Positions 1 through 64,000 of a stretch of 64,000 nt of DNA are shown here, in pieces. The position numbers and the translations under genes are program-made. Source of the DNA: an uncultured Oscillospiraceae bacterium (lineage in GTDB: Bacteria; Bacillota; Clostridia; Oscillospirales; Oscillospiraceae). Each line of letters opens with the position of its first letter. Position 1 is the stretch's first letter. The notes beneath the pieces were generated by a model. It was given only the letters and a program-made list of their open reading frames with translations. It was not told the origin of the DNA and searched no databases. The stretch covers positions 1 to 64,000 of the forward strand of contig CANRHH010000003.1 in the NCBI GenBank assembly GCA_947630375.1, given 5' to 3'.

Positions 1-75
1 TGTCTCCATTCTTGACTTTGACGAAGCTTTTTATACGGTCATTTCCTGTCGTTTACACAAAATTTCGCGCGGTCT

Positions 76-96
76 CGCCCTCCGATTTGGAGGGCG
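76..96 (-). terminator. Hairpin after the recombinase gene
   Basis: An 8-bp perfect stem CGCCCTCC/GGAGGGCG with a 5-base loop lies 22 bases beyond the recombinase stop codon. There is no clear T-run on the minus strand, so it may be an mRNA-stabilising hairpin and not an intrinsic terminator. Confidence 0.4.
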
Positions 97-118
97 GTTG
101 GATTATGCAAACACAACC

Positions 119-883
119 TTATTCGTCATCTTTCAAAATCGGCTCGTGTTCTCCTTTTACCCACTCGCCATCTTTTCCGTACCTGTATTCGCCCCTGTAC
201 GTCCGCTCATTATTCCAAATGCTCTGCACAGTTGAAATGACAAACGGCTTGCCGCCCCTCGTTTTGTAGCCAGCCTCGTTGAGCGCCTTGACAGTGCTTA
301 ACATACTCATGCCCTGCGCCTTGCGGTCAAATATGAAACGGACTATTTCGGCTTCTGCCTCGTTAATGACAAGCCTCTTGTTCTCAATCCGATAGCCCAT
401 CGGCGCACGTCCACCAGAATAACCGCCCTTGTTGGCCTTTATCCATCTGCCGCCAGATGTTCTAATCCTGATATTCTCACGTTCAATTTCAGCAGCAACA
501 GCCATGAAGTTTTCTATTATCATAGCGGTCAATTTGTCTTGCGCAGACCAATCCTCTGCTACGCTCAATATTTCAAGGTCCAAATCTTTCAGCATACTCT
601 TATATGCGTAATAAAGATTTATGTCCCTTGCTATGCGGTCAGCTTTTGCAACGATGATGTATTGCACGGGAGGATTGGTTACCTCCCCGCCTAGTATCTT
701 GTCAAATGCAGGTCGCTTTTTTGCTGTTCCGCTTACGCCCTCGTCAATAAACCACTGTGAAACCTCAATGTCGTTCTTTTCGCAGTATTCCTTAATCTGC
801 TCTCTCTGGGCTTCAATTCCAAATTTATCTTCGCCAACTTGTCCGTCTGTTGACACTCTGCAATATGCAACTGCTCTTTTCAT
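119..883 (-). CDS. Serine site-specific recombinase (resolvase plus recombinase domain)
   Basis: The 254-residue protein begins with the resolvase catalytic core: YCRVSTDGQ carries the nucleophilic serine, followed by EAQREQI and the KADRIARD segment. A recombinase-type DNA-binding domain follows (RAPMGYR, then TVKALNEAGYKTRGGKPF). It is far shorter than typical large serine integrases and has no zinc ribbon or coiled-coil tail, so it belongs to a compact class or has lost its C-terminus. The start has a strong ribosome site (AAGGAGGGAGCG) next to the ATG. It probably moves the small element at the left edge. Its catalytic family is clear; its substrate site is not known. Confidence 0.85.
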   Translation of the reverse strand: MKRAVAYCRVSTDGQVGEDKFGIEAQREQIKEYCEKNDIEVSQWFIDEGVSGTAKKRPAFDKILGGEVTNPPVQYIIVAKADRIARDINLYYAYKSMLKDLDLEILSVAEDWSAQDKLTAMIIENFMAVAAEIERENIRIRTSGGRWIKANKGGYSGGRAPMGYRIENKRLVINEAEAEIVRFIFDRKAQGMSMLSTVKALNEAGYKTRGGKPFVISTVQSIWNNERTYRGEYRYGKDGEWVKGEHEPILKDDE

Positions 884-907
884 TTTCGCTCCCTCCTTGA
901 CAATACT

Positions 908-936
908 AATATAGCAAATTTACGTTTACTTGCCAA
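908..936 (-). promoter_or_regulatory. Sigma-A promoter of the left recombinase gene
   Basis: On the minus strand TTGGCA and TATATT are separated by 17 bases and lie about 25 bases before the ribosome site. The spacer contains TAAACGTAAA, which resembles the arm of the palindrome at 2005-2040. Confidence 0.6.
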
Positions 937-1023
937 TATGTAAATTATGCTTTTTGTGTTTTTGCGCTATTCTTTTTTGCCTTGCGCAATTTTTCTGAAT
1001 GGGCCTTTAAATTACCCAGGCAC

Positions 1024-1054
1024 AGAAAAAGCCCGTCACCTTATGGCACGGGCT
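1024..1054 (-). terminator. Terminator after the ToxN-like gene
   Basis: The minus strand reads GCCCGT, an 11-base loop, then ACGGGC followed by TTTTT, which starts just beyond the stop codon of the toxin-like gene. This is a standard intrinsic terminator. Confidence 0.75.
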
Positions 1055-1059
1055 GACTG

Positions 1060-1533
1060 TCAATTTTTCTTCTGCTGTGTCTGTGCTTTCGCTTTACTCA
1101 ACGCAGCAAGGGCTTTGTCTATATCGACTGAAAACTGTGGCCTGTTCCCAGCTTCATAATTTGATAAGTGTGCTTGGCACTCCTGTACGATTTGTTTCTC
1201 GTTCTTGTTTATTATGTTTTGGTAAAGTAAATATTCCGGCTTTTTCCCGGTCCAAAACTTCTGCTGATACTGTTTTTCTATCGGAAACATTTTTATGTAA
1301 TGTAAACCGTGTCTGTGCCCTGGTTTCGTTGTTTTCCTTGGAGGCAAAGGAAAATATGTGTCTTTCGGCGCAGACGGAGGAATGTTTGAGCGCAGCGGAA
1401 CAGCAAAATTCACATTCTTACCTTTGTACTTTAGGTTTACTACCATTACATGGGGCCTGTTTGTCCCTTTTTGCAGTAATTCACCATCCTGGCACAATTT
1501 ATAGTAATCCTGGGAAACTGTGACAAATTTCAT
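1060..1533 (-). CDS. Probable type III toxin of the ToxN/AbiQ (CptN-like) family
   Basis: The start at 1533 (MKFVTVSQDYYKL) gives 157 residues, the usual size for this endoribonuclease family. The opening MKF-T-S-DY, the NRPHVMVV strand, FAVPLRSN and HYIKMFPI all fit the ToxN/AbiQ pattern as I know it. Context gives strong support: just upstream on the same strand there is a strong promoter, two long repeats with a conserved hairpin, and an intrinsic terminator before the gene. This is the layout of type III systems, where a repeat RNA neutralises the toxin and the terminator limits toxin expression. A longer start at 1572 would run through the terminator and is unlikely. Family assignment is from memory of motifs, not from a search. 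Confidence 0.72.
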   Translation of the reverse strand: MKFVTVSQDYYKLCQDGELLQKGTNRPHVMVVNLKYKGKNVNFAVPLRSNIPPSAPKDTYFPLPPRKTTKPGHRHGLHYIKMFPIEKQYQQKFWTGKKPEYLLYQNIINKNEKQIVQECQAHLSNYEAGNRPQFSVDIDKALAALSKAKAQTQQKKN

Positions 1534-1564
1534 CTCTGTCTTTCCTTCGCCATTACAGTAAAAG

Positions 1565-1593
1565 TCCCGCACCCGGAAAACCGAAATGCGGGG
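1565..1593 (-). terminator. Terminator between antitoxin RNA repeats and toxin gene
   Basis: On the minus strand CCCGCA and TGCGGG pair around a small inner hairpin and are followed by ACTTTTAC. It lies between the repeats and the toxin start, where type III systems place a leaky terminator. Confidence 0.65.
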
Positions 1594-1598
1594 CCTTT

Positions 1599-1708
1599 CA
1601 TACGAATGGATGATATTCTACGCTCGCGCTCCCCGTCATCCGCGGAAGATAAACATACGAATGGATGATACTCTCTCCGTCATCCCCGGCGCAGGACTTC
1701 CTGCATCT
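1599..1708 (-). ncRNA. Candidate type III antitoxin RNA with two repeats
   Basis: Two imperfect repeats start at 1599 and 1654 (plus-strand coordinates), each beginning CATACGAATGGATGATA. On the transcribed minus strand each unit contains the same stem GGATGA...TCATCC followed by CATTCGTATG. The loop is longer in the promoter-distal copy by about 11 bases. The promoter at 1711-1739 starts transcription at their edge. Family antitoxins form such repeat-unit RNAs that bind the toxin; the actual mature RNA is inferred. Confidence 0.6.
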
Positions 1709-1710
1709 TT

Positions 1711-1739
1711 AGTATATGTCGTTAGATGATTTTTGTCAA
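1711..1739 (-). promoter_or_regulatory. Consensus promoter of the antitoxin RNA
   Basis: On the minus strand TTGACA, 17 bases, TATACT. This near-perfect sigma-A promoter lies directly before the repeat RNA, which fits the high antitoxin level such systems need. Confidence 0.8.
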
Positions 1740-1998
1740 CATGATTTTTCATCCTTTTTTCGCGCTTTTTGTATTGCTGATTTTTGGAAATATGGCTTTT
1801 TGTTGCTTTCGCTGGGGAAAGGGTTAACCAAACCTAAATTCAATTGTATGCAACCCCCTCTGGTATCATTTAATTGTGCTTGTGTATAGTCAGGATAATG
1901 CGGCGGGAACGTGCCACCGATTTACTATATTATAATGTATGTTTCGCCCTCTCAAAAATAAATTTTACGCAAAATCAAAAATAAATTACCAAAACCTA

Positions 1999-2040
1999 TT
2001 GACAGCTTACGTTTATTCAGCTATAATGTCTAACGTAAGC
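1999..2040 (+). promoter_or_regulatory. Consensus promoter overlapped by a 9-bp palindrome
   Basis: TTGACA (1999), 17 bases, TATAAT (2022) is a perfect sigma-A promoter facing right. The arms GCTTACGTT (2005-2013) and AACGTAAGC (2032-2040) are exact inverted repeats around its -10 box, as an operator would be. No gene follows on this strand: it points into the antisense of the broken transposase. Confidence 0.65.
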
Positions 2041-2092
2041 AAGAGCCACACGCAACGACAGGCCGCAGGCCAGGAGGGAACACGAGATGACA

Positions 2093-2601
2093 TAGATCTT
2101 CGCCGCTTTCCGCACTTGTTCCTTCTGGTATTTCTTCTTGTTTGCCGAGGCTTTGATGTGTGTCCCGTCTATGAAGATCGCGCTGGGGTCTACCATCCGA
2201 TGGTTGATCGCTTTGTTCAGTATGTACTCAAAGATCTCTTCGCTCAGCTCCGCTGGAAATCTTCTGCAAAACGCATAACTTACCGTCGCAAAGTGTGGGA
2301 TCTTTTCCAGCAGCCCATATCCCAGAAACCACCGATACGATACCGTATCTCCGATTCTCTCATACGTCTGCCTCAGAGAGGGTATCCCATACAGATGCTG
2401 GATCAGCACCATTTTTATGAGTACCACCGGGTCTGTTCCCGGTCGGCCGTTGTCGTGACAGTAGTACGGGTCCAGGCGTTCATACAGCCAGTCGTAGTCC
2501 ATGACCTTCTCTATCTTCCTCAATAGGTGATCTGCCGGCACCAGCGCATCTATGTCTACCATCACTACATCCCGCCGTGCGTCTTTCTTCCATTCATCCA
2601 T
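2093..2601 (-). pseudogene. IS1182-type transposase, N-terminal 170 codons only
   Basis: The minus-strand frame starts MDEWKKDARRDVV and includes HLLRKIEK, NGRPGTDPV and the first DDE-type aspartate segment FIDGTHIKA, followed by ANKKKYQKEQVRKAAKIY. This is the N-terminal third of IS1182/DUF772-family transposases. Similarity ends at about 2092, where the frame runs into unrelated DNA for 24 residues. The ribosome site GGAGGAGGGGGG and ATG are intact, so a truncated product could be made but not transpose. The rest of the gene should lie beyond the left edge of the window. Confidence 0.75.
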
Positions 2602-2630
2602 CTTTTCTACCCCCCTCCTCCATTATACCA

Positions 2631-2657
2631 AAAAGCCCGCCTTTCGGCGAGCTTTTT
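2631..2657. terminator. Bidirectional terminator hairpin
   Basis: GCCCGCC and GGCGAGC pair around TTTC with runs of A and T on either side. It lies between the IS remnant and the backbone genes. Confidence 0.6.
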
Positions 2658-2669
2658 TGACAGGCTGAA

Positions 2670-2706
2670 AGCTGTCCCGGGCGAAAACGCCCGGGACAGC
2701 TTTTTT
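2670..2706. terminator. Strong terminator at the end of the prfB unit
   Basis: A 14-bp perfect stem (AGCTGTCCCGGGCG and complement) with an AAAA loop and a T-run on the plus strand. It overlaps the stop of the adjacent minus-strand gene by two bases and can serve both directions. Confidence 0.7.
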
Positions 2707-3382
2707 ACCCGATCAGCAGCCGCAGCTCGCTCTCCGGCGCATCGGGGAGGCAGCGGCGCAGCTGCTCCAGGATCCGCGCCCGGGATTCCTCCGGCTCGCG
2801 GCCGTAGGCCCGGTCGCCGAAATCCGCCCCATAGCGCTGCTCCGGCGTGGCGTAGCGGCAGACGCCCCAGCCGTAGGTCCGGCCGGCCCGGTCGGTGCTG
2901 TACTCAAAGTCCGCCGTGATCACATAGGTCTGCATCTGCAGGCGGGTGATCACCGTGTCAAAGCCCTTGAGGCCGTCTCCGCCGCCGAAGCCCGCCTCCC
3001 GCTTCAGGGCCCGGGACAGGGAGGGACCCAGCTTCTCCAGGGCCTGGACCACCAGCAGATCCCGGCGGCCGGCCAGACCGTCCTCATAGCGGGCGTCAAA
3101 ATCATAGCCGTCCCGCCGGAGGTTGGCAAAGTCATAGATCCACTCCCGGCTCACGAAGCCCGCCTTGTTCTGGAAGAACTTCCCGTAAGCGCCGCCGCCC
3201 AGCCGCAGCACTGGCCCCTTCCACTCCCAGGGGCCGTCCAGCGTGTCGGAAAACCAGCGCTCCCAGGGGCAGTGCTCCTCGATGGAGAAGCCGGGGATCC
3301 GGCAGCGGAAGAAGGGCAGGAACCCGATCTCGTCCACCAGGGCGGCGATGGCCTCCGGGCTGTCCAGCAGGGGAAAGCTCAT
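2705..3382 (-). CDS. AlkZ-related protein, function unknown
   Basis: A 225-residue soluble protein with no signal peptide or membrane segment. It starts SFPLLDSPEAIAALVDEIGFLPFF and has the segments WEWKGPV, YGKFF, KAGFVSREW and RRDGYDFDARYEDG. I recognise these from a family that public annotation calls AlkZ-related, distantly linked to AlkZ/YcaQ DNA glycosylases, but I cannot point to a catalytic residue. It follows prfB by 12 bases on the same strand and is probably co-transcribed with it. Confidence 0.55.
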   Translation of the reverse strand: MSFPLLDSPEAIAALVDEIGFLPFFRCRIPGFSIEEHCPWERWFSDTLDGPWEWKGPVLRLGGGAYGKFFQNKAGFVSREWIYDFANLRRDGYDFDARYEDGLAGRRDLLVVQALEKLGPSLSRALKREAGFGGGDGLKGFDTVITRLQMQTYVITADFEYSTDRAGRTYGWGVCRYATPEQRYGADFGDRAYGREPEESRARILEQLRRCLPDAPESELRLLIG

Positions 3383-3394
3383 ATCCGCGCCCCC

Positions 3395-4501
3395 TTACTG
3401 GGCCGCCTTCATGGACAGGTAGGCGTTGATAAAGCCGTCCAGGTCCCCGTCCATCACGTTCTGGATGTTGCCGTTTTCATATTCGGTCCGGTGGTCCTTC
3501 ACCAGCTGGTAGGGCATGAACACATAGGAGCGGATCTGGCTGCCCCACTCGATCTTCATCTGGACCCCCTTGATGTCGCTGATCTTCTCCAGGTGCTCCC
3601 GCTCCTTGATCTCGGCCAGCCGGGCCCGGAGCATGTTCTTGCAGTTTTCCAGGTTCTGGAAGTGGCTCCGCTCCACCTGGCTGGACACCACGATCCCCGT
3701 GGGGATATGGGTCAGGCGGACGGCGGAGGAGGTCTTGTTCACCTTCTGGCCGCCGGCGCCGGAGGAGCGGTACACGTCCATCTTGATGTCCTCGTCCCGC
3801 AGCTCGATCTCCTTGTCGTCGCTGATCTCGGGCATGACCTCCACCGCGGCAAAGGAGGTGTGCCGCCGGCCGGCAGCGTCAAAGGGCGAGACCCGGACCA
3901 GCCGGTGGATGCCGTGCTCGCTTTTGAGAAAGCCGTAGGCGTTCTCCCCCTCCAGCATGATGGTGGCGCTCTTGATGCCGGCCTCGTCCCCGTCCAGGTA
4001 GTCCATGACCCGGACCTTGTAACCGTGCCGGTCGGCCCACATGTTGTACATCCGGTAGAGCATGGAGGCCCAGTCCTGGGCCTCCGTGCCGCCGGCCCCG
4101 GCATGGAAGGTCAAGATGGCGTTGTTGGCGTCATACTCCCCGGTGAGCAGGGTGCTGAGCCGGGCGGACTCCACCTCCTCCTTGAATACGGCAAACTCGC
4201 TCTCCAGCTCCGGGAGCATGGAGCCGTCGTTCTCCTCGATGGCCATTTCGCACAGGGTATACAGGTCCTCCCAGGCCGCGCAGAGCTTCCGGTAATTCTC
4301 GCACTTGTCCTTGAGCTGCTTGAGCCGCTTCTGCACCCGCTGGGAGTTGGCCACGTCGTTCCAGAAGCCCTCCCGCTCGCTGGCGGCCTCCAGCTCCTCG
4401 ATCTCTTTGCCCGCCGCTTCCAGGTTCAGCGCGCCCTTCAGCGTCTCCAGGGTGGGCTTGAGGCTGTTGAGCCGGCCCTTATATTCTTCAAATTCCAGCA
4501 T
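3395..4501 (-). CDS. prfB: Peptide chain release factor 2
   Basis: The 368-residue protein ends translation at UGA and UAA codons. It has the stop-codon reading motif SPF (VSPFDAAGRRHTSF) and the peptidyl-tRNA hydrolysis motif GGQ (SSGAGGQKVNKTSSAVR). The frame is open from the start at MLEFEEYK to the end. The programmed +1 frameshift that many bacteria place near codon 25 is absent: at that place the sequence reads LKGALNLEAAG with AAC where the slippery UGA-C would be. Autoregulation by frameshifting is therefore not expected. A GGGGGAG ribosome site precedes the start. Confidence 0.97.
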   Translation of the reverse strand: MLEFEEYKGRLNSLKPTLETLKGALNLEAAGKEIEELEAASEREGFWNDVANSQRVQKRLKQLKDKCENYRKLCAAWEDLYTLCEMAIEENDGSMLPELESEFAVFKEEVESARLSTLLTGEYDANNAILTFHAGAGGTEAQDWASMLYRMYNMWADRHGYKVRVMDYLDGDEAGIKSATIMLEGENAYGFLKSEHGIHRLVRVSPFDAAGRRHTSFAAVEVMPEISDDKEIELRDEDIKMDVYRSSGAGGQKVNKTSSAVRLTHIPTGIVVSSQVERSHFQNLENCKNMLRARLAEIKEREHLEKISDIKGVQMKIEWGSQIRSYVFMPYQLVKDHRTEYENGNIQNVMDGDLDGFINAYLSMKAAQ

Positions 4502-4723
4502 AAATGGGTCTCCCCCGTTCTTATTTCATGTCAAAACGTTATTATACACAAAAAAGCCGCGCTTGTAAATTGAATTTTTTTCGGGGATTGCTCCGGGAAA
4601 TAAAACATTCTCCTCTTTTCATTTCTGTTTCCATATGTTACAATGCTTCTGTCCTAAGGGACTTATATGGGATAAAGATGAAAGAAGATTGATGAAAAAC
4701 ATGATCGGAGGGTATAAATTACA

Positions 4724-5686
4724 ATGATTTCACACGGCAAAGAGATCAAAGTTTTCTCCGGCAACTCCAACATCGCCCTGGCCAGGGACATCTGCTCTGA
4801 GCTGTATATGGGGCTGGGCAACGCCGCCGCCTCTCAGTTTGCCGACGGGGAGTGCTCCATCTCGGTCTATGAACCGGTCCGCGGCAAAGATGTATTCATC
4901 GTCCAGTCTACCTGCAACCATGTCAACGACAATCTGATGGAACTGCTGATCATGATCGACGCCATGCGCCGGGCCTCCGCCGGCCGGGTCACGGCGGTCA
5001 TCCCCTATTTCGGCTATGCCCGGCAGGACCGGAAGGCCAAGAGCCGGGATCCCATCTCCGCAAAGCTCGTGGCCAACCTGATCACCGCCGCCGGGGCGGA
5101 CCGGGTCCTGACCATGGACCTGCACGCCGCCCAGATCCAGGGCTTTTTTGACATCCCGGTGGACAATCTGGCCGGGGCCAACCTCTTTGTCAAGTACTTT
5201 GTCAAGAAATTCGGCAAGGGCAACGAGGACGTGATGGTAGTCTCCCCCGACGTGGGCAGCACCGCCCGGGCCCGGGCCTTCTCCATGAAGTTAGGCGTCA
5301 ACATGGCCATCGTGGACAAGCGCCGGGAGCGGGCCAACCAGTCCGAAGTCATGAACATCATCGGCAACGTGGAGGGTAAGACCTGCATCCTGCTGGACGA
5401 TATCGTGGACACCGCCGGCTCCCTCTGCGGGGCGGCCAAGGCCATCAAGGAGATCGGCGGGGCCAAGGAGGTCTACGCCTGCGCCACCCACGGGGTCCTC
5501 TCCGCCGACTCCATCAGCCGCATCGACGAAAGCTGCATCCAGGAGCTGCTGCTGCTGGACACCATCCCTTACCCCAAGGACAAGCCCGCCTGCTCCAAGA
5601 TCCAGTACCTGACCACCGCCCCGGTCTTTGCCGAGGCCATCCGGCGGATCTATGAAGAGGTCTCCATCTCCAACATGTTCGATTAA
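4724..5686 (+). CDS. prs: Ribose-phosphate pyrophosphokinase
   Basis: This 320-residue enzyme makes PRPP from ribose 5-phosphate and ATP for nucleotide, histidine and tryptophan synthesis. The FSGNSN start, the YFGYARQDRK ATP-binding segment, DLHAAQIQGFFD and the PRPP-binding loop LLDDIVDTAGS are all present. It has a GGAGGG ribosome site and lies alone between prfB (divergent) and pth, closed by a strong terminator. The 220 bases before it contain a possible -10 (TTACAAT near 4637) but no convincing -35. Confidence 0.96.
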   Translation: MISHGKEIKVFSGNSNIALARDICSELYMGLGNAAASQFADGECSISVYEPVRGKDVFIVQSTCNHVNDNLMELLIMIDAMRRASAGRVTAVIPYFGYARQDRKAKSRDPISAKLVANLITAAGADRVLTMDLHAAQIQGFFDIPVDNLAGANLFVKYFVKKFGKGNEDVMVVSPDVGSTARARAFSMKLGVNMAIVDKRRERANQSEVMNIIGNVEGKTCILLDDIVDTAGSLCGAAKAIKEIGGAKEVYACATHGVLSADSISRIDESCIQELLLLDTIPYPKDKPACSKIQYLTTAPVFAEAIRRIYEEVSISNMFD

Positions 5687-5691
5687 AACAA

Positions 5692-5741
5692 AACACTTCA
5701 AATGCGCCCCGCTGCGCTGGGCTCGCATTTGAAGTGTTTTT
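5692..5741 (+). terminator. Terminator after prs
   Basis: A 15-bp perfect stem (AACACTTCAAATGCG and complement) with a 17-base loop and a T-run, five bases after the prs stop. Confidence 0.85.
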
Positions 5742-5838
5742 CCCTGCGCTATATTTCAAGGCTCTGTCCGTCCCTCAAAACCGAAGCGCCAGGCTTCGGT
5801 TTTGTGCGCGGCGGCACCGGGCCGGAGGGAGCGATCCT

Positions 5839-6432
5839 ATGTTCTTTCCATCCACCGGGGGCGTGGCCTGGCTGCTGGTGTTTCTGGGCAACCCCGGGCT
5901 CAAATATGAGGGGACCCGGCACAACGCCGGCTTCATGGCGGCCGACGCCCTGGCAAAAAAATTAGGGGTGAGCATCAACCGGGCCCGTTTCCGGGCCCTG
6001 ACCGCCCAGGCTCAGATCGGCGGGCAGCGGGTGCTGCTCATGAAGCCCCAGACCTTTATGAATCTGTCCGGCGAGGCCGCCGCCCAGGCCGCCCGGTTCT
6101 ATAAGATCCCCCCGGAGCGGGTGCTGGTGGTATCGGACGAGGTGTCGCTGCCGGTAGGGATGCTGCGCATCCGGCGCAAGGGCTCCGCCGGGGGCCACAA
6201 CGGGCTGAAAAACATCATCGCCCAGCTGGGCTCGGAGGACTTCCCCCGGATCCGCATCGGCGTAGGGGCGCCGCCCCACCCGGACTATCCGATGATCGAC
6301 TGGGTGCTCTCCGCCTTCAGGGACAAGGATGCGGAGGACATGGCCGCCGCCGCCCAGAAAGCCGCCGCCGCCGTGGAGTGCTACATTACAGAAGGTCCCG
6401 ATGCGGCCATGAACAAGTTCAACAACAAGTGA
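5839..6432 (+). CDS. pth: Peptidyl-tRNA hydrolase
   Basis: The 197-residue form starting MFFPSTGG is chosen because GGAGGG lies nine bases before this ATG, while the longer upstream frame has no family similarity. The enzyme frees tRNA from prematurely released peptidyl-tRNA. Diagnostic residues are visible: FLGNPG, the catalytic histidine in YEGTRHNAGF, FMNLSG, the aspartate in VVSDEVSLPVG and GGHNGLKNI. It probably shares a promoter region with nothing else in view. Confidence 0.93.
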   Translation: MFFPSTGGVAWLLVFLGNPGLKYEGTRHNAGFMAADALAKKLGVSINRARFRALTAQAQIGGQRVLLMKPQTFMNLSGEAAAQAARFYKIPPERVLVVSDEVSLPVGMLRIRRKGSAGGHNGLKNIIAQLGSEDFPRIRIGVGAPPHPDYPMIDWVLSAFRDKDAEDMAAAAQKAAAAVECYITEGPDAAMNKFNNK

Positions 6433-6473
6433 AAAGCGCCCATAGCCAGACGCAAAGCCCTCGCGCTAAGCTA

Positions 6474-6502
6474 TTGACAGATTGAAAAATTTGTACAATA
6501 AT
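6474..6502 (+). promoter_or_regulatory. Sigma-A promoter of the glycogen operon
   Basis: TTGACA, 17 bases, AATAAT, 60 bases before the glgC start and directly after pth. Confidence 0.7.
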
Positions 6503-6561
6503 GTAGAATATCTTATTTTGTTTTCCACCAGCGGATCATACGTGCAGGAAGGAGTTCGTAT

Positions 6562-7755
6562 ATGAAGAAAAAATGCATCGCCATGCTTCTCGCGGGCGGT
6601 CAGGGCTCCCGGCTCTACGCTCTGACCCAGAACGAGGCCAAGCCCAGCGTGCCCTTTGGGGGCAAGTACCGCATTATCGACTTTCCTCTGTCCAACTGCG
6701 CCAACTCCGGCATCGATACCGTGGGCGTGCTGACCCAGTACCGGCCCCGGCAGCTCAACAGCTACATCGGCAACGGCCAGCCTTGGGATCTGGACTCCTC
6801 GGACGGCGGCGTGTTCATCCTGCCGCCCTATCAGAGCGCCGGAGAAAAGGGCTCCTGGTTTTCCGGCACCGCCAACGCCATCTATCAGAACATCGGCTTC
6901 ATCGAGAGCTATGACCCGGAGAACGTGCTCATCCTCTCCGGGGACCATATTTACAAGATGGACTACGCCGCCATGCTCCGGGAGCATCTGCTCAAGGACG
7001 CGGCCTGCACCATCGCGGTGCTCCAGGTGTCCATGGAAGAGGCCACCCGCTTCGGCATCATGAACGTGGGCGAGGACGGGTACGTGTGCGAATTTGAGGA
7101 GAAACCCAAGCATCCCAAGAGCGACCTGGCCTCCATGGGGATCTACATATTCAACTGGGCCAAGCTGAAAGCCTATCTGATGGCCGATGAGCAGGATCCC
7201 AACTCCAGCAAGGACTTCGGCAAGAACATCATCCCCAACATGCTCGCCGCCGGGGAGAAGCTCTGGCCCTACCGCTTTGAGGGCTATTGGCGGGACGTGG
7301 GCACCATCACCAGCCTGTGGGACGCCAACATGGACATGCTCTCCACCACCCTCATCAATCTCTACGACCCCTCCTGGCCCATCGGGGCCCGGAGTCCCAT
7401 CTGCCCGCCCCACTTCACCGGCGACCATGCGGAGATCATCCACTCCATCGTCACCGAGGGCTGCGAGGTAGACGGCCATGTGGAAAACTCCGTGCTGTCC
7501 ACCGCGGTCACGGTGGAAGAGGGGGCCAGCGTGGTCTACAGCGTGCTGATGCCCGGCGCCGTAGTCAAAGAGGGCGCCGTGGTGGAATACGCTATTGTAG
7601 GGGAGAACACCGTCATCGAGTCCGGGGCCCACGTGGGCGCGCCCCCCGACGGGTCGGACAGCTGGGGCGTGGCCACCTGCGGGCCGGACATCGTCATTCG
7701 GGGCGGGGCCCAGGTGCCCGCCGGGGCCATGATCTACACAGGCGAGGAGGTATGA
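6562..7755 (+). CDS. glgC: Glucose-1-phosphate adenylyltransferase, catalytic subunit
   Basis: The 397-residue protein makes ADP-glucose for glycogen synthesis. It has the nucleotidyltransferase signature [14 protein letters not shown], the [18 protein letters not shown] segment, the [10 protein letters not shown] metal site and the FEEKPK substrate motif. A left-handed beta-helix domain with repeated hexapeptides fills the C-terminus. A GAAGGAG ribosome site precedes the ATG. It heads an operon with glgD, glgP and a PfkB-type kinase. Confidence 0.97.
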
Positions 7756-7759
7756 AGAG

Positions 7760-8872
7760 ATGAGAGACTATCGGGGTCTGATTTTTGCCTATAACGCCAA
7801 CCCGGAGCTGCGGGAGCTGGTCAGCGTCCGCACCGCCGCGTCCCTGCCCTTCTGCGGCCGGTACCGGCTCATCGACCTGGCCCTGTCCTCCATGCGCAAC
7901 GCCGGCATCTTGGATGTGGGCGTCATCATGCAGCGGGACTATCAGTCCCTGCTGGACCATATCGGCAGCGGCAAGGCCTGGGATATGAGCCGCCGCAGCG
8001 GCGGGCTGCGGATGCTGCCCCCCTTCGGCCTGCCCCAGTATCACACCGGTGAATACAACGGCACCATGGAGGCGCTGAACACCGTGGCCGAGTATGTGCG
8101 CAGCCTTCCCCAGGAGCACATCGTGCTGCTGCTGGGCAATCTCTGCGCCAACATCGACCTGATGGAGGTCATCCGTCAGCACGCCCGCTCCGGGGCGGAC
8201 ATCACCGCCGTCTGCGCTGACCACACCCCCGCCGGCAGGCACCACCGCTTTGTGGTAGGGCCCGACGGCTTTGTGCAGAAGATGCTGCTGTACCGGGAGG
8301 GACCCGGCGAGGGGTTGGCCTCTTTGGAGGCCTATGTGGTCCATAAGGACCAGCTGCTGGACCTGATGGACCGCTGCCGGGCCGAGCGCCTGCCCATGTT
8401 CCACCAGGACGCTCTGCCCATGTTCTTTGCCGAGGGCGGCAGGATGGACGTATATGTCCACCACGGCTATGCCCAGATCATCAGCACCGTGGAGGACTAC
8501 TACACTGCCAACATGGATATGCTCCGCTCGGAAAACCGCCGCAGCATCTTCCCGGCGGACCGGCCGGTCCGGGCCAAGGCCCATGAGGAGGTCAGCTCCT
8601 ACTACGGAGAGCACGCCGTCTCCCGCCGGAGTTTAGTGGCGGACGACTGCATCATCGAAGGCGAGATTGAAAACTGCATCGTCTTCCCCGGGGTCCGTAT
8701 CGCCCAGGGGGCGAAGATCAAAAGCAGCATTCTCATGCGCGGCTGCCAGATCGGCGAGGGTGTGGATCTTGAAAACGTGATCGCGGATAAGCACTGCTCC
8801 TTCTCCCCCGGCGCCAAGCTGATGGGCAGCCCCAAGCTGCCCATGGTGATCCCTAAAAATTCCCAAATTTAA
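7760..8872 (+). CDS. glgD: Glucose-1-phosphate adenylyltransferase, GlgD regulatory-type subunit
   Basis: This 370-residue paralogue of GlgC follows it by four bases. The N-terminal GGxGxRL nucleotide motif of the catalytic subunit is replaced by FAYNANPELRELV, while the fold marks LPFCGRYRLIDLALS and the C-terminal beta-helix remain. In Firmicutes such GlgD proteins pair with GlgC and change its kinetics. Loss of the catalytic motif is visible here; the regulatory role is from family knowledge. Confidence 0.93.
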   Translation: MRDYRGLIFAYNANPELRELVSVRTAASLPFCGRYRLIDLALSSMRNAGILDVGVIMQRDYQSLLDHIGSGKAWDMSRRSGGLRMLPPFGLPQYHTGEYNGTMEALNTVAEYVRSLPQEHIVLLLGNLCANIDLMEVIRQHARSGADITAVCADHTPAGRHHRFVVGPDGFVQKMLLYREGPGEGLASLEAYVVHKDQLLDLMDRCRAERLPMFHQDALPMFFAEGGRMDVYVHHGYAQIISTVEDYYTANMDMLRSENRRSIFPADRPVRAKAHEEVSSYYGEHAVSRRSLVADDCIIEGEIENCIVFPGVRIAQGAKIKSSILMRGCQIGEGVDLENVIADKHCSFSPGAKLMGSPKLPMVIPKNSQI

Positions 8873-8890
8873 CGGAGGTATCTTTCCCAG

Positions 8891-11293
8891 ATGAACGGAG
8901 AAATTTCCCGCGACGAAATGCGCAGCGCCATAGAGGATAAGCTCTGCGCCCACTTCAGCGTGACCGGCGAGAACGCCACCGACGATCAAATTTTCCAGGC
9001 CTCGGCCATCGTGATCCGGGAGATCATGAGCCGGCTCCTGGCGGCGGAGAACCCGCGCCGCGCCGAAAAAGAAGTCCACTATATGTCCATGGAGTTCCTC
9101 ATGGGCAGAAGCCTGACGAAGAACGCATTCAACCTGGGCGTATATGAGGCCCTGGAAGGGGCCCTGTCGGATATGGGGCGCAGTGCGGCGGACATTTTTG
9201 AGGCCGAGCCGGACGCGGGCCTGGGCAACGGCGGTTTAGGCCGCCTGGCCGCCTGCTATATGGACAGCATGGCCTCCCTGGGCCTGGAGGCCACCGGGTA
9301 CTCCATCTGCTATGAGCTGGGTATTTTCAAGCAGGTCTTTGCCAACGGCGTCCAGACCGAGACGGCCGACAACTGGCGCAGCGCCGCCGAGAGCTGGCTG
9401 ATCCCCCGCTATGAGGACGCGGTGGAGGTCCGCTTCGGCGGGCAGATCTCTCCCCACTGGGACGAATACGGCCACTACCGGGCCGAGCACACCGGCTATG
9501 ACGCGGTAATCGCCGTGCCCCGGGATATGCTCATCGCCGGCTACGGCGCCAACGAGATCAACACCCTGCGCCTGTGGCAGTCCGAGAGCCCCAACCACCT
9601 GAACATGTACCTGTTCTCCGAGGGCAAGTATGTCCAGAGCCTGGAGCAGCGCACCATGGCCGAGGTCATCACCAAGGTGCTCTACCCGGCGGACGACCAC
9701 ATCGAGGGCAAGACCCTGCGCCTGAAGCAGCAGTATTTCTTCGTCTCCGCCACCGCCCAGGACATCGTGCGCAAGCACCTGAAGAAGTGGGGCGACGTGC
9801 GCAACTTTGCCCAACACCACGTGATCCAGATCAACGACACCCACCCCACCCTCATCATCCCCGAGCTCATGCGCATCTTCATGGATGAGCACGGCCTGGG
9901 CTGGGATGAGTCCTGGACCATCGTCAAGGGGAGCGTGGCTTACACCAACCACACGGTCATGAGCGAGGCCCTGGAGAAATGGCCCCAGAACTTAGTGCAG
10001 CAGCTGATGCCCCGGATCTGGGAGATCCTCTGCGAGATCAACCGCCGCTGGAGCAATTATCTGACCGAGAACTTCGGCCACGACCAGCGGGTGGGCCGGA
10101 ACCTGATCATCGGCGACAACCAGGTGCACATGGCAAACCTGTGCCTGGCCGCCTGCTACCGGGTCAACGGCGTGTCCCGGCTCCACGGGGATATTCTGAA
10201 AAAGGACCTGTTCAACGATATTTACACCCTCCGGCCCGAGCGCTTCACCCATGTGACCAACGGCATCGACCACCGGCGCTGGCTGGCCCAGATCAACCCG
10301 GGCCTGCACAGCCTGATCTGCGAGCTGCTGGGGGGCGACCAGTACCTGTCCCAGCCCGAGGAGCTGCTGAAGCTGAAGGATTTTGCCTCTGACAGCGAGG
10401 TGCGCCGCCAAGTCAACCGGATCAAGCTGGAAAACAAGATCCGCTTTGCCCGTTTTGCCCAGAAGAACGACCGCTTCACCCTCAACACCGACGCCATCAT
10501 GGATGTGCAGGTCAAGCGGCTTCATGAGTACAAGCGGCAGCTGCTGTGCGCCATGAACATCGCCAGCCTCCAGCTCCAGCTCCACGACAAGCCGGATATG
10601 GACTTTTTGCCCCGGACCTTCGTCTTTGGCGCCAAGGCCGCCGCGGGCTACAAGACCGCCAAGCGCATCATCGAGCTGCTGCTGTCCATGGCGGCGGACA
10701 TCAACAGCGACCCCCTGTGCAAGGATAAGCTCCAGATCCTGTTTGTGGAGAATTACCGGGTCTCCGCCGCCGAGGCCATCATCCCCGCGGCCCAGGTGTC
10801 CGAGCAGATCTCCACCGCCGGCAAAGAGGCCTCCGGCACCGGCTGCATGAAGCTGATGATGAACGGCGCGGTGACCATCGGCACCCTGGACGGGGCCAAT
10901 GTGGAGATGTACGAGCGGCTGGGGGACGAGAACATGTTCCTCTTCGGCCTGCACACCGACGAGATCGCCGAGATGAAGGCCAAGGGGTACAACCCGGCGG
11001 CCATCGCGGAGGCGGACGAGGAGCTCAAGCGGGTCATCAACCGCTTCCGCAACGGCTTTGCCGACGGCAAGAGCTACTCGGACCTGGTCTCCGGCCTGCT
11101 GTACGGGGGCGACCCGTATATGCTCATCGCCGACTACCGGGCCTATGCGGACTGCCAGAAGAAGCTCTATCAGCGCATTGCCGACCCGGAGGAGCGCTCC
11201 CGCCTGGCCATCGTGAACACCGCCGAGAGCGGCGTCTTCGCCGCGGACCGGGCCATTGCCGAGTACGCCCGGGATATATGGCACATCCTCTGA
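8891..11293 (+). CDS. glgP: Glycogen/starch alpha-glucan phosphorylase
   Basis: The 800-residue enzyme releases glucose 1-phosphate from glycogen. The start region YMSMEFLMGRSL, the GLGNGGLGRLAACYMDS loop and the pyridoxal phosphate site (EASGTGCMKLMMNGA, with its lysine) followed by TIGTLDGANVEM are typical. It follows glgD by 18 bases with its own GGAGG site, so synthesis and breakdown of glycogen are encoded together. Length is normal for the family. Confidence 0.96.
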   Translation: MNGEISRDEMRSAIEDKLCAHFSVTGENATDDQIFQASAIVIREIMSRLLAAENPRRAEKEVHYMSMEFLMGRSLTKNAFNLGVYEALEGALSDMGRSAADIFEAEPDAGLGNGGLGRLAACYMDSMASLGLEATGYSICYELGIFKQVFANGVQTETADNWRSAAESWLIPRYEDAVEVRFGGQISPHWDEYGHYRAEHTGYDAVIAVPRDMLIAGYGANEINTLRLWQSESPNHLNMYLFSEGKYVQSLEQRTMAEVITKVLYPADDHIEGKTLRLKQQYFFVSATAQDIVRKHLKKWGDVRNFAQHHVIQINDTHPTLIIPELMRIFMDEHGLGWDESWTIVKGSVAYTNHTVMSEALEKWPQNLVQQLMPRIWEILCEINRRWSNYLTENFGHDQRVGRNLIIGDNQVHMANLCLAACYRVNGVSRLHGDILKKDLFNDIYTLRPERFTHVTNGIDHRRWLAQINPGLHSLICELLGGDQYLSQPEELLKLKDFASDSEVRRQVNRIKLENKIRFARFAQKNDRFTLNTDAIMDVQVKRLHEYKRQLLCAMNIASLQLQLHDKPDMDFLPRTFVFGAKAAAGYKTAKRIIELLLSMAADINSDPLCKDKLQILFVENYRVSAAEAIIPAAQVSEQISTAGKEASGTGCMKLMMNGAVTIGTLDGANVEMYERLGDENMFLFGLHTDEIAEMKAKGYNPAAIAEADEELKRVINRFRNGFADGKSYSDLVSGLLYGGDPYMLIADYRAYADCQKKLYQRIADPEERSRLAIVNTAESGVFAADRAIAEYARDIWHIL

Positions 11294-12189
11294 AAAGCAA
11301 AAGGGCCGCCGTGATCGGCGGCCTGAATATGGACGTGGGGGGCCGCCCGGACGGGGCCCTCCTCTCCCGGGACTCCAACCCGGGCCGGGTCAGCTTCCGG
11401 CCCGGCGGCGTGGGGCGGAACATCGCCCACGATCTGCGCCTGCTGGGTCTGGAGGTGAGCCTGGTGACCGCCCTGGGGGGCGACGCCAACAGCGCGGCGC
11501 TGCTGCAAAGCTGCCGGGAGCTGGGGCTGGACATGGACATGAGCTTTTCCTTCCCCGGGGAGAGCGGCTGCGTCTACCTCTACATGACCGACGAGACCGG
11601 GGACATGCGCCTGGGCCTTTCGGACATGGCCCTGATGGCCCGGCTGACGCCGGCACTTTTGGAGCCCCTGCTGCCCCGGCTGAACGGCTATGACGCGCTG
11701 GTGCTGGACGCGAACCTCCCCACGGAGACGCTTTCGTTCCTGGCAGAGCGCTGCGCCGTGCCCCTCTATGCGGACCCGGTGTCCGCTGCCAAGGCGCCCC
11801 GTTTAGAAGGCATCCTGCCCCGGCTGGCCGCGCTGAAGCCCAACGCCCTGGAGGCGGAGGCCCTCACCGGCGAATCGGAGCCGGAAAAAGCGGCCGCCGC
11901 CCTGCTGGAGCGGGGCGTGGGGCGGGTCTTTGTCAGCCTGGGGGCGGAGGGCCTGCTGGCCGCCGAAAAGGGCGCTCTTCTGCGCCTGCCGGCGGAAAGG
12001 GTCCCGCTGGTGAACGCCAACGGGGCCGGGGACGCGGCCACCGCCGCCATCGTCTGGGCCGGGACCCACGCTCTGAGCTTGGAGGCCGCCGCCCGGGCCG
12101 CCGCCTTGGCCGGGGCCGCCGCGGCCGCCAGCCCGGAGACCAATCCCGCCTCCATCCGCGCCGCCTGGTGGGCAATGGAAGAAGAATAA
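11278..12189 (+). CDS. PfkB-family sugar kinase, pseudouridine kinase-like
   Basis: A 303-residue ribokinase-fold protein. IGGLNMDVGGRP, DSNPGRVSFRPGGVGRNIA near the N-terminus and NANGAGDAATAAI with the catalytic aspartate near the C-terminus are the two PfkB signatures. The DSNPGRV segment resembles pseudouridine kinases, but no pseudouridine glycosidase gene is adjacent. It overlaps glgP by 16 bases and has no clear ribosome site, so it may be translationally coupled or start a little downstream. Substrate is therefore uncertain. The last third is unusually alanine-rich. Confidence 0.8.
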   Translation: MAHPLKSKRAAVIGGLNMDVGGRPDGALLSRDSNPGRVSFRPGGVGRNIAHDLRLLGLEVSLVTALGGDANSAALLQSCRELGLDMDMSFSFPGESGCVYLYMTDETGDMRLGLSDMALMARLTPALLEPLLPRLNGYDALVLDANLPTETLSFLAERCAVPLYADPVSAAKAPRLEGILPRLAALKPNALEAEALTGESEPEKAAAALLERGVGRVFVSLGAEGLLAAEKGALLRLPAERVPLVNANGAGDAATAAIVWAGTHALSLEAAARAAALAGAAAAASPETNPASIRAAWWAMEEE

Positions 12190-12190
12190 C

Positions 12191-12227
12191 GCAAAACTCC
12201 CTGGCCCGATGGGCCAGGGAGTTTTGC
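12191..12227. terminator. Shared terminator between the kinase gene and rplL
   Basis: A 17-bp perfect stem ending GGCCC-GAT-GGGCC with A/T flanks lies between the two converging genes and can end both transcripts. Confidence 0.85.
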
Positions 12228-12241
12228 GGTTATACAGGCTC

Positions 12242-12610
12242 TTACTTGATCTCGACGGTGGCGCCGACGGCTTCCAGCTTGGCCTTGAGGGCTTCGGCAT
12301 CTTCCTTGGAAACGCCTTCCTTGATCTTGGCGGGGACATTCTCCACCAGGCTCTTGGCCTCGGCCAGACCCAGGTTGGTGATGCCGCGGACTTCCTTGAT
12401 GACCTTGATCTTCTCGGCGCCGAAAGAGGTCATGACCACGTCAAACTCGGTCTTCTCCTCCACCACGGGGGCGGCGGCACCGGCAGCGGGGGCAGCGGCA
12501 GCGGCGGCGGAAACACCGAAGGTCTCCTCCAGGGCGTGGACCAGCTCAGAGAGCTCCAGAACGGACAGGCCCTTGATCTCCTCGATCAGAGCAGTGATTT
12601 TTTCACTCAT
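12242..12610 (-). CDS. rplL: Ribosomal protein L7/L12
   Basis: The 122-residue stalk protein has the N-terminal dimerisation helix region, an alanine-rich hinge ([16 protein letters not shown]) and the C-terminal factor-binding domain ([30 protein letters not shown]). It lies 40 bases after rplJ on the same strand. rpoB, which usually follows rplL in Firmicutes, is not there; a terminator follows instead. Confidence 0.97.
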
Positions 12611-12650
12611 TGTAATGTTCCTCCATTAAAAATTCTTGTCTTTGCGCGCC

Positions 12651-13181
12651 TTATTCGGCGGCGGCTTCGGCGGACTCCAAAGAGCCGCCCTTCTGCTCGA
12701 GAATCTGGCCCAGAACCACGGCCAGGCTGGTGATGGGGGCGATCATCGTGCCCAGGACCTTGGCATACAGCGCGTCCTTGGAGGGCAGCGCGGACAGCTC
12801 TTCGATCTCGGCCTCGTTGAGGATCTTGCCCTCCATGTACGCGGCCTTGATGTTGAAGCGCTCGCCCAGCTTCTTGCTGTAGTCGTTGATGATGCGGAAG
12901 GGAGCGATGGGGTCCTTGACAGACGTGGCCAGAGACGTGGTGCCGTTGAGGACATGATCCAGTTCGTTCATGCCCAGCTTGTCCAGCGCCTTCCGGACCA
13001 GCGTGTTCTTGACGACGGTGTACTCCACCTCATCCTTGCGCAGCTCGGTGCGCAGGGCGGTGTCCTCCGCCACGGTGATTCCCTTGTAGTCTACCAAGAT
13101 GCCCGCGTCAGAGCTCTTGATCCGCTCGGCCAGAGCTTCCACGATCGCCTGTTTCTCGCTGAGAACTTTTGCGTTTGGCAT
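12651..13181 (-). CDS. rplJ: Ribosomal protein L10
   Basis: The 176-residue protein anchors L7/L12 dimers to the ribosome stalk. The N-terminus MPNAKVLSEKQAIVEALAERI and the YTVVKNTLVRKAL segment are typical. It is preceded by an L10-type leader and a consensus promoter, and forms a two-gene operon with rplL. Confidence 0.96.
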   Translation of the reverse strand: MPNAKVLSEKQAIVEALAERIKSSDAGILVDYKGITVAEDTALRTELRKDEVEYTVVKNTLVRKALDKLGMNELDHVLNGTTSLATSVKDPIAPFRIINDYSKKLGERFNIKAAYMEGKILNEAEIEELSALPSKDALYAKVLGTMIAPITSLAVVLGQILEQKGGSLESAEAAAE

Positions 13182-13199
13182 GTGCGTGTTTCACCTCCG

Positions 13200-13330
13200 T
13201 GAAAAAGATGTTACGCTCATAAAGAAATGCCCCGCGCCGAAAGGACGCGAAGGCACCAAAACAATCAATAGGATCTGTTGATGTCCTCGGCAGGATTTAC
13301 GGCCTGGGCCACCTGCTGTCTTCGGAGCGC
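13200..13330 (-). promoter_or_regulatory. Ribosomal protein L10 leader
   Basis: The minus-strand leader contains CCGAAGACAGCAGGTG, then AAATCCTGCCGAGG, the conserved pieces of the L10 leader by which the L10-L12 complex represses its own operon. It ends just before the rplJ ribosome site CACGGAGGTG. The match is from recognition of these conserved segments. Confidence 0.8.
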
Positions 13331-13336
13331 TCAAAT

Positions 13337-13365
13337 ACTATACCCTATCCAGAAAAATTTGTCAA
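13337..13365 (-). promoter_or_regulatory. Sigma-A promoter of rplJ-rplL
   Basis: On the minus strand TTGACA, 17 bases, TATAGT, directly before the L10 leader. Confidence 0.8.
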
Positions 13366-13430
13366 GCCTTTTTTGCCCCGGATCTCAAGACTTTTGCCTT
13401 TTCTCCCCCCCGCCGGTCCTTTTTTGCGCC

Positions 13431-13460
13431 GTATCAAATTTCCCGGGCCGGGAAATAATA
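13431..13460 (+). promoter_or_regulatory. Sigma-F/sigma-G-type forespore promoter of sigG
   Basis: GTATC (13431), 15 bases, GGAAATAATA (13451). The second box fits the forespore -10 consensus GGnrAnAnTr at every fixed position and the first fits four of five bases of GywTA. It lies 38 bases before the sigG start, as expected for a gene first transcribed by sigma-F. Confidence 0.55.
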
Positions 13461-13498
13461 GGGCCAGCGAAAAAAGAACCGAGTGGGAGCGTGATCGG

Positions 13499-13782
13499 AT
13501 GCACGGGAAGGTAGAGATCTGCGGCGTGAACACGGCGAGTCTGCCGGTTTTGAAGGGCAGCGAGACCCGGCAGCTGCTGGAGCAGGCCCGGCAGGGGGAC
13601 GCGGCGGCCCGGGAGAAGCTGATCGCCGGGAATCTGCGGCTGGTGCTGTCGGTGGTGCAGAAGTTTGCCGGCCGGGGCGAGAGCATGGACGACCTGTTCC
13701 AGGTGGGCGTCATCGGCCTCATTAAGGCGGTGGACTGCTTTGATCTGAACCAAAATGTCCAGTTTTCCACCTACGGCGTTCC
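13499..13782 (+). CDS. sigG: Sporulation sigma factor G, 5' part (codons 1-94), interrupted
   Basis: The frame starts MHGKVEICGVNTASLPVL, the N-terminus that distinguishes sigma-G from other sporulation sigma factors, and continues with region 2 (NLRLVLSVVQKFAGRGESMDDLFQVG, here split: NLRLVLSVVQKF and MDDLFQVGVIGL). It stops being sigma-like after FSTYGVP, where the mobile element begins. Read on into the element it would add about 62 unrelated residues before a stop. Joined to the distant 3' part at 36461 it gives a 258-residue sigma-G, close to the 260 of Bacillus subtilis. A GGGAG ribosome site precedes the start. Sigma-G drives late forespore genes. Confidence 0.9.
13777..13782. other. 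attL core of the sigG element
   Basis: CGTTCC is the only sequence shared in register by both junctions (the other copy is 36455-36460). Left of it lies sigG, right of it element DNA beginning AACGGTTAACGGATGG. Confidence 0.8.
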
Positions 13783-13823
13783 AACGGTTAACGGATGGAG
13801 AAAAACGAGAGGAGCCTTTCTCC

Positions 13824-14378
13824 ATGACACGCAAACAGGCGCTCGACCGCGCTGTACAGGCATTAGCTGCCACCGGGCAGAACGAAGAAGCCATCCGGGT
13901 CTTACATATCCTATCCGACGAGCTGCCGCTGAACCGCTGGACAGAGGCGGCGATCCGGGACTCCGTTGAGCAGTTTATCCTCGACAATGGGCGGGCGCCC
14001 ACGCGCACGGACTTCAAGAAAAAGAGCCTGCCGCCCCACTCTGTCATCAAGCGCCGCTTCGGGCAGACCCTGCAGGAGTGGCTGGATGAGAATTATCCCA
14101 CCGAAAGGCCCAGCGAGGACGAGCGGCACGCGGAGGCGACAGAGGCTTTCGTGAGGGAATACCTCCGCATCCAGCCGGTCAGCGCCGAGGACTACAACGC
14201 CCGGCGGGCGCACCCCTCCATGGGTTGGTCCGCCATCGCCCGCTATAACCACACCCGCCGCTGGCGCATCCTGCTGGAGAAGCTTAATCTGCCGGTTTAC
14301 AGCAGCCGGTCTGTGCCGGACGCCAAGCCGCAGCTCAAGGTGAATATTATCCTGGACACAGACTTTGGAGATAGTTGA
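13824..14378 (+). CDS. Protein with helix-turn-helix repeats next to attL
   Basis: The 184-residue protein starts at MTRKQALDRA with GAGAGGAG nine bases before. Two similar units, NGRAPTRTDFKKKSLPP...FGQTLQEWLDE and the later YNARRAHPSMGWSAIARYN, resemble the repeats found with homing endonucleases, which bind DNA. No nuclease motif is visible. Being the gene nearest to attL, it would lie just across attP from the recombinase in a circular element, which makes it a positional candidate for a recombination directionality factor. That role is inference only. Confidence 0.55.
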   Translation: MTRKQALDRAVQALAATGQNEEAIRVLHILSDELPLNRWTEAAIRDSVEQFILDNGRAPTRTDFKKKSLPPHSVIKRRFGQTLQEWLDENYPTERPSEDERHAEATEAFVREYLRIQPVSAEDYNARRAHPSMGWSAIARYNHTRRWRILLEKLNLPVYSSRSVPDAKPQLKVNIILDTDFGDS

Positions 14379-14395
14379 ACAGAGCCGCAAATTTT

Positions 14396-14596
14396 TAACG
14401 CAAAAATTTGCGTTAAAAATTTTAACTCTAACGCATTTATTGCGTTAAAATAATGCGTTAAATGCGTTACGGAACGTCTTAGAGCATTGGAAAGAACTCA
14501 ACGAGCCAGGTTTTGAGCCCCACGAATTCGGGTATTTAGAAATCAAGCAGGCTCTAACGCAAATCTAACGCGTTAAAATGCGTTGGATCTGCGTTA
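14396..14596. repeat. Array of TAACGCA heptamers, left block
   Basis: Ten copies of TAACGCA, or one-base variants, on either strand: 14396, 14409, 14429, 14441, 14454, 14463, 14555, 14566, 14579 and 14590. The first two form a palindrome with 14-bp arms (14391-14420). There is no gene in this block. Confidence 0.85.
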
Positions 14597-14647
14597 AATA
14601 TGTGTTGGCCGAAGCAATATGAAATACGGACACTTCATGTGATATAA

Positions 14648-14729
14648 TTCGGAAGTATATCAATTTTGAATCGATATATTTCCGAAAAATAACGATATCC
14701 TTCCGAAACTCTGTGACATCCTTCCGAAA
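14648..14729. repeat. Three iterons at 21-bp spacing plus one inverted copy
   Basis: GATATATTTCCGAAA (14673), GATATCCTTCCGAAA (14694) and GACATCCTTCCGAAA (14715) recur at exactly 21 bases, two helical turns. A copy on the other strand (TTCGGAAGTATATC, 14648) completes the set. This is the arrangement expected for cooperative binding by a protein. Confidence 0.8.
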
Positions 14730-14761
14730 GAAGTGTTCCACTGGACTAAAGGAGCAGCCGG

Positions 14762-14814
14762 GCGTAAACATTTTTAACGCAATTTTTTGCGTTAAAAATG
14801 TTTACGCTAACGCA
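14762..14814. repeat. 21-bp perfect inverted repeat with TAACGCA motifs before the AlbA_2 gene
   Basis: Arms 14762-14782 and 14787-14807 are perfect complements around TTTT and each carries one TAACGCA. A third copy follows at 14808. The repeat ends 34 bases before the gene start, where an operator would lie. Confidence 0.8.
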
Positions 14815-14848
14815 AAGTTGTGTTAGAATTGTGTTGGAGGTGTTAATA

Positions 14849-16501
14849 GTGTCCAGATCAATACCAAGTCAGGAAACGCTCACAGTTGAATTTAAGAGCG
14901 ACCTGAAAAAATATAACGACAGCAATCTTTTTGAAGATGTTGTCGCATTTGCCAACACGGAAGGCGGAGATCTGTATTTAGGCGTTGAAGATAACGGGAC
15001 GATAACCGGCGTTCATCCCGAACACGCAAATCCTGTTACGCTTGGGGCCTATATCGCGAATAACACCGTCCCGCCTATTTCCACCCGCTGTGAAATAATA
15101 GAAGATGAGAAACCAGTGTTAAGAATAGCCGTTGCGAAATCCTACGGCGGGATCGCGGCCACCCGCTCCGGGAAGATCCTGCGGCGGAGAATGAAAATCG
15201 ACGGTACACCGGAAAACGTCCCCATGTATCCCACGGAAATGGCAACGAGACTGTCGGACCTCCGATTGCTGGACTATTCAACGGTACTTGTCTTGGAGGG
15301 CTCCCCGGCGGATATTGACCCTCTGGAGCTTGAAAGACTGCGAAAGATCATCCTCGCTTACGACGGCGATAAAGCACTTTTGGAACTGAGCAACGAGGAG
15401 TTGCTGCTGGCCCTTGGATTTACCAGAGAACAAAACGGCGTTGTATATCCAACTGTCGCGGGAATTCTGATGGTCGGGAAGGTCCCCAGCATCGAGCGAT
15501 TTGTCCCCACCGCTGCGTCATCGTTTCAAGCGCTGGAAGGTACCAGCGTTCGGGTCAATGAAGATTATATGCTCCCCGTGTTGGCCGCCATAGAAAAAAT
15601 CATTGGCCATTTGGAAGTCTGGAACCCGGAGCGGGAGATCGAGATGGGGCTGTTCCGAATGGCAGCGCCGGAGTTTGACAAACGGGCGATACGCGAGGCT
15701 GTCGTAAACGCTTTCTGCCACCGCGACTATTCTATTATGGGGCGCGTTCGCGTTGCCGTGGCGGACGAGGGCCTTACGATCGCGAATCCGGGCGGATTTA
15801 TTGAAGGCGTTACCGTTAAAACTTTGCTGACTGCGGAGCCGCACGGCCGGAATCAACTGCTGGCGGACAGCCTGAAACGGGTCGGTCTGGCTGAAAAAAC
15901 GGGGCGCGGTATCGACAGGATATACGAAGGCTCCCTGATCTACGGGAGACAACTGCCGGATTACACAAACTCCACGCCGAAAACCGTGTCTTTGTTTATC
16001 CCGCGCAGCCGGCCCGACATTCAGTTAGCGCGGATCATTTCCAATGAGCAAAACCGGCTGGGCCGGCCGCTTCCAATCAACACTTTGCTGGTCCTGAACA
16101 CGTTGAAGGAACTCCCCCGCAGCGGCATGAAGCAAATAGCGGAGGCGGCCAATCTCTCAGAAGCGGTCGTTAAAGCCGTTCTCGACAAAGCCATTGAAAC
16201 CGGCCTCGTGGAAGCCTATGGAGCTGGGCGTGGCCGGAATTATATGCTGTCGCACACGCTCTATCAGGACAAGGCACAAAAAATAGGTTACGTCCGCCAA
16301 AAGGACATAGATGAGGCGCGGTATCAGGAAATGATCGTCAACATGGCGAGAAATGCTGATTATATTGCCCGCGCGGACGTTATGAACTTGCTCCATGTCA
16401 ACGCGGGGAAAGCGTATAGTCTGATAAAAGACCTGGTAAATCAGGGCATCCTGTTGCCGGTCAACAAAGGCAGATACGCAAAATACAAACTGAATATTTA
16501 A
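14849..16501 (+). CDS. AlbA_2-domain ATP-binding transcriptional regulator-like protein
   Basis: A 550-residue protein starting at GTG 14849, with GGAGG nine bases before. The N-terminal domain (TVEFKSDLKKYNDSNLFEDVVAFANTEGG broken by variation, then LYLGVEDNGTITG) is the Schlafen-like AlbA_2 domain. A GHKL-like ATP-binding domain follows (AIREAVVNAFCHRDY, IANPGGF, GRGIDRI), then two winged-helix segments (GMKQIAEAANLSEAVV and ADVMNLLHVNAGKAYSLI). Relatives are called regulators or RNA-binding proteins, and some sit in defence islands. It is isolated between arrays of TAACGCA on both sides, which suggests it binds them, but this is inference. Confidence 0.8.
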   Translation: MSRSIPSQETLTVEFKSDLKKYNDSNLFEDVVAFANTEGGDLYLGVEDNGTITGVHPEHANPVTLGAYIANNTVPPISTRCEIIEDEKPVLRIAVAKSYGGIAATRSGKILRRRMKIDGTPENVPMYPTEMATRLSDLRLLDYSTVLVLEGSPADIDPLELERLRKIILAYDGDKALLELSNEELLLALGFTREQNGVVYPTVAGILMVGKVPSIERFVPTAASSFQALEGTSVRVNEDYMLPVLAAIEKIIGHLEVWNPEREIEMGLFRMAAPEFDKRAIREAVVNAFCHRDYSIMGRVRVAVADEGLTIANPGGFIEGVTVKTLLTAEPHGRNQLLADSLKRVGLAEKTGRGIDRIYEGSLIYGRQLPDYTNSTPKTVSLFIPRSRPDIQLARIISNEQNRLGRPLPINTLLVLNTLKELPRSGMKQIAEAANLSEAVVKAVLDKAIETGLVEAYGAGRGRNYMLSHTLYQDKAQKIGYVRQKDIDEARYQEMIVNMARNADYIARADVMNLLHVNAGKAYSLIKDLVNQGILLPVNKGRYAKYKLNI

Positions 16502-16509
16502 AGCGATTC

Positions 16510-16559
16510 TAACGCATTTAACGCAAATCTAACGCGCTAAATGCGTTAGATTTGCGTTA
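16510..16559. repeat. TAACGCA array, right block, as a 19-bp inverted repeat
   Basis: Five copies of the heptamer or a variant lie at 16510, 16519, 16530, 16542 and 16553, starting nine bases after the AlbA_2 stop codon. Most of the block is a perfect inverted repeat of 19-bp arms around seven bases. No T-run follows, so it is not a normal terminator. Confidence 0.8.
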
Positions 16560-16576
16560 AACGAAAACAAGAAACA

Positions 16577-16741
16577 GAGCAGGGCTGTTCCGGAAACCAG
16601 CTCCAGGCTCTTTCAGAGACAGCCCTGAAACAGATCAACGACAGGGAGTATGACACGGAGCTGAGAACAAGAGGCGTCGAAACGGTCTACAAGAACGGCG
16701 TCGCTTTCAGCGGGAAAAATGTAGAAGTTGCGGTGGGGTAG
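16577..16741 (+). pseudogene. 3' remnant of a PD-(D/E)XK AAA-ATPase-like gene, copy 1
   Basis: The frame ALSETALKQINDREY, then DTELRTRGVETVYKNG, VAFSGKNVEVAVG and a stop is the C-terminal end of the large gut-bacterial family with an AAA domain and a PD-(D/E)XK nuclease domain. The 5' part of the gene is missing. A diverged second copy is at 24783-24925. Confidence 0.6.
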
Positions 16742-16819
16742 ACGGAAGACCATCAAGCTGCGGGAAGCGGCTGATAGGTATGGCGTCCTATGGCCAGATG
16801 AGTTTTACATTGAGTTTCA

Positions 16820-18028
16820 TTATTGATTAGTTTCTGTGATTTTTTGTATTGCAAGAAACAGTTCATCAACAGTTTGAAACCGTTCTTTTCGGTTAGGATT
16901 TGTTCCCTTATACCAGAATTGTTTTATTTCGCCATCTTTTTGCTTGTTGATATTTGTTTTCCCCGTTAATATAAAATAGCACAGCCGTGTTAAGGCATAA
17001 GTTTCATGACACATTTCATATTTTCCAAATCCAACATGAATCAAATCAGGATCATTTAATGATCCTTTTAATTCTGTCTGCAAACTTGTTAAAGTGCTTT
17101 CCGGCGTCTTTACTAAGCCAAAGTCACCCACTTTAATAACTTCCACATCATCATAATGTTTGATGAATATGTTGGTTAAACTAATATCTCTATGTAATAA
17201 TCCTTTGCTATGAATATATTTTAGTCCCTGGCAAATCTGACGAATATATCCCTTCCGGGCAGCAAGGGTAAGTTTTGTATTATTCTTTAGAATAAACCTA
17301 TATATGTTTTCATCCATACTTTCCATCGTGTATTCTCTTTCAGATTCGTTGAAAGAATATACTTCAACTATGTATGGTGAGTGCAACGATTTTAAAACAT
17401 CAAATTCTTGCCTGAATCTGGCTAATTCTTTTTCATTCAAATCACGCTTTGCCCGTTTAAGCACCACAGGAATCTGGTAATTTGGATCTGTGTATCTGAA
17501 AACGGTTGCATAAGAACCCTCGCCAATTGCTTGTAAACTTGTGTAAATGTTTTGCTTATCCTGTGGCAAAGCGATACCTGTCTCTAATTCAAAGATAGGT
17601 TTCAATTCTTCGATCATAATCGGAGCAAAGCCCTCTGGAATATTACTTCCTCCACTCTTAGCAACAAATCTTCTGCAAATCCGTATGGTATCATCATAAT
17701 TTCTATTGCAGAATCTAAAAGCATATGCAGTAGATTTCAATTTGCTTCTTAACTGATCTATATCATTAATTAAACTTAAAAAATACCTGCTATCCTGCGC
17801 ATGAAAATAGCCTCCATTATATTGAACGGTTCCGTCCTCATCATATTCAATTCTTATATCTTGATTTATGACATTAAACCAACGATTTAATTGGGTATGA
17901 AAAGAAGCCAGCATTTTTCTTAAATATTCATTGGAAATAAAACTATATAATTCATATATATCCTCGAGAAAATTAATATCTTGTTCTGAAGATACTCGTT
18001 TTAAAAAAGCATCAATTTGCGTCGCCAA
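16820..18028 (-). CDS. Hanks-type serine/threonine protein kinase
   Basis: A 402-residue cytoplasmic protein with a TTG start, chosen because AAGGAGG lies seven bases before it. Residues 1-160 are a helical domain I do not recognise. The kinase domain follows with the glycine loop IGEGSYATVF (168-177), the ATP-binding lysine K191, HRDISLTN (279-286) and DFG (302-304), so it should be active. The usual APE segment is not obvious. There is no transmembrane or PASTA segment. It is the last gene on the strand of the restriction-modification operon, 113 bases after a small gene. Kinases accompany methyltransferases in Pgl and BREX type 2 defence, which suggests but does not prove a defence role. 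Confidence 0.85.
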   Translation of the reverse strand: MATQIDAFLKRVSSEQDINFLEDIYELYSFISNEYLRKMLASFHTQLNRWFNVINQDIRIEYDEDGTVQYNGGYFHAQDSRYFLSLINDIDQLRSKLKSTAYAFRFCNRNYDDTIRICRRFVAKSGGSNIPEGFAPIMIEELKPIFELETGIALPQDKQNIYTSLQAIGEGSYATVFRYTDPNYQIPVVLKRAKRDLNEKELARFRQEFDVLKSLHSPYIVEVYSFNESEREYTMESMDENIYRFILKNNTKLTLAARKGYIRQICQGLKYIHSKGLLHRDISLTNIFIKHYDDVEVIKVGDFGLVKTPESTLTSLQTELKGSLNDPDLIHVGFGKYEMCHETYALTRLCYFILTGKTNINKQKDGEIKQFWYKGTNPNRKERFQTVDELFLAIQKITETNQ

Positions 18029-18141
18029 TTATATGCCTCCTTATTATTCTTTTTGCGCGTAGCAAACATGGATTGTCAGGTTTTCATACAAACATTATTA
18101 ATAAGCAAGTAGCGCAATTCCCTGGTATCACCAAAGCCAGC

Positions 18142-18339
18142 TTATCCACCATAGAGCATATACTGCATTAGGCGTAACGCCGCAGCGACATCTACGGCTT
18201 GAAATAGTTCTCTTGCCAGCATTTCCTGTTGGGTAGGAGAGAGCGCCCGAATCGAATTAAGCGCAGTAAAGATGTCTTGCTTTGCTTTTTCGTATGGGTC
18301 AGTCGGCTCAATGCCCACCGTTGGTCTGACTGGGTACAT
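18142..18339 (-). CDS. Small hypothetical protein of the defence operon
   Basis: A 65-residue helical protein (YEKAKQDIFTALNSIRALSPTQQEML) with an AGAGGTGA ribosome site. I do not recognise it. It lies between the 211-residue gene and the kinase on the same strand, with gaps of 44 and 113 bases, so it could be a regulator or partner of the kinase. Confidence 0.6.
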   Translation of the reverse strand: MYPVRPTVGIEPTDPYEKAKQDIFTALNSIRALSPTQQEMLARELFQAVDVAAALRLMQYMLYGG

Positions 18340-18383
18340 ATCAGTTCACCTCTTTATAATTATATCGTTTAGGTTTTTCATCT

Positions 18384-19019
18384 TTACGGTAGAGGAAGAA
18401 CGTGCTGCCCGTTATGATATAGTTCTGGAATTGATCTGTATATGGCGAAATCCCGCAGACTGGAAGGAAAGAAATATTTCTTGTGGTCAATCATAGGTTC
18501 ATTGAGGTTGTAGAGCTCTTTACAGACAACAATTCTGAATTCTTTCTGATATGAAAAGTAAGGATGCTTAATAAACAGATTTTTTGGAGAATCATCCCCC
18601 ATCAGTTTTCCCATTTCGTCAAATGTGATGATATGATAATCCACCAGACCGCCGCAAACGCAATAGCCCTCGCTCAGCAGAGTTCTTAGCCGTTCTTCAA
18701 AGATATCAAATTTGAGAATAACAATATATCCGGTTTCACACTCAAAATCTTGTATGCATTTCTCGGAAATTATATATTGTCCGTCGACAATATCGTCCTC
18801 CCTAACTGCTGTCATACAATATATCGGACAATGACCATGCTTATAAACTTGAATCATTGAAGAAACCGCCGCTTCTCTTATATCATTTTGCCCGATTTTA
18901 CCTTTTTCCTCTTTATGATAATAATCTGCAGGCCGCATATAGAGTGTGCCATCCAACAATTGTTCGGCATACTTTTTATCCTTTACAAATTTAAGAAGAT
19001 ACTTAATTGCCGTTTCCAT
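18384..19019 (-). CDS. Hypothetical 211-residue protein of the defence operon
   Basis: The start METAIKYLLKF is preferred because AGAGGAGAG precedes it. The protein is soluble and begins with a segment AIKYLLKFVKDKKYAEQLLDGTLYMRPADYY seen in small proteins of restriction and phage-resistance loci (here given in two pieces: AIKYLLKFVKDKKYAEQ and LLDGTLYMRPADYYHKEE). I know no function for it. It begins 26 bases after the helicase-methyltransferase gene and is probably in the same transcript. Confidence 0.65.
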   Translation of the reverse strand: METAIKYLLKFVKDKKYAEQLLDGTLYMRPADYYHKEEKGKIGQNDIREAAVSSMIQVYKHGHCPIYCMTAVREDDIVDGQYIISEKCIQDFECETGYIVILKFDIFEERLRTLLSEGYCVCGGLVDYHIITFDEMGKLMGDDSPKNLFIKHPYFSYQKEFRIVVCKELYNLNEPMIDHKKYFFPSSLRDFAIYRSIPELYHNGQHVLPLP

Positions 19020-19045
19020 ATCTCTCCTCTGGTATAAGTATTGCC

Positions 19046-22000
19046 TCAATGAACCACATACTCCATTGGCCTTATCATTTTTTCAATCATCTGAATTTCT
19101 TCATTAGAGCAGTTGTAGCGTAAATATAACTCCTCATCTGTCCATGCTCTTGTATAGTCCAGGTATGGCACAAAACGAAAATTGTCTTTTGAAATTGCCA
19201 TGGATGTATATGTCTCATGCAGAAGAAAGCGCGGGAATTTTAGGGTCATGTATTTTGCAAAGTTTTCTGCTTCTGATAAGGTATCAAAGCAGGAGAGCAT
19301 GAGATAAGTATCTGTGAAAACTACACCCGGTCCGAAAACATGAACAGTTGTAATTGCCCGATAGCCAGTATTTATATCTACGCCAACTTCACCATTCCGT
19401 GGAACGCTTCGGCCAATAACGACCTTATACTTGTTAATAAACTCTTGCCCTTTAATCACTTTATCATTTTCGATATATGCCAATGCAAGCTGATTTCCTT
19501 TTTGGCTGCAAGCTAAAACCAATTGATGAGCCTCGTCCTGTTTTTCTTGTCCATGCTCATTAGTTGTAATTCCAAACACATTTCTGGGATAGACATACTG
19601 CTCCATCTTCTGATCGTCACTTGCAATTATCCGCTGCAATAAGTTTATCGACCCATTATTACGAATAAAAATATTAAATTCATTTAGCGCTCTGCGCTTT
19701 GAAACTCTCTTTCCTCCTTGAGCAGAAATAACCTCACAAGTACCTTCGTAGTCAATATCCCACAGAAAATAGTTTACACCGCCAGCGATATCAGCTCCCT
19801 TGAAACACTCAGCGCTGTCTGGGAAATCAACTATTTTTCTTATACGGGAATCGGATAACATCTCCGCCCGAAATTCATCCAATCCTTTGCCACCAACGAA
19901 CCACCGAGATGGCGTAATCATGGAAATGTAATGAGGCTGCATTTCCTTTGATTGGTTTACAAACAACTGATAAACAGGGCTGGAACTATTTCTATTGCCT
20001 CCATCCATCAGCTGATATGGCGGATTGCCCACTACGGCATCAAATTTCAAACGCTCACCCTCTTTCTTCCATGTCTCCGGATTGGTCAGCTTCCGCGCCA
20101 GGCGCTGCTTGTCCTCCATACGGTCAAGCAAATGGGGAATATAAATCGCATTGACCTCCGCGCCGGTGTAGCCCGCCAGCGTGCGCTTTGTAATGGCTAC
20201 GGCCATCGTGGTCTGGCACAGGACAAACAGATGGTCGCGAAGCGCCCGCTGCCACCAGACTTGCGCTTCCTCCAAGGTCATCTGCTCCTCGTCCTTCGGA
20301 AGCATCATGCGGTAAATGCTGTACGCCACATACAGCGGATAGAGGCCGGATTTGGAGTTCATCTCCAGAATACGGACCTTGTCGTTCAAAAATAGGTCGC
20401 TTGTGACCTCGCCCTGCTCGATCAGGCGCGGCACCTCCAGCAGTCCATCCTGCGCCGGGTAGCCCTCTTTATAGAAGTTGTAGCCGCCGATGGTATCGCC
20501 CATGTGCATATTCACCACGCGCCACGGGGTCAAGACGGTCTCTTTCGCGGGATTTTTGAAGTAGGTGAAGATCTCGGCGATCTTCATCACGCGGCGGGTG
20601 GGCATCAGCTCGTCCGCGGCCTTTGCCATGCGGCGGATACGCATCCCCGCGCCCTCGATCACATCCTCGTCGTAAAAGACCAGCAGCTTCAGGAAGAGGT
20701 TTTTGTCCACCTCCTTCGGCATGAACTCCTGCCAGGAGGCTGCGTCCACCTTATCCACAAATTCCGCCAGCCGGATGGACTCGTCAAAATCGGCGGCGGT
20801 GCCGAAGATCAGCAACGGAAGGCGAATGGAGACATTGCGCAGCAGGTCAAAAAGGCTCTGCTGCTGTTTCTTCATCGCCTTTTCCTTGTTCAGAGCCGCC
20901 TGCTCCTCCGGGGTCCGCTCCCGCTTGGGCTTGCGTTTGGCGTCCTGGGCTTTTTTGTATTCCTCCTGCGACAGTCCCTGCCGGTTCACATCCACCGCAG
21001 TCTGCTTTTTCGCCTGCTTCTGCGGGGTCAGCCGCTTCTTTAGAAGCTCCACCAGGTTCAGCTTCTCTTTGTCCATCACGATCCCGGCGTCGGCCTTGTA
21101 AATACTGTCGTCATCAAAGCCGCTCTTGATGGCGGAATCGACCGTGATCTTTTTGAGCTGCCGCATCATCTTCGGCACGTCGTAAGGCTCCATGCCGGTC
21201 TCAGCCTCGGCCAGCACCGGGCAGAAGTTCAGAAATTCACCCAGCGCCACCCGGCCCGCATCGTCCGTTCCCACAGCGGATCTTTTCAGCTGGTGGACAG
21301 CTGACAGCACCTTCAGCGCCCGGTCCGGGGCAAAGTCAAAGGCATAGCAGACCATCTTCTGCTTGCCGTCGATACTCCCGGCAGACTGGACGCGGAAAAT
21401 CGTCTGCATATATCCCGCCGCGCCGGTGCTGGAGGAGCCGGACAGGAGCATCACGCCCGTCCACTCCTTGACGGTGACGCCGGTGGTGAGCTTGCCGCAA
21501 GAGAGGGTGATAGTGCGGTCGTGGTTCTGGATGGCCTCCCGTACTTCCGCCAGAGCGTCATCGTAGGGTTTTTCCACATCTCCTTCACCGGCCACGTTGA
21601 CCACCTCATAGCCCTGAAAACCGGGATGCTTTTTCAGCATGGCGCTGAAGGCCCGCGCCTCTTTCACGCCGGGCAAGATCCAGAACGTATGGCGGAACAT
21701 ATCCCGATACGCAGGGGTAGAGAAGGGATAGTTGCTGTCGGGGCTGTCGGCGGAGATCAGGCTGAGGAACGCCCACACATCCCCCGCATGGACGAAATCG
21801 CCCACTTCCACGCCGGAGGGCAGCGTCTGGAAATCCCGCGTTGGGTCGCCGGTCCAGGTGCGGAAGAACTCCCGGAAATTGAAAGCGATGTTTTCGTCCT
21901 CATAGCGGTAGGACCCTGCCAGCTTGTTCCGCAGGTCAAAGGTGCAGATCCGCAACTCCGGCAGATCCGCATAGGGGTTGTGGTCGCCGGGATGCTGCTT

Positions 22001-23113
22001 TTCCCAGCGGAGCTTTGCCTGCTGTTCCATGACATAGTCCCACTGGAACACGTTTTCGTCGCTGTACTGACTGAGAAGATTGTAGGGCGTGCCGGAAAGT
22101 TGGAGCACCTTCTTCGGCTCTTTTCCGGCCTTCGGCTGCTCCAGCAGGTCCTGCACAGCTTTCCCCAACTCGGTCTGCGTTCCTTCGTGGGCCTCGTCAT
22201 AGATGATGAGGTCCCAATCCATGGCGAACACGGATTTGTTCTTGTTAAAGCCGCCTCCGGCCAGCGCGGACCCCCGCAAATCCTGCATGGACGCGAAATA
22301 CACGAAAGGCTTTCCGCTCTGGGCAAGTCTCTGTAAATTGCGGTCATTATCCGCGTCAATGCTGGCGTCCGCGTCGGTAAAACGGTCCCCGGTCAGAATA
22401 TTCTTCTTGGTGACAAACTCGCGGTCATCCTCAAAAATCTTATGAAAATCTGTCCGCCAGCCGTCGACCACAGCGGGACGGTGGGTGACGACAAGCACCT
22501 TTTGAAAGTTCATCTTTTTGACCAGTGCGTACGCTGTCACCGTCTTGCCGAAGCGCATTTTGCAGTCCCAGAGCATACGGTCCCCATGGGAAAAGACAGC
22601 CCTTGTCTTTTCCACGCATCTGCGCTGCTCTTCGCGCAGCGTGATTGGGGGCTCCTTGGAGGCCGTCTCCGCAGCGGTCAGGGACGTGCGCCTGTCTTTG
22701 ACCGCTTTTATGGCGGCTATTGCGGTAGGAAGATCGACCTTGTACCATTCGCTGTCTTTATCCGTGTCATAGAATTTATGTACGTCAAAGCCGGAACGGT
22801 CAAGCACCTCATGCACGTCATGGTCGCTGAACGAGCGGCTCTCCACCGTTCCGTCGGCCAAACGGACTTGTATACGGGCCAATTCCGTGTGGAGCAGATT
22901 GTAACGGACGAGCGCTGTTTTGGTGTACTGGTCAATACGCAGCTTTGCCTGGCTGTTCAATTCATCACAATTTGGAGGGAGTTGTTTATAACTGGAGGCG
23001 CTGTCAAAACGATGTTCTCCGATTTTCAGGTAGCCCCTGTGTGCTTCGTCGGGGATCTCGAAAATGTATATCAGATTGTACTGTACAGTCCCCTCGTATA
23101 CATCGTTGCTCAT
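19046..23113 (-). CDS. Fused nuclease-helicase-methyltransferase, single-chain restriction-modification enzyme
   Basis: A 1355-residue protein starting at MSNDVYEG, where AAAGGAGGC precedes the ATG. Order of parts: a GIY-YIG/T5orf172-like nuclease segment (NLIYIFEI, YLKIGEH, about 13-40), a superfamily 2 helicase with Walker A MRFGKT (about 186-191) and DEAH (306-309), a lysine-rich middle, an N6-adenine methyltransferase with motif I-like LEMNSKSGLYPLY and catalytic NPPY (1030-1033), and a C-terminal part likely to read the target. The plan resembles type ISP single-polypeptide enzymes. Its start overlaps the upstream gene by four bases. The nuclease assignment is the least certain part. Confidence 0.85.
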   Translation of the reverse strand: MSNDVYEGTVQYNLIYIFEIPDEAHRGYLKIGEHRFDSASSYKQLPPNCDELNSQAKLRIDQYTKTALVRYNLLHTELARIQVRLADGTVESRSFSDHDVHEVLDRSGFDVHKFYDTDKDSEWYKVDLPTAIAAIKAVKDRRTSLTAAETASKEPPITLREEQRRCVEKTRAVFSHGDRMLWDCKMRFGKTVTAYALVKKMNFQKVLVVTHRPAVVDGWRTDFHKIFEDDREFVTKKNILTGDRFTDADASIDADNDRNLQRLAQSGKPFVYFASMQDLRGSALAGGGFNKNKSVFAMDWDLIIYDEAHEGTQTELGKAVQDLLEQPKAGKEPKKVLQLSGTPYNLLSQYSDENVFQWDYVMEQQAKLRWEKQHPGDHNPYADLPELRICTFDLRNKLAGSYRYEDENIAFNFREFFRTWTGDPTRDFQTLPSGVEVGDFVHAGDVWAFLSLISADSPDSNYPFSTPAYRDMFRHTFWILPGVKEARAFSAMLKKHPGFQGYEVVNVAGEGDVEKPYDDALAEVREAIQNHDRTITLSCGKLTTGVTVKEWTGVMLLSGSSSTGAAGYMQTIFRVQSAGSIDGKQKMVCYAFDFAPDRALKVLSAVHQLKRSAVGTDDAGRVALGEFLNFCPVLAEAETGMEPYDVPKMMRQLKKITVDSAIKSGFDDDSIYKADAGIVMDKEKLNLVELLKKRLTPQKQAKKQTAVDVNRQGLSQEEYKKAQDAKRKPKRERTPEEQAALNKEKAMKKQQQSLFDLLRNVSIRLPLLIFGTAADFDESIRLAEFVDKVDAASWQEFMPKEVDKNLFLKLLVFYDEDVIEGAGMRIRRMAKAADELMPTRRVMKIAEIFTYFKNPAKETVLTPWRVVNMHMGDTIGGYNFYKEGYPAQDGLLEVPRLIEQGEVTSDLFLNDKVRILEMNSKSGLYPLYVAYSIYRMMLPKDEEQMTLEEAQVWWQRALRDHLFVLCQTTMAVAITKRTLAGYTGAEVNAIYIPHLLDRMEDKQRLARKLTNPETWKKEGERLKFDAVVGNPPYQLMDGGNRNSSSPVYQLFVNQSKEMQPHYISMITPSRWFVGGKGLDEFRAEMLSDSRIRKIVDFPDSAECFKGADIAGGVNYFLWDIDYEGTCEVISAQGGKRVSKRRALNEFNIFIRNNGSINLLQRIIASDDQKMEQYVYPRNVFGITTNEHGQEKQDEAHQLVLACSQKGNQLALAYIENDKVIKGQEFINKYKVVIGRSVPRNGEVGVDINTGYRAITTVHVFGPGVVFTDTYLMLSCFDTLSEAENFAKYMTLKFPRFLLHETYTSMAISKDNFRFVPYLDYTRAWTDEELYLRYNCSNEEIQMIEKMIRPMEYVVH

Positions 23114-24123
23114 GGTCTGCCTCCTTTCATCATGGATAAAAAGGTCTGGCTGCATTCAGAACGCCAGTCCATAATCCTGCAATAGACGCCGGTGTGGCGG
23201 CGGATATCCCCAGTGGCGCAGCCGGGGCATTGCGTGGAGCCGTCCTCGCACAATCCATCATTGTCAAACAGAGAAAACTGCTGGCTTTCCACCGGCCTGC
23301 AGCTCCCTGGGACCACGCATTTCAGTCCATCCATCTGCCAGATGTTCCACGAAATGATATGGGCAATCTTTCTCAGGAGTGGGACATCGGGCATCTGCCG
23401 GAACCGCTCACAGTAATACTCTATATAGGAGTACAACAGATTTTCCCGTGCCAAGAGGAGACTGTCTCCCTGATACTCAAATCCGTAGATGCTTTCAAAA
23501 GCTCTCTGCGCCCATATTAACCAGTCCTCGGGAGTGCCTGTATTCTCTCTTACGATGCGCATTTTGCGGTCAAGAAGCCCGATCCGACGCACAAGGGGGA
23601 TCTTTTCCCCTGTCACCGTATCATAGCGGCTGACAAGATAGGGAGCCTCCCCGCAGGTTATTTCAAGCCTCTGCGCGTCAACATAGGCTTTCCAGTCTTT
23701 TTCACATCCATCAAAGGAGATAGGACCGGCAGTGACTTCCCAGCTATCCGCGCTTTCAGTATTAAAGACGTTCTCCCGCCCGAACCACTGCTGGTCCACC
23801 AGATTGTTCTGCTTGTTGCAGATCCAGGAGGGCGTAAACACCTCCGCCTTGTCTCTCGTCCTGCCGATACGGGCGGACTGGGTCTTTGTGATGCGGGGCT
23901 GGATCAACGCCGCATAGTTTCCCGTGACAAGCTCCGGCGTGATCTCACAAAACTCTCCAAATTCCGGGCCGTAGGAAACGTAGTCTGTTGTCGCCCACAG
24001 AATGTTTTTTCCCGTTGTGCGGTCGCGGAGCAGGATGTTCAACAGCTCTCCGTCCAAAGAACGGACAGAGTCCTCCAATATGTCAATACCCTGCGCTAAG
24101 TTGGTTGGGGATTGAGACATCAT
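23110..24123 (-). CDS. Restriction-modification partner subunit (type called subunit M)
   Basis: A 337-residue protein starting at MMSQSPTNL with GGAGGAGGATG before it. The segments LRDRTTGKNILWATTDY, KAEVFTPSWICNKQNN, ITCGEAPYLVSRYD and IISWNIWQMDG are typical of a family annotated as restriction endonuclease subunit M, encoded directly before helicase-methyltransferase fusions. It contains FTPSWI but no complete catalytic NPPY, so catalysis probably rests with the partner. The stop overlaps the next start as ATGA, implying coupled translation. The N-terminal extension available to 24303 has no family character. Confidence 0.8.
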   Translation of the reverse strand: MMSQSPTNLAQGIDILEDSVRSLDGELLNILLRDRTTGKNILWATTDYVSYGPEFGEFCEITPELVTGNYAALIQPRITKTQSARIGRTRDKAEVFTPSWICNKQNNLVDQQWFGRENVFNTESADSWEVTAGPISFDGCEKDWKAYVDAQRLEITCGEAPYLVSRYDTVTGEKIPLVRRIGLLDRKMRIVRENTGTPEDWLIWAQRAFESIYGFEYQGDSLLLARENLLYSYIEYYCERFRQMPDVPLLRKIAHIISWNIWQMDGLKCVVPGSCRPVESQQFSLFDNDGLCEDGSTQCPGCATGDIRRHTGVYCRIMDWRSECSQTFLSMMKGGRP

Positions 24124-24159
24124 ATTTTCGCATCCTCCTCCGCTGCATAGTCTATGACA

Positions 24160-24188
24160 ATTATACTTGAAATCAGCCCTACAATCAA
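24160..24188 (-). promoter_or_regulatory. Promoter of the restriction-modification operon
   Basis: On the minus strand TTGATT, 17 bases, TATAAT, 37 bases before the start of the first gene. Confidence 0.65.
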
Positions 24189-24268
24189 GCGCTGGCCAAA
24201 AATTAGGAGATAAAGGGTGAAAAAAGAAATAAGCTGTCGCAATTCTCCGACAGTTTATTTTGCACCTA

Positions 24269-24297
24269 TTGCACACAAATTCGGAACGGTGTATAAT
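24269..24297 (+). promoter_or_regulatory. Promoter facing right before two small genes
   Basis: TTGCAC, 17 bases, TATAAT, diverging from the restriction operon promoter. A GGAGGGTG ribosome site follows at 24308. Confidence 0.65.
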
Positions 24298-24320
24298 AAC
24301 CATAAAGGAGGGTGAAATGT

Positions 24321-24386
24321 ATGGTAGTATTCTTTATTTTGCTTTTGCCCATCATGATCATCTTAGACTGTGCCAGACGCTCTTGA
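24321..24386 (+). CDS. Possible 21-residue hydrophobic peptide
   Basis: The ATG follows GGAGGGTGAAATGT and a consensus-like promoter. The peptide is mostly one membrane segment, VVFFILLLPIMIIL, ending in DCARRS. Size and form resemble type I toxins or small membrane peptides, but there is no proof of expression and no antisense RNA was identified. Its last 15 bases are part of a 17-base repeat found again at 29796. Confidence 0.4.
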   Translation: MVVFFILLLPIMIILDCARRS

Positions 24387-24412
24387 ACCACCAATCGACT
24401 GAAAGGAGTACC

Positions 24413-24637
24413 ATGGAAAAGTTCATCCCTTACGAGAAGCTCTCGAAAAAGAAGAAACGGGAGCTTGACGCAAAGAGGCGCGGCACCTGGGCCATTGACC
24501 CGACGGTACGCAAGCCCGCAAATCCGAAAGCATACAACAGAAAAACGGCACAGAAATGGAGAAATGATGATCCCTTTCTGTGCCGCTTTCTTCCTGACCA
24601 TATGAGAAATTACCTGTTCCTGCCTCTCTCCTGTTAA
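24413..24637 (+). CDS. Small basic protein of gut mobile elements
   Basis: A 74-residue protein starting MEKFIPYEKLSKKKKREL after AAAGGAG. The conserved part runs through RRGTWAIDPTVRKPANPKAYNRK, which I know as a recurrent small protein of clostridial elements (quoted here as TWAIDPTVRKPANPKAYN). The last 20 residues differ from that pattern and may be a frame-changed end. Function is unknown. Confidence 0.5.
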   Translation: MEKFIPYEKLSKKKKRELDAKRRGTWAIDPTVRKPANPKAYNRKTAQKWRNDDPFLCRFLPDHMRNYLFLPLSC

Positions 24638-24782
24638 GCGAAATGATGGAGAGAACAGACTTTTGACAGACGCATCGACCAAAAGAGAAAAATGCCGATT
24701 TACAAAGTCCCCTATGCCGCCTTTGTAGTTGCTTGCGGGAAAAGTTTCAGCCAATACCCCGTCCCAGACTGTCCTGCTGCAC

Positions 24783-24925
24783 ACAGAGCAGGGCTGCTCC
24801 GAAAACCAGATCCAGGCTCTTTAAAAGACGGCCCCGAAGCAGATCAATGACAGGGAATATGACACAGAGCTGAGAGCAAGAGACGTTGAAACAATCAAAA
24901 AGTACAGCAACGCCTTATTTTCTTC
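24783..24925 (+). pseudogene. 3' remnant of a PD-(D/E)XK AAA-ATPase-like gene, copy 2
   Basis: This segment aligns with 16577-16690 at roughly four of five bases, but has in-frame stops. The readable part KQINDREYDTELRARDVET is the same C-terminal motif. With copy 1 it brackets the restriction-modification and kinase genes. Confidence 0.55.
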
Positions 24926-25085
24926 TTGATGCTTTTCCCTAAAAAACGAGCGTTGATAACTCCTTACAAAATCGAAGCAAAATACTGGCATCTATCATAA
25001 TGTAAACGACAGCGGGTGGCCTTGCGCCATCCGCTGTGCGTTATAAGGCAGATTTAGTCCGGATAAAAGGCGATGGTTCCTTGAA
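24926..25085. other. Non-coding spacer with a hairpin
   Basis: No gene is visible. A hairpin CAGCGG-TGG/CCA-CCGCTG at 25012-25038 lies beyond the end of the Avs-like gene pair and may stop it, though no T-run is seen. Confidence 0.4.
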
Positions 25086-25508
25086 TTATCCAAAGGTTTG
25101 GAACACCTCATAAATCGCATTTAAGCAATCGGTTGCTGTTAATCCATTGCCGTTTTCAAAAAACACCGATGCTTCAGCTCTGTTTTTACAGGCTGTCTGA
25201 CTGGATATTTCCTCATCAAAAATACCTTGGAGTTCATCTGAGTCTTCCCTGGGAAGGCCTAATGCGTTCCTCCAATATTTCACAAAATGTTTTCTAAAGG
25301 AATCATAATCAGAATAAAGCCCGGCTGGATTTTCTGCATTATAGTTTGCTGGTTGAAAAAGAGTTCCTATCTCGCATATGTAACCGTGTACAAGGTCTTC
25401 TTTTCCTCTGACATGAGATATGATCTTCATTGTTGAATAAACATCAACATTAAATTTTGCCAGCATATAGTTTTGAAACTGATTTCCTGGAATATAGAAT
25501 TGCTGCAT
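25086..25508 (-). CDS. Partner protein encoded after the Avs-like gene
   Basis: A 140-residue soluble protein starting MQQFYIPGNQFQNYMLAKF with GAGGAGG before the ATG. It includes YSTMKIISHVRGKEDLVHGYICEIG and YDSFRKHFVKYWRNALGLP, which I do not recognise. It lies 190 bases after the large ATPase gene on the same strand and probably belongs to it, as small accessory genes often do in defence loci. The longer frame to 25793 has no ribosome site. Confidence 0.6.
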   Translation of the reverse strand: MQQFYIPGNQFQNYMLAKFNVDVYSTMKIISHVRGKEDLVHGYICEIGTLFQPANYNAENPAGLYSDYDSFRKHFVKYWRNALGLPREDSDELQGIFDEEISSQTACKNRAEASVFFENGNGLTATDCLNAIYEVFQTFG

Positions 25509-25698
25509 ATTAAAGCCTCCTCGTATAATTATTTGTATTACGCTCAACACACTGATTGCAAGGACATTTTGGAATGTATTGCTCAGTACTCCCAAATGCA
25601 ATGATCTCGTAGCGGCCATAAAAGAGTCTCGCCTCATGTTGATTAGGTTATCATCGATATGCACCGCAACCATTTTAACCAGCCATTGGAACGAATTG

Positions 25699-28600
25699 TT
25701 AGGTGCTCGCCTCTTGGGCCATACAACCATAAACAAATTTGTTGAGGTTGTCATTATCAAAAAGCTGACCGGAAAAAACAGCTTTACATTCATCCTTTAG
25801 TCGATGTATATGCTCGGTTGGCATGCTTCCTTCCAGTGTTTCGATGGTCGCTGAAACATTGGCTCTTACCTGATTTAAAGATGTGCTAAGAAACCCTTTA
25901 TCCTCCGGGGCCGTCAACAACTCATTTAACTTTGAATATACCCACAGTTCCTCCGCTACATCCCCAATCTGGGAATTTTCGGGGGCAGGATCACGTTTTA
26001 CTGATAACTCGTATTTTTGAGGGAAACAATCCAGCATTTGTTCCGTCACATTCTCGGGAAACGGGGCGGATAAGTTTTGGAATTGATTCTCATCTTTTGA
26101 TTCGCTTTCTGCTTTTACATCGCGAAAAAACTGCCTTGGTAAGCGCAGCGCAGAAGGTTCTACTCTTCCCGGCTTATCGGAAAATAGTACGACCATATAT
26201 TCAAAGGGCGAATCCGCAAACGAAATGCTGTCGAGAAACAGTTTCGCCAAATCATCACCAGATGTTGCATCCAGACCGTCGGCGATGATGGGGTAGCAAC
26301 GCAAAAGCCCCATTGAATAGGTCGTCTTCGGAAAGTGAACGGAGAAATCGGCACACAACGGTGCTAACCCCTCTTCTACCGTTTCTAACTCTCTCTTGCT
26401 GTTGGCTTCATTCCATGCCGTTACCTGATATTTGTTGAAATACTTACTGGCAGAATGGTTCATATAGTAATTGCAATTTATCAACAGAGAATTGATTTTC
26501 TGCTGTTCTGTTGTGCAAAGCTCCTCATGCACTTTCTGATATGCAGTATTATGGCAAATATAATAAAAGAACTGCTGCATATTCTTTAAGGAACTGTTTG
26601 CTATTTTGATATTGATAAGCGCTAATCGTTGATTCTCGGAATCCTTGCGCAGAAATTCAGGAAACTGCCGGGAAAAGTTGTCCATGCTATGAAAAAACTC
26701 AGACTTTATTTTCCCTAAACCTTCCGGTAACATTGCTTTTGCTTGAAAAGGACGATCTTCTCGAGGATATCGGACTTCTCTTACAATCTGTTGCGTCAGT
26801 TCACTGCGAAGTTCATCTATTTCTGTTCCTAATTCTCCTAAAGGCCGGCCAGCAAGCAGCTTATGCATGACGGAGCAGCATTTATCAGCAAGTCGGCAAA
26901 TCAACTTTCTTACACAAAGCCAATACTCTATCCACTCTGCGACCGTTCCAGATTCATAATTGCTCATTATAGTCTTTAGCCATAAGGAAGTTAAGTTCTG
27001 ATGGAACATAATCACAATATTCCTAATGGGCATTTCCTTGTGAGAATCATTCGGAATTTGATGCGCGGAGAGCATATTCAGCTTAGGCATAATAGCGTCG
27101 GCGCAATATGTGTCGAATATGGGAAGAATCTTGCAAATTACTTTTAGTCTGGAAACGCTTTCATTGTTTGCTTTTTTAATGTCGCGCAGCCGAAGAATGT
27201 ATTCTGTATGGATGGCCTTTCTCTCCGGTTCAAGATACAGTTTTTGTGAATCAATCCTGTGTTTGATATAGATAAGGATCGTTTCAAGGTTTTCCTCGAC
27301 AAAATGCATGTATTTTTCTCTGCTGCCGCAAAATGAACAGTACATCAATGACGAAATGCTGTCCAAGGCAAAATTCTCTGCGTTAGTCCAAAGATCCTCC
27401 AAGGAAAAATTAACAGATAAATTGAAAGTAGGATCAATATCATATAACCACTCAGCAATTGCAGCATATGATTTGATATCACGAATATCGGCAAATTTGA
27501 TTTCAAGTAATTTCTCATACAACTTCCGGGAGAAAGAATATACATATGTTTCCTGCAGATTGCATGCAGGTATATTATCCCGGAGATTGCAAAGGTATTG
27601 AATGTTTTTGTTCTCAGGCATGTTTTCCCGGAGATTATCGAGTGTATCTACCGAGACGTTGAACTCTGGAAAACATGCAAAAGGACAGACTTCAGTTGCA
27701 ATGATATGAAGTCCGCCGTGTCTGTTTGCGTCGTCAAACTTATCTTTTTGCGCAAAATAGTATTGCATTACGCTCCCGGAGAAAAGCCCTTGGATCGCAG
27801 CTAAACAAATAGACAAATCTTCATCATGCCACAAGGTGTCTACTGCGCGGGCAGAGAACTCATCCCTCGTAACATTGAACTCCGGCAGATGTGAAAAGAA
27901 AACTGCCATATCTGCGTCTTCGGCGACCGCAATGACAGCAAGCGCTGTATCATCGACCGGAAGAAACTCGTGCAGGCGGTCTACAACGTGCCTGGAGCGA
28001 ATCGGGTGGAGGCCTTCAATATAACCGCCGTCCGCATCGATATGGACGAGAAACTCATCCTGCATGCTCTTCAGCAATTCGCCGCAGTCTTCATCTGTCG
28101 GCTCCTCCAGACTATCCAGAAGCTTCCGGACGGAAAGTCTGATCCCACAGGCATCAGCGAAACACACCTTGCGCAGGATCTCAAATTTCGCCTTACCGGC
28201 GTGTGATTGACCTATTTCAGACATTTGCGCGGATATCCTTTCCGCCAGCATTTCGCCATGAGTAAGAAGGTAAACATACTCAATCAAAAGCTGTCGGTCC
28301 GCTATCCTACTCCACGCATTTTGCCAGCGAGTAATGCTTGGATGCAGACGGTTGGCGGCCTTGAACATATTGAATATAGCAACAGCCTCATTTTCAGTAA
28401 GCACCGGCTTGATTATATGGATGGATCGAATATTGCTGATGTCGCCGCTGTAGTTGTACCAGTCGGTCTCTCTTGATGTAATAAGAACCCTATAGTGGTC
28501 GGCCAACTCAAATTGCATCTGCTGCACAAGATCCGTCCAGTTTTTAAAATGTGCATCCAGGTTATCAATAATAATGAGAACTTTTTCTCCAAGCTGTATC

Positions 28601-29652
28601 CTTGTTTTAAAATACTGGACCGTGTTGCCGGTCTCCTGTATATCGTCACACCATATCAGCAGATAAGGCGTGTAGTCATTTCGCAGGTGGTACGCAGCCT
28701 GCAAAGCAAGCGTAGTTTTACCTTGACCACTTGACGCCTTTATGACGGTAACTTCAAAATTGTTGATTGATTTTTCAATCTCCGCTTCCAATTCCGGACG
28801 ATGAATCGGAAGTCCGCTTGCTATATCCGTCGGTGACGCTTTTTTCCCTTCGTAAAAACCGAGGTCAGGATTTGTGCTTGGAACGGAATAATTCAGCCTT
28901 CTGATCCAGCGGTGAGCCGGATTCTGAGGGCCCTTGCTGATATCGTCTTTAACTGCAAGGATTCTTTTATCTATTTCCGCCTTTGTAATATAAGCACGTT
29001 TCTCCATCTTATCAAGGCAAAACACTTTAAGACTGTTTGCAAACAAAGATACATTGTCTGTTGTAATGTCGTATATTTTGACCAGCGCCTTCTCAATTCC
29101 TTCTTCCAAAGAGCTTTTTTCAACATGTTCAAATGATAATTTTGACATAAAATCATCAAAATCATACGCTGACCAGTTCCAATCGGGACAGTCGGACTTG
29201 ATTTTCTCAATCACTCCCTGCCAATGCGAACAGGAGGCGCAATCTAAATTGGATTGGAACAATTTTCTCATATGCCCGTCCGCAACGGGAAAATCATATA
29301 CCAGTTTAAATTGCCTGTGCGGATCCAACAAATACGCTTCCAAAAAGTTTGTAAGGATAGTGGGTAAAAAACTTGCATTCTGTCTATTGACAGAGTATTT
29401 CAATTGTATGTGCAAGATATCATGACCGCTTTCCGCATAATGGATTTCATCTATATCTTCAATGCCTTCAAGCCGAAAAGAAGTCTTTGCATCTGCTGAC
29501 AGAAGAATCAAATAACAAGAATAAAGAAATTGATATGAATACCCTCTAAGAGCGACCTGTCCTCCATCGCGAGAAGCACTCAGTTCGTGGATCGAATTTT
29601 TGACTGACACCGTCTTCTTTGTTTTCTTCTTTCCGCTCTTTCTTTTACCCAT
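25699..29652 (-). CDS. Avs-like defence protein: Cap4-type nuclease, STAND ATPase, long sensor
   Basis: A 1317-residue protein. The N-terminal RDGGQVALRGYSYQFLYS, the acidic EGIEDID (62-68) and IQLK (82-85) fit the Cap4/DUF4297 PD-(D/E)XK-like dsDNA nuclease. A STAND ATPase follows with Walker A ASSGQGKT (306-313), Walker B VLIIIDNLDA (about 358-367) and ITSRE (391-395). Residues from about 560 on are a long helical region with no recognised repeat, the place of the phage-protein sensor in antiviral STAND proteins. This order (nuclease, STAND, sensor) is that of Avs systems, where target binding causes tetramers that cut DNA. Subfamily cannot be fixed without a search. It starts with a lysine-rich tail MGKRKSGKKK. 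Confidence 0.82.
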   Translation of the reverse strand: MGKRKSGKKKTKKTVSVKNSIHELSASRDGGQVALRGYSYQFLYSCYLILLSADAKTSFRLEGIEDIDEIHYAESGHDILHIQLKYSVNRQNASFLPTILTNFLEAYLLDPHRQFKLVYDFPVADGHMRKLFQSNLDCASCSHWQGVIEKIKSDCPDWNWSAYDFDDFMSKLSFEHVEKSSLEEGIEKALVKIYDITTDNVSLFANSLKVFCLDKMEKRAYITKAEIDKRILAVKDDISKGPQNPAHRWIRRLNYSVPSTNPDLGFYEGKKASPTDIASGLPIHRPELEAEIEKSINNFEVTVIKASSGQGKTTLALQAAYHLRNDYTPYLLIWCDDIQETGNTVQYFKTRIQLGEKVLIIIDNLDAHFKNWTDLVQQMQFELADHYRVLITSRETDWYNYSGDISNIRSIHIIKPVLTENEAVAIFNMFKAANRLHPSITRWQNAWSRIADRQLLIEYVYLLTHGEMLAERISAQMSEIGQSHAGKAKFEILRKVCFADACGIRLSVRKLLDSLEEPTDEDCGELLKSMQDEFLVHIDADGGYIEGLHPIRSRHVVDRLHEFLPVDDTALAVIAVAEDADMAVFFSHLPEFNVTRDEFSARAVDTLWHDEDLSICLAAIQGLFSGSVMQYYFAQKDKFDDANRHGGLHIIATEVCPFACFPEFNVSVDTLDNLRENMPENKNIQYLCNLRDNIPACNLQETYVYSFSRKLYEKLLEIKFADIRDIKSYAAIAEWLYDIDPTFNLSVNFSLEDLWTNAENFALDSISSLMYCSFCGSREKYMHFVEENLETILIYIKHRIDSQKLYLEPERKAIHTEYILRLRDIKKANNESVSRLKVICKILPIFDTYCADAIMPKLNMLSAHQIPNDSHKEMPIRNIVIMFHQNLTSLWLKTIMSNYESGTVAEWIEYWLCVRKLICRLADKCCSVMHKLLAGRPLGELGTEIDELRSELTQQIVREVRYPREDRPFQAKAMLPEGLGKIKSEFFHSMDNFSRQFPEFLRKDSENQRLALINIKIANSSLKNMQQFFYYICHNTAYQKVHEELCTTEQQKINSLLINCNYYMNHSASKYFNKYQVTAWNEANSKRELETVEEGLAPLCADFSVHFPKTTYSMGLLRCYPIIADGLDATSGDDLAKLFLDSISFADSPFEYMVVLFSDKPGRVEPSALRLPRQFFRDVKAESESKDENQFQNLSAPFPENVTEQMLDCFPQKYELSVKRDPAPENSQIGDVAEELWVYSKLNELLTAPEDKGFLSTSLNQVRANVSATIETLEGSMPTEHIHRLKDECKAVFSGQLFDNDNLNKFVYGCMAQEAST

Positions 29653-29701
29653 GATTGATTTTATCCTTTATCTAACAATGCGCCTTTAATACTATGTCCA
29701 T

Positions 29702-29731
29702 ATTATACTATGTATTATTGCAGTATTACAA
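29702..29731 (-). promoter_or_regulatory. Promoter of the Avs-like gene
   Basis: On the minus strand TTGTAA, 18 bases, TATAAT, about 50 bases before the start codon. Confidence 0.6.
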
Positions 29732-29940
29732 GGCTTTTGATGTTTTTCGCATATCTGTTTCCAAAAAGATAAACTCGGCTTATAGGATAGACCGCGCCAG
29801 ACGCTCTTGAACTTCCACTGACCAGCGGAACGTGAAGAACTGATTGGACAGCATGGCAGATGATCCAGTATTCCTGTTCGGTTATTTCTCTTGACTTTCT
29901 CCGGATTCTGTGGCATTTGTTGTTGCCGGAGGTGAGCGCG

Positions 29941-30052
29941 AATGACGCGACAGAGGCAACAAAACAATACGGCAAAAACACCGGCCCCGATGAGTGAAAC
30001 GCTTTCACTTGTCGGGGCCTTTTGCCGCCACGGAAGGAGGCTGCGGCAATGA
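29941..30052 (+). CDS. Possible 36-residue leader peptide
   Basis: The ATG follows CCGGAGGTGAGCG, and the stop TGA overlaps the ATG of the next gene as ATGA, which suggests coupled translation. The frame crosses the terminator-like hairpin at 29981-30020, so its translation could affect read-through. The sequence (MTRQRQQNNTAKTPAP at the start) is not recognised. Confidence 0.35.
29981..30024 (+). terminator. Terminator-like hairpin before the DUF6809-like gene
   Basis: GGCCCCGA and TCGGGGCC pair, with an inner stem GAAA/TTTC, followed by TTTT. It lies inside the small leader frame, so it may be an attenuator. Confidence 0.5.
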
Positions 30053-30351
30053 ACATCCTGGACGACTTGTATTTCGGGAACATCAATCAGAACTGCAAGA
30101 TGGCCCCGCCCGGCTCAAAGCTCAGGAAGATCCAGGCTCAGGTCATGCAAAACGAGGAAAAGCTCTGCGCCACGCTGAGCAATGAGCAGATGGAGCTGTT
30201 TGAAAAATGCCAGGATATCCGGGCGGATATGACCTCCCTGCGGGAGCGGGAGAGCTTCGAGGACGGCTTCTGCCTGGGTGTGAAGATTATGGCAGCGGTC
30301 ATGAGCACCATGGACAGCCCGTCTATGGACGATCAGCCCTGCTGCAATTGA
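30049..30351 (+). CDS. DUF6809-like small protein
   Basis: A 100-residue protein starting MNILDDLYFGNI after GGAAGGAGG. The opening LYFG-I, the central EEKLCATLSNEQMELFEK coiled helix and FEDGFCLGVKIMAAVM fit a small helical family common in clostridial mobile elements (DUF6809 as I recall). No function is known. A terminator follows at once. Confidence 0.65.
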   Translation: MNILDDLYFGNINQNCKMAPPGSKLRKIQAQVMQNEEKLCATLSNEQMELFEKCQDIRADMTSLRERESFEDGFCLGVKIMAAVMSTMDSPSMDDQPCCN

Positions 30352-30358
30352 ACAGATC

Positions 30359-30407
30359 AAAATAGTGATGGAGAACTGCTGATTCAGCGGTTCCCCATCA
30401 CTATTTT
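30359..30407 (+). terminator. Terminator after the DUF6809-like gene
   Basis: AAATAGTGATGG pairs with CCATCACTATTT and is followed by TTT, eight bases after the stop codon. Confidence 0.8.
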
Positions 30408-30425
30408 TGTGAATAAGTTTTTTTG

Positions 30426-30593
30426 AAATTCGGCTTTGTAGCGATTCCCGGAGGGAGGAACGGCCAACACCCCGTCCGGGCGCCACCTGTTGCCTACAAA
30501 GCCGAATTTTCAGCCGCAAATAGGAGCTCGTTAAGAGAACAAAAAATTTTTGGCTCAACCCCCTCACGAACTCGGCTTAATAGTGAGGGGGTT
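30426..30593. repeat. Inverted repeats, possible replication or transfer region
   Basis: Arms AAATTCGGCTTTGTAG (30426-30441) and its exact complement (30494-30509) enclose 52 bases. A second pair AACCCCCTCAC/GTGAGGGGGTT (30557-30593) follows. There is no gene between 30352 and 31077, and the next gene is a RepA-like ATPase, so an origin is possible. The stretch 30600-31020 holds no convincing gene. Confidence 0.4.
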
Positions 30594-31077
30594 CTCTCTC
30601 CCCCTCGTTCTCACTTCAAAAACTGAATATCCGGCAGCTAAATAACATCAGCAGAAGAACGAGCGATGCGGAGGGTACGCCAAGACCACCTGTGCGGGAC
30701 AGAAAGAGAAACCGCATAAAGTGAACAGCAAAAAGGTGCAAAGCGGTTCACCCCATCCAAAAACAGCTTTGGCAAGCTGTCTCGCCATGACTTATCTGCC
30801 TGCAATGATACCCCTGTCCAGCCACAGCCCTTCACAATATGAAGGATCACGCAATGGGGGCAGCTCGGAGAGATCCTCGGAGGGGTGAGATTCCCGGAGC
30901 GCGGTGCCAGCCGCGGTTTAGCCTGCCGCCCAAGCCTGGGGAAGTAGTGTCGAATACGGGCATAAGCAATATAGATACTACTCCCACAAATTTTGGGAGC
31001 TGTTTCTTTTGGGAGGTGACTGTCATGGAAAAAGCCTGTTGAACAGATCAGAAAAATACAATTCAGGAGGTGATCAT

Positions 31078-32139
31078 TTGATCCAAGATATAATCGAAAC
31101 CATAAGCGCAAGAAAACTGCTTGACATGAAACTACCGCCCACACGGTTCGTGGTGCAGGGACTGCTGCCACAGGGACTGCACGTCTTTGCCGGGCCGCCG
31201 AAGATCGGCAAGAGCTGGCTGCTGCTCCAGTTGGCTCTGGCCGTGGCCTCCGGCAAACCGCTCTGGGGTCTGGAAACAGAACAGGGCTCTGTCCTCTCCC
31301 TCTGCCTGGAGGACAGTCGCTCCCGTCTCCAGCAGAGACTCTCCAGCCTCACGGACGATCCGCCGGAGCAGCTCTACCTGGCGACCCTCTCTCACACTCT
31401 GAGCGACGGGCTCTGCGAACAGCTGGAGGATTTTCTGCAAGAGCACGACGACACGAATCTGATCATCATCGATACGCTCCAGATGATCCGTGGCGGCGGC
31501 AGCGGAGACAGCAACCAGTACGCCAGCGACTATCAGGACGTGAGCCGTCTCAAGTCTATCGCGGACGAGCACGACATCGCCATCGTCCTTGTCCACTATC
31601 TGCGCAAGCGGGCAGCGGACGATCCCCACGTCACCATCTCCGGCACGACAGGTCTGGTGGGCGCGGCCGATGGCAGCTACGTTCTGCGGCGGGAGCACAT
31701 CGGTGACCGGGAGCTGAAGCTCTACGTCAGGGGCCGGGATGTGGAGGAGAGCATCCTGACTCTGGCGCGGGACAAGGAGTTGAACGAGTGGAGCCTGGTG
31801 AGCTGCGACACGGCCATAGGCGACGCGCTGAAAAAGGAACCGGCGCTGCTGAAGCTGGTGGAGTATCTGAAAACGGTAAACAGTTTCCACGGGACGGCTT
31901 CCCAGCTGACTGAAACTCTCGGCGTGGAGATGCAGCCGAATGTGCTCTCACGGAAGCTGGGGAAGTACCGTCAGGAGCTGCTGAATGTGGGCGTCAGCTT
32001 CCACAGCTCACGCACAGGGCAGCAGAGATTTCTCTCTCTGACATACCGTGACTATGACGCAATGACGATCAGCTACCTCGGGGGAGCGGAATCGTCACAG
32101 AGTCCGGAAAGCGTTGAAAACACTGGAGAAATCGAATGA
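31078..32139 (+). CDS. RepA-like AAA ATPase (hexameric helicase family)
   Basis: A 353-residue protein starting at TTG 31078, since AGGAGGTG lies six bases before; no ATG fits as well. The RecA-type core has Walker A GPPKIGKS (39-46), Walker B NLIIIDTLQ and a later VLVHYLRKR segment with the SGTTGLVGAADGSYVL sensor, as in plasmid RepA helicases. The C-terminus has a winged-helix-like LTETLGVEMQPNVLSRKLG. In mobilizable elements such proteins support replication of the circular form. A five-codon frame with a good ribosome site (31024-31041) precedes it and may be a leader. Confidence 0.82.
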   Translation: MIQDIIETISARKLLDMKLPPTRFVVQGLLPQGLHVFAGPPKIGKSWLLLQLALAVASGKPLWGLETEQGSVLSLCLEDSRSRLQQRLSSLTDDPPEQLYLATLSHTLSDGLCEQLEDFLQEHDDTNLIIIDTLQMIRGGGSGDSNQYASDYQDVSRLKSIADEHDIAIVLVHYLRKRAADDPHVTISGTTGLVGAADGSYVLRREHIGDRELKLYVRGRDVEESILTLARDKELNEWSLVSCDTAIGDALKKEPALLKLVEYLKTVNSFHGTASQLTETLGVEMQPNVLSRKLGKYRQELLNVGVSFHSSRTGQQRFLSLTYRDYDAMTISYLGGAESSQSPESVENTGEIE

Positions 32140-32722
32140 CGGTTAAAAAAGAGCTGCCGGTTAATCGTCACTTCGTCAGAAGGTCAGCGAATGGTTCGCA
32201 TAGGCGCGAAGCGCCCATGCTCCATGATTCGCTGTCCTCCTTCCTCTCCAAATCGAACCCGCTTGTACCCCTTGGGTACTGCGCTGGGCTTCGATTTGGT
32301 ATGCGGGAAATGTTTCCCCGCATAGGGCCGCACAAGGCGCTGTGTCCGCTCCTGCCGGTGCCCTGGGGACGTGCTCCGGGAGCAGACCATCAGCGAAACA
32401 AAGCCACCGTAAGCGCCCAAGAGCCATCCGAAGCCAAGCAAGGAGGTCCGCTCCTCGCATCCCGCCAAAGCCCAGCGAAGCGGGTTTGGCGGGAAAAGGA
32501 GGAAGCATGGAACGAATGAGCTTTCGGCCTCTGGACGGAAGCGAATGAGTGTAATCGCTTCCGACGTAGGCAAGCAGAGCGTCTGTCCGACTTCGTCGGT
32601 CGCCACATTTCGCCGGGGAACCCGCTCCCCCGGCAAAAGGGCAGAAGCCCAAACCCACTTCTTCGTCGGTGCAAATGATGTGGCAGAGAAAAAACAAAAT
32701 CACTTTTAGCAAAGGAGGAAAC
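32140..32722 (+). other. Gene-free region before mobC, candidate oriT
   Basis: No gene is visible in 580 bases. Inverted repeats stand out: CCAAATCGAA/TTCGATTTGG (32248-32299) enclosing GTACCC/GGGTAC (32265-32279), and CGGAAGCGA/TCGCTTCCG (32536-32563). The position directly before mobC and the relaxase is where oriT of such elements lies. No nick site can be named from sequence alone. Confidence 0.45.
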
Positions 32723-33043
32723 ATGAAAACCACAAACAAGGATAAGCGGATCACGATACGTCTCACGCCGGAGCAGTACGAAAGCATCTGCTCTCGAGCA
32801 AAGACTGCCATGATGTCACCCAGCGCATATATCCGAGCGGCAGCTATGCGGCACAAGGTCTGTGTGGTGCCGGGCCTGAAAGAGATGGTCCATGAGATGA
32901 AAGGCATAGGCCGCAACCTCAATCAGCTCACCATGCTGGCCAACGCCGGAACCATCCATGAGGTCAACCTGAAGGAAATGGACAGGCGGCTGGACCACGT
33001 CTACATTCGGCTCAGCGAGATCGCGTCCATGGAAAGCAGGTAG
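32723..33043 (+). CDS. MobC-family mobilization protein
   Basis: The 106-residue protein starts MKTTNKDKRITIRLTPEQYE after AAAGGAGG. The ribbon-helix-helix start (ITIRLTPEQYESICSRA) and the GIGRNLNQLTMLAN segment define the MobC accessory family, which binds oriT and helps the relaxase. It ends three bases before the relaxase start, so the two are co-translated. Confidence 0.9.
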   Translation: MKTTNKDKRITIRLTPEQYESICSRAKTAMMSPSAYIRAAAMRHKVCVVPGLKEMVHEMKGIGRNLNQLTMLANAGTIHEVNLKEMDRRLDHVYIRLSEIASMESR

Positions 33044-33045
33044 CT

Positions 33046-34353
33046 ATGGCGACCGTCAACTACATTAAGTACAGCTCTCAGAGCCGGGCCGTGCTCGGCA
33101 GAGTGGCCGCGTATGTGGCTCAGGAGAAAAAGACTGTGGACGCACAAGGAGAAAAGCTGGTGAGCGGACAGAACTGCTCCCCGCAGTTTGCTCTCCGTGA
33201 ATTTGTGGCGACGCGGGAGGCGCACCGAAAGAACAGCCCCGTCTGGTTCTACCACTACACCCAGTCCTTCCATCCGAAGGAAAACATCACCCCGCAGCAG
33301 GCTCATACCCTGGCGAAGGAGTTCGCGGCCAGAGCGTGGCCGGAAAGCGAGGTGCTCATCACAACGCACTGCGACGCGGAACACATCCACTCTCATTTTC
33401 TGGTGAACGCCGTCTGCTACGAGTCCGGGAAGATGCTCCGGCAAGGTCCCAACACCCTCGAGACGCTGCGGCAGCTCAGCGACGAGCTGTGCGTGGAACA
33501 CAAGCTCTCTGTCCTGCCTCCTAAGCGCAGGGAGCAGAGGGGCAGCATGAGCTCCAGGGAATACCGTTCGGCAGAGAAGGGCGAGAGCTGGAAGTTCCGT
33601 CTGATGAACGCCATCGATGAATGTATGCTCTACGCGGCGAGCCGGGAAGAGTTCATCCGGCTGATGGAGAGCGAGGGCTATGGGGTACGCTGGACGGAGA
33701 ACAGGAAAAACATCACCTACACCACGCCGGGCGGCATGAAGGCCAGAGACTGCCGCCTGCACGAAAGAAAATATTTGAAGGAGGTTATGGAAGATGAGTT
33801 CAGGATCAGAGCAGAGCTCCTTGCTGGATCAGTTCCGGAGCCGCAACGGAGCGGCCACACAAGAACAGGTCGTGATGCACGCCGTAGCGGTCCAATGGTC
33901 GGAGGATACGGCGGAGCTAATGAACCAGCTGCTGAATATCACCGAGAGTCTGCTGGCGTCAGTCAGCCGGATAGAGACAGAGCTTGGGACGCTGAACGTG
34001 AATACACGGCTGGCGGAGATACAGCAGATGCTTCTGAAGCTGGAGAAACGGACGGAAGCTCCGCCCGCACCGGCTGGGAGAAAGAGAGAGCCATATTCCT
34101 GGCGATGGCACTGGAGTCTGCCAAGGCTTCACTTCTCCATGGGACTGTTGTGGCTCCTACCGATTGGGATAGCCTTGTTCGCTCTGTGGTCCAGCTGGGG
34201 AGATCTGTGGAACGCGCTGAGGACCCTGCTCCCGTGATAGTGACAGGCCATACAGACCGCCGCCAACGGGAGAAAGAACGGGAAAAGCGGCTGGCCCTCG
34301 GCCACAAGGTGGATGACCATGAGGACAGCCCGAATTGGCAGCAAACAATGTGA
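33046..34353 (+). CDS. MobP-type relaxase
   Basis: A 435-residue relaxase that nicks oriT and pilots the strand. The three-histidine motif is visible in HCDAEHIHSH (His108, 113, 115 and 117), and tyrosines near the N-terminus (NYIKYSS, YVAQ) are candidates for the nucleophile. The C-terminal LALGHKVDDHEDSPNWQQTM also recurs in relaxases of gut clostridial elements. Residues from about 250 to 397 are encoded by DNA that also holds another gene in a different frame (33794-34237). Confidence 0.9.
   Translation: MATVNYIKYSSQSRAVLGRVAAYVAQEKKTVDAQGEKLVSGQNCSPQFALREFVATREAHRKNSPVWFYHYTQSFHPKENITPQQAHTLAKEFAARAWPESEVLITTHCDAEHIHSHFLVNAVCYESGKMLRQGPNTLETLRQLSDELCVEHKLSVLPPKRREQRGSMSSREYRSAEKGESWKFRLMNAIDECMLYAASREEFIRLMESEGYGVRWTENRKNITYTTPGGMKARDCRLHERKYLKEVMEDEFRIRAELLAGSVPEPQRSGHTRTGRDARRSGPMVGGYGGANEPAAEYHRESAGVSQPDRDRAWDAEREYTAGGDTADASEAGETDGSSARTGWEKERAIFLAMALESAKASLLHGTVVAPTDWDSLVRSVVQLGRSVERAEDPAPVIVTGHTDRRQREKEREKRLALGHKVDDHEDSPNWQQTM
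33794..34237 (+). CDS. Gene nested in the relaxase gene in another frame: coiled-coil membrane protein
   Basis: A 147-residue frame entirely inside the relaxase gene, read one frame over. AGGAGG lies eight bases before the ATG. The product has a coherent plan: a polar start, a helical stretch TAELMNQLLNITESLLASVSRIETELG, followed by IQQMLLKLEKR (quoted in parts), a proline-rich linker and one C-terminal membrane segment LLWLLPIGIALFALWSSW. That is unlike a chance frame. Similar overlapping genes occur in related mobilization regions as far as I recall. Function is unknown; a role at the membrane during transfer is a guess. Confidence 0.65.
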   Translation: MSSGSEQSSLLDQFRSRNGAATQEQVVMHAVAVQWSEDTAELMNQLLNITESLLASVSRIETELGTLNVNTRLAEIQQMLLKLEKRTEAPPAPAGRKREPYSWRWHWSLPRLHFSMGLLWLLPIGIALFALWSSWGDLWNALRTLLP

Positions 34354-34505
34354 AAGGAAGGGAACAAAAATGGAACACCCACAAGCCCGCGAAAGCGGAA
34401 ACAGATTAACCTGCTATGCGGACGTCAATAATGAAAGAAAAAGAAAAGCCGGCTCAGACTGCCGCGCCGAGGAAAAAATCATGAGTAAAACAAAGGAAGC
34501 GACTT

Positions 34506-34688
34506 ATGGAGTTCAAAGTAAGATTGTTTTTAGACGAAAGATACATCGACCCATCCGAGTATCCGACGATCAAGATCTCATCTCCTGTGATCGACCGGAT
34601 CGTAAACCACATCTACGATGTTAATCATATGGACGACCAGATCGATTACAGCGAGATAGAGTTGACGACAGACCCCACCCTGCAATAA
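34506..34688 (+). CDS. Small hypothetical protein between relaxase and recombinase
   Basis: A 60-residue acidic protein starting MEFKVRLFLDERYIDPSEYP with AAAGGAAG before the ATG, closed by a terminator eight bases after the stop. Another frame (34370-34624) overlaps it, so the coding frame here is not certain. I do not recognise the product. Confidence 0.5.
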   Translation: MEFKVRLFLDERYIDPSEYPTIKISSPVIDRIVNHIYDVNHMDDQIDYSEIELTTDPTLQ

Positions 34689-34695
34689 GAGGGTT

Positions 34696-34730
34696 CGCCG
34701 GGGTATGCGATGCGTGCCCCGGCGATTTTT
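34696..34730 (+). terminator. Terminator before the recombinase gene
   Basis: CGCCGGGG/CCCCGGCG with a 13-base loop and ATTTTT. Confidence 0.8.
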
Positions 34731-34777
34731 CGCTGTTCGTATGTTTCACGGTTCGTATAAGAAAAATAAGGAAACTG

Positions 34778-34806
34778 TTGATAATGGAGAAAAGATGTGA
34801 TATACT
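34778..34806 (+). promoter_or_regulatory. Sigma-A promoter of the large serine recombinase
   Basis: TTGATA, 17 bases, TATACT. It lies inside the longest possible reading frame, so it also shows that translation starts downstream at 34832. No forespore or mother-cell promoter sequence is seen here. Confidence 0.7.
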
Positions 34807-34831
34807 GCTGAAAAAGAAGGCGGTGAAGGAA

Positions 34832-36406
34832 ATGAAAAGGACCGAGAGGACCTATCATCTGAAAAACATTCTCGATATGCGGTCGAATATGAAGATTGTG
34901 ATCGACGACGCGGTCGAGGTCAGCGAGGACGGGGCCTATCTGGTCAACGTGGGCTATCTGCGCGTATCCACGGACCGGCAGGCGGACAAGGGCTTCGGCC
35001 TGGATATCCAGGAAGCCGATATCATCCGCTATTGCACGGCCAACGGCTATAAGAATCTGGTGCTGTATATCGATGACGGCTACACCGGCACCAACATGGA
35101 CCGGCCCGCTCTGCAGGCGATCATCCAGACGATACGGGACTTCAACGACGGAAAATCCCGCGTCCGGGTCAACGCCATGGTGGTGGCCAGGATCGACCGG
35201 CTGGGCAGGTCGCTGCTGGGGACGCTGCAGTTTATTCAGGATTACATCGTGTGCGCCAAGGACAGCAAGAACAGCCTGGTCAACCGGAACCGGGAGGACA
35301 TCAACTTCGTGTCCGTGGCGGAGAACTACTGCCGCATAGACAGGGACAATCCCCAGGGAAAATTCCTGCTGATGCTGTTTGCGACGCTGGCCGAATTTGA
35401 CCGCGACCAGATCGTGGAGAAGCTCAGCCGGGGCCGTATAGAGCGGGTGGCCTCCGGCAAGTGGATGGGCGGCGGGAACACGCCCTATGGCTACCGTTAC
35501 GACCGGGAGAGCTCGTCCCTGGTCGTCGTCCCGGAGGAGGCGGAGGTGGTCAAAGAGATATTCCGCCTGTACATCGAGGAGAAGCTGAGCCCCCAGAAGA
35601 TCGCGGAGCGCTTCGGCTTCAGCGGCGATAAGGCCATTACGCAGATCCTACGGCGAAAGTCTCTGACCGGCTGCATCGTCTACAAGGGAGAGGAATATCC
35701 GGGAAACCATGAGGCGATCATCCCGCTGGACGTCTGGGAGCAGGCCCAGGAGGAGCTGGAGCGGCGGAGCGTCCACCGCACGGCGTCCAACTATCTGCTG
35801 TCCGGGCTGCTCTATTGCGGTGAGTGCGGCGCGAAAATGCGCTATCAGCGCTGGGGGAATAACGGACATAAGCTGGTGTGCTATACTACCCAGGATTCCA
35901 GCAAAAGGCGGTTCGGGACGGCGGAGAGCTGCGACAGTGAGCGGTTTCGGAGCGAGGACGTGGAGCAGGCGGTCATCAGTGAGCTGTTCCGCCTGAGCTA
36001 CCTGGGCCTGGAGAACAACAAAAAGACGGCGGGGGCCATTGACCCGGTGGGAGTCTTGCAGAAAGAGCTGGCCGCCGAGCGCAGACGCCTGAGCCGCCTG
36101 TATGACTTTGAGGACGAGGACGAGCCGGACGATGTGCTGTTCGAGAAGATCCAGGAGGTCAAAAAGCGGATGCTGAGCCTGGAGGCCCAGATCCGCAACG
36201 AGGAGACCCAGGCCAGCATCGACAAGAAGCTGCGCCGGGCGAAAAAGCTCCTTCGGACCCTCCAGTCCACCTGGCCGCATATGAGCGACGCGGAGCGGCA
36301 GAGCGCCTGCCAGGAGCTGATAGACCGGGTCGTCATCTACAAGGACGGCACGATCGATGTCCACCTGAAGCTGAAAAGCTATCTGCAAAGTAACGAAAAT
36401 TCCTGA
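34832..36406 (+). CDS. Large serine recombinase (integrase/excisionase of the sigG element)
   Basis: The start at MKRTERTYHL gives 524 residues and is chosen from GGTGAAGGA before the ATG and the promoter position. The catalytic domain has GYLRVSTDRQ with nucleophile Ser46, followed by RIDRLGRSLLGTL. The recombinase domain (TPYGYRYDRESSSLVVVPEEAE, quoted as TPYGYRYD and VVVPEEAEVVKEIF), the zinc ribbon (LLYCGECGAKMRYQ with later cysteines) and a C-terminal coiled coil complete the family plan. It ends 54 bases before attR, the usual place for an integrase. It should join and separate the CGTTCC sites; excision would need a directionality factor. Confidence 0.93.
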   Translation: MKRTERTYHLKNILDMRSNMKIVIDDAVEVSEDGAYLVNVGYLRVSTDRQADKGFGLDIQEADIIRYCTANGYKNLVLYIDDGYTGTNMDRPALQAIIQTIRDFNDGKSRVRVNAMVVARIDRLGRSLLGTLQFIQDYIVCAKDSKNSLVNRNREDINFVSVAENYCRIDRDNPQGKFLLMLFATLAEFDRDQIVEKLSRGRIERVASGKWMGGGNTPYGYRYDRESSSLVVVPEEAEVVKEIFRLYIEEKLSPQKIAERFGFSGDKAITQILRRKSLTGCIVYKGEEYPGNHEAIIPLDVWEQAQEELERRSVHRTASNYLLSGLLYCGECGAKMRYQRWGNNGHKLVCYTTQDSSKRRFGTAESCDSERFRSEDVEQAVISELFRLSYLGLENNKKTAGAIDPVGVLQKELAAERRRLSRLYDFEDEDEPDDVLFEKIQEVKKRMLSLEAQIRNEETQASIDKKLRRAKKLLRTLQSTWPHMSDAERQSACQELIDRVVIYKDGTIDVHLKLKSYLQSNENS

Positions 36407-36442
36407 AATTCCGAAATTTCAAGAACATTTTATATTATTACG

Positions 36443-36460
36443 CCATTCGGTAATCGTTCC
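36443..36460. other. attR core and left arm of attP
   Basis: CGTTCC (36455-36460) is the second copy of the core. The 16 bases before its CC (CCATTCGGTAATCGTT) and the 16 bases after the attL CC (13783-13798) are complementary at 13 of 16 positions, so the closed circle would have a symmetric attP centred on CC. Confidence 0.8.
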
Positions 36461-36953
36461 CATGATTGCCGGGGAGCTGCGGCGCTTTCTCCGGGACCAC
36501 AGCGCCCTGCGGGTCTCCCGCTCCATGCGGGATACGGCCTACCGGGTGCTCCAGGCCAAGGAAAAGCTCACCGCCGAGACCGGCCGGGAGCCGGACATGG
36601 AGACCATCGCCAAGACCCTGGACATTCCCCGCCAGGAGGTGGTCTTTGCCTTGGAGGCCATCTGCGACCCGGTCTCCCTCTATGAGCCGGTGTACAGCGA
36701 CGCGGGAGAGAGCGCCTGCGTCATGGACCAGATCGGCGACCCCCGCAACACCGACGAGCACTGGCTGGAGCAGATCGCCTTGGAGGAGGCCATGCGCCGC
36801 CTGACGGCCCGGGAAAAGCGCATCCTGTCCCTGCGCTTTTACGACGGCCACACCCAGATGGAGGTGGCCAAAGAGGTGGGCATCTCCCAGGCCCAGGTCT
36901 CCCGGCTGGAGAAAAACGCCATCCGGCAAATCAAGAAAAATATCAGCGCATGA
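36461..36953 (+). CDS. sigG: Sporulation sigma factor G, 3' part
   Basis: From MIAGELRRFLRDHSALRV on, this is the remainder of sigma-G: the end of region 2, region 3 (EPDMETIAKTL, CDPVSLYEPVYSD) and region 4 with its helix-turn-helix (TQMEVAKEVGISQAQVSRLEKN). It lacks its own promoter and ribosome site. The base at 36461 completes the proline codon begun at 13781-13782, so fusion at the core restores FSTYGVP-MIAGE without any change. It is followed directly by a terminator. Confidence 0.9.
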
Positions 36954-36957
36954 TAAG

Positions 36958-36989
36958 AAAAAACCTTCGGCTTGCGCCGAAGGTTTTTT
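36958..36989. terminator. Bidirectional terminator between sigG and the aldolase gene
   Basis: A 14-bp perfect stem AAAAAACCTTCGGC and complement around TTGC serves both converging units. Confidence 0.88.
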
Positions 36990-36990
36990 C

Positions 36991-37767
36991 TTATTCTCCT
37001 AAAATATGCTGCCGGGCGGCCTTGTAGGCGTTGACCAGCGCCACCGCGTCCATGCCGTAGGTGATGCTGCCGTAGCCCAAGTCAAAGCCGTGCCGGGCGG
37101 CGGCCTCGTTGGCCGCGTAGAGGATGGAGGGCTTGCCCGCCGCGGCGCAGGCTCTCTGCACCCGGACCAGCGCCGCCTGGAACTCCGGCCGGTCAAAGTC
37201 TCCGGGGATGCCCATGGCGGCCGACAGGTCGAAGGGCCCGACAAAGATCCCGTCGATCCCGTCCACAGCCAGGATCTCCCCAATATGCTCCAGGCAGCCC
37301 AGGGTCTCGCACTGGGGGAACAGCAGGGTCTCCCGGTTGGAGACCTCAAAGTAGTGGGGCAGGCCGTGCAGGGCGTAGTCCTCGAACCAGAAGCCGGAGC
37401 CGGCAGAGTTAGCCACGCCCCGCTGGCCCAGGGGCATGTACTTGCCGTACTCCACGATCTTCTCCGCGTCCGCCACGCTGTGCACGTTGGGGATGATGAG
37501 GCCCTGGGCCCCCACATCCAGCAGCTTCAAAATGGCGGGCCGGGTGATCTCCTTCACCCGGGCCAGGGGCGTGATGCCGTAAAGCCGGGCGGCCCGGACA
37601 AAGTCCAGGGCGCTCTCCGGCTCGAAGGGGCCGTGCTCCGTGTCGATGATCAGATAGTCCAGCCCCGCCAGACCCAGGCACTCCGCCGCCGTGGCGCTGC
37701 CCAGCTCCAGGAAGGTCCCCAAGGTCTTCTGCCCGGCGAGCATTTTCTCCCGCAGACTGTTTTTCAT
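36991..37767 (-). CDS. HpcH/HpaI-family class II aldolase
   Basis: A 258-residue protein starting MKNSLREKMLAG with GAGGAGG before the ATG. The family marks DYLIIDTEHGP, LARVKE, GAQGLIIPNV and GIFVGPFDLSAAMG (metal site and substrate loop) are all present. Such enzymes cleave 2-keto-3-deoxy sugar acids or related compounds to pyruvate and an aldehyde; the substrate here is not known. It begins 11 bases after carB-dapF and is the last gene of the arginine operon by position, though no biosynthetic link is evident. Confidence 0.85.
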   Translation of the reverse strand: MKNSLREKMLAGQKTLGTFLELGSATAAECLGLAGLDYLIIDTEHGPFEPESALDFVRAARLYGITPLARVKEITRPAILKLLDVGAQGLIIPNVHSVADAEKIVEYGKYMPLGQRGVANSAGSGFWFEDYALHGLPHYFEVSNRETLLFPQCETLGCLEHIGEILAVDGIDGIFVGPFDLSAAMGIPGDFDRPEFQAALVRVQRACAAAGKPSILYAANEAAARHGFDLGYGSITYGMDAVALVNAYKAARQHILGE

Positions 37768-37778
37768 GGCCGTCCTCC

Positions 37779-40700
37779 TCAATATTCAAAGGTCCCGTCA
37801 AAGACTTTTACTGCCGCGCCGGAGAGGCTGACCCGCTCTCCGTCGTAGCGGACGGTGAGCTCCCCGCCGGGGAGGATCACCCGGATCTCCCGGTCCCGGT
37901 CGCAAAAGCCGTTTTCCACCGCGGCCACCGCCGCGGCGCAGGCGCCGGTGCCGCAGGCCAGGGTCTCCCCGATGCCCCGCTCCCAGACTCGCATCCGCAG
38001 GGTGCTCCGGTTCACCACATGCACGAACTCCGCGTTCACCCGCTCCGGGAACAGGGGCGCGTACTCAAAGGCCGGGCCCAGGTCCTCCAGGTCCAGGTGC
38101 TCCACCGAGGGGAAGAACACCACACAGTGGGGGTTGCCCACGTTGACGCAGGTCAGGGCGTAGTCCTGACCGCCGATCCGGGCCGGATAGCACACCATCC
38201 GCTCCCAGTCCGCGGCGGCGGGGATCTCCTCCGCCTTCAGGCTGACCCGGCCCATGTCCGCAGACACGGTGCTGACTTTTCCGTCCCGGGTGAAAAGCCG
38301 CAGCTCCTTGACGCCGCTGGCGGTCTCCACGGTGATCCGCTCCCGGCGCACCAGGCCCCGGTCGTACAGGACCTTGGCCACACACCGCAGGTTGTTGCCG
38401 GCCAGCTTTCCCTCGCTGCCGTCCCGGTTGAAGGAGCGCATTTTCGCGTCGGCCACCGCGGAGCTCTCGATGAGCACCAGCCCATCGCTGCCTACGCCGT
38501 AGTGGGCCGGGCAGAGGCTGACGCAGAGGGACTCGGGGCAGCTGATGGAGCCGTCAAAGTTCTCGATAAAGATATAGTCGTTGCCGCAGCTGTGCATCTT
38601 GGTGAAGGGCACCTGGCGGCGGGCGCGGCGCATGGTGTTGATGTCCACCAGCTCGGTGTTCTCCTGGTTGAAGCGGCTGGCGATGATGTCGGCCAGGGCA
38701 TTGGCGGTGTCCAGAGAGGTCAGGCAGGGGATGCCCAGCTGCATGGCCTTTCGGTGCAGGGCGATGTAATCACCCATGGTGGCGTCCTTCACCGCCCCGG
38801 TGTACACGATATAACACAGAGCGCCCCGCTCCATGAGCCGGTGGATCTCTCCGCTCTCGGTGGCGTTGGGGACGGACTCCACCTCCACGCCCAGGGAGGC
38901 GATGGCCTCCGCCGTGCCGGGGGTGGCGTAGAGCTTCAGGCCCAGCTCATAAAAGCGGCGGGCCAGGGTCAAAATCTCCTGGTAGTCCCCGGTTTCCACG
39001 CTTAAGAGCACCCCGGCGCCGGAGCGCTCCCGGGGCGGGAGCCGGAACCCGGCGGCGGTGAGGCCCTTGAACATGGCCTCGGCCAGGGTGGCGCCGATGC
39101 CCAGCACCTCGCCGGTGGATTTCATCTCCGGGCCCAGGATGGAGTTGGCATCGTTGAGCTTTTCAAAGGAGAACACCGGCACCTTCACCGCGTAATAGGG
39201 GGGCACCGGGGCCAGCCCCGTGCCGCAGCCCAGATCCCGCAGCTTCTCCCCCAGCATGATCCGGGAGGCCAGGTCCACCATGGGCACGTTGGTCACCTTG
39301 CTGATATAGGGCACCGTCCGGGAGGCCCGGGGGTTGACCTCGATCACATACAGCTCCCCGTCGTAGATCAGGTACTGGATGTTCACCAGACCCTTGGTAC
39401 CCAGGGCCAGGGCCAGCTTCTCGGAGCAGTCGCAGATCCGGTGCAGCTGCCGGTCGTCCAGGTTATAGGGGGGATAGACGGCGATGGAGTCCCCGCTGTG
39501 GATCCCCGCCCGCTCGATGTGCTCCATAATGCCGGGGATCAGCACCTGCTCCCCGTCGGACAGCACGTCCACCTCCAGCTCGATGCCGGGCATGTACTTG
39601 TCCACCAGCACCGGATTCTCGATGCCGCCGGAGAGGATGGTGCGCATATAGCGCTCGGTCTGGAGCCGGTCGTGGGAGATGGTCATGTTCTGGCCGCCGA
39701 TCACATAGGAGGGCCGCAGCAGCACCGGGTAGCCCAGCTCCTCCGCCGCCGCCAGCGCCCCCTCCAGGCCGTTGACGCCCCGGCCCTTGGGCCGGCTGAT
39801 GCCGAAGCGCTCCAGCAGGGCGTCGAACCGGGCCCGGTCCTCGGCGATGTCGATGCTGTCGGCGGAAGTCCCTAAGATGGGGATGCCCAGGCCGTCCAGA
39901 AACTGGGTCAGCTTGATGGCGGTCTGGCCGCCGAAGGCCACCACCACCCCGATGGGCTTCTCCACCCGGATGATGTTCAGCACGTCCTCCCGGCACAGAG
40001 GCTCAAAATACAGCCGGTCGGCGGTGTCATAGTCGGTGGAGACGGTCTCCGGGTTGTTGTTGACGATGACCACGTCATAGCCCAGTTCCCGCAGGGTCCA
40101 CACGCAGTGCACCGAGCTGTAGTCAAACTCGATGCCCTGGCCGATGCGGATGGGGCCGGAGCCCAGCACCATCACCACCGGCTTGCCGCTGCGCTTAAAG
40201 CTCTCCGCCTCGCACTCCGCGTCAAAGCCGGAGTAAAAATAGGGGGTCTGGGCCTCAAATTCCGCGCCGCAGGTGTCCACCATCTTGTAGTGCATGGCCA
40301 GGCCCGGCACGGTCTCCGCCCCGCTCAGGCGGCGGAGGGCCTCGTCCGGATAGCCCAGGAGCTTGCCCCGGCGGTAGCGCTCCGCCGTCAGGCCCTCCCG
40401 GGCCAGCTCCAGCTCATAGTCCGCTAAGTTTTGTATCTTACAGAGAAACCAGGGGTCGATCTTCGTAATGGCGTGGATCTCCTCCACGGAGACGCCCGCC
40501 TTCAGGGCCTCGAACACGGTGAAGAGCCGCCGGTCGTTCTGCTGGGCCAGGCGCTCCCGTACCGGGGCGGCGGTGAGAGGCGGGGCGTTCAGGGTGTCCA
40601 GGTTGATCTCCGCCCCCCGGACGGCCTTCATCAGGGCCATTTCAAAGTTGGAGGCAATGGCCATCACCTCGCCGGTGGCCTTCATCTGGGTGCCCAGCTT

Positions 40701-41810
40701 CCGGCTGGAGCCGGCGAACTTGTCAAAGGGCCACTTGGGCACCTTTACCACCACATAGTCCAGGGTGGGCTCAAAGCAGGCGCAGGTCTTGCCGGTGACC
40801 TCGTTGATCACCTCATCCAGGGTATAGCCCAGGGCGATGCGGGTACTCAGCTTGGCAATGGGGTAGCCGGTGGCCTTGGAGGCCAGGGCCGAGGACCGGG
40901 ACACCCGGGGGTTGACCTCGATGACGGCGTACTCAAAGCTGTCCGGGTTCAGGGCAAACTGGCAGTTGCAGCCGCCCTCGATGCCAATGGCGGTGATGAT
41001 GTCCAGCGCCGCCGTGCGCAGCATCTGGTACTCCTTGTCGCTGAGGGTCAGGGCCGGGGCCACCACGATGGAGTCCCCGGTGTGGATCCCCACCGGGTCC
41101 AGGTTCTCCATGGAGCAGACGGCGATCACGTTGCCGGCGGCGTCCCGCATGGTCTCAAACTCGATCTCCTTCCAGCCGGAGATGCAGCGCTCCACCAAGA
41201 TCTGGGTGATGGGAGACAGGTCCAGCCCGCTTTTGGCGATCTGGCGCAGCTCCGCCTCGTTCTGGGCGATGCCGCCGCCGGTGCCGCCCAGGGTATAGGC
41301 CGGGCGGACGATCACCGGGTAGCCGATCTGCCGGGCAATCTCCAGGGCGGAGGGCAGGTCGGTGGCCGTGGCGGAGGGGATCACCGGCTGGCCCATGCGC
41401 TGCAGGGTCTCCCGGAAGAGCTCCCGGTCCTCGGCCCGCTCGATGGCCTCGATGGGGGAGCCCAGCAGGCGCACCCCGTATTTCTCCAGGCTTCCGTCCC
41501 GGCTCAGCTGCATGGCGATGGTGAGGCCCGTCTGGCCCCCCAGGCCCGCCAGCAGCCCGTCGGGCCGCTCCTTGGCGATGATGCGCCGCACCGTGTCGGC
41601 GGTGAGGGGCTCTAAATAGATCTCGTCCGCCAGGTGCTTGTCGGTCATGATGGTGGCCGGGTTGGAGTTGACCAGCACGGTGTTGATCCCCTCCTGCCGC
41701 AGCACCCGGCAGGCCTGGGCCCCGGCGTAGTCAAACTCCGCCGCCTGGCCGATGACAATGGGCCCGGAGCCGATGACCAGGACCTTCTGGATGCTCTTGT
41801 CCTTAGGCAT
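37779..41810 (-). CDS. carB: Carbamoyl-phosphate synthase large subunit fused to diaminopimelate epimerase
   Basis: One open frame of 1343 residues. Residues 1 to about 1066 are a complete CarB: two ATP-grasp synthetase halves (VLVIGSGPIVIGQAAEFDY and VMVLGSGPIRIGQGIEFDY open each), and the C-terminal MGS allosteric domain (LYATPGTAEAIASLGVEV). Residues about 1067-1343 are a full-length DapF starting PFTKMHSCGNDYIF, with both catalytic cysteines (GNNLRC and LACGTGACAAA). The join is a short basic linker RRARRQ. No stop, start or frame change separates them. The protein would make carbamoyl phosphate and convert LL- to meso-diaminopimelate. It overlaps carA by eight bases. Confidence 0.93.
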   Translation of the reverse strand: MPKDKSIQKVLVIGSGPIVIGQAAEFDYAGAQACRVLRQEGINTVLVNSNPATIMTDKHLADEIYLEPLTADTVRRIIAKERPDGLLAGLGGQTGLTIAMQLSRDGSLEKYGVRLLGSPIEAIERAEDRELFRETLQRMGQPVIPSATATDLPSALEIARQIGYPVIVRPAYTLGGTGGGIAQNEAELRQIAKSGLDLSPITQILVERCISGWKEIEFETMRDAAGNVIAVCSMENLDPVGIHTGDSIVVAPALTLSDKEYQMLRTAALDIITAIGIEGGCNCQFALNPDSFEYAVIEVNPRVSRSSALASKATGYPIAKLSTRIALGYTLDEVINEVTGKTCACFEPTLDYVVVKVPKWPFDKFAGSSRKLGTQMKATGEVMAIASNFEMALMKAVRGAEINLDTLNAPPLTAAPVRERLAQQNDRRLFTVFEALKAGVSVEEIHAITKIDPWFLCKIQNLADYELELAREGLTAERYRRGKLLGYPDEALRRLSGAETVPGLAMHYKMVDTCGAEFEAQTPYFYSGFDAECEAESFKRSGKPVVMVLGSGPIRIGQGIEFDYSSVHCVWTLRELGYDVVIVNNNPETVSTDYDTADRLYFEPLCREDVLNIIRVEKPIGVVVAFGGQTAIKLTQFLDGLGIPILGTSADSIDIAEDRARFDALLERFGISRPKGRGVNGLEGALAAAEELGYPVLLRPSYVIGGQNMTISHDRLQTERYMRTILSGGIENPVLVDKYMPGIELEVDVLSDGEQVLIPGIMEHIERAGIHSGDSIAVYPPYNLDDRQLHRICDCSEKLALALGTKGLVNIQYLIYDGELYVIEVNPRASRTVPYISKVTNVPMVDLASRIMLGEKLRDLGCGTGLAPVPPYYAVKVPVFSFEKLNDANSILGPEMKSTGEVLGIGATLAEAMFKGLTAAGFRLPPRERSGAGVLLSVETGDYQEILTLARRFYELGLKLYATPGTAEAIASLGVEVESVPNATESGEIHRLMERGALCYIVYTGAVKDATMGDYIALHRKAMQLGIPCLTSLDTANALADIIASRFNQENTELVDINTMRRARRQVPFTKMHSCGNDYIFIENFDGSISCPESLCVSLCPAHYGVGSDGLVLIESSAVADAKMRSFNRDGSEGKLAGNNLRCVAKVLYDRGLVRRERITVETASGVKELRLFTRDGKVSTVSADMGRVSLKAEEIPAAADWERMVCYPARIGGQDYALTCVNVGNPHCVVFFPSVEHLDLEDLGPAFEYAPLFPERVNAEFVHVVNRSTLRMRVWERGIGETLACGTGACAAAVAAVENGFCDRDREIRVILPGGELTVRYDGERVSLSGAAVKVFDGTFEY

Positions 41811-42873
41811 GCTTCGTCCCTCCCATCATGGCCAGAAAGCGGTCAAACAGAAATTCCGTGTCGTGGGGGCCGCCGCTGGCCTCCGGGTGAAACTGGACGG
41901 TAAAGCAGTTCAGGTCCGGGTAGTCCAGGCCCTCGCAGCTGCCGTCGTTGGCGTTGACGCAGCTGAGCTTCGCCAGGCCCTCCATGCTCTCGCTGAGCAC
42001 CGCATAGCCGTGGTTCTGGCTGGTGATGAAGCAGCGGCCGCTGTCCAGGAAGCGGACCGGCTGGTTGGCCCCCCGGTGGCCGTATTTGAGCTTGACGGTC
42101 TTTCCCCCGGCGGCCAGGGCCGCCAGCTGATGCCCCAGGCAGATGCCGAAGACCGGGAGCCTGCCCAGCAGCTTTTTCAGCTCCGCCACACAGGCGGCGT
42201 TCTCCTCCGGGTCCCCGGGGCCGTTGGAGAGCATGAGCCCGTCCGGCTGCAGGGCCAGCACCGCCTCGGCGGAGGTGTCCTGGGGCAGGACCGTCACCCG
42301 GCAGCCCCGCTTGGTGAGGCAGCGGATGATGTTCTCCTTGGCGCCGTAGTCCAGCAGGGCCACATGGAACCTCTCCTCCCCCTGGGCGGGCCGGACAGAG
42401 GGCTCCTTGCAGCTGGCCGCCGCCACCGCGCCCCGGACCGCATAGGCGGCGATATCCGCCCGGTCCTCCGGGATGCGGGAGCAGATCTTGGCATTCATGA
42501 CCCCCTGGGTGCGGATCAGCCGGGTGATGGCCCGGGTGTCCACCCCGCAGATGCCGGGGATGCCCCGGTCCTTCAAAAAGCGGTCCAGGGGATACTGGCT
42601 GCGGAAGTTGGAGGGCTGGGCGCACAGCTGGCGGACCACATAGCCTTTCGCTAAACAGGGGCCCTCGAAATCCTCCTCGATGACCCCATAGTTGCCGATG
42701 AGAGGGAAGGTCTGCATGATGATCTGCCCGGCGTAGCTGGGGTCGGTCAGGGTCTCTAAATACCCCTCCATGCCGGTGGTAAACACCAGCTCCCCCAGGC
42801 TGTCGCCCGCCGCGCCGATCCGCTCTCCCTCGAAAATCGCGCCATTATTCAAAACAAGATAGGCTTTTTCCAT
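41803..42873 (-). CDS. carA: Carbamoyl-phosphate synthase small subunit
   Basis: The 356-residue glutaminase subunit hydrolyses glutamine and passes ammonia to CarB. The start MEKAYLVLNNG is the family start; eight upstream residues in the same frame are not needed. The class I amidotransferase triad is visible as GICLGHQ (Cys) and FHPEA (His, Glu). SNGPGDPEE and LDYGAKENI are typical. It lies between argF and carB in the arginine operon. Confidence 0.95.
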   Translation of the reverse strand: MEKAYLVLNNGAIFEGERIGAAGDSLGELVFTTGMEGYLETLTDPSYAGQIIMQTFPLIGNYGVIEEDFEGPCLAKGYVVRQLCAQPSNFRSQYPLDRFLKDRGIPGICGVDTRAITRLIRTQGVMNAKICSRIPEDRADIAAYAVRGAVAAASCKEPSVRPAQGEERFHVALLDYGAKENIIRCLTKRGCRVTVLPQDTSAEAVLALQPDGLMLSNGPGDPEENAACVAELKKLLGRLPVFGICLGHQLAALAAGGKTVKLKYGHRGANQPVRFLDSGRCFITSQNHGYAVLSESMEGLAKLSCVNANDGSCEGLDYPDLNCFTVQFHPEASGGPHDTEFLFDRFLAMMGGTKHA

Positions 42874-42893
42874 CTTTGCCCCGTTTCTCCCGC

Positions 42894-43895
42894 TCACAGC
42901 GTGGCCGCCATGACCGCCTTGATGGTGTGCATCCGGTTCTCCGCCTCGTCAAAAACGATGGACTGGGGCCCCTCAAAGACGGCGTGGGTCACCTCCATGC
43001 AGTCCAGTCCGAATTTGGCGTGGATGGCCCGGCCGGTCTCCGTCTCCAGGTCGTGGAAGGCGGGCAGGCAGTGCATGAAGCGGCACTGGGGCCCCGCCTG
43101 GGCCATGAGCTTCTCGTCGATCCGGTAAGGCAGCAGGTCCGCGATCCGCTGGGCCCAGACCTCCTCCGGCTCCCCCATGGAGACCCACACATCGGTGTAC
43201 AGCACGTCCGCGCCCTGCACCGCCTTCATCGGGTCCGTCTCAAAGTTCAGCTCCGCGCCGGTGCCGGCGGCGATCTCCCGGCAGCGGGAGACCAGCTCCC
43301 CGTCGGGGAAATAGCTCTCCGGGGCGCAGGCGGTAAAGCGCATCCCCATCTTGGCGCAGCCCACCATCAGGGAGTTGCCCATGTTGTAGCGGGCGTCCCC
43401 CAGGTAGACCAGCTTCCTGCCCTCCAGGGAGCCGAAGTGCTCCTGGACGGTGAGGAAGTCCGCCAAGATCTGGGTGGGGTGGAACTCGTTGGTGAGCCCG
43501 TTCCACACGGGCACTCCGGCGTAGCGGGCCAGGGTCTCCACCCGCTCCTGGCCGTAGCCCCGGTACTCGATGCCGTCGAACATCCGGCCCAGGACCCGGG
43601 CCGTGTCCGCGATGCTCTCCTTCTTGCCCAGCTGGCTGGCTTTGGGGTCCAGATACACGGCCCCCATGCCCAGATCCGCCGCCGCCACCTCGAAGCTGCA
43701 GCGGGTGCGGGTGCTGGTCTTCTCAAAGATCAGGGCCACGTTCTTCCCCGGGAAGTGCCGGTGGGGGATGCCCTTTTTCTTCTCCGCTTTCAGCAGGGCC
43801 GCCAGGGCCAGCAGGGCGGAGATCTCCTCTGGGGTATAGTCCAGCAGCGTCAAAAAGCTGCGGCCTTTGAAATTCAGATCGCCTTTAAAATCCAT
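42894..43895 (-). CDS. argF: Ornithine carbamoyltransferase
   Basis: A 333-residue enzyme joining ornithine and carbamoyl phosphate to citrulline. The carbamoyl phosphate site EKTSTRTR, the ornithine-binding MHCLPAFHD and the DVWVSMGE segment fit the catalytic OTC family. It follows argD by ten bases and precedes carA, so its co-substrate is made by the next two genes. Confidence 0.95.
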
Positions 43896-43905
43896 CGCTC
43901 TCTCC

Positions 43906-45072
43906 TTATGCCAGTTCCTCTTTGATCAGCGCCGCCGCCTTCAGCAGCAGCTCCTCCGGGATATTCAGCGCCGGCAGCAGCCGGATCTTGTCTTTCGCCG
44001 TCAGGCACAGGACGCCCCGGCCGATCAGGGCCCGGACCACGTCCCCGGCGCTCTTTTTGGCGGGCTTGACGCCGATCATCAGCCCCAGACCGGTGACGGC
44101 CTCCACGCCCTCGGCCCCCTCCAGGGCCTGGCGCACCAGCTCTCCCTTCCGCCGGACCTGGGCGAGAAAGTCCTCATCCAGGCGTTCCAAGATGCTCAGG
44201 GCCCCGGCGCAGCACACCGGGTTGCCACCGAAGGTGGAGCCGTGGTCCCCGGCCCCTAAGACAAATTCCGCCTTCTCCCCCAACAGGGTGGCCCCTAAGG
44301 GCAGGCCACCCCCAAGGCCCTTGGCGGTGGAGACCACGTCCGGCGTAATGCCGTAGCGCATGTAGGCGTACAGGGCGCCGGAGCGGCCGTTGCCGGTCTG
44401 CACCTCGTCCACCAAGAGCAGAATGTCCTCCGCCGCGCAGAAGGCGGCCACGGCCTGCACATAGTCCTTCTCCAGGGTGTTCACGCCGCCCTCCCCCTGG
44501 ACGCACTCGATCAGCACGCCTGCGGCCTTGTGCTTTAAAGCGGCGGCCTTCAGGGCCTCCAGGTCCCCGGCGGGGACGCTGACGAAGCCCGGGGTCAGGG
44601 GCTGAAACAGCTCATGGTAGTGCTCCTGGCCGGTGGCGGCCAGGGTGGTCAGGGTCCGGCCGTGGAAGCTGTTTTCCAGGGTCAGAATGGTATAGTGCTC
44701 CGGCCCCTTTTTTTCCGCGGCATATTTTCTCGCCGCCTTGATGGCGCACTCGTTGGCCTCGGCCCCGGAGTTGGAGAAGAACACCTTTTTCATCCCGGTC
44801 CGCTGGCAGAGCATCTGGGCCAGTTTGGCGCAGGGCTCGGTATAATAGAGGTTGGACATGTGCTGCACCTTGCCCAGCTGCTCGGTGACCGCCGCGCGCC
44901 ACACCGGGTCCGCGATGCCGAAGGCGGTGACGCCGATGCCGCTGCCTAAATCTATGTACTCCTTCCCGGCCTCGTCATAGACCAGGGAGCCCTGCCCGGA
45001 GACGATCTCCACCGGGAACCGGGCGTAGGTATTGGCCACATACTGCTTGTCGATCGCTTTTAAATCAGACAT
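43906..45072 (-). CDS. argD: Acetylornithine aminotransferase
   Basis: A 388-residue class III pyridoxal phosphate enzyme. [15 protein letters not shown], the [14 protein letters not shown] metal-free aspartate segment and the cofactor lysine in [14 protein letters not shown] are all visible. It converts N-acetylglutamate semialdehyde to N-acetylornithine. It overlaps argB by eight bases in the operon. Confidence 0.95.
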
Positions 45073-45940
45073 CTTCTTCTCCTTTTATCACCATGGTCCC
45101 GGCGCCCTCGTCGGTGAGGATCTCCATCAAAATGGAGTGGGGCACCCGGCCATCCATAATAATCACGCTCTCCACGCCCCGGTAAATGGCGTCGATGCAG
45201 CAGTCCACTTTGGGGATCATCCCCCCGGAGATCACGTTCTGCTTGAACAGCTCCGTGGCCTGGGAGATGGTCAGGCGGCTGATAAGGGTCTCGGGCCGGT
45301 CCTTGTCCAGCAGGACGCCGGCGATATCCGTCATCAAAATCAGCCTCTCCGCCTTCAGGGCCCCGGCGATGCAGGCCGCCGCCGTGTCGCCGTTGATGTT
45401 GTAGGTGTTGCCCTCGCTGTCACAGCCCACGGTGGAGATCACCGGGATATAGCCCTTCTCCAACAGGTCCAGCACCGGCTGGATGTTCACAGCGCTGATG
45501 GTGCCCACATAGCCCAGCTGGGGGTCCTTCATCCGGGCCTGGATCAGGCCGCCGTCCATGCCGGACAGGCCCATGGCCCGGCCCCCCTTGGCCTCCAAAA
45601 GGCTCACCAGGGTCTTGTTCACCTTCCCGGCCAGGACCATCTGCACGATGTCCATGGTCTCCCGGTCCGTGACCCGGAGCCCGTCCACGAATTGGGGCTT
45701 CTTCCCCAACCGGGTCATCAGCTCGCTGATCTCCGGGCCGCCCCCGTGGACCAGCACCACCTTCACCCCCACCAGGGACAGCAGGACGATATCCTCCATC
45801 ACCTGCTGCTTCAGCTGCTCGTTGATCATGGCATTGCCGCCGTATTTGACCACCACGATCTTGCCGTTATACTGCCGGATATAGGGCAGGGCCTGGGTCA
45901 GGACCCGGGCCCGCTGGGCATTGGAAAACTCTTCGCTCAT
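45065..45940 (-). CDS. argB: Acetylglutamate kinase
   Basis: The 291-residue kinase phosphorylates N-acetylglutamate, often the feedback-controlled step. VVKYGGNAM, VLVHGGGPEIS and the NINGDTAAACIA segment are the family signatures. Start and stop overlap neighbours (argJ by four bases, argD by eight), as in a tightly coupled operon. Confidence 0.95.
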   Translation of the reverse strand: MSEEFSNAQRARVLTQALPYIRQYNGKIVVVKYGGNAMINEQLKQQVMEDIVLLSLVGVKVVLVHGGGPEISELMTRLGKKPQFVDGLRVTDRETMDIVQMVLAGKVNKTLVSLLEAKGGRAMGLSGMDGGLIQARMKDPQLGYVGTISAVNIQPVLDLLEKGYIPVISTVGCDSEGNTYNINGDTAAACIAGALKAERLILMTDIAGVLLDKDRPETLISRLTISQATELFKQNVISGGMIPKVDCCIDAIYRGVESVIIMDGRVPHSILMEILTDEGAGTMVIKGEEDV

Positions 45941-47151
45941 GTTCTGTAGTCCCCGTTGATCTTCACATAGTCATAGGTCAGGTCGCAGCCCCAGGCGGTG
46001 GCGGAGGCGTCCCCGTCGCCCAGGGAGACCAGGATCTCGATCTCGCTCTCGGTCAGAACCTTTTTGGCCTCCTCCTCGGAGAAAGGCACCCCGGCCCCGT
46101 CCCGGCAGACCTCCACAGTCCCCGCGGCGGACCGGAAGCGGACGCCCACCTTGTGCACATCCAGGTCCGCGCCGCTGTAGCCCAGGGCGCAGAGCACCCG
46201 GCCCCAGTTGGCGTCGGCGCCGAACATGGCCGCCTTGGTCAGGTTGGAGCAGACGACGCTCTTGGCCGCGGTCTTGGCGGCTTTTTCGTCCTTGGCCCCG
46301 GTGACGGCGCACTCCAGCAGCTTGGTGGCCCCCTCCCCGTCTCCGGCAATGCGGCGGCAGAGCGCCACGGTGACGGTGTTCAGGGCCTGCATGAAGACCT
46401 CGAGATCCGGCCCTTCGGCCCGGATCTCCGGATTCCCGGCCAGGCCGTTGGCCAGAACGGTGACCATGTCATTGGTGGAGGTGTCCCCGTCCACGCTGAT
46501 CATGTTGAAGGTGCTGGCCACGTCGCCCCGGAGGGCCTTTTGCAGCATGGCGGGAGAGATGGCCGCGTCGGTGGTGATAAACACCAGCATGGTGGCCATA
46601 TTGGGGTGGATCATGCCGCTGCCCTTGGCGATGCCGCCCAGGCGGCAGACCTTGCCCCCCAGCGTAAACTCCACCGCCACTTCCTTGCGCCGGGTGTCGG
46701 TGGTCATGATGGCCTCGCAGGCGTCGCCGCTGCCCTGGCCGGACAGAGCCTCCGCCAGCTCGCCGATCTTTTCCCGGATGGGGTCCAGGCTCAGGGGCTG
46801 ACCGATGACCCCCGTAGAGGCCACCACCACGTCCTCCGGCGCGATGCCCAGCTCCCCGGCGGCCAGCTCCGCCATGCCCCGGGCGATCTCCAGGCCGTTG
46901 GCGTTGCAGGTGTTGGCGTTGCCGCTGTTGCAGATCACGGCCTGGGCCATCCCGTCGGCCAGGTGCTCTTTGGTCAGCACCAGGGGCGCGCCCTTGACCA
47001 GGTTGGTGGTGTATACGGCGGCGGCGCTGGCCCGTTTCTCGCTGACGATCAGGGCCAGGTCCTTCTTGCTCCGGTTGTGCCGGATGCCGCAGTGGATGCC
47101 CGCGGCCCGAAATCCCTTGGCGGCGCACACACCGCCGGAAACGATCTTCAT
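45937..47151 (-). CDS. argJ: Glutamate N-acetyltransferase/ornithine acetyltransferase
   Basis: The start MKIVSGGVCAAKGF (404 residues) is chosen from GAGGAGAC before the ATG. The protein cleaves itself before the threonine in KGSGMIHPNMATMLVF, which is intact. ArgJ recycles the acetyl group between ornithine and glutamate, so no separate argA is needed for steady synthesis. It sits between argC and argB. Confidence 0.95.
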   Translation of the reverse strand: MKIVSGGVCAAKGFRAAGIHCGIRHNRSKKDLALIVSEKRASAAAVYTTNLVKGAPLVLTKEHLADGMAQAVICNSGNANTCNANGLEIARGMAELAAGELGIAPEDVVVASTGVIGQPLSLDPIREKIGELAEALSGQGSGDACEAIMTTDTRRKEVAVEFTLGGKVCRLGGIAKGSGMIHPNMATMLVFITTDAAISPAMLQKALRGDVASTFNMISVDGDTSTNDMVTVLANGLAGNPEIRAEGPDLEVFMQALNTVTVALCRRIAGDGEGATKLLECAVTGAKDEKAAKTAAKSVVCSNLTKAAMFGADANWGRVLCALGYSGADLDVHKVGVRFRSAAGTVEVCRDGAGVPFSEEEAKKVLTESEIEILVSLGDGDASATAWGCDLTYDYVKINGDYRT

Positions 47152-47168
47152 ACGCTGTTGTCTCCTCA

Positions 47169-48083
47169 TCAAAGCTGTAAGCCTGTGGTCTCGTCCAGGC
47201 CCAAGAGAATGTTCATGTTCTGGATGGCCGCCCCGGAGGCGCCCTTGCCCAAGTTGTCAAAGCTGGAGATGAGCAGCAGCCGCTCCTCATTCCCCGCCAC
47301 GGTGACCGTCATGCTGTCCCGGCCGCTGAGGGCGTTGGCGGGCAGCAGCCCCTCCGGGCCGTCTTCATAGCGGACCACCGGCCCGGCGTAGACGGCCCGG
47401 TACAGGGCCTTTACGTCCTCCGCCGTCCCCCGCAGCTGGGAGGCGAAGAGGGGCACCGTCACCTGCATCCCGCTGTAAAAATCCGCCACCACCGGGCAGA
47501 ACACCGGCGGGCAGTCCAGGCCGCAGACGGCGGCCATCTCGGGCAGATGCTTGTGGGCCTGGTTCAGGCCGTACTGCCGGGGCGCGTCATAGAGGGCGGG
47601 GCGTTCCGCCTGTTCGTACTCGGCGATCATCTTTTTCCCGCCGCCGGAGTACCCCGTCAGGGAGAAACAGCACAGGGCCGCGTCTTTGGCCACCAGGCCC
47701 TCCCGGACCAGGGGCTCCACTAAGGAGATGAAGCCGCTGGCGTGGCAGCCCGGGTTGGCGATGCGCTTGGAGGCGCGGATCCGCGCCCGCCGGTCCCCCA
47801 ACTCCGGGAAGCCGTATTCCCAGCCGGGGGCGGTCCGGTGGGCGGTGGAGGTGTCGATCACCGCGGTGTCCCCGTGGACCAGGGCCGCGGCCTCCACGGC
47901 GGCGGCGTCCGGCAGGCAGAAAAAGGCGATATCGGCGGCGTTGATGGCCTCCTCCCGGGCTTTCAGGTCCTTGCGCCGCTCCTCGGGCAGGCGGATCAGC
48001 TCCAGCTCCGGCCGGCTCTCCAGCCGCTCCCGGATCCGCAGGCCGGTGGTGCCGGCGCTGCCGTCAATAAAAATCTTGGTCAT
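47169..48083 (-). CDS. argC: N-acetyl-gamma-glutamyl-phosphate reductase
   Basis: The 304-residue protein is the short (type 2) form of ArgC. FIDGSAGTTGLRIRERL is the NADP-binding start, and the catalytic cysteine lies in ANPGCHASGF. It reduces acetylglutamyl phosphate to the semialdehyde. It overlaps argH by four bases. Confidence 0.94.
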   Translation of the reverse strand: MTKIFIDGSAGTTGLRIRERLESRPELELIRLPEERRKDLKAREEAINAADIAFFCLPDAAAVEAAALVHGDTAVIDTSTAHRTAPGWEYGFPELGDRRARIRASKRIANPGCHASGFISLVEPLVREGLVAKDAALCCFSLTGYSGGGKKMIAEYEQAERPALYDAPRQYGLNQAHKHLPEMAAVCGLDCPPVFCPVVADFYSGMQVTVPLFASQLRGTAEDVKALYRAVYAGPVVRYEDGPEGLLPANALSGRDSMTVTVAGNEERLLLISSFDNLGKGASGAAIQNMNILLGLDETTGLQL

Positions 48084-49456
48084 TTCTCTAAAAACTCCTC
48101 GATACTCCGGATCTGGGCCTCCACCGAGGCCAGGGACGTGCCGCCCTCGGAGATCCGCTTCTCCATACAGGCGCGGATATCGATCTCCTCGAACAGGTCC
48201 TTGTCAAACAGAGGGCTGTACGCCCGGTAGTCCTCCAGGGACAGCTCCTCCAGCACCGTGCCCCCGGCCAGGCACCGGGCCACGATCCGGCCGGAGATCT
48301 TGTAGGCGTCCCGGAAGGGCAGGCCCTTTTTCACTAAGTAATCCGCCAGGTCGGTGGCGTTGATAAAGCCGCCCCGGGCCGCGGCGAGCATGTTGTCCTC
48401 CCGGGCGCGCATGGTGCGCACCATGGGGGCAAAGACCCCCAGGCAGAGCTTGACCGTGTCCACCGCGTCAAAGACCGCCTCTTTGTCCTCCTGCATGTCT
48501 TTGTTGTAGGCCAGGGGCAGGCCCTTCAGGGTGGTCAGCAGGGCCATCAGGTCCCCGTAGACCCGGCCCGTCTTGCCCCGGGCCAGCTCGGCCATATCCG
48601 GGTTGCGCTTCTGGGGCATGATGGAGGAGCCGGTGGTGTAGACGTCGGACAGCTCCACGAATTTAAACTCCCAGCTGGACCAGAGGATCAGCTCCTCCGC
48701 CAGGCGGGACAGATGCATCATCAAAATCGACAGGGCACTCAGCAGCTCCAGGCAGAAATCCCGGTCCGACACCCCGTCCAGGCTGTTGAGGGCGATGTCC
48801 GAAAAGCCCAGCAGCTCCGCCTCCAGGCGCCGGTCCGTGGCGTAGCTGGTGCCCGCCAGGGCGCAGCAGCCGATGGGCGACACGTCCATGCGCTTTTGCG
48901 TGTCCTCCAAACGGCCCAGATCCCGCCGGAGCATCATGCAGTAGGCCAGCAGATGGTGCCCGAAGCTGATGGGCTGGGCCCGCTGGAGATGGGTGTAGCC
49001 GGGCATGAGGGTGCTCTTGTGGGCCTTGGCCTGCTCCAGCAGGGCCTCCATCAGGGCTTTCACCAACTTCTGGATGGCCCCGATCTCCTCCCGGAGATAC
49101 AGCCGCAGATCCAGAGCCACCTGGTCATTCCGGCTGCGGGCGGTGTGGAGCTTCTTGCCCAGGTCCCCTAAGCGCTTGGTCAGCTCCTGCTCCACGAACA
49201 TGTGGATATCCTCGCTTTGCAGATCAAAGGACAGCGCGCCGCTCTCCAGGTCGTTTAAAACGCCCTCCAGCCCCTGTACCAGAGCCTCCGCCTCCTCCGG
49301 GGCCAGGATCCCCGTGGCCCCCAGCATCTTCGCGTGGGCCATGCTGCCCCGGATATCCTGCCGGAACATCCGGCAGTCAAAGGCGATGGAGGAATTGAAA
49401 TCGTCCGCCAATTGATCGGTCATGCCGGCTGTGACCCCGGCCCAAAGTTTCGCCAT
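48080..49456 (-). CDS. argH: Argininosuccinate lyase
   Basis: The 458-residue enzyme makes arginine and fumarate, the last step of the path. The signature GSSIMPQKRNPD, the HTARSRNDQVALD region and the TPGYTHLQ-like MPGYTHLQRAQP are visible. It follows argG, from which it is separated by 73 bases with a hairpin. Confidence 0.96.
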   Translation of the reverse strand: MAKLWAGVTAGMTDQLADDFNSSIAFDCRMFRQDIRGSMAHAKMLGATGILAPEEAEALVQGLEGVLNDLESGALSFDLQSEDIHMFVEQELTKRLGDLGKKLHTARSRNDQVALDLRLYLREEIGAIQKLVKALMEALLEQAKAHKSTLMPGYTHLQRAQPISFGHHLLAYCMMLRRDLGRLEDTQKRMDVSPIGCCALAGTSYATDRRLEAELLGFSDIALNSLDGVSDRDFCLELLSALSILMMHLSRLAEELILWSSWEFKFVELSDVYTTGSSIMPQKRNPDMAELARGKTGRVYGDLMALLTTLKGLPLAYNKDMQEDKEAVFDAVDTVKLCLGVFAPMVRTMRAREDNMLAAARGGFINATDLADYLVKKGLPFRDAYKISGRIVARCLAGGTVLEELSLEDYRAYSPLFDKDLFEEIDIRACMEKRISEGGTSLASVEAQIRSIEEFLEK

Positions 49457-49482
49457 GGTTTTTCTCCAATTTCAGCACAATT

Positions 49483-49509
49483 CCTGCACGGGCAAATTGC
49501 CCGTGCAGG
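49483..49509 (-). other. Hairpin between argG and argH
   Basis: CCTGCACGGGCAA and its complement form a 13-bp perfect stem. No T-run follows on the minus strand, so it is more likely an mRNA processing or stability element than a terminator. Confidence 0.45.
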
Positions 49510-49529
49510 ATGTGATCATACCGCATTTT

Positions 49530-50744
49530 TTACTTCCCGTCAACCATTGCCTGGACCTTGATGGGCAGGCCGAAGAGGTTGATGAAGCCCTCGGCGTCTT
49601 TCTGGTTGTAATCGCTCTCGCCGAAGGTGGCGATCTCCTCGCTGTAGAGGGAATAGGGGCTCCAGACCCCGGCATTGATCATGTTGCCCTTGTAGAGCTT
49701 GAGCCGCACCTTGCCGGTGACCTTCTCCTGGGTCTTGTCCACGAAGGCGCTCAGAGCCTCCCGCAGGGGCGTGAACCACTGGCCGTTATACACCAGCTCG
49801 GCAAAGGTGATGGACAGCTTCTGCTTCTCGTGCAGGGTCATTTTATCCAGGCAGATGCTCTCCAGCACGCTGTGGGCCTTGTAGAGGATGGTGCCGCCCG
49901 GGGTCTCATACACGCCCCGGCACTTCATGCCCACCAGCCGGTTTTCCACGATGTCCAGCAGGCCGATGCCGTTTTCCCCGCCCAGCTTGTTGAGCTTGAG
50001 GATGATGTCCTTGGCGCTGAGCTTCTCCCCGTCCAGGGCCACGGGCACGCCCTGCTCAAAGTCCAGGGTGATGTAGGTGGGCTTGTCGGGCGCCTGGATG
50101 GGGGATACGCCCATCTCCAGAAAGCCCGGCTTCTCGTACTGGGGCTCGTTGCCGGTGTCCTCCAGGTCCAGGCCCTCATGGCTCAGGTGCCAGAGGTTCT
50201 TATCCTTGGAGTAGTTGGTCTCCCGGTTGATCTTCAAGGGCACGTTGTGGGCCTCGGCGTAGTCGATCTCCTGCTCCCGGCTCTTGATGTCCCACTCCCG
50301 CCAGGGGGCGATGATGGGCATGTTGGGGGCAAAGTGCTTGATGGCCAGCTCAAACCGCACCTGGTCGTTGCCCTTGCCGGTGCAGCCGTGGGCGATGGCG
50401 TCGGCCCCTTCCTTCAGGGCGATCTCCACCAGGCTCTTGGCGATGCAGGGCCGGGCGTGGCTGGTGCCCAGCAGATATTCCTCATAAACGGCCCCGGCCT
50501 TCATGGTGGGAATGATGAAATCGTCCACATATTCGTCGGTCAGGTCCAGCACATACAGCTTGGAGGCGCCGGTCTTCAGGGCCTTTTCCTCCAGGCCCTC
50601 CAGCTCGTCCGCCTGGCCCACGTTGCCGGACACGGCGATGACTTCACAGTTGTTGTAGTTTTCCTTCAGCCAAGGGATGATAATGGACGTGTCCAGGCCG
50701 CCGGAATAAGCCAGAACGACTTTTTTGATGTTTTCTTTATTCAT
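49530..50744 (-). CDS. argG: Argininosuccinate synthase
   Basis: The 404-residue form starting [20 protein letters not shown] is chosen since AGGAG lies nine bases before this ATG. The P-loop-like [10 protein letters not shown] binds ATP, and [13 protein letters not shown] is a typical segment. It joins citrulline and aspartate. It is the first gene of a ten-gene minus-strand unit, placed right after the promoter with ArgR-like boxes. Confidence 0.96.
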
Positions 50745-50774
50745 GGTCATTTCTCCTATCCGCCCCCGGGGCGA

Positions 50775-50853
50775 TGAATATTTATGCGGTCATTATAGGG
50801 TCTCTCCCCGGGAATGTCAAGAGAAATTCGGGATAATATTCATAATTACTGAA
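50775..50853 (-). promoter_or_regulatory. Promoter of the arginine operon with ArgR-like boxes
   Basis: On the minus strand TTGACA (50815-50820), 17 bases, TATAAT (50792-50797), a perfect consensus. TGAAT-ATTT-ATGCG at 50775 lies downstream, and ATTCA/TGAAT half-sites at 50837 and 50849 lie upstream. These fit the ArgR box pattern of TGAAT and ATTCA elements, so arginine-dependent repression is likely. Confidence 0.7.
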
Positions 50854-50904
50854 TGTTTGTTGAACTTAGCAAAGGCGGACTTCCGTCGCGCGGCCCTGTC
50901 TTGT

Positions 50905-52143
50905 TCAACTTGTCGGCCCGCTTCGGCCGGTACGCCGCCGGGGAGCCTGCGGCCGTTTCGCCAGGAGAAAGAACGCCAGCGCGGCCGCGCCCGCCTCCAG
51001 CGGATACAGCAGGAAAAGGACCTGGCCCACCGTGCCGGCGATCTCGTTTGCCCGGCGCTGCCCCTCCAGCGTACCCACCCGGATGGGCAGGCAGGTCTCT
51101 GTGTTCGGGTAGGAGACCGAGACCGCGTTTTGATTGCGGTGCCGGTAGGTACAGACCGTCTGTCCCTGGTTGTTGACGATGCTGCGCAGGCGGTAGTCCG
51201 CGCGCTCCTCTTCCGCGCCCCCGGAGGCCGGGTCCCCCTCCTCCCGGCGGGAGATGTACGCCACGAAGTCCTCATACCTGTCAAAGGACAGATCCTGCCG
51301 GTAGAGGGCCGTATCGGCAGAGAGCATATAGTGGAGGGGCACGGTGCAGAGCATGGCAAAAACGGCGCCGAGGGCGCAGCGCCGCCCCAGCCGGTCCCGC
51401 TCCTTTTGCCGCTGTGTGCGGGGGAAGAAGGGCAGGCAGCGCCGGACCAGGGTGTTGACCCCGGCGGCCAGGGCCAGAAAGGCCGCGCCGGACAGCGTCC
51501 CGTACAGCGGCCAGCTCAGGCCCTTCAGGCCCACAGAGAGAAACGGCGTCTTTGCGGGCAGGATCACCAGGGGCAGCAGGCCCCCGGTCAGGGCCGCGAC
51601 GAGCAGAAAGACCCGTCCGGCCCAACAGGCCAGTGTTCGCTTGCAGGCGTCCACCGCCTCCCCGGTAGTTTCCTCGCCCATAGAGTGGAAGGCGCGCGCC
51701 AGGAGCACAGCCTCCAGGAAAGCCGCCGTGAGCAGGAAGAAGCAGGCCGCGTAGAATCCCAGCTCCGCCCGGTTGGCGGCGTTGAAAAAGGCGGCCACAG
51801 GTACGCCCAGCAGCGCTGTCCCCGCCGCCGCTAAACTGCCGCTGAGGAAACTGTCCGTCCGGCGGCGCAGGAGATTTTTCAGCTCCCTTTCCGCCTTTTG
51901 CGCCTCCCGGTCCGGGTCCGCCGGGGCAGCGGAAGAACGCTGGCCCCGGAGCAGCTCGTCGGCCGTCACGCCGAAAAGATCCGCTATGGCCGGGATCAGG
52001 CTCAAATCCGGCATGCACTCCTCCCGCTCCCAGCGGCTGACGGCCTTGTCGGACACGCCTAACCGCTCCGCAAGCTCCCGCTGGGTCAGGCCCTGGGCTT
52101 TGCGCAGGGCCGCGATAAAAGCTCCCATTCTTTTCTTTTCCAT
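50905..52143 (-). CDS. XRE-family regulator with membrane segments
   Basis: A 412-residue protein. The first 65 residues are an XRE helix-turn-helix (LTQRELAERLGVSDKAVSRWE). After a charged linker there are several hydrophobic segments (for example FYAACFFLLTAAFLEAVLL, VFLLVAALTGGLLPLVIL and a C-terminal VLFLLYPLEAGAAALAFFLL), with a soluble loop between. It looks like a membrane-bound one-component regulator. Its targets are not known, and no neighbour is clearly linked to it. Confidence 0.8.
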   Translation of the reverse strand: MEKKRMGAFIAALRKAQGLTQRELAERLGVSDKAVSRWEREECMPDLSLIPAIADLFGVTADELLRGQRSSAAPADPDREAQKAERELKNLLRRRTDSFLSGSLAAAGTALLGVPVAAFFNAANRAELGFYAACFFLLTAAFLEAVLLARAFHSMGEETTGEAVDACKRTLACWAGRVFLLVAALTGGLLPLVILPAKTPFLSVGLKGLSWPLYGTLSGAAFLALAAGVNTLVRRCLPFFPRTQRQKERDRLGRRCALGAVFAMLCTVPLHYMLSADTALYRQDLSFDRYEDFVAYISRREEGDPASGGAEEERADYRLRSIVNNQGQTVCTYRHRNQNAVSVSYPNTETCLPIRVGTLEGQRRANEIAGTVGQVLFLLYPLEAGAAALAFFLLAKRPQAPRRRTGRSGPTS

Positions 52144-52245
52144 CCAAACCTTCCTCTCCTGCTTATGATACCCTCACTCTACCATCCCATCCGCGAAAAT
52201 GCCAGCCCGGAGACCGCAAATCTCTCTCGCAAAGCGAGAAAAAGG

Positions 52246-52285
52246 ACATGGAAAAACCGAACCCGGTTTTCCATGCCCTTTTCGC
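52246..52285. terminator. Terminator hairpin in the 52144-52334 spacer
   Basis: CATGGAAAA-CCG and CGG-TTTTCCATG pair around a short loop, with T-runs on both strands. The rest of this 190-base spacer shows nothing else. Confidence 0.65.
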
Positions 52286-52334
52286 GGGGTGAAATATGAG
52301 AAGAGAGTTGAATGAGAAATGGCAAATAAATCCT

Positions 52335-52499
52335 TCAGCGCCGGTCGCTGGGGTCGGCGATGAACAGATCCACCTCGGGGCTCCAGCCGCGCAGGGCGGT
52401 GGTGGTGCGGAAGAGGGTGGGATCGGTGCCGAAGCAGCGGATCAGGGAGTTGTCGGTGCTGATGGGACGGTTGTTGTTAAAGAATACGGAACGTTTCAT
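52335..52499 (-). CDS. Small hypothetical protein
   Basis: A 54-residue frame starting MKRSVFFNNNRPISTD with AAAGGAAAG before the ATG. It has no membrane segment and ends SPEVDLFIADPSDRR. I do not recognise it. The good ribosome site and lack of a competing frame support it, but it could be a leader to nothing. Confidence 0.45.
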   Translation of the reverse strand: MKRSVFFNNNRPISTDNSLIRCFGTDPTLFRTTTALRGWSPEVDLFIADPSDRR

Positions 52500-52603
52500 G
52501 GTCAATCTTTCCTTTCTTTTATTCAAAAAATGTGGTTGTCGTTTGGGGGCCGGCACAGGCCGGCGCTTTTATTTTTGCCGCGCTGCCGCGGATTATGACA
52601 GGA

Positions 52604-53854
52604 TCAGATTTTTTCGACGGACACGTCGCCGCTGACGGTGCTGACCGCGTACTCCGCTCCGCCCTGGCCGCAGAGATAGCCGCCGGGGATGCGCTGCACG
52701 GGGAAAGCGGAATCCACATCGCCGCTGCGGGTGGAGGCCCGGACGGTGAAGGGCTCCTCCGGCAGGCGCAGGTTGCAGTCGCCGGATTTGGAGGAGAGGC
52801 TCAGGCTGTCCGGCAGAGAGGCGCTCTCTAAGTTCAGCTCCCCGCTGACGGTGACGCAGCGGGCCTCCCGCACGGAGCCGGCCGTGTCCAGATCGCCGCT
52901 GACGCTGGTGGCGGTCAGGCTGCCGAAGCGGCCGTTCAGGGAGATGTCCCCGCTGATGGTCACCACACAGGCGGTATCGGCGTCGCCGGTCCACTCCATG
53001 TCGCCGCTGGCGGTCTCCAGCGCCAGCTCCCCGCAGCCGGCCAGCCGGCCGTCGATATCGCCGGTGGCGGTCTTGACGGAGAGGGAGGCCACCGTGCAGC
53101 CGCCCTCCAGCTCCACATCGCCGTTGGCGGTGCTCACCTGGACGAACTCCCAGTCCCGGCAGGGCAGGCACAGCTCCACATCGGAGCAGCTTAAGCCCCG
53201 GCGAAACAGGGAGGAGGAACTGGCCGTCCTGCCCTGGCGGATCAGCAGCACCCCGTCGGCCGTGCGGTTGAGCTCCAGCTCTTCCACGCTGCCGGAGAAG
53301 AGCACGCTGCCGTTTTCCGGCTCCGAGAAGCTGATGTGCACGTCGCCGTTGGCGATCCGCACATCCACGCCCCGCAGAGAATCGGCGGAGAAAGGCGCTT
53401 CCGGGGAGAGGCCCTCCCGGCTGTAGGGCCGGGCGGCGCTTCTGCCTCTGTCGCCCGCGTCCCGCCGGGGCGGTTCCTGCCGGGCGGCGCTGCCGTAGAG
53501 GGTCTCTTCCCGCAGCCGCTTTTTCACGTCCTCGATGGCGCTCTTGGCCTTGAGGAAGACGCCCTGGGTGATATCCTCCAGATCGTTGAGGAGCCCATCC
53601 AGCGGGTCCACCTGGCCGGGCCGCTCCGGGGACAGGCCGTTGAGATACTCCACCAGCTCGCTCACATCCCCCAGGCCGTTGAGGGCGGCGGCATAGGCCG
53701 CTTCCTCATCCAGGCCCTCGGAGAGGGCTTCCCGGTACCGCCGGCAGAGATTGTCAGACAGCTCTTCGATCAGCTCCGTTTTGGCGTCGCTTTCCGCGGC
53801 GGCGTAGAACCGCTTGCCGATCTCGGCGGCAAACCGTCTCTGCAGCTCATCCAT
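52604..53854 (-). CDS. DUF4097-family beta-repeat protein with N-terminal HAAS-like region
   Basis: A 416-residue protein. Residues 1-80 are helical (MDELQRRFAAEIGKRFY, LGDVSELVEYLNG), like the HAAS/DUF1700 domain that partners PadR regulators. The second half is a parallel beta-fold with many repeats of the form SxSGDxxL or TANGDVEL (for instance ISGDISLNGRFG and VSGDLDTAG), the DUF4097 type. There is no signal peptide. It overlaps padR by eight bases. The pair probably senses or adjusts an envelope process; the exact role is unknown. Confidence 0.8.
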   Translation of the reverse strand: MDELQRRFAAEIGKRFYAAAESDAKTELIEELSDNLCRRYREALSEGLDEEAAYAAALNGLGDVSELVEYLNGLSPERPGQVDPLDGLLNDLEDITQGVFLKAKSAIEDVKKRLREETLYGSAARQEPPRRDAGDRGRSAARPYSREGLSPEAPFSADSLRGVDVRIANGDVHISFSEPENGSVLFSGSVEELELNRTADGVLLIRQGRTASSSSLFRRGLSCSDVELCLPCRDWEFVQVSTANGDVELEGGCTVASLSVKTATGDIDGRLAGCGELALETASGDMEWTGDADTACVVTISGDISLNGRFGSLTATSVSGDLDTAGSVREARCVTVSGELNLESASLPDSLSLSSKSGDCNLRLPEEPFTVRASTRSGDVDSAFPVQRIPGGYLCGQGGAEYAVSTVSGDVSVEKI

Positions 53855-54200
53855 CGCTTTCAGCCTCCTCATAATCCACGCAGAACAGCGCGTCCAGGAT
53901 GGTTTTGGTGGCCTCCCACTCTTTGACGCTCTCCGCCCACTGGAGGCGGCCCGCCTCCGTGATGGAGTAATACCGGCGGCGGGCGCCGGGCCCGTCCTCG
54001 CCCCAGTAGGAGCGGATGAACCCGTTCTGCTCCAGGCGTTTAAAGGCGGTGTACAAGGTGGCCTCTTTAAAGCCGTACTCCCCTTTGGTCCGCTGCTGGA
54101 CGCTCTTGTTGATCTCGTAGCCGTAATTGTCGCCCCGCATGAGCTGGGTGAGAATGATGGTATCCGTGTTGCCGCGCAAGGTGTCGGCGGTGATGGACAT
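53847..54200 (-). CDS. PadR-family transcriptional regulator
   Basis: A 117-residue winged-helix protein starting MSITADTLRG, with GGGGAG seven bases before. LMRGDNYGYEINKSVQQRT, EATLYTAFKRLEQNGFI and ARRRYYSITEAGR are the classic PadR segments. It is encoded directly before the HAAS-DUF4097 gene, a common pairing, and likely represses its own promoter. Confidence 0.9.
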   Translation of the reverse strand: MSITADTLRGNTDTIILTQLMRGDNYGYEINKSVQQRTKGEYGFKEATLYTAFKRLEQNGFIRSYWGEDGPGARRRYYSITEAGRLQWAESVKEWEATKTILDALFCVDYEEAESDG

Positions 54201-54250
54201 GTGCATTCTCCCCTTTCACGCGGGCCGGCGGAGCCCACCCTAATGATCTC

Positions 54251-54316
54251 GAAGTACCTCAACTGGTGAAGTATTTCTTATGGTTTGAGTATAACATAAG
54301 ATACTTCGCCTGTCAA
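54251..54316 (-). promoter_or_regulatory. padR promoter with repeated TACTTC motifs
   Basis: On the minus strand TTGACA (54311-54316), 17 bases, TATACT (54288-54293). GAAGTA or TACTTC occurs at 54251, 54268 and 54302, around and within the promoter, as PadR operators often do. Confidence 0.65.
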
Positions 54317-54414
54317 GGTATTTCGCAAGAAAAAATAAAAAATTTTTCTACTGCCTTTCCGCGGCTTGACGCCCGTGATACAATAGAGAAAAAGTGTACA
54401 AGGCGGGAACAAGT

Positions 54415-55236
54415 ATGGCTCTGATTCTCACATTTTTGGCCTTAGGGATCCTGGCGGCGGTCCTGCTGCTGCTTCTGGCCCAGGCGGCCTGGTGGCAGGC
54501 GCTGCTGCTGGGGCTGGGGGTTTTCCTGCTGGCCCATCCGCTGGGTCTGCTGGGGATCTATCTGGCCTCCCTGACGGTGGACCGGGACAAGCCCCTGGAA
54601 AAGCAGGTGCCGCTCTGCCGGGCGGGGACTGCCCAGGTGCTGGGCCTGGTGTGCGTCTACTGCGGCATCCGGCCCCGGGTCCTGGGCCTGGAGAAGCTGC
54701 CCAGGGACCGGCGCTTTTTCTTAGTGTGCAACCACCGCTCGGGCTTCGACCCCTGCCTGATGCTGTACAAGCTGCGGGGCTGGAACGTGTCCTTTATCGC
54801 CAAGCCCGCGATTTTGAACCTGCCTGTCATCGGCCGCATCGGCCACGCGGCGGGGATCCTGGCCATCGACCGGGAGAACGACCGCAACGCCCTGCGGACC
54901 ATTCTGCAGGCGGCGGACTACATGAAGCGGGACCTCTGCTCCATGGCGGTGTACCCGGAGGGGACCCGGACCAGGAGCGGCGAGATGCTGCCCTTCCACC
55001 CGGGCAGCTTCAAGGCGGCCCAGCGGGCGGGGGTGCCCCTGGTGATCTCCGCCATCCGGGGCACGGAGCACACCCGGCAAAACGTCCCCTTCCGGCGGAC
55101 CAAGGCGGTCTTTGAGATCTTAGAGGTGCTGGAGCCGGAGCAGGTGAAGGCCATGAGCACCAACGAGCTGGCCGACTACAGCCGGGACCGGATCGCCGCC
55201 TGGCTGGAGCAGCCAGCGGACGGAGGGCAGCTATGA
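54415..55236 (+). CDS. plsC: 1-acyl-sn-glycerol-3-phosphate acyltransferase
   Basis: A 273-residue membrane enzyme of phospholipid synthesis starting MALILTFLALGILAAV after AAGGCGGG. Two hydrophobic segments lead to the catalytic motif NHRSGFD (HX4D) and the acyl acceptor motif YPEGTRTR. It overlaps the following reductase gene by four bases, linking lipid synthesis and fatty acid genes. Confidence 0.9.
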   Translation: MALILTFLALGILAAVLLLLLAQAAWWQALLLGLGVFLLAHPLGLLGIYLASLTVDRDKPLEKQVPLCRAGTAQVLGLVCVYCGIRPRVLGLEKLPRDRRFFLVCNHRSGFDPCLMLYKLRGWNVSFIAKPAILNLPVIGRIGHAAGILAIDRENDRNALRTILQAADYMKRDLCSMAVYPEGTRTRSGEMLPFHPGSFKAAQRAGVPLVISAIRGTEHTRQNVPFRRTKAVFEILEVLEPEQVKAMSTNELADYSRDRIAAWLEQPADGGQL

Positions 55237-55961
55237 GAGACGTGGCCCTGGTGACCGGGTCCTCCCGGGGGATCGGCGCGGCGGTGGCCGAGGCCCTGGC
55301 CCGGGAGGGCTGGGATCTGTGCATCAATTATATCGAGCAGCGGGAGAAGGCCGAGGCCCTGGCGGCCCGGCTGCGGGCCCTGGGCCGGCGGGTGCTGGTC
55401 CGGCAGGCGGACGTGGCGGACCGGGCGGCGGTGGACGCCATGGTGCGGGAGATCGAGGCGGAGCTGGGGCCGGTGACCCTGCTGGTGAACAACGCCGGCA
55501 TCGCCCGGCAGATGCAGATCCAGGATATCAGCGCCGAGGACTGGCAGCGGATGTTCCAGGTAAACTTAGGGGGCTGCTTCCACTGCGTCCAGGCGGTGCT
55601 GCCCCATATGCTCCACGTGCACGCCGGCTGCATCGTCAACATCAGCTCTATCTGGGGCTGTCACGGGGCCTCCTGCGAGAGCGCCTATTCCTCCACCAAG
55701 CACGCCATCGTGGGGCTGACCCGGTCTTTGGCGGCGGAGCTGGCCCCCAGCGGCATCCGGGTCAACGCGGTGGCCCCCGGGGTCATCGACACGGATATGA
55801 TCCAGGTGCTGGGCCAGGAGACTCTGGAGCAGCTGGCCCGGGAGATCCCCTTAGGGCGGCTGGGCCGGCCGGAGGAGATCGCCCAGGCGGTGGTGTATCT
55901 GGCCCGGGCCAGCTATACCACCGGCCAGGTGCTCACCGTGGACGGGGGCTTCATGCCCTGA
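55233..55961 (+). CDS. fabG: 3-oxoacyl-ACP reductase-like short-chain dehydrogenase
   Basis: A 242-residue NAD(P)H enzyme with the cofactor motif TGSSRGIG, NNAG, catalytic serine in NISSIWG, and YSSTK. These fit FabG, which reduces 3-ketoacyl-ACP in fatty acid elongation, but many short-chain dehydrogenases share them. Coupling to plsC makes a lipid role likely. Confidence 0.85.
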   Translation: MRDVALVTGSSRGIGAAVAEALAREGWDLCINYIEQREKAEALAARLRALGRRVLVRQADVADRAAVDAMVREIEAELGPVTLLVNNAGIARQMQIQDISAEDWQRMFQVNLGGCFHCVQAVLPHMLHVHAGCIVNISSIWGCHGASCESAYSSTKHAIVGLTRSLAAELAPSGIRVNAVAPGVIDTDMIQVLGQETLEQLAREIPLGRLGRPEEIAQAVVYLARASYTTGQVLTVDGGFMP

Positions 55962-55987
55962 TTCCTGTTTTCTTCCACGCTTTTCTC

Positions 55988-56029
55988 GGAGCTGTAGTGA
56001 AACGGCAAGTTTCGCTACAGCTCCTTTTT
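55988..56029 (+). terminator. Terminator after fabG, copy 1 of a repeated hairpin
   Basis: A 15-bp perfect stem GGAGCTGTAGTGAAA and complement around CGGCAAG with TTTTT. The 29 bases 55992-56020 are identical to 60907-60935 beyond the dlt-like genes. Confidence 0.88.
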
Positions 56030-56177
56030 GTTTGTCCTCGCGCCAATTCGTCGCTGAAGTACGATAGCGTCATTTGCTTATCCATAGCTTTATTTTACAT
56101 CCTTCCATCTCGAATTTGCACTATCTTTGTGCGGTGTTGCCTAAATGCTATCGCCGTGGAAAAAGCAGTCCGAAAGA

Positions 56178-56206
56178 TTGACAATCATCCATTTTCAATG
56201 TAGAAT
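56178..56206 (+). promoter_or_regulatory. Promoter of the dlt-like operon
   Basis: TTGACA, 17 bases, TAGAAT, 65 bases before the first gene. The 150 bases between the terminator and this promoter show no gene. Confidence 0.7.
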
Positions 56207-56271
56207 ACAAGCGTTTTTTATATCGGATTTTACAACATGATCTACATTATGTATTTAACGGAGAATATATT

Positions 56272-57768
56272 ATGCTTAATATTTTGCGGGATTTTGAGAC
56301 GACTTGCAGTCAATACCCAAACAAAACTGCAGTGGCTATGCGGGAGAAAACGATTACATATCAACAGTTAGAAACGAACGCAAGGCGTATGGGAACATTG
56401 CTTTGTCAAGTGAACCATAGGCCGATTGGAGTTTTCGCAAACCGGACGCTGGAACCGGCTGTCCAATTTTTGGCGGTAGTATATAGCGGTAATTTTTATG
56501 TGCCTCTTGATCCAAACATGCCTATCGAAAAACTGCAGGCAATTATCTGCGACACAGAATTCCCGTATATTCTGGGCATGGAAGAAAATAAAGCAACAAT
56601 GGATCTGCTTTCATTTGATGGGGATTTTCTTACTTTGGCGGATATGCGTGAGGAGTTATGTCCTTTTCCTTCTACAGGAGATGACGACCCTTTATATATG
56701 GTTTACACATCTGGTTCCACGGGAGAGCCGAAGGGTGTAGTGAAAAGCCACAGGTCTATGTGTAGTTATCTTGCCGCATTTCTTGATGTATTCCCGGTAG
56801 GGCCGGATGAGGTCATCGGGAACCAAACTCCGTTTTTCTTTGACGCATCCGCTAAGGATTTCTATCTCATGCTGAAAACAGGAGCCACATTGGAAATAAT
56901 TCCTACGGAATTGTTTTCCATGCCGCCTATGCTGATAGAATACCTGAATGAGAAAAAAATCACTTTTGCGTCATGGGTTCCGACGGCGCTTTCTCTGGTC
57001 GCACAATTAAATCCCTTTTCGCTTGTGAAGCCTCAATATTTGCGGCGAATGTTCTTTGTCGGCGAGGTCATGCCCATCAAGCATTTGAATAAATGGCGGG
57101 AGGCTCTGCCTCATGTACAGTATGTAAACCTTTACGGACAATCCGAACTTGCAGGCGTCTGTTGCTTTTACCAGGTCATCGGTGAATATGCAGCAGATGA
57201 GGTGCTCCCAATGGGAAAGCCTTTTGCAAATTGTCACATACATCTTATGTCAGACGGGAAAGAAATTACGGAATCTCATAAAGTCGGAGAGATTTATATT
57301 GTGAGCACCGCCTTGGCTACCGGATATTATCATGATCCCAAAAAGACCGCAGAGGCATTTGTCATGCGTGATTTTGGCCTTGGACCGGAACTTTGCTTTA
57401 AAACAGGCGACTTTGCTCAATACGACGAAAGCAAAAATTTGATTTTTTCCGCTCGACAGGATGCACAAATCAAACACATGGGGCATCGGATTGAATTGGG
57501 AGAAATTGAAAGTGTGGCAGGCGCTCTCCCGGAAATCGAGCGCTGTTGTTGTATTTATCAAAGCGAACGTCGAAAAATAGTTCTATTTTGTTCTATAGCC
57601 AGAGACAGCACTTTGAGTGGAAGAGAAATTCAAAGCCTATTGCGGAAAAAACTTTCCGCATATATGGTACCGGGTAAAGTTGTGGTTTTGGATCAGCTTC
57701 CGCTAAATGCAAACGGTAAAATTGACAGGCCAAAATTAAAGGAAATGCAAATAAAAGGAGAAGGTTGA
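56272..57768 (+). CDS. DltA-like adenylation enzyme (amino acid carrier-protein ligase)
   Basis: A 498-residue AMP-forming enzyme. YTSGSTGEPKGVVKSH is the core A3 motif, YGQSELAGV A5, and LPLNANGKIDRPKL the A10 lysine motif. This size with an adjacent carrier protein and MBOAT gene is the DltA arrangement, which loads D-alanine onto DltC for teichoic acid. The substrate cannot be proved from the motifs and could be another amino acid. Base composition is AT-richer than the flanking genes. Confidence 0.82.
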   Translation: MLNILRDFETTCSQYPNKTAVAMREKTITYQQLETNARRMGTLLCQVNHRPIGVFANRTLEPAVQFLAVVYSGNFYVPLDPNMPIEKLQAIICDTEFPYILGMEENKATMDLLSFDGDFLTLADMREELCPFPSTGDDDPLYMVYTSGSTGEPKGVVKSHRSMCSYLAAFLDVFPVGPDEVIGNQTPFFFDASAKDFYLMLKTGATLEIIPTELFSMPPMLIEYLNEKKITFASWVPTALSLVAQLNPFSLVKPQYLRRMFFVGEVMPIKHLNKWREALPHVQYVNLYGQSELAGVCCFYQVIGEYAADEVLPMGKPFANCHIHLMSDGKEITESHKVGEIYIVSTALATGYYHDPKKTAEAFVMRDFGLGPELCFKTGDFAQYDESKNLIFSARQDAQIKHMGHRIELGEIESVAGALPEIERCCCIYQSERRKIVLFCSIARDSTLSGREIQSLLRKKLSAYMVPGKVVVLDQLPLNANGKIDRPKLKEMQIKGEG

Positions 57769-57769
57769 C

Positions 57770-57997
57770 ATGGAAGAACTATTAGAAATACTCAACGAAA
57801 TCAATCCAGATATTGATTACAAAAAAGAGAACAACTTAATTGACGGAAAACTGCTGGATTCATTAAGCATTCTTACTCTGATTACGGAAATTTGCGATAC
57901 TTTTGATATAGAAATTGGCCCAAAATGGATGCGGAATGAAAATTTTAATAGCATCGGCGCTATGTGGAAGATGATAGAATCCATCCAAAACGAGTAG
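57770..57997 (+). CDS. DltC-like acyl carrier protein
   Basis: A 75-residue acidic protein, one base after the ligase gene. LLDSLSILTLI contains the DSL serine that takes phosphopantetheine. The N-terminus MEELLEILNEINPDIDY is typical for D-alanyl carrier proteins. It should carry the activated amino acid to the MBOAT protein. Confidence 0.82.
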   Translation: MEELLEILNEINPDIDYKKENNLIDGKLLDSLSILTLITEICDTFDIEIGPKWMRNENFNSIGAMWKMIESIQNE

Positions 57998-58010
57998 TTG
58001 GGGGAATATC

Positions 58011-59618
58011 ATGACAATTACATCTTTAACATTTATCGCTTTTATCGTAATTGTATTCGTTTTGTACTACTTGGCGCCCAAAAAGTTACAATGGGTTATA
58101 CTTTTATGTGCCAGCATATTTTTCTATTCATTTTGCGGCATAAAAAACACTTTATATGTATTGATTACCGCATCAACTGTATACGTAGCAACACTGTGGC
58201 TACATAGACTTGCCGCTCGTCGGGACAATGAATTAAGGGTCCAGAAGGATATTTTAACCAAGCAGGAAAAAAATCTCAAAAAAGCCGCCTATCAGCGCAG
58301 ACGCAAGGCGATCTTGGTCGGAACCATTATCATCAATATCGGTCTGCTGTGTGTGTTCAAATATTCTCATTTTGCGATGGAGCAGTTGAATGGTATTTTA
58401 AGATTTTTGGGAAGCGGACAGCAAATTCGAGACACTTGGAATCTTATTGCACCCTTGGGAATCTCTTTTTATACCTTTCAATCTGTTGGATACCTTGCAG
58501 ACGTATATTGGGAGCACTATGAACCGGAACGAAACTATTTTAAGACCCTTTTATTTGTTTCATTTTTCCCGCAGATGACACAAGGCCCCATCAGCGAACA
58601 TGAAGCCTTATCGAAAGAACTTTTTAAAGAACATGCGCTTTGTTATAAAAACTTTTCCTGGGGCTTTCAGAGAATGGTTTGGGGGTTTACCAAAAAATTG
58701 CTTATTGCCGATGTGCTCGCCGATGCGGTAAAAAACCTTTTTACCGGATACGCGGGATACACGGGCGTTTCAACTATGATCGGGGCCTTTTGCTACAGTA
58801 TTCAGATATACGCGGATTTTTCCGGTTATATGGACATTATGTGCGGATATTGTGAGATGCTGGGAATTTGTCTTACAGAAAACTTCGAGCGTCCGTATTT
58901 TTCGAAATCCGTCGAGGAATATTGGCGCAGATGGCATATAAGTCTTGGCGCATGGTTCAAAAAATATGTATATTATCCCATTGGCATGACTAACTGGAGC
59001 AGAAAGCTGGCCAAATCGGTAAAAAACCGCTGTGGAAAATATCTGGCCAATACTATTCCTGCTACCATTGCACTGCTTGTTACTTGGCTTGCGACCGGTC
59101 TATGGCATGGTGCAAATTGGGCATATATTGTTTGGGGGGGGGTAAACGGGTTATTTATTATTCTCTCTTTATGGTTAAAGCCGGTCTATGCTAAAACAAA
59201 ATCGATGTTACGGATTAATGAATCTCTTTGGATTTGGCGTGCCTCTCAAACTATCCGCACGTTTGTGCTTGTAACCTTCATAAAGGTGTTGCCGGAGGTT
59301 GGAAGCTTATCAGACGGTTTGGGATTGTGGAAGCATATTTTTACCGAGCATACGATGCCGGGAAGTCTGAACGCACTGCTTCCGTTTGTAGATCTGTCGA
59401 TAACAACAAAACAGATTGCATTTGGGCTGTGCATATTATTTACGATTATCCTGTTTGTTGTTTCGTTAATAGAAAGAAAAGCTCCAGCTCGTTATTATTT
59501 TAATAAGCTGCCCGCGCCGTTGCGTATTATGCTGCTGGTTTTCACGGTTTTTCTGCTATCGTCATTTGGCGTGCTGTCATCTTGGGGAAAAGAGGCGTTT
59601 ATGTATGCAAACTTTTAA
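58011..59618 (+). CDS. DltB-like MBOAT membrane acyltransferase
   Basis: A 535-residue multi-spanning protein. EEYWRRWHISLGAWFKKYVYYP and the catalytic histidine in ATGLWHGANWAYIVWG are the MBOAT signatures; SFFPQMTQGPIS is also typical. It passes acyl groups across the membrane, to teichoic acid via DltD in Dlt systems or to exopolysaccharide in AlgI-type systems. The carrier protein and ligase favour the Dlt type. A charged segment RRDNELRVQKDILTKQEKN near residue 70 is an unusual cytoplasmic loop. Confidence 0.85.
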   Translation: MTITSLTFIAFIVIVFVLYYLAPKKLQWVILLCASIFFYSFCGIKNTLYVLITASTVYVATLWLHRLAARRDNELRVQKDILTKQEKNLKKAAYQRRRKAILVGTIIINIGLLCVFKYSHFAMEQLNGILRFLGSGQQIRDTWNLIAPLGISFYTFQSVGYLADVYWEHYEPERNYFKTLLFVSFFPQMTQGPISEHEALSKELFKEHALCYKNFSWGFQRMVWGFTKKLLIADVLADAVKNLFTGYAGYTGVSTMIGAFCYSIQIYADFSGYMDIMCGYCEMLGICLTENFERPYFSKSVEEYWRRWHISLGAWFKKYVYYPIGMTNWSRKLAKSVKNRCGKYLANTIPATIALLVTWLATGLWHGANWAYIVWGGVNGLFIILSLWLKPVYAKTKSMLRINESLWIWRASQTIRTFVLVTFIKVLPEVGSLSDGLGLWKHIFTEHTMPGSLNALLPFVDLSITTKQIAFGLCILFTIILFVVSLIERKAPARYYFNKLPAPLRIMLLVFTVFLLSSFGVLSSWGKEAFMYANF

Positions 59619-60654
59619 AAAGATCATCACCGCGTCCATAAGTTTTGTACTCGCCTTATCGATATTGTCCGCTATTATAATCGAGCCATGGAGGCATTCG
59701 GAAACATATTATTACCAGGACGGAAAATTACGGGATATGCTTGCGGGACAATTGGATTATCTTATTGTGGGTGCTTCGCATAGTTTAGAAGGCTTCATTC
59801 CGGATGTTCTGGATAAAAAGCTGGGGTGTAATAGCTATAATTTGTCCAGTACTTTAGCAACTATGAAAGCTCGCGTTTTTTTAACAGAGCAAGAGCTGCA
59901 CAGGAATCCTGTTGATACAGTAATTTTGGAAATGTCGCATGACGCACTGCGTTCTACTTTAAACGAATACGGTAGTGGCGACAGCACAACCTTTGCTCGT
60001 TTGAGTTCATGGCGCACCCGGCTGGACTTCTTAATGAAATCTGTCCCGTTCGATGATTGGATGAATATATATAGCCGAGATTTAATATCGGGTCTGTACT
60101 ATTGGCAGCATTACGTCCAGGGGGATCTTTCAAATGCTGTAGATTATAAGGCAAAGGGATATCATCCTAACGAAGCCTTTGATCAATCGCTTTCGGCAGA
60201 AAAAATTGAAGAAATGTATAACACCACTTCGGAGATTCCGGAATTTGCACCAGATGCGCTTGAAAGCTTTCAACGTCTTGTTGATTTATGTAAAGAGAAT
60301 CATTGCAGAGTTATTATTGTTACAACTCCGCTGACTGACGCGCTCATATGGAGAGGGAAGGATTGGGATGTATTCTACGATTGGATGGAAGATTTTCGGG
60401 AAGAGAACAATTGTGAATACTATGACTTCAATTTATTGAAAGAGCGATACGCATTATGGTCGGATCAGGAGTCATTCTTTGATTTGTCGCATATGAGCGA
60501 CCAAGGTGCCCACGTCTTTTCCGAAACATTTGCTAAAATCATGAATCAAATAGATTGTGGAGAAGATATATCCGCTTTGTTCTATGAAAGCTATGCGGAA
60601 ATGAAACAAGATTCCCCCTATATGGATATTTATAAGGGGCGGGAATATGCTTAG
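59605..60654 (+). CDS. DltD/SGNH-like extracellular acyl transfer protein
   Basis: A 349-residue protein starting MQTFKKIITASISF, overlapping the MBOAT gene by 14 bases. An N-terminal membrane anchor (ITASISFVLALSILSAIII) is followed by an extracellular SGNH-type domain with GASHS (nucleophile) and DLSHMSDQGA (Asp and His). It is shorter than classical DltD and lacks strong identity to it, so it may serve a related acylation. It completes the ligase-carrier-MBOAT-SGNH set. Confidence 0.75.
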   Translation: MQTFKKIITASISFVLALSILSAIIIEPWRHSETYYYQDGKLRDMLAGQLDYLIVGASHSLEGFIPDVLDKKLGCNSYNLSSTLATMKARVFLTEQELHRNPVDTVILEMSHDALRSTLNEYGSGDSTTFARLSSWRTRLDFLMKSVPFDDWMNIYSRDLISGLYYWQHYVQGDLSNAVDYKAKGYHPNEAFDQSLSAEKIEEMYNTTSEIPEFAPDALESFQRLVDLCKENHCRVIIVTTPLTDALIWRGKDWDVFYDWMEDFREENNCEYYDFNLLKERYALWSDQESFFDLSHMSDQGAHVFSETFAKIMNQIDCGEDISALFYESYAEMKQDSPYMDIYKGREYA

Positions 60655-60902
60655 CTGTAGTTTTGAAATTTCAAGCGGCTGTTTTGGTCGTATCCCGAAT
60701 CCTGTGTAAAGTCCAATGTCCCGGCGGATGTATTGCAGCTGTTTGCGTACTGCGGAACGGATCGCCTTTAGCGTAGGTATAAGCCGCTAAACAACGCGCT
60801 CTATCGTATCCTTTCAGAGTCAAACTTAGGATACGGGCAAGCAATGCGCGGGTATATACCCGGCACGTGTTTGTTGGAGGCTGACGCCTCCACCCCCTAA
60901 AA
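60655..60902. other. Gene-free DNA after the dlt-like operon
   Basis: No reading frame with a ribosome site is visible. The text from 60700 to 60895 has the look of a mobile-element 3' remnant, with a small hairpin TGGAGG/CCTCCA at 60873-60890, but I cannot identify its source. Confidence 0.3.
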
Positions 60903-60945
60903 GGGACTGTAGTGAAACGGCAAGTTTCGCTACAGCCCCTTTTTT
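60903..60945 (+). terminator. Terminator, copy 2 of the repeated hairpin
   Basis: GGGACTGTAGTGAAA pairs with TTTCGCTACAGCCCC (one mismatch) around CGGCAAG and is followed by six T. It shares 29 identical bases with the copy after fabG. Confidence 0.85.
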
Positions 60946-60947
60946 GT

Positions 60948-61013
60948 CTTAAGAAAATCGTAAGCTTTTCGGCAGAAAGATTTGTGGATTCGGGGGCATA
61001 TTTTTGTTATAAT
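60948..61013 (+). promoter_or_regulatory. vanR promoter with VanR-type direct repeat
   Basis: Two 11-base direct repeats CTTAAGAAAAT and CGTAAGCTTTT (60948-60969) precede a TATAAT at 61008. The -35 (TTGTGG, 20 bases away) is poor, as expected for a promoter that needs an OmpR-type activator. Confidence 0.6.
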
Positions 61014-61047
61014 AGCCGGTGGTACACTATACGAAAGGGGAAAAGCG

Positions 61048-61740
61048 GTGGGCACGGAACTGTTGATCGTAGACGACGAGCGGGAGATCGCCCAGCTGGT
61101 GCAGGTCTATCTGGAAAACGAGGGCTACCGGGTGCGCACGGCGGGCACCGCCGCCCAGGCCCTGGCCCTCATCGCGGAGCAGCCGCCGGAGCTGGCGGTG
61201 CTGGACGTGATGCTGCCGGACATGAACGGCTTCGACCTGTGCCGGAAGATCCGGGAGGAGCATCTGTTCCCCATCCTGATGCTGACGGCCAAGGTGGAGA
61301 GCACCGACAAGATCACCGGCTTGAGCTTAGGGGCGGACGACTATATCACCAAGCCCTTCAACCCCCTGGAGCTGGTGGCCCGGGTCAAGACCCAGCTGCG
61401 CCGCTACACCCGCTACAACAGCGCCGCCCCCTCCCCCGTCAGCCGGGAGATCGAGCTGCGGGGCCTGTGCATCAACCGGGACAGCCACCACTGTACCCTC
61501 TACGGCCGGGCGCTGGGCCTGACGCCCCTGGAGTTCGACATCCTCTGGTACCTGTGCGAAAACCGGGGCCGGGTGGTGCCCTCGGAGGAGCTGTTCGAGG
61601 CGGTCTGGAAGGAAAAATACCTGGACAATAACAACACGGTCATGTCCCACATTGCCCGGCTCCGGGAGAAGTTGGGGGAACCGGCCCGGAAGCCCAAGTT
61701 CGTCAAGACCGTGTGGGGGGTGGGGTACACCGTTGAATAA
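61048..61740 (+). CDS. vanR: VanR-type response regulator
   Basis: A 230-residue OmpR-family regulator starting at GTG 61048 after AAAGGGG. The phosphorylated aspartate is in LAVLDVMLPDMNG; MLTAK and the lysine in ITKPF complete the receiver. The C-terminal winged helix (ALGLTPLEFDILWYL, NTVMSHIARLREKL) binds direct repeats. It overlaps the kinase gene by eight bases. With vanW and a VanG-type ligase downstream, it should respond to glycopeptides or related wall stress. Confidence 0.85.
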   Translation: MGTELLIVDDEREIAQLVQVYLENEGYRVRTAGTAAQALALIAEQPPELAVLDVMLPDMNGFDLCRKIREEHLFPILMLTAKVESTDKITGLSLGADDYITKPFNPLELVARVKTQLRRYTRYNSAAPSPVSREIELRGLCINRDSHHCTLYGRALGLTPLEFDILWYLCENRGRVVPSEELFEAVWKEKYLDNNNTVMSHIARLREKLGEPARKPKFVKTVWGVGYTVE

Positions 61741-62860
61741 GCTGTGGGAACAATGGGGAGACCGGCTGCGGGACTGGGACCGGCACGGCCGCCTGACCCG
61801 GAAGCTGCTGCTGGAATATCTGCTGTCTTTGGCGGCCTATGTGGCGGCCCTGTTCGGCTGCCTGACCCTGGCCTGGCTCTGGTGCTCCAGTCGTGTCTGG
61901 TACAGCGAGGACCCGCTGTATCAGGTCCTGCGTTTCATAGAAGACTATCTGCCGGCCTTCCTGGTCCTGGCGCTGCTGCTGGGCTGGACGGCTGTCACCT
62001 ATTTCTTCCTGCGCCGGTCCCTGGGCTATCTGGACCGGGTGGTGGCCGCCGCCGGGCAGCTGACGGAGGACTTGGACCGCCCCATCCGGCTGCCCCACGC
62101 CATCGGCGACGTGCAGCAGGAGCTGGAGGCGGTCCGGGAGCGGGCCTGGCAGGCTAACCGGGCCGCCAAGGAGGCCGCCCAGCGGAAGAACGACTTAGTG
62201 GTCTATCTGGCCCACGACCTAAAAACGCCTCTGACCAGCGTCATCGGCTATCTGAGCCTGCTGCGGGACGAGCCGGAGCTGTCCCCCGCCCTCCGGGCGC
62301 GCTACACCGGCGTGGCCCTGGAGAAGGCGGAGCGGCTGGAGGAGCTCATCAACGAGTTTTTCGACATCACCCGCTTCAACCTCACCGAGATCTCCCTGGA
62401 AAAGGAGACCCTGAGCCTGACCCGGCTGCTGGAGCAGAAGGCCTTTGAGTTCGACCCGGCCCTGAAGGAGAAGGGCCTGAGCTGGGACCTGGCCTTGGAG
62501 AGCGGCGTGGAGCTCTATGGCGACGGGGAGAAGCTGTCCCGGGTGTTTGACAATCTGTTTCGCAACGCCGTCAGCTACAGCTATCCGGACACGGAGATCC
62601 GCCTGTGCCTGGAAAAGACGGCGGACCGGGCGGTGGTCACGGTGCAGAACCGGGGCCGGAACATCCCGCCGGAGAAGTTAGAGCGGCTGTTCGAGCAGTT
62701 TTTCCGGCTGGACAGCGCCCGCGCCAGCGCCACCGGCGGCGCTGGCCTGGGCCTGGCCATCGCCAAAGAGATCGTGGAAAAGCACGGCGGCTCCATCCGG
62801 GCCGAGAGCCCCGGGGAGAGCGTCCAATTCACGGTGGAGCTGCCTCTGCGCCAGGCGTAA
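61733..62860 (+). CDS. vanS: VanS-type sensor histidine kinase
   Basis: A 375-residue kinase starting at TTG 61733 inside the end of vanR. Two membrane segments (about residues 30-55 and 75-97) enclose a short loop. The phosphorylated histidine is in LAHDLKTPLTSVIGY, the N box in DNLFRNAVSYS, and the G box in GGAGLGLAIAKEI. The short external loop and gene order resemble VanS proteins of the VanG type. The ligand is unknown. Confidence 0.85.
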   Translation: MNKLWEQWGDRLRDWDRHGRLTRKLLLEYLLSLAAYVAALFGCLTLAWLWCSSRVWYSEDPLYQVLRFIEDYLPAFLVLALLLGWTAVTYFFLRRSLGYLDRVVAAAGQLTEDLDRPIRLPHAIGDVQQELEAVRERAWQANRAAKEAAQRKNDLVVYLAHDLKTPLTSVIGYLSLLRDEPELSPALRARYTGVALEKAERLEELINEFFDITRFNLTEISLEKETLSLTRLLEQKAFEFDPALKEKGLSWDLALESGVELYGDGEKLSRVFDNLFRNAVSYSYPDTEIRLCLEKTADRAVVTVQNRGRNIPPEKLERLFEQFFRLDSARASATGGAGLGLAIAKEIVEKHGGSIRAESPGESVQFTVELPLRQA

Positions 62861-62877
62861 GAAATCCGCAAGAAAAA
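62856..62877 (+). promoter_or_regulatory. Second VanR-type direct repeat at the vanS stop
   Basis: CGTAAGAAATC and CGCAAGAAAAA are adjacent 11-base direct repeats, the same form as those before vanR. They probably activate a second promoter for the resistance genes. No clear -10 is seen between here and 62925. Confidence 0.5.
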
Positions 62878-62925
62878 CGCCGGCCCTTCACAAGGAAAAT
62901 AAAAGCCCAAGAAAAAGCATTCCCG

Positions 62926-62970
62926 CCCCCGCTCTGGTACACTTATCGTACCGGAGCGGGGGATTTTTTT
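62926..62970 (+). terminator. Strong terminator between vanS and vanW
   Basis: A 15-bp stem (CCCCCGCTCTGGTAC against its complement, with one U-G pair), seven-base loop and seven T. It lies 30 bases before the vanW start, after the putative VanR repeat, so it could act as an attenuator. Confidence 0.8.
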
Positions 62971-62999
62971 GCCTGATCCGCCCGGAGAGGAGGAAAACC

Positions 63000-63848
63000 A
63001 TGCGTCGAAAACGGCTGACAGAGCGCTTTCCCCGGCTGCTGCCCCTGCGGCGGCGGCAGAGGCGCTTATGCTTTTATCTGAAAATGGCCCTGGACCGAAA
63101 CCGCTACGCCCGGCGGCGGCAGGCGGAGCGCCTGCCCTGCCTGCTCTTTGAGAGCCGCTGCCCCATGGTGAACCGGGCCACGGGCTTTGCCCTGCGCTAT
63201 CAGGAGAACAAGGTGTTCAATCTGCGCCTGGCGGCCAGGCGGCTGGACGGGCTGCTCATCGGCCCCGGGGAGACCTTCTCCTTCTGGCAGGCCCTCCGGG
63301 GCGCGGACCGGGAGACCCCCTACCGGGAGGGCCTGGCGGAGGTCAACGGCCGGCTGGTGACCGAGTACGGCGGCGGGCTGTGTATGCTCTCCAACCTGCT
63401 GTTCTGGGTGCTGCTGCACACGGAACTGACGGTGCTAGAGCGGCACGGGCACCGGGAGAAGGATTTCCCGGAGCCGGAGAGCGACGCGGTCCGGGGCGTG
63501 GACGCGGCGGTGGCGGAGGGCTGGCTGGATCTGAAATGCACGAACAACACGGCCAAGGTCTACCAGCTGGCCGTCGCCTTTGAGGGCGGGGACATCGTGG
63601 GCCGCGTCTATGGGGCCCGCCCGGCGGCCCCCTGCCGGGTGTATAACGGCGCCGTCCGCTATGTCCGGGAGCAGGGCACCGTCTATGAGGAGGCGGAGGT
63701 CCGGCGGCGGCAGGGCGGCCGGGAAGAATTTCTGTACCGCAACCGCTGCCGCATCGGATATCCGCTGCCGGAGACGGCCGAGATCGAGGAGGGGAAGAAC
63801 GATGAAAAACGTACTGGTGCTGTTCGGCGGCTGCTCGCCGGAGCATGA
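63000..63848 (+). CDS. vanW: VanW-family protein
   Basis: A 282-residue protein after [35 protein letters not shown], quoted as [19 protein letters not shown], and [11 protein letters not shown] plus [16 protein letters not shown] are the VanW-type signatures. VanW occurs in vanB and vanG operons and its function is not established. There is no signal peptide; the N-terminus is strongly basic. Its end overlaps the ligase gene by 47 bases, an unusually long overlap. Confidence 0.85.
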
Positions 63849-64000
63849 GGTCTCACTCCGGTCCGCCCAGAGCGTGCTGGAGCACATGGACCGGGAGAAA
63901 TTCCGGCCCCTGCCGGTGGGCATCACCCGGCAGGGCCGCTGGCTCCGCTATGAGGGGCCCTGCGGGGCCATCGGCCCGGACCACTGGGAGCGGACCGGCC
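63802..64000 (+). CDS. vanG: D-alanine ligase of VanG type, 5' part cut by the window end
   Basis: The ATG follows GAGGAGGGGAAG inside the end of vanW. The first 66 codons read [19 protein letters not shown], then [24 protein letters not shown] (quoted as [17 protein letters not shown]). GG-S-EHEVS is the start of D-Ala-D-X ligases, and PVGITR-G-W fits the D-Ala-D-Ser VanG branch. The residues that decide substrate lie beyond the window. With vanR, vanS and vanW it forms a VanG-type cluster. Confidence 0.78.

Follow-up and report, generated by a model that had tools for sequence, protein, structure and literature searches.

In the 64,000-nucleotide stretch of DNA analyzed here (the window), the gene for the forespore sigma factor SigG is cut after codon 94 by a 22,678-bp insert (13783-36460), and this split sigG belongs to a widespread system present in dozens of related Clostridia. 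Joining the two parts in silico at CGTTCC, copies of which lie at both junctions (13777-13782 and 36455-36460), gave a stop-free 258-residue ORF containing YGVPMI, which bears out the claim of an earlier note on this DNA that removal of the insert restores the gene exactly. With moderate confidence, we read the insert as a large serine recombinase (LSR) element that sits at the CC of Pro95 and is excised during development to rebuild sigG, by means of a recombination directionality factor (RDF) of the MTRKQAL family driven by the sigG promoter, with inversion serving the same end elsewhere.

The split position given in the earlier note held, with one refinement, in that codons 1-94, which it had placed at 13499-13782, end at 13780, and 13781-13782 are the CC of codon 95 (Table 1). 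The protein is SigG by orthology, as intact copies 83-93% identical to it occur in four genomes of the same genus (G389, G301, G363, and G334). A search for a second intact copy, suggested in the earlier note, covered the window's assembly (2,332,525 bases in 64 contigs, 95.91% complete) and found sigG only as its two halves, with no other match above 33% identity. Mis-assembly was ruled out because the same junction recurs across many genomes with different inserts. Upstream of the gene lies a promoter-like sequence that we take to be of the forespore type, going by the sigma-F/G consensus; read by eye, its GGGAAATA(A/C)TA part, exact or slightly altered, was found upstream of sigG in 42 listed genus members (12 split and 30 intact). 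In G452, the -35-like part of this sequence was not clear.

The shared CGTTCC noted earlier is present at both junctions, but six bases alone are weak proof, and the stronger sign is a palindrome of the flanking arms about CC. In the window, the palindrome formed by the arms of attL and attR is imperfect, with 14 of 18 positions pairing. Across 30 reconstructed attP sites, a mean of 12.7 of 18 arm bases were palindromic about CC, compared with 7.0 for attB, and arm identity was 0.70 in register versus 0.14-0.31 when the arms were slid; four loci appear under two names (L074/L248, L071/L230, L072/L250, and L073/L239), so that 29 of the 30 sites are distinct. At six Flavonifractor-type sites, the attP arms were no more palindromic than attB (8-9 versus 7-9 of 18).

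The Pfam models PF00239, PF07508, and PF13408 all scored over cut-off in the recombinase, which is the domain set of a large serine recombinase. The element thus carries both an integrase and a relaxase (LSR, MobA/VirD2, and NikA/MobC), the combination by which an integrative and mobilizable element is recognized, and no conjugation-pore protein was found among the ten insert proteins scanned with Pfam.

Table 1. Features of the split sigG locus, in window coordinates
Feature	Position	Strand	Basis
Forespore-type promoter-like sequence GTATC-N14-GGGAAATAATA, upstream of sigG (predicted)	13431..13460	+	Recurrence in genus, by eye
sigG 5' part: codons 1-94 (13499-13780) and CC of codon 95 (13781-13782)	13499..13782	+	Other N halves read end at same codon
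attL: common core CGTTCC and element arm AACGGTTAACGGATGG	13777..13798	+	Imperfect inverted repeat of attR arm around CC
Candidate RDF, 184 aa, MTRKQAL family, AGGAG upstream, first gene inside attL	13824..14378	+	Homologues at element ends
Schlafen/AlbA_2 - HATPase_c_4 regulator-like protein, cargo	14798..16501	+	Pfam PF04326, PF13749
Ser/Thr protein kinase, cargo	16820..18028	-	Pfam PF00069; PADLOC kinase models matched
Helicase and adenine methyltransferase, type IIG restriction-modification-like, cargo	19046..23155	-	Pfam ResIII, Eco57I; PADLOC REase_MTase_IIG 8.1e-49
Type II DNA methyltransferase, cargo	23110..24303	-	PADLOC MTase_II 2.6e-118; no Pfam match
nSTAND NTPase with LmuA-like N-terminus, defence-like, cargo	25699..29652	-	Pfam PF25199; PADLOC LmuA 6.1e-12
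RepA/DnaB-like AAA ATPase	31009..32139	+	Pfam AAA_25 4.8e-30
NikA/MobC mobilization protein	32669..33043	+	Pfam PF21983, PF05713
MobA/VirD2 relaxase	33046..34353	+	Pfam PF03432 4.8e-32
LSR, 3' end toward attR	34778..36406	+	Pfam Resolvase, Recombinase, Zn_ribbon_recom; nearest kin at split sigG
attR: element arm GCCATTCGGTAATCGTT and core CC	36442..36460	+	Junction reading, arm pairing
sigG 3' part: remainder of codon 95 to stop	36461..36953	+	Joined-ORF reconstruction, assembly search

Recurrence of the split across Clostridia

Relatives of the LSR were drawn from GTDB genomes with ten seed LSRs picked for flanking sigG, and among the best 80 of at least 429 confirmed loci, 68 carry on the same locus a sigG half that is cut at this codon, a proportion that describes the sigG-flanking LSR lineage and not LSRs generally. 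The LSR ends within 300 bp of a sigG half in 58 of these best 80, and the 12 loci without a sigG half were viewed just downstream of the LSR only. The same split was also evident among family genomes followed up for a partial, weak, or absent SigG match, in which the 3' half starts at about codon 89-95 in 22 of 31 and the junctions agree; the earlier note had suggested looking for this split in relatives. The nine of these 31 genomes that do not show this split were cut by contig ends (G001, G107, G136, and G268), frameshifted (G139), intact for sigG (G361), or without SigG (G109, G224, and G264). In three others (G456, G458, and G501), a full-length match accompanies the split one, representing either a second copy or contamination. 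Literature text searches gave no report of an element interrupting sigG, in agreement with the earlier note, which knew of none described.

What occupies the site varies widely, and most of the inserts bring a recombinase of their own. The window's LSR lineage is found at the same sigG codon in viral contigs, mobilization-gene islands, and stripped-down units in many Clostridia, and the elements range from a 2.6-kb LSR unit up to sigG halves 170 kb apart. The halves are inverted in Pseudoflavonifractor An507 and its relative SI.A6, and also in Hominifimenecus microfluidus, where the LSR lies elsewhere; with this arrangement, inversion and not excision would rebuild sigG, and no DNA would be lost.

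Old and young insertions, and whether the split gene is used

One ancestral sigG split is retained by nine Flavonifractor/Pseudoflavonifractor species, all on one side of a branch with support of 100/99, and the LSR tree of this clade has the same deepest split; within the clade, BRZ_DE88 and BRZ_DS10 are placed differently in the LSR and flank trees with modest support. The halves in these nine species have median dN/dS values of 0.036 and 0.032 (simple NG86 estimates, as throughout) at pS of 0.42 and 0.39, and contain no stops. Values near 0.03 on both of the long-split halves argue that the split gene is used, and judged by its sequence, the split sigG of this clade is evidently in use.

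In the window's own genus, the insertions look young and mobile from their phylogeny. Two intact species are the window's companions in its group on the genus tree, at least eight changes are needed to explain the split/intact label, and some LSR pairs are closer than the sigG genes of their hosts in a comparison that omits G414. dN/dS is similar for split and intact sigG here (0.155 versus 0.145), so selection is uninformative on use of the gene while split. SpoIVA was present in 23 of 26 split genomes and GPR in 22 of 26, a set that includes three genomes (G232, G271, and G393) assigned by partial SigG score alone with the junction unread, and neither was present in genomes without a SigG match (0/6). 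The window's genome encodes Spo0A, SpoIVA, and GPR; a sigF was not found in the assembly. Twelve of 61 genus members, several of them incomplete genomes, had no match beyond an RpoD-like one, which would fit a loss of both sigG and sigF in these members.

This high turnover and horizontal spread would also be expected if sigG were merely a conserved attB, with integrated carriers spore-negative, spore formers arising now and then by random excision, and split species in the course of losing either sporulation or the element. The relaxase on the window's element, the lack of a detected sigF in its assembly, and the 12 members with only RpoD-like matches fit that reading as well. We nevertheless consider it doubtful, given the dN/dS near 0.03 on halves whose split dates back to the ancestor of nine species, the retention of SpoIVA and GPR in most split genomes, and the domesticated look of the 2.6-kb unit and the inverted forms, in which transfer genes were not seen between the sigG halves.

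Developmental excision has to contend with the conflict raised in the earlier note, namely that SigG acts in the cell whose DNA is inherited. This conflict is real here, since a forespore gene is interrupted and no second sigG was found in the assembly. Among the three escapes then proposed, a carrier unable to sporulate is disfavored in general by the retained SpoIVA and GPR and by the low dN/dS, but not for the window's organism, which may be such a carrier, its assembly having yielded no sigF. An excised circle that is kept and reinserts is possible, and where the halves are inverted, rebuilding by inversion without DNA loss is a fourth escape that the sequences suggest.

A candidate directionality factor and the course of reassembly

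The MTRKQAL gene, counted only where an HMM match was backed by position or independent homologue evidence, lies at an element end in 20 loci. In 15 of these, the window included, it stands directly behind the sigG 5' half, and 27 of the 120 listed MTRKQAL clusters contain an in-frame SigG(1-94) fusion; the initial HMM drifted to sigG halves because such fusions had been included. Two viral contigs carry the gene beside an LSR and a palindromic attP. The protein has a Pfam HNH_repeat match below cut-off, a fold search with its predicted structure (of moderate confidence) gave no match below E 4, and the gene went undetected in both the Flavonifractor clade and genus g4. From its position and conservation, we infer that the MTRKQAL protein is an RDF.

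In the course of events that we favor, the LSR likely put the element in at the CC of Pro95 and would remove it precisely in spore-making cells, thereby restoring sigG. Where the LSR adjoins the 3' half, as in the window, transcription from the sigG promoter would continue past the 5' half and on into the MTRKQAL gene, and with the product acting as RDF, the onset of sigG transcription in the forespore would set off excision. Once RDF synthesis ends, the LSR alone could reintegrate a circle retained in the spore; alternatively, the spore line would be cured and later reinfected by transfer. Inverted forms would rebuild sigG by a flip of the segment, with no loss of the element. The attP pattern of an excised circle was found in 0 of 102 genomes of the window's genus. 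In G445, the contigs bearing the 5' and 3' halves share exactly 99 bp, with CGTTCC at the start of the 3' contig, a branch that looks as if empty and occupied sites coexist, although this is only suggestive. More tentatively, we propose that many gut Clostridia may keep the forespore sigma gene in pieces and reassemble it for each spore, by excision with re-entry or by reversible inversion, and that elements with the LSR last may sense the forespore through the sigG promoter.

The arrangement is not uniform, however. The MTRKQAL gene lies at attR in five of the 20 loci, where the sigG promoter cannot drive its expression, and the LSR is on the 5'-half side in 24 of the 68 split loci among the best 80 LSR relatives, so another trigger would be needed in both. 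Such a trigger could be general if excision took place before septation or from a promoter inside the element, the forespore then receiving a joined sigG, and the C. difficile skin element, as described in PMC5025042, pairs a constitutive LSR with an element-encoded, compartment-specific RDF. The 15 loci with the candidate RDF directly behind the sigG 5' half and the recurrent SigG fusions make this improbable. That the halves act in trans as two polypeptides, a split sigma factor needing no DNA rearrangement, is very improbable. In its favor, the 3' half starts with ATG (Met96) at nearly all sites read, and genus g4 and Lachnospiraceae C64_1 have widely separated halves. Against it, a Shine-Dalgarno-like 4-mer precedes just 2 of 46 3' halves at the distance tested, an indirect test that gave no sign of independent translation; the att arms stand ahead of the 3' half; and the cut falls within what we take to be sigma region 2.

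Comparison with known systems

With the forespore sigma gene interrupted repeatedly and in conserved form, either spore-inherited DNA is rearranged or sporulation is under the control of mobile DNA, which makes split sigG a case in which programmed rearrangement of a bacterial germ line can be tested. If our more tentative reading is true, sigG would be the first sporulation gene known to undergo programmed rearrangement in the inherited cell line. Gene surveys could overlook a split sigG and score its carriers as non-spore-formers, and the loci offer a resource, an LSR family that has one common core, inserts in two orientations, and comes with a candidate RDF.

The earlier likening of this element to skin is well supported, in that the LSR adjoins attR, restoration is exact, and a second sigG was not found in this assembly. 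As in the sigK skin elements of B. subtilis and C. difficile, an LSR element cuts a sporulation sigma gene that its removal restores; unlike them, the sigG element has another target site, RDF candidate, and cargo. sigK is a gene of the mother cell, which dies, whereas sigma-G works in the forespore, whose DNA is inherited. The window's element is therefore a variant and not a classical skin, its target sigG not being expressed in the terminal mother cell.

To our knowledge, the known sporulation-gene elements all lie in mother-cell genes, where loss of DNA is harmless. Intervening elements include SPbeta in spsM, vfbin in spoVFB, gin in gerE, and yin in yabG, according to PMC10747680 and PMC5595907, the former of which uses the term active lysogeny. 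The sigG element shares with these a precise insertion in a sporulation gene, a recombinase with an RDF or a candidate for one, and phage-like or non-phage cargo. It differs in that none of those lies in sigG, and in that the sigG site is common to dozens of species in several families, with some of its elements invertible.

The best NCBIfam match of the window's LSR is XisF, at 107.6 bits against a cut-off of 375. In cyanobacterial heterocysts, a serine recombinase (XisF) likewise carries out a developmental excision, that of the fdxN element, but heterocysts are terminal cells and the XisF score here is under cut-off. The comK phage of Listeria acts as a regulatory switch, in which excision restores the gene and reintegration is possible, so that the element is retained. 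comK is not a sporulation gene, and re-entry of the sigG element after germination is presumptive, but the two would be alike in restoring a gene by excision with reintegration possible and the element not lost.

The split sigma factor G gene and its reach

The earlier note's proposal that sigG is split by an element whose removal restores it was borne out in the window: the halves lie at the tabulated positions, and joining them in silico at the shared CGTTCC removes 22,678 bp and leaves an uninterrupted 258-residue SigG containing YGVPMI. A second sigG, the copy that would have removed any conflict with sporulation, was not found in the assembly holding the window (2,332,525 bases in 64 contigs, 95.91% complete), where the best remaining match was 33% identical and RpoD-like. 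Intact SigG orthologues of 83-93% identity occur in four species of the window's genus.

Coordinates of features in the window (LSR, large serine recombinase)
Feature	Position	Strand	Remark
Serine recombinase-like ORF, 254 aa	119-883	-	near window start, away from sigG; 30% identity to element LSR across part of its length
IS transposase-like ORF	2017-2601	-	named by eye
sigG codons 1-94	13499-13780		
CGTTCC, first copy	13777-13782		
CC of codon 95	13781-13782		
MTRKQAL gene, 184 aa	13824-14378	+	first gene inside attL
CGTTCC, second copy	36455-36460		
sigG remainder	36461-36953		
1,343-aa ORF	37779-41810	-	carbamoyl-phosphate synthase large chain fused in frame with diaminopimelate epimerase (by eye)

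At an E threshold of 1e-40, 360 of 400 family genomes gave a SigG-like match, and the recurrence in relatives that the note had suggested looking for was evident: of 31 family genomes chosen for partial, weak or absent SigG matches, 22 had a 3' half beginning at about codon 89-95. Within the window's genus (61 genomes), 28 carried full-length sigG and 14 a split gene with at least one junction read in each; another genus, g4, had a split 3' half in 10 of 11 genomes, and two split g4 genomes (G456 and G458, listed contamination 4 and 8) gave a full-length match too. We searched GTDB species genomes with a profile of ten sigG-flanking LSRs; among the best 80 of 429 confirmed loci, 68 also held half of a sigG interrupted at this codon, the LSR being closer to the 3' half in 44 and to the 5' half in 24. 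The LSR end lay no more than 300 bp from a sigG half in 58 of these 80, and no sigG was seen in 12. Record titles named Oscillospiraceae (and 'Ruminococcaceae'), Lachnospiraceae, Defluviitaleaceae, Flavonifractor and Pseudoflavonifractor, some giving goat, deer or buffalo gut as source, and isolate codes suggest rumen, chicken and termite origins for other loci. In IMG/VR, tblastn placed a sigG half in 4 of 80 LSR loci (L266 and L272-L274, L272 and L273 being similar in appearance), and the 62.6-kb contig L265, with a 60%-identical LSR, ends in attR and the first bases of the sigG 3' half.

Where both halves shared one GTDB locus, 11 of 13 were direct with 2,556-14,707 bp between them and two were inverted with 3.7 kb between; in the genome G112 direct halves were 25 kb apart. 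The smallest unit (L203, Defluviitaleaceae) held little besides the MTRKQAL gene, a 93-aa ORF and the LSR. The inverted pair, P. phocaeensis An507 (L258) and the SI.A6 bin (L246), has the same neighbours as Flavonifractor (an HD protein, a MocR regulator and a 361-aa protein, named by eye), with the segment carrying the sigG 5' half and MocR reversed relative to Flavonifractor, and inverting the 3.7 kb in silico yielded a 256-residue SigG in both. A whole-genome search of 25 named genomes found both halves on one contig in five, three of them direct at 15-17 kb (G496, G497 and G511); G501, also among the 25, had a full-length sigG match in addition. In the fourth of the five, Lachnospiraceae C64_1 (L348/L349), direct halves lie 170 kb apart on one contig, for which a very large element and an embedded chromosomal segment are candidate readings. 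The fifth, Hominifimenecus microfluidus CLA-AA-H215, has inverted halves 26 kb apart with the same core; no LSR was found in the 8-kb stretches around each half, and one is present on another contig. 

The 6.4-kb insert of Flavonifractor and kin (L230, L231, L234, L224, L239 and L250) held iron alcohol dehydrogenase-like and aldehyde:ferredoxin oxidoreductase-like genes in six of six, a by-eye naming that suggests metabolic rather than mobile cargo. In g4 (L085-L088, L168-L171) the halves sit on separate, often long contigs; LSR, MATE and asparaginase genes adjoin the 3' half and BirA-BioY the 5' half in G003 and G173 (by eye), a layout that is possibly a chromosome-scale inversion.

Age, selection and sporulation

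In the Flavonifractor clade, a branch (100/99) in both the flank-gene and the sigG tree divides nine split species from three intact ones, and within the nine the LSR tree likewise sets the inverted pair apart from the other seven (100/100); BRZ_DE88 and BRZ_DS10 were placed differently among trees with modest support. Across 36 pairs in this clade, median dN/dS was 0.036 for the 5' half and 0.032 for the 3' half (pS 0.42 and 0.39), lower than for flanking genes (0.106 and 0.079) and the LSR (0.148), and neither half contained internal stops; the three intact relatives gave 0.037 and 0.132 (3 pairs). Such values are not what a gene left permanently broken from the clade's ancestor onwards would show. 

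The window's genus gives a different picture: the split/intact label requires at least eight changes on the sigG tree, the LSRs of some host pairs differ less than the sigG genes of those hosts (pS 0.184 vs 0.399, 0.169 vs 0.381 and 0.239 vs 0.502), and dN/dS is alike for split (0.155) and intact (0.145) sigG, which together argue that the element moves there. On that tree the window clusters with two genomes whose sigG is intact, G389 and G301 (99/97), and its own insertion may be young.

Among 26 split genomes, three of them classed by partial SigG score only, SpoIVA was found in 23 and GPR in 22, compared with 11 and 12 of 12 intact genomes; neither was found in six genomes without a SigG match. 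Spo0A was present in the window's genome, which also holds SpoIVA and GPR, and in ten other sigG-bearing genus members, and was absent from three without SigG. SigF was found in five of five sigG-bearing relatives tested and not in the window's genome, where a DNA query including the end of valS, which together with spoIIAB is a conserved sigF neighbour, matched only the dapA side and 47 bases of the sigG 3' half. Because valS is essential, an assembly gap is likelier than loss. Several genus members (including G109, G224 and G264) gave no SigG or SigF match, and the three of these tested also lacked Spo0A, SpoIVA and GPR; sporulation appears to have been lost in part of the genus.

Attachment sites and possible signs of both site forms

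We rebuilt attP for 30 split sigG genes (29 distinct contigs) by combining the arms of attL and attR. Its arms are inverted repeats about CC, matching at a mean of 12.7 of 18 positions versus 7.0 for attB, with arm identity of 0.70 in register versus 0.14-0.31 after a 1-3 base slide; the exception is six Flavonifractor-type sites, palindromic at 8-9 of 18 positions and not above their attB. The window's arms give CCATTCGGTAATCGTT-CC-AACGGTTAACGGATGG. Due to this symmetry, the CC of the Pro95 codon is the likely crossover dinucleotide. Two viral contigs of about 114 kb (L279 and L267, IMG/VR) carry LSR, palindromic attP and MTRKQAL gene in unintegrated order, presumably from elements that target sigG; one has its attP centred on CC and the other on GG, a difference that would account for the two insertion orientations. 

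A search of 102 genomes turned up no assembled attP. In the genome G445, the contig with the 5' half continues into uninterrupted sigG and shares an overlap of exactly 99 bases with the contig of the 3' half, the latter starting at CGTTCC, where empty and occupied sites diverge. This branch is what an assembler would produce with both forms present, and a strain mixture would give the same.

Element content and a candidate excision trigger

After the MTRKQAL gene, the window's element encodes an AlbA_2/HATPase protein, a protein kinase, a type IIG restriction-modification-like protein with a methyltransferase, a STAND NTPase with an LmuA-like N-terminus, a RepA-like ATPase, NikA/MobC, a MobA/VirD2 relaxase and lastly the LSR, its 3' end pointing to attR; this gene set suggests an integrative mobilizable element carrying defence-like cargo.

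Upstream of sigG, GTATC-N14-GGGAAATAATA, promoter-like by eye against the sigma-F/G consensus, is kept in split and intact genus members, and in the window's orientation the MTRKQAL gene is the first behind it. Homologues lie at the element end in 20 loci, following the 5' half in sense in 15 (the window, G004, G174, G414, G415, G426, G431, G443, G444, G451, G454, G455, G112, G385 and L203) and beside the 3' half in five (G190, G452, L221, L347 and C64_1). Where both ends were seen, the LSR lay towards the opposite end, except mid-element in L221; no LSR was found on the stretches read in G385, G415 and G451. In 27 of the 120 MTRKQAL clusters listed (190 found), the gene shares one open frame with SigG(1-94), so that translation from sigG's own start reaches the MTRKQAL protein. 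The protein matches HNH_repeat weakly, and its predicted structure, all-helical and of moderate confidence, gave no match in a fold search; its position makes it a candidate recombination directionality factor (RDF).

In C. difficile, an RDF that the element encodes and only one compartment produces restricts excision by a constitutive LSR (PMC5025042). By analogy, the trigger for the sigG element would sit in the forespore, where an RDF made from the sigG promoter would trigger excision by the LSR. A forespore RDF trigger does not fit the five attR-side loci, nor the Flavonifractor clade and g4, in which the MTRKQAL gene was not found; another trigger is needed there. The earlier note's view that no sigG-interrupting element has been described held in our literature search, whose coverage is thin for subscription journals and preprints. 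In its introduction, PMC10747680 lists sigK, spsM, spoVFB and gerE as genes with intervening elements, and it adds yabG.
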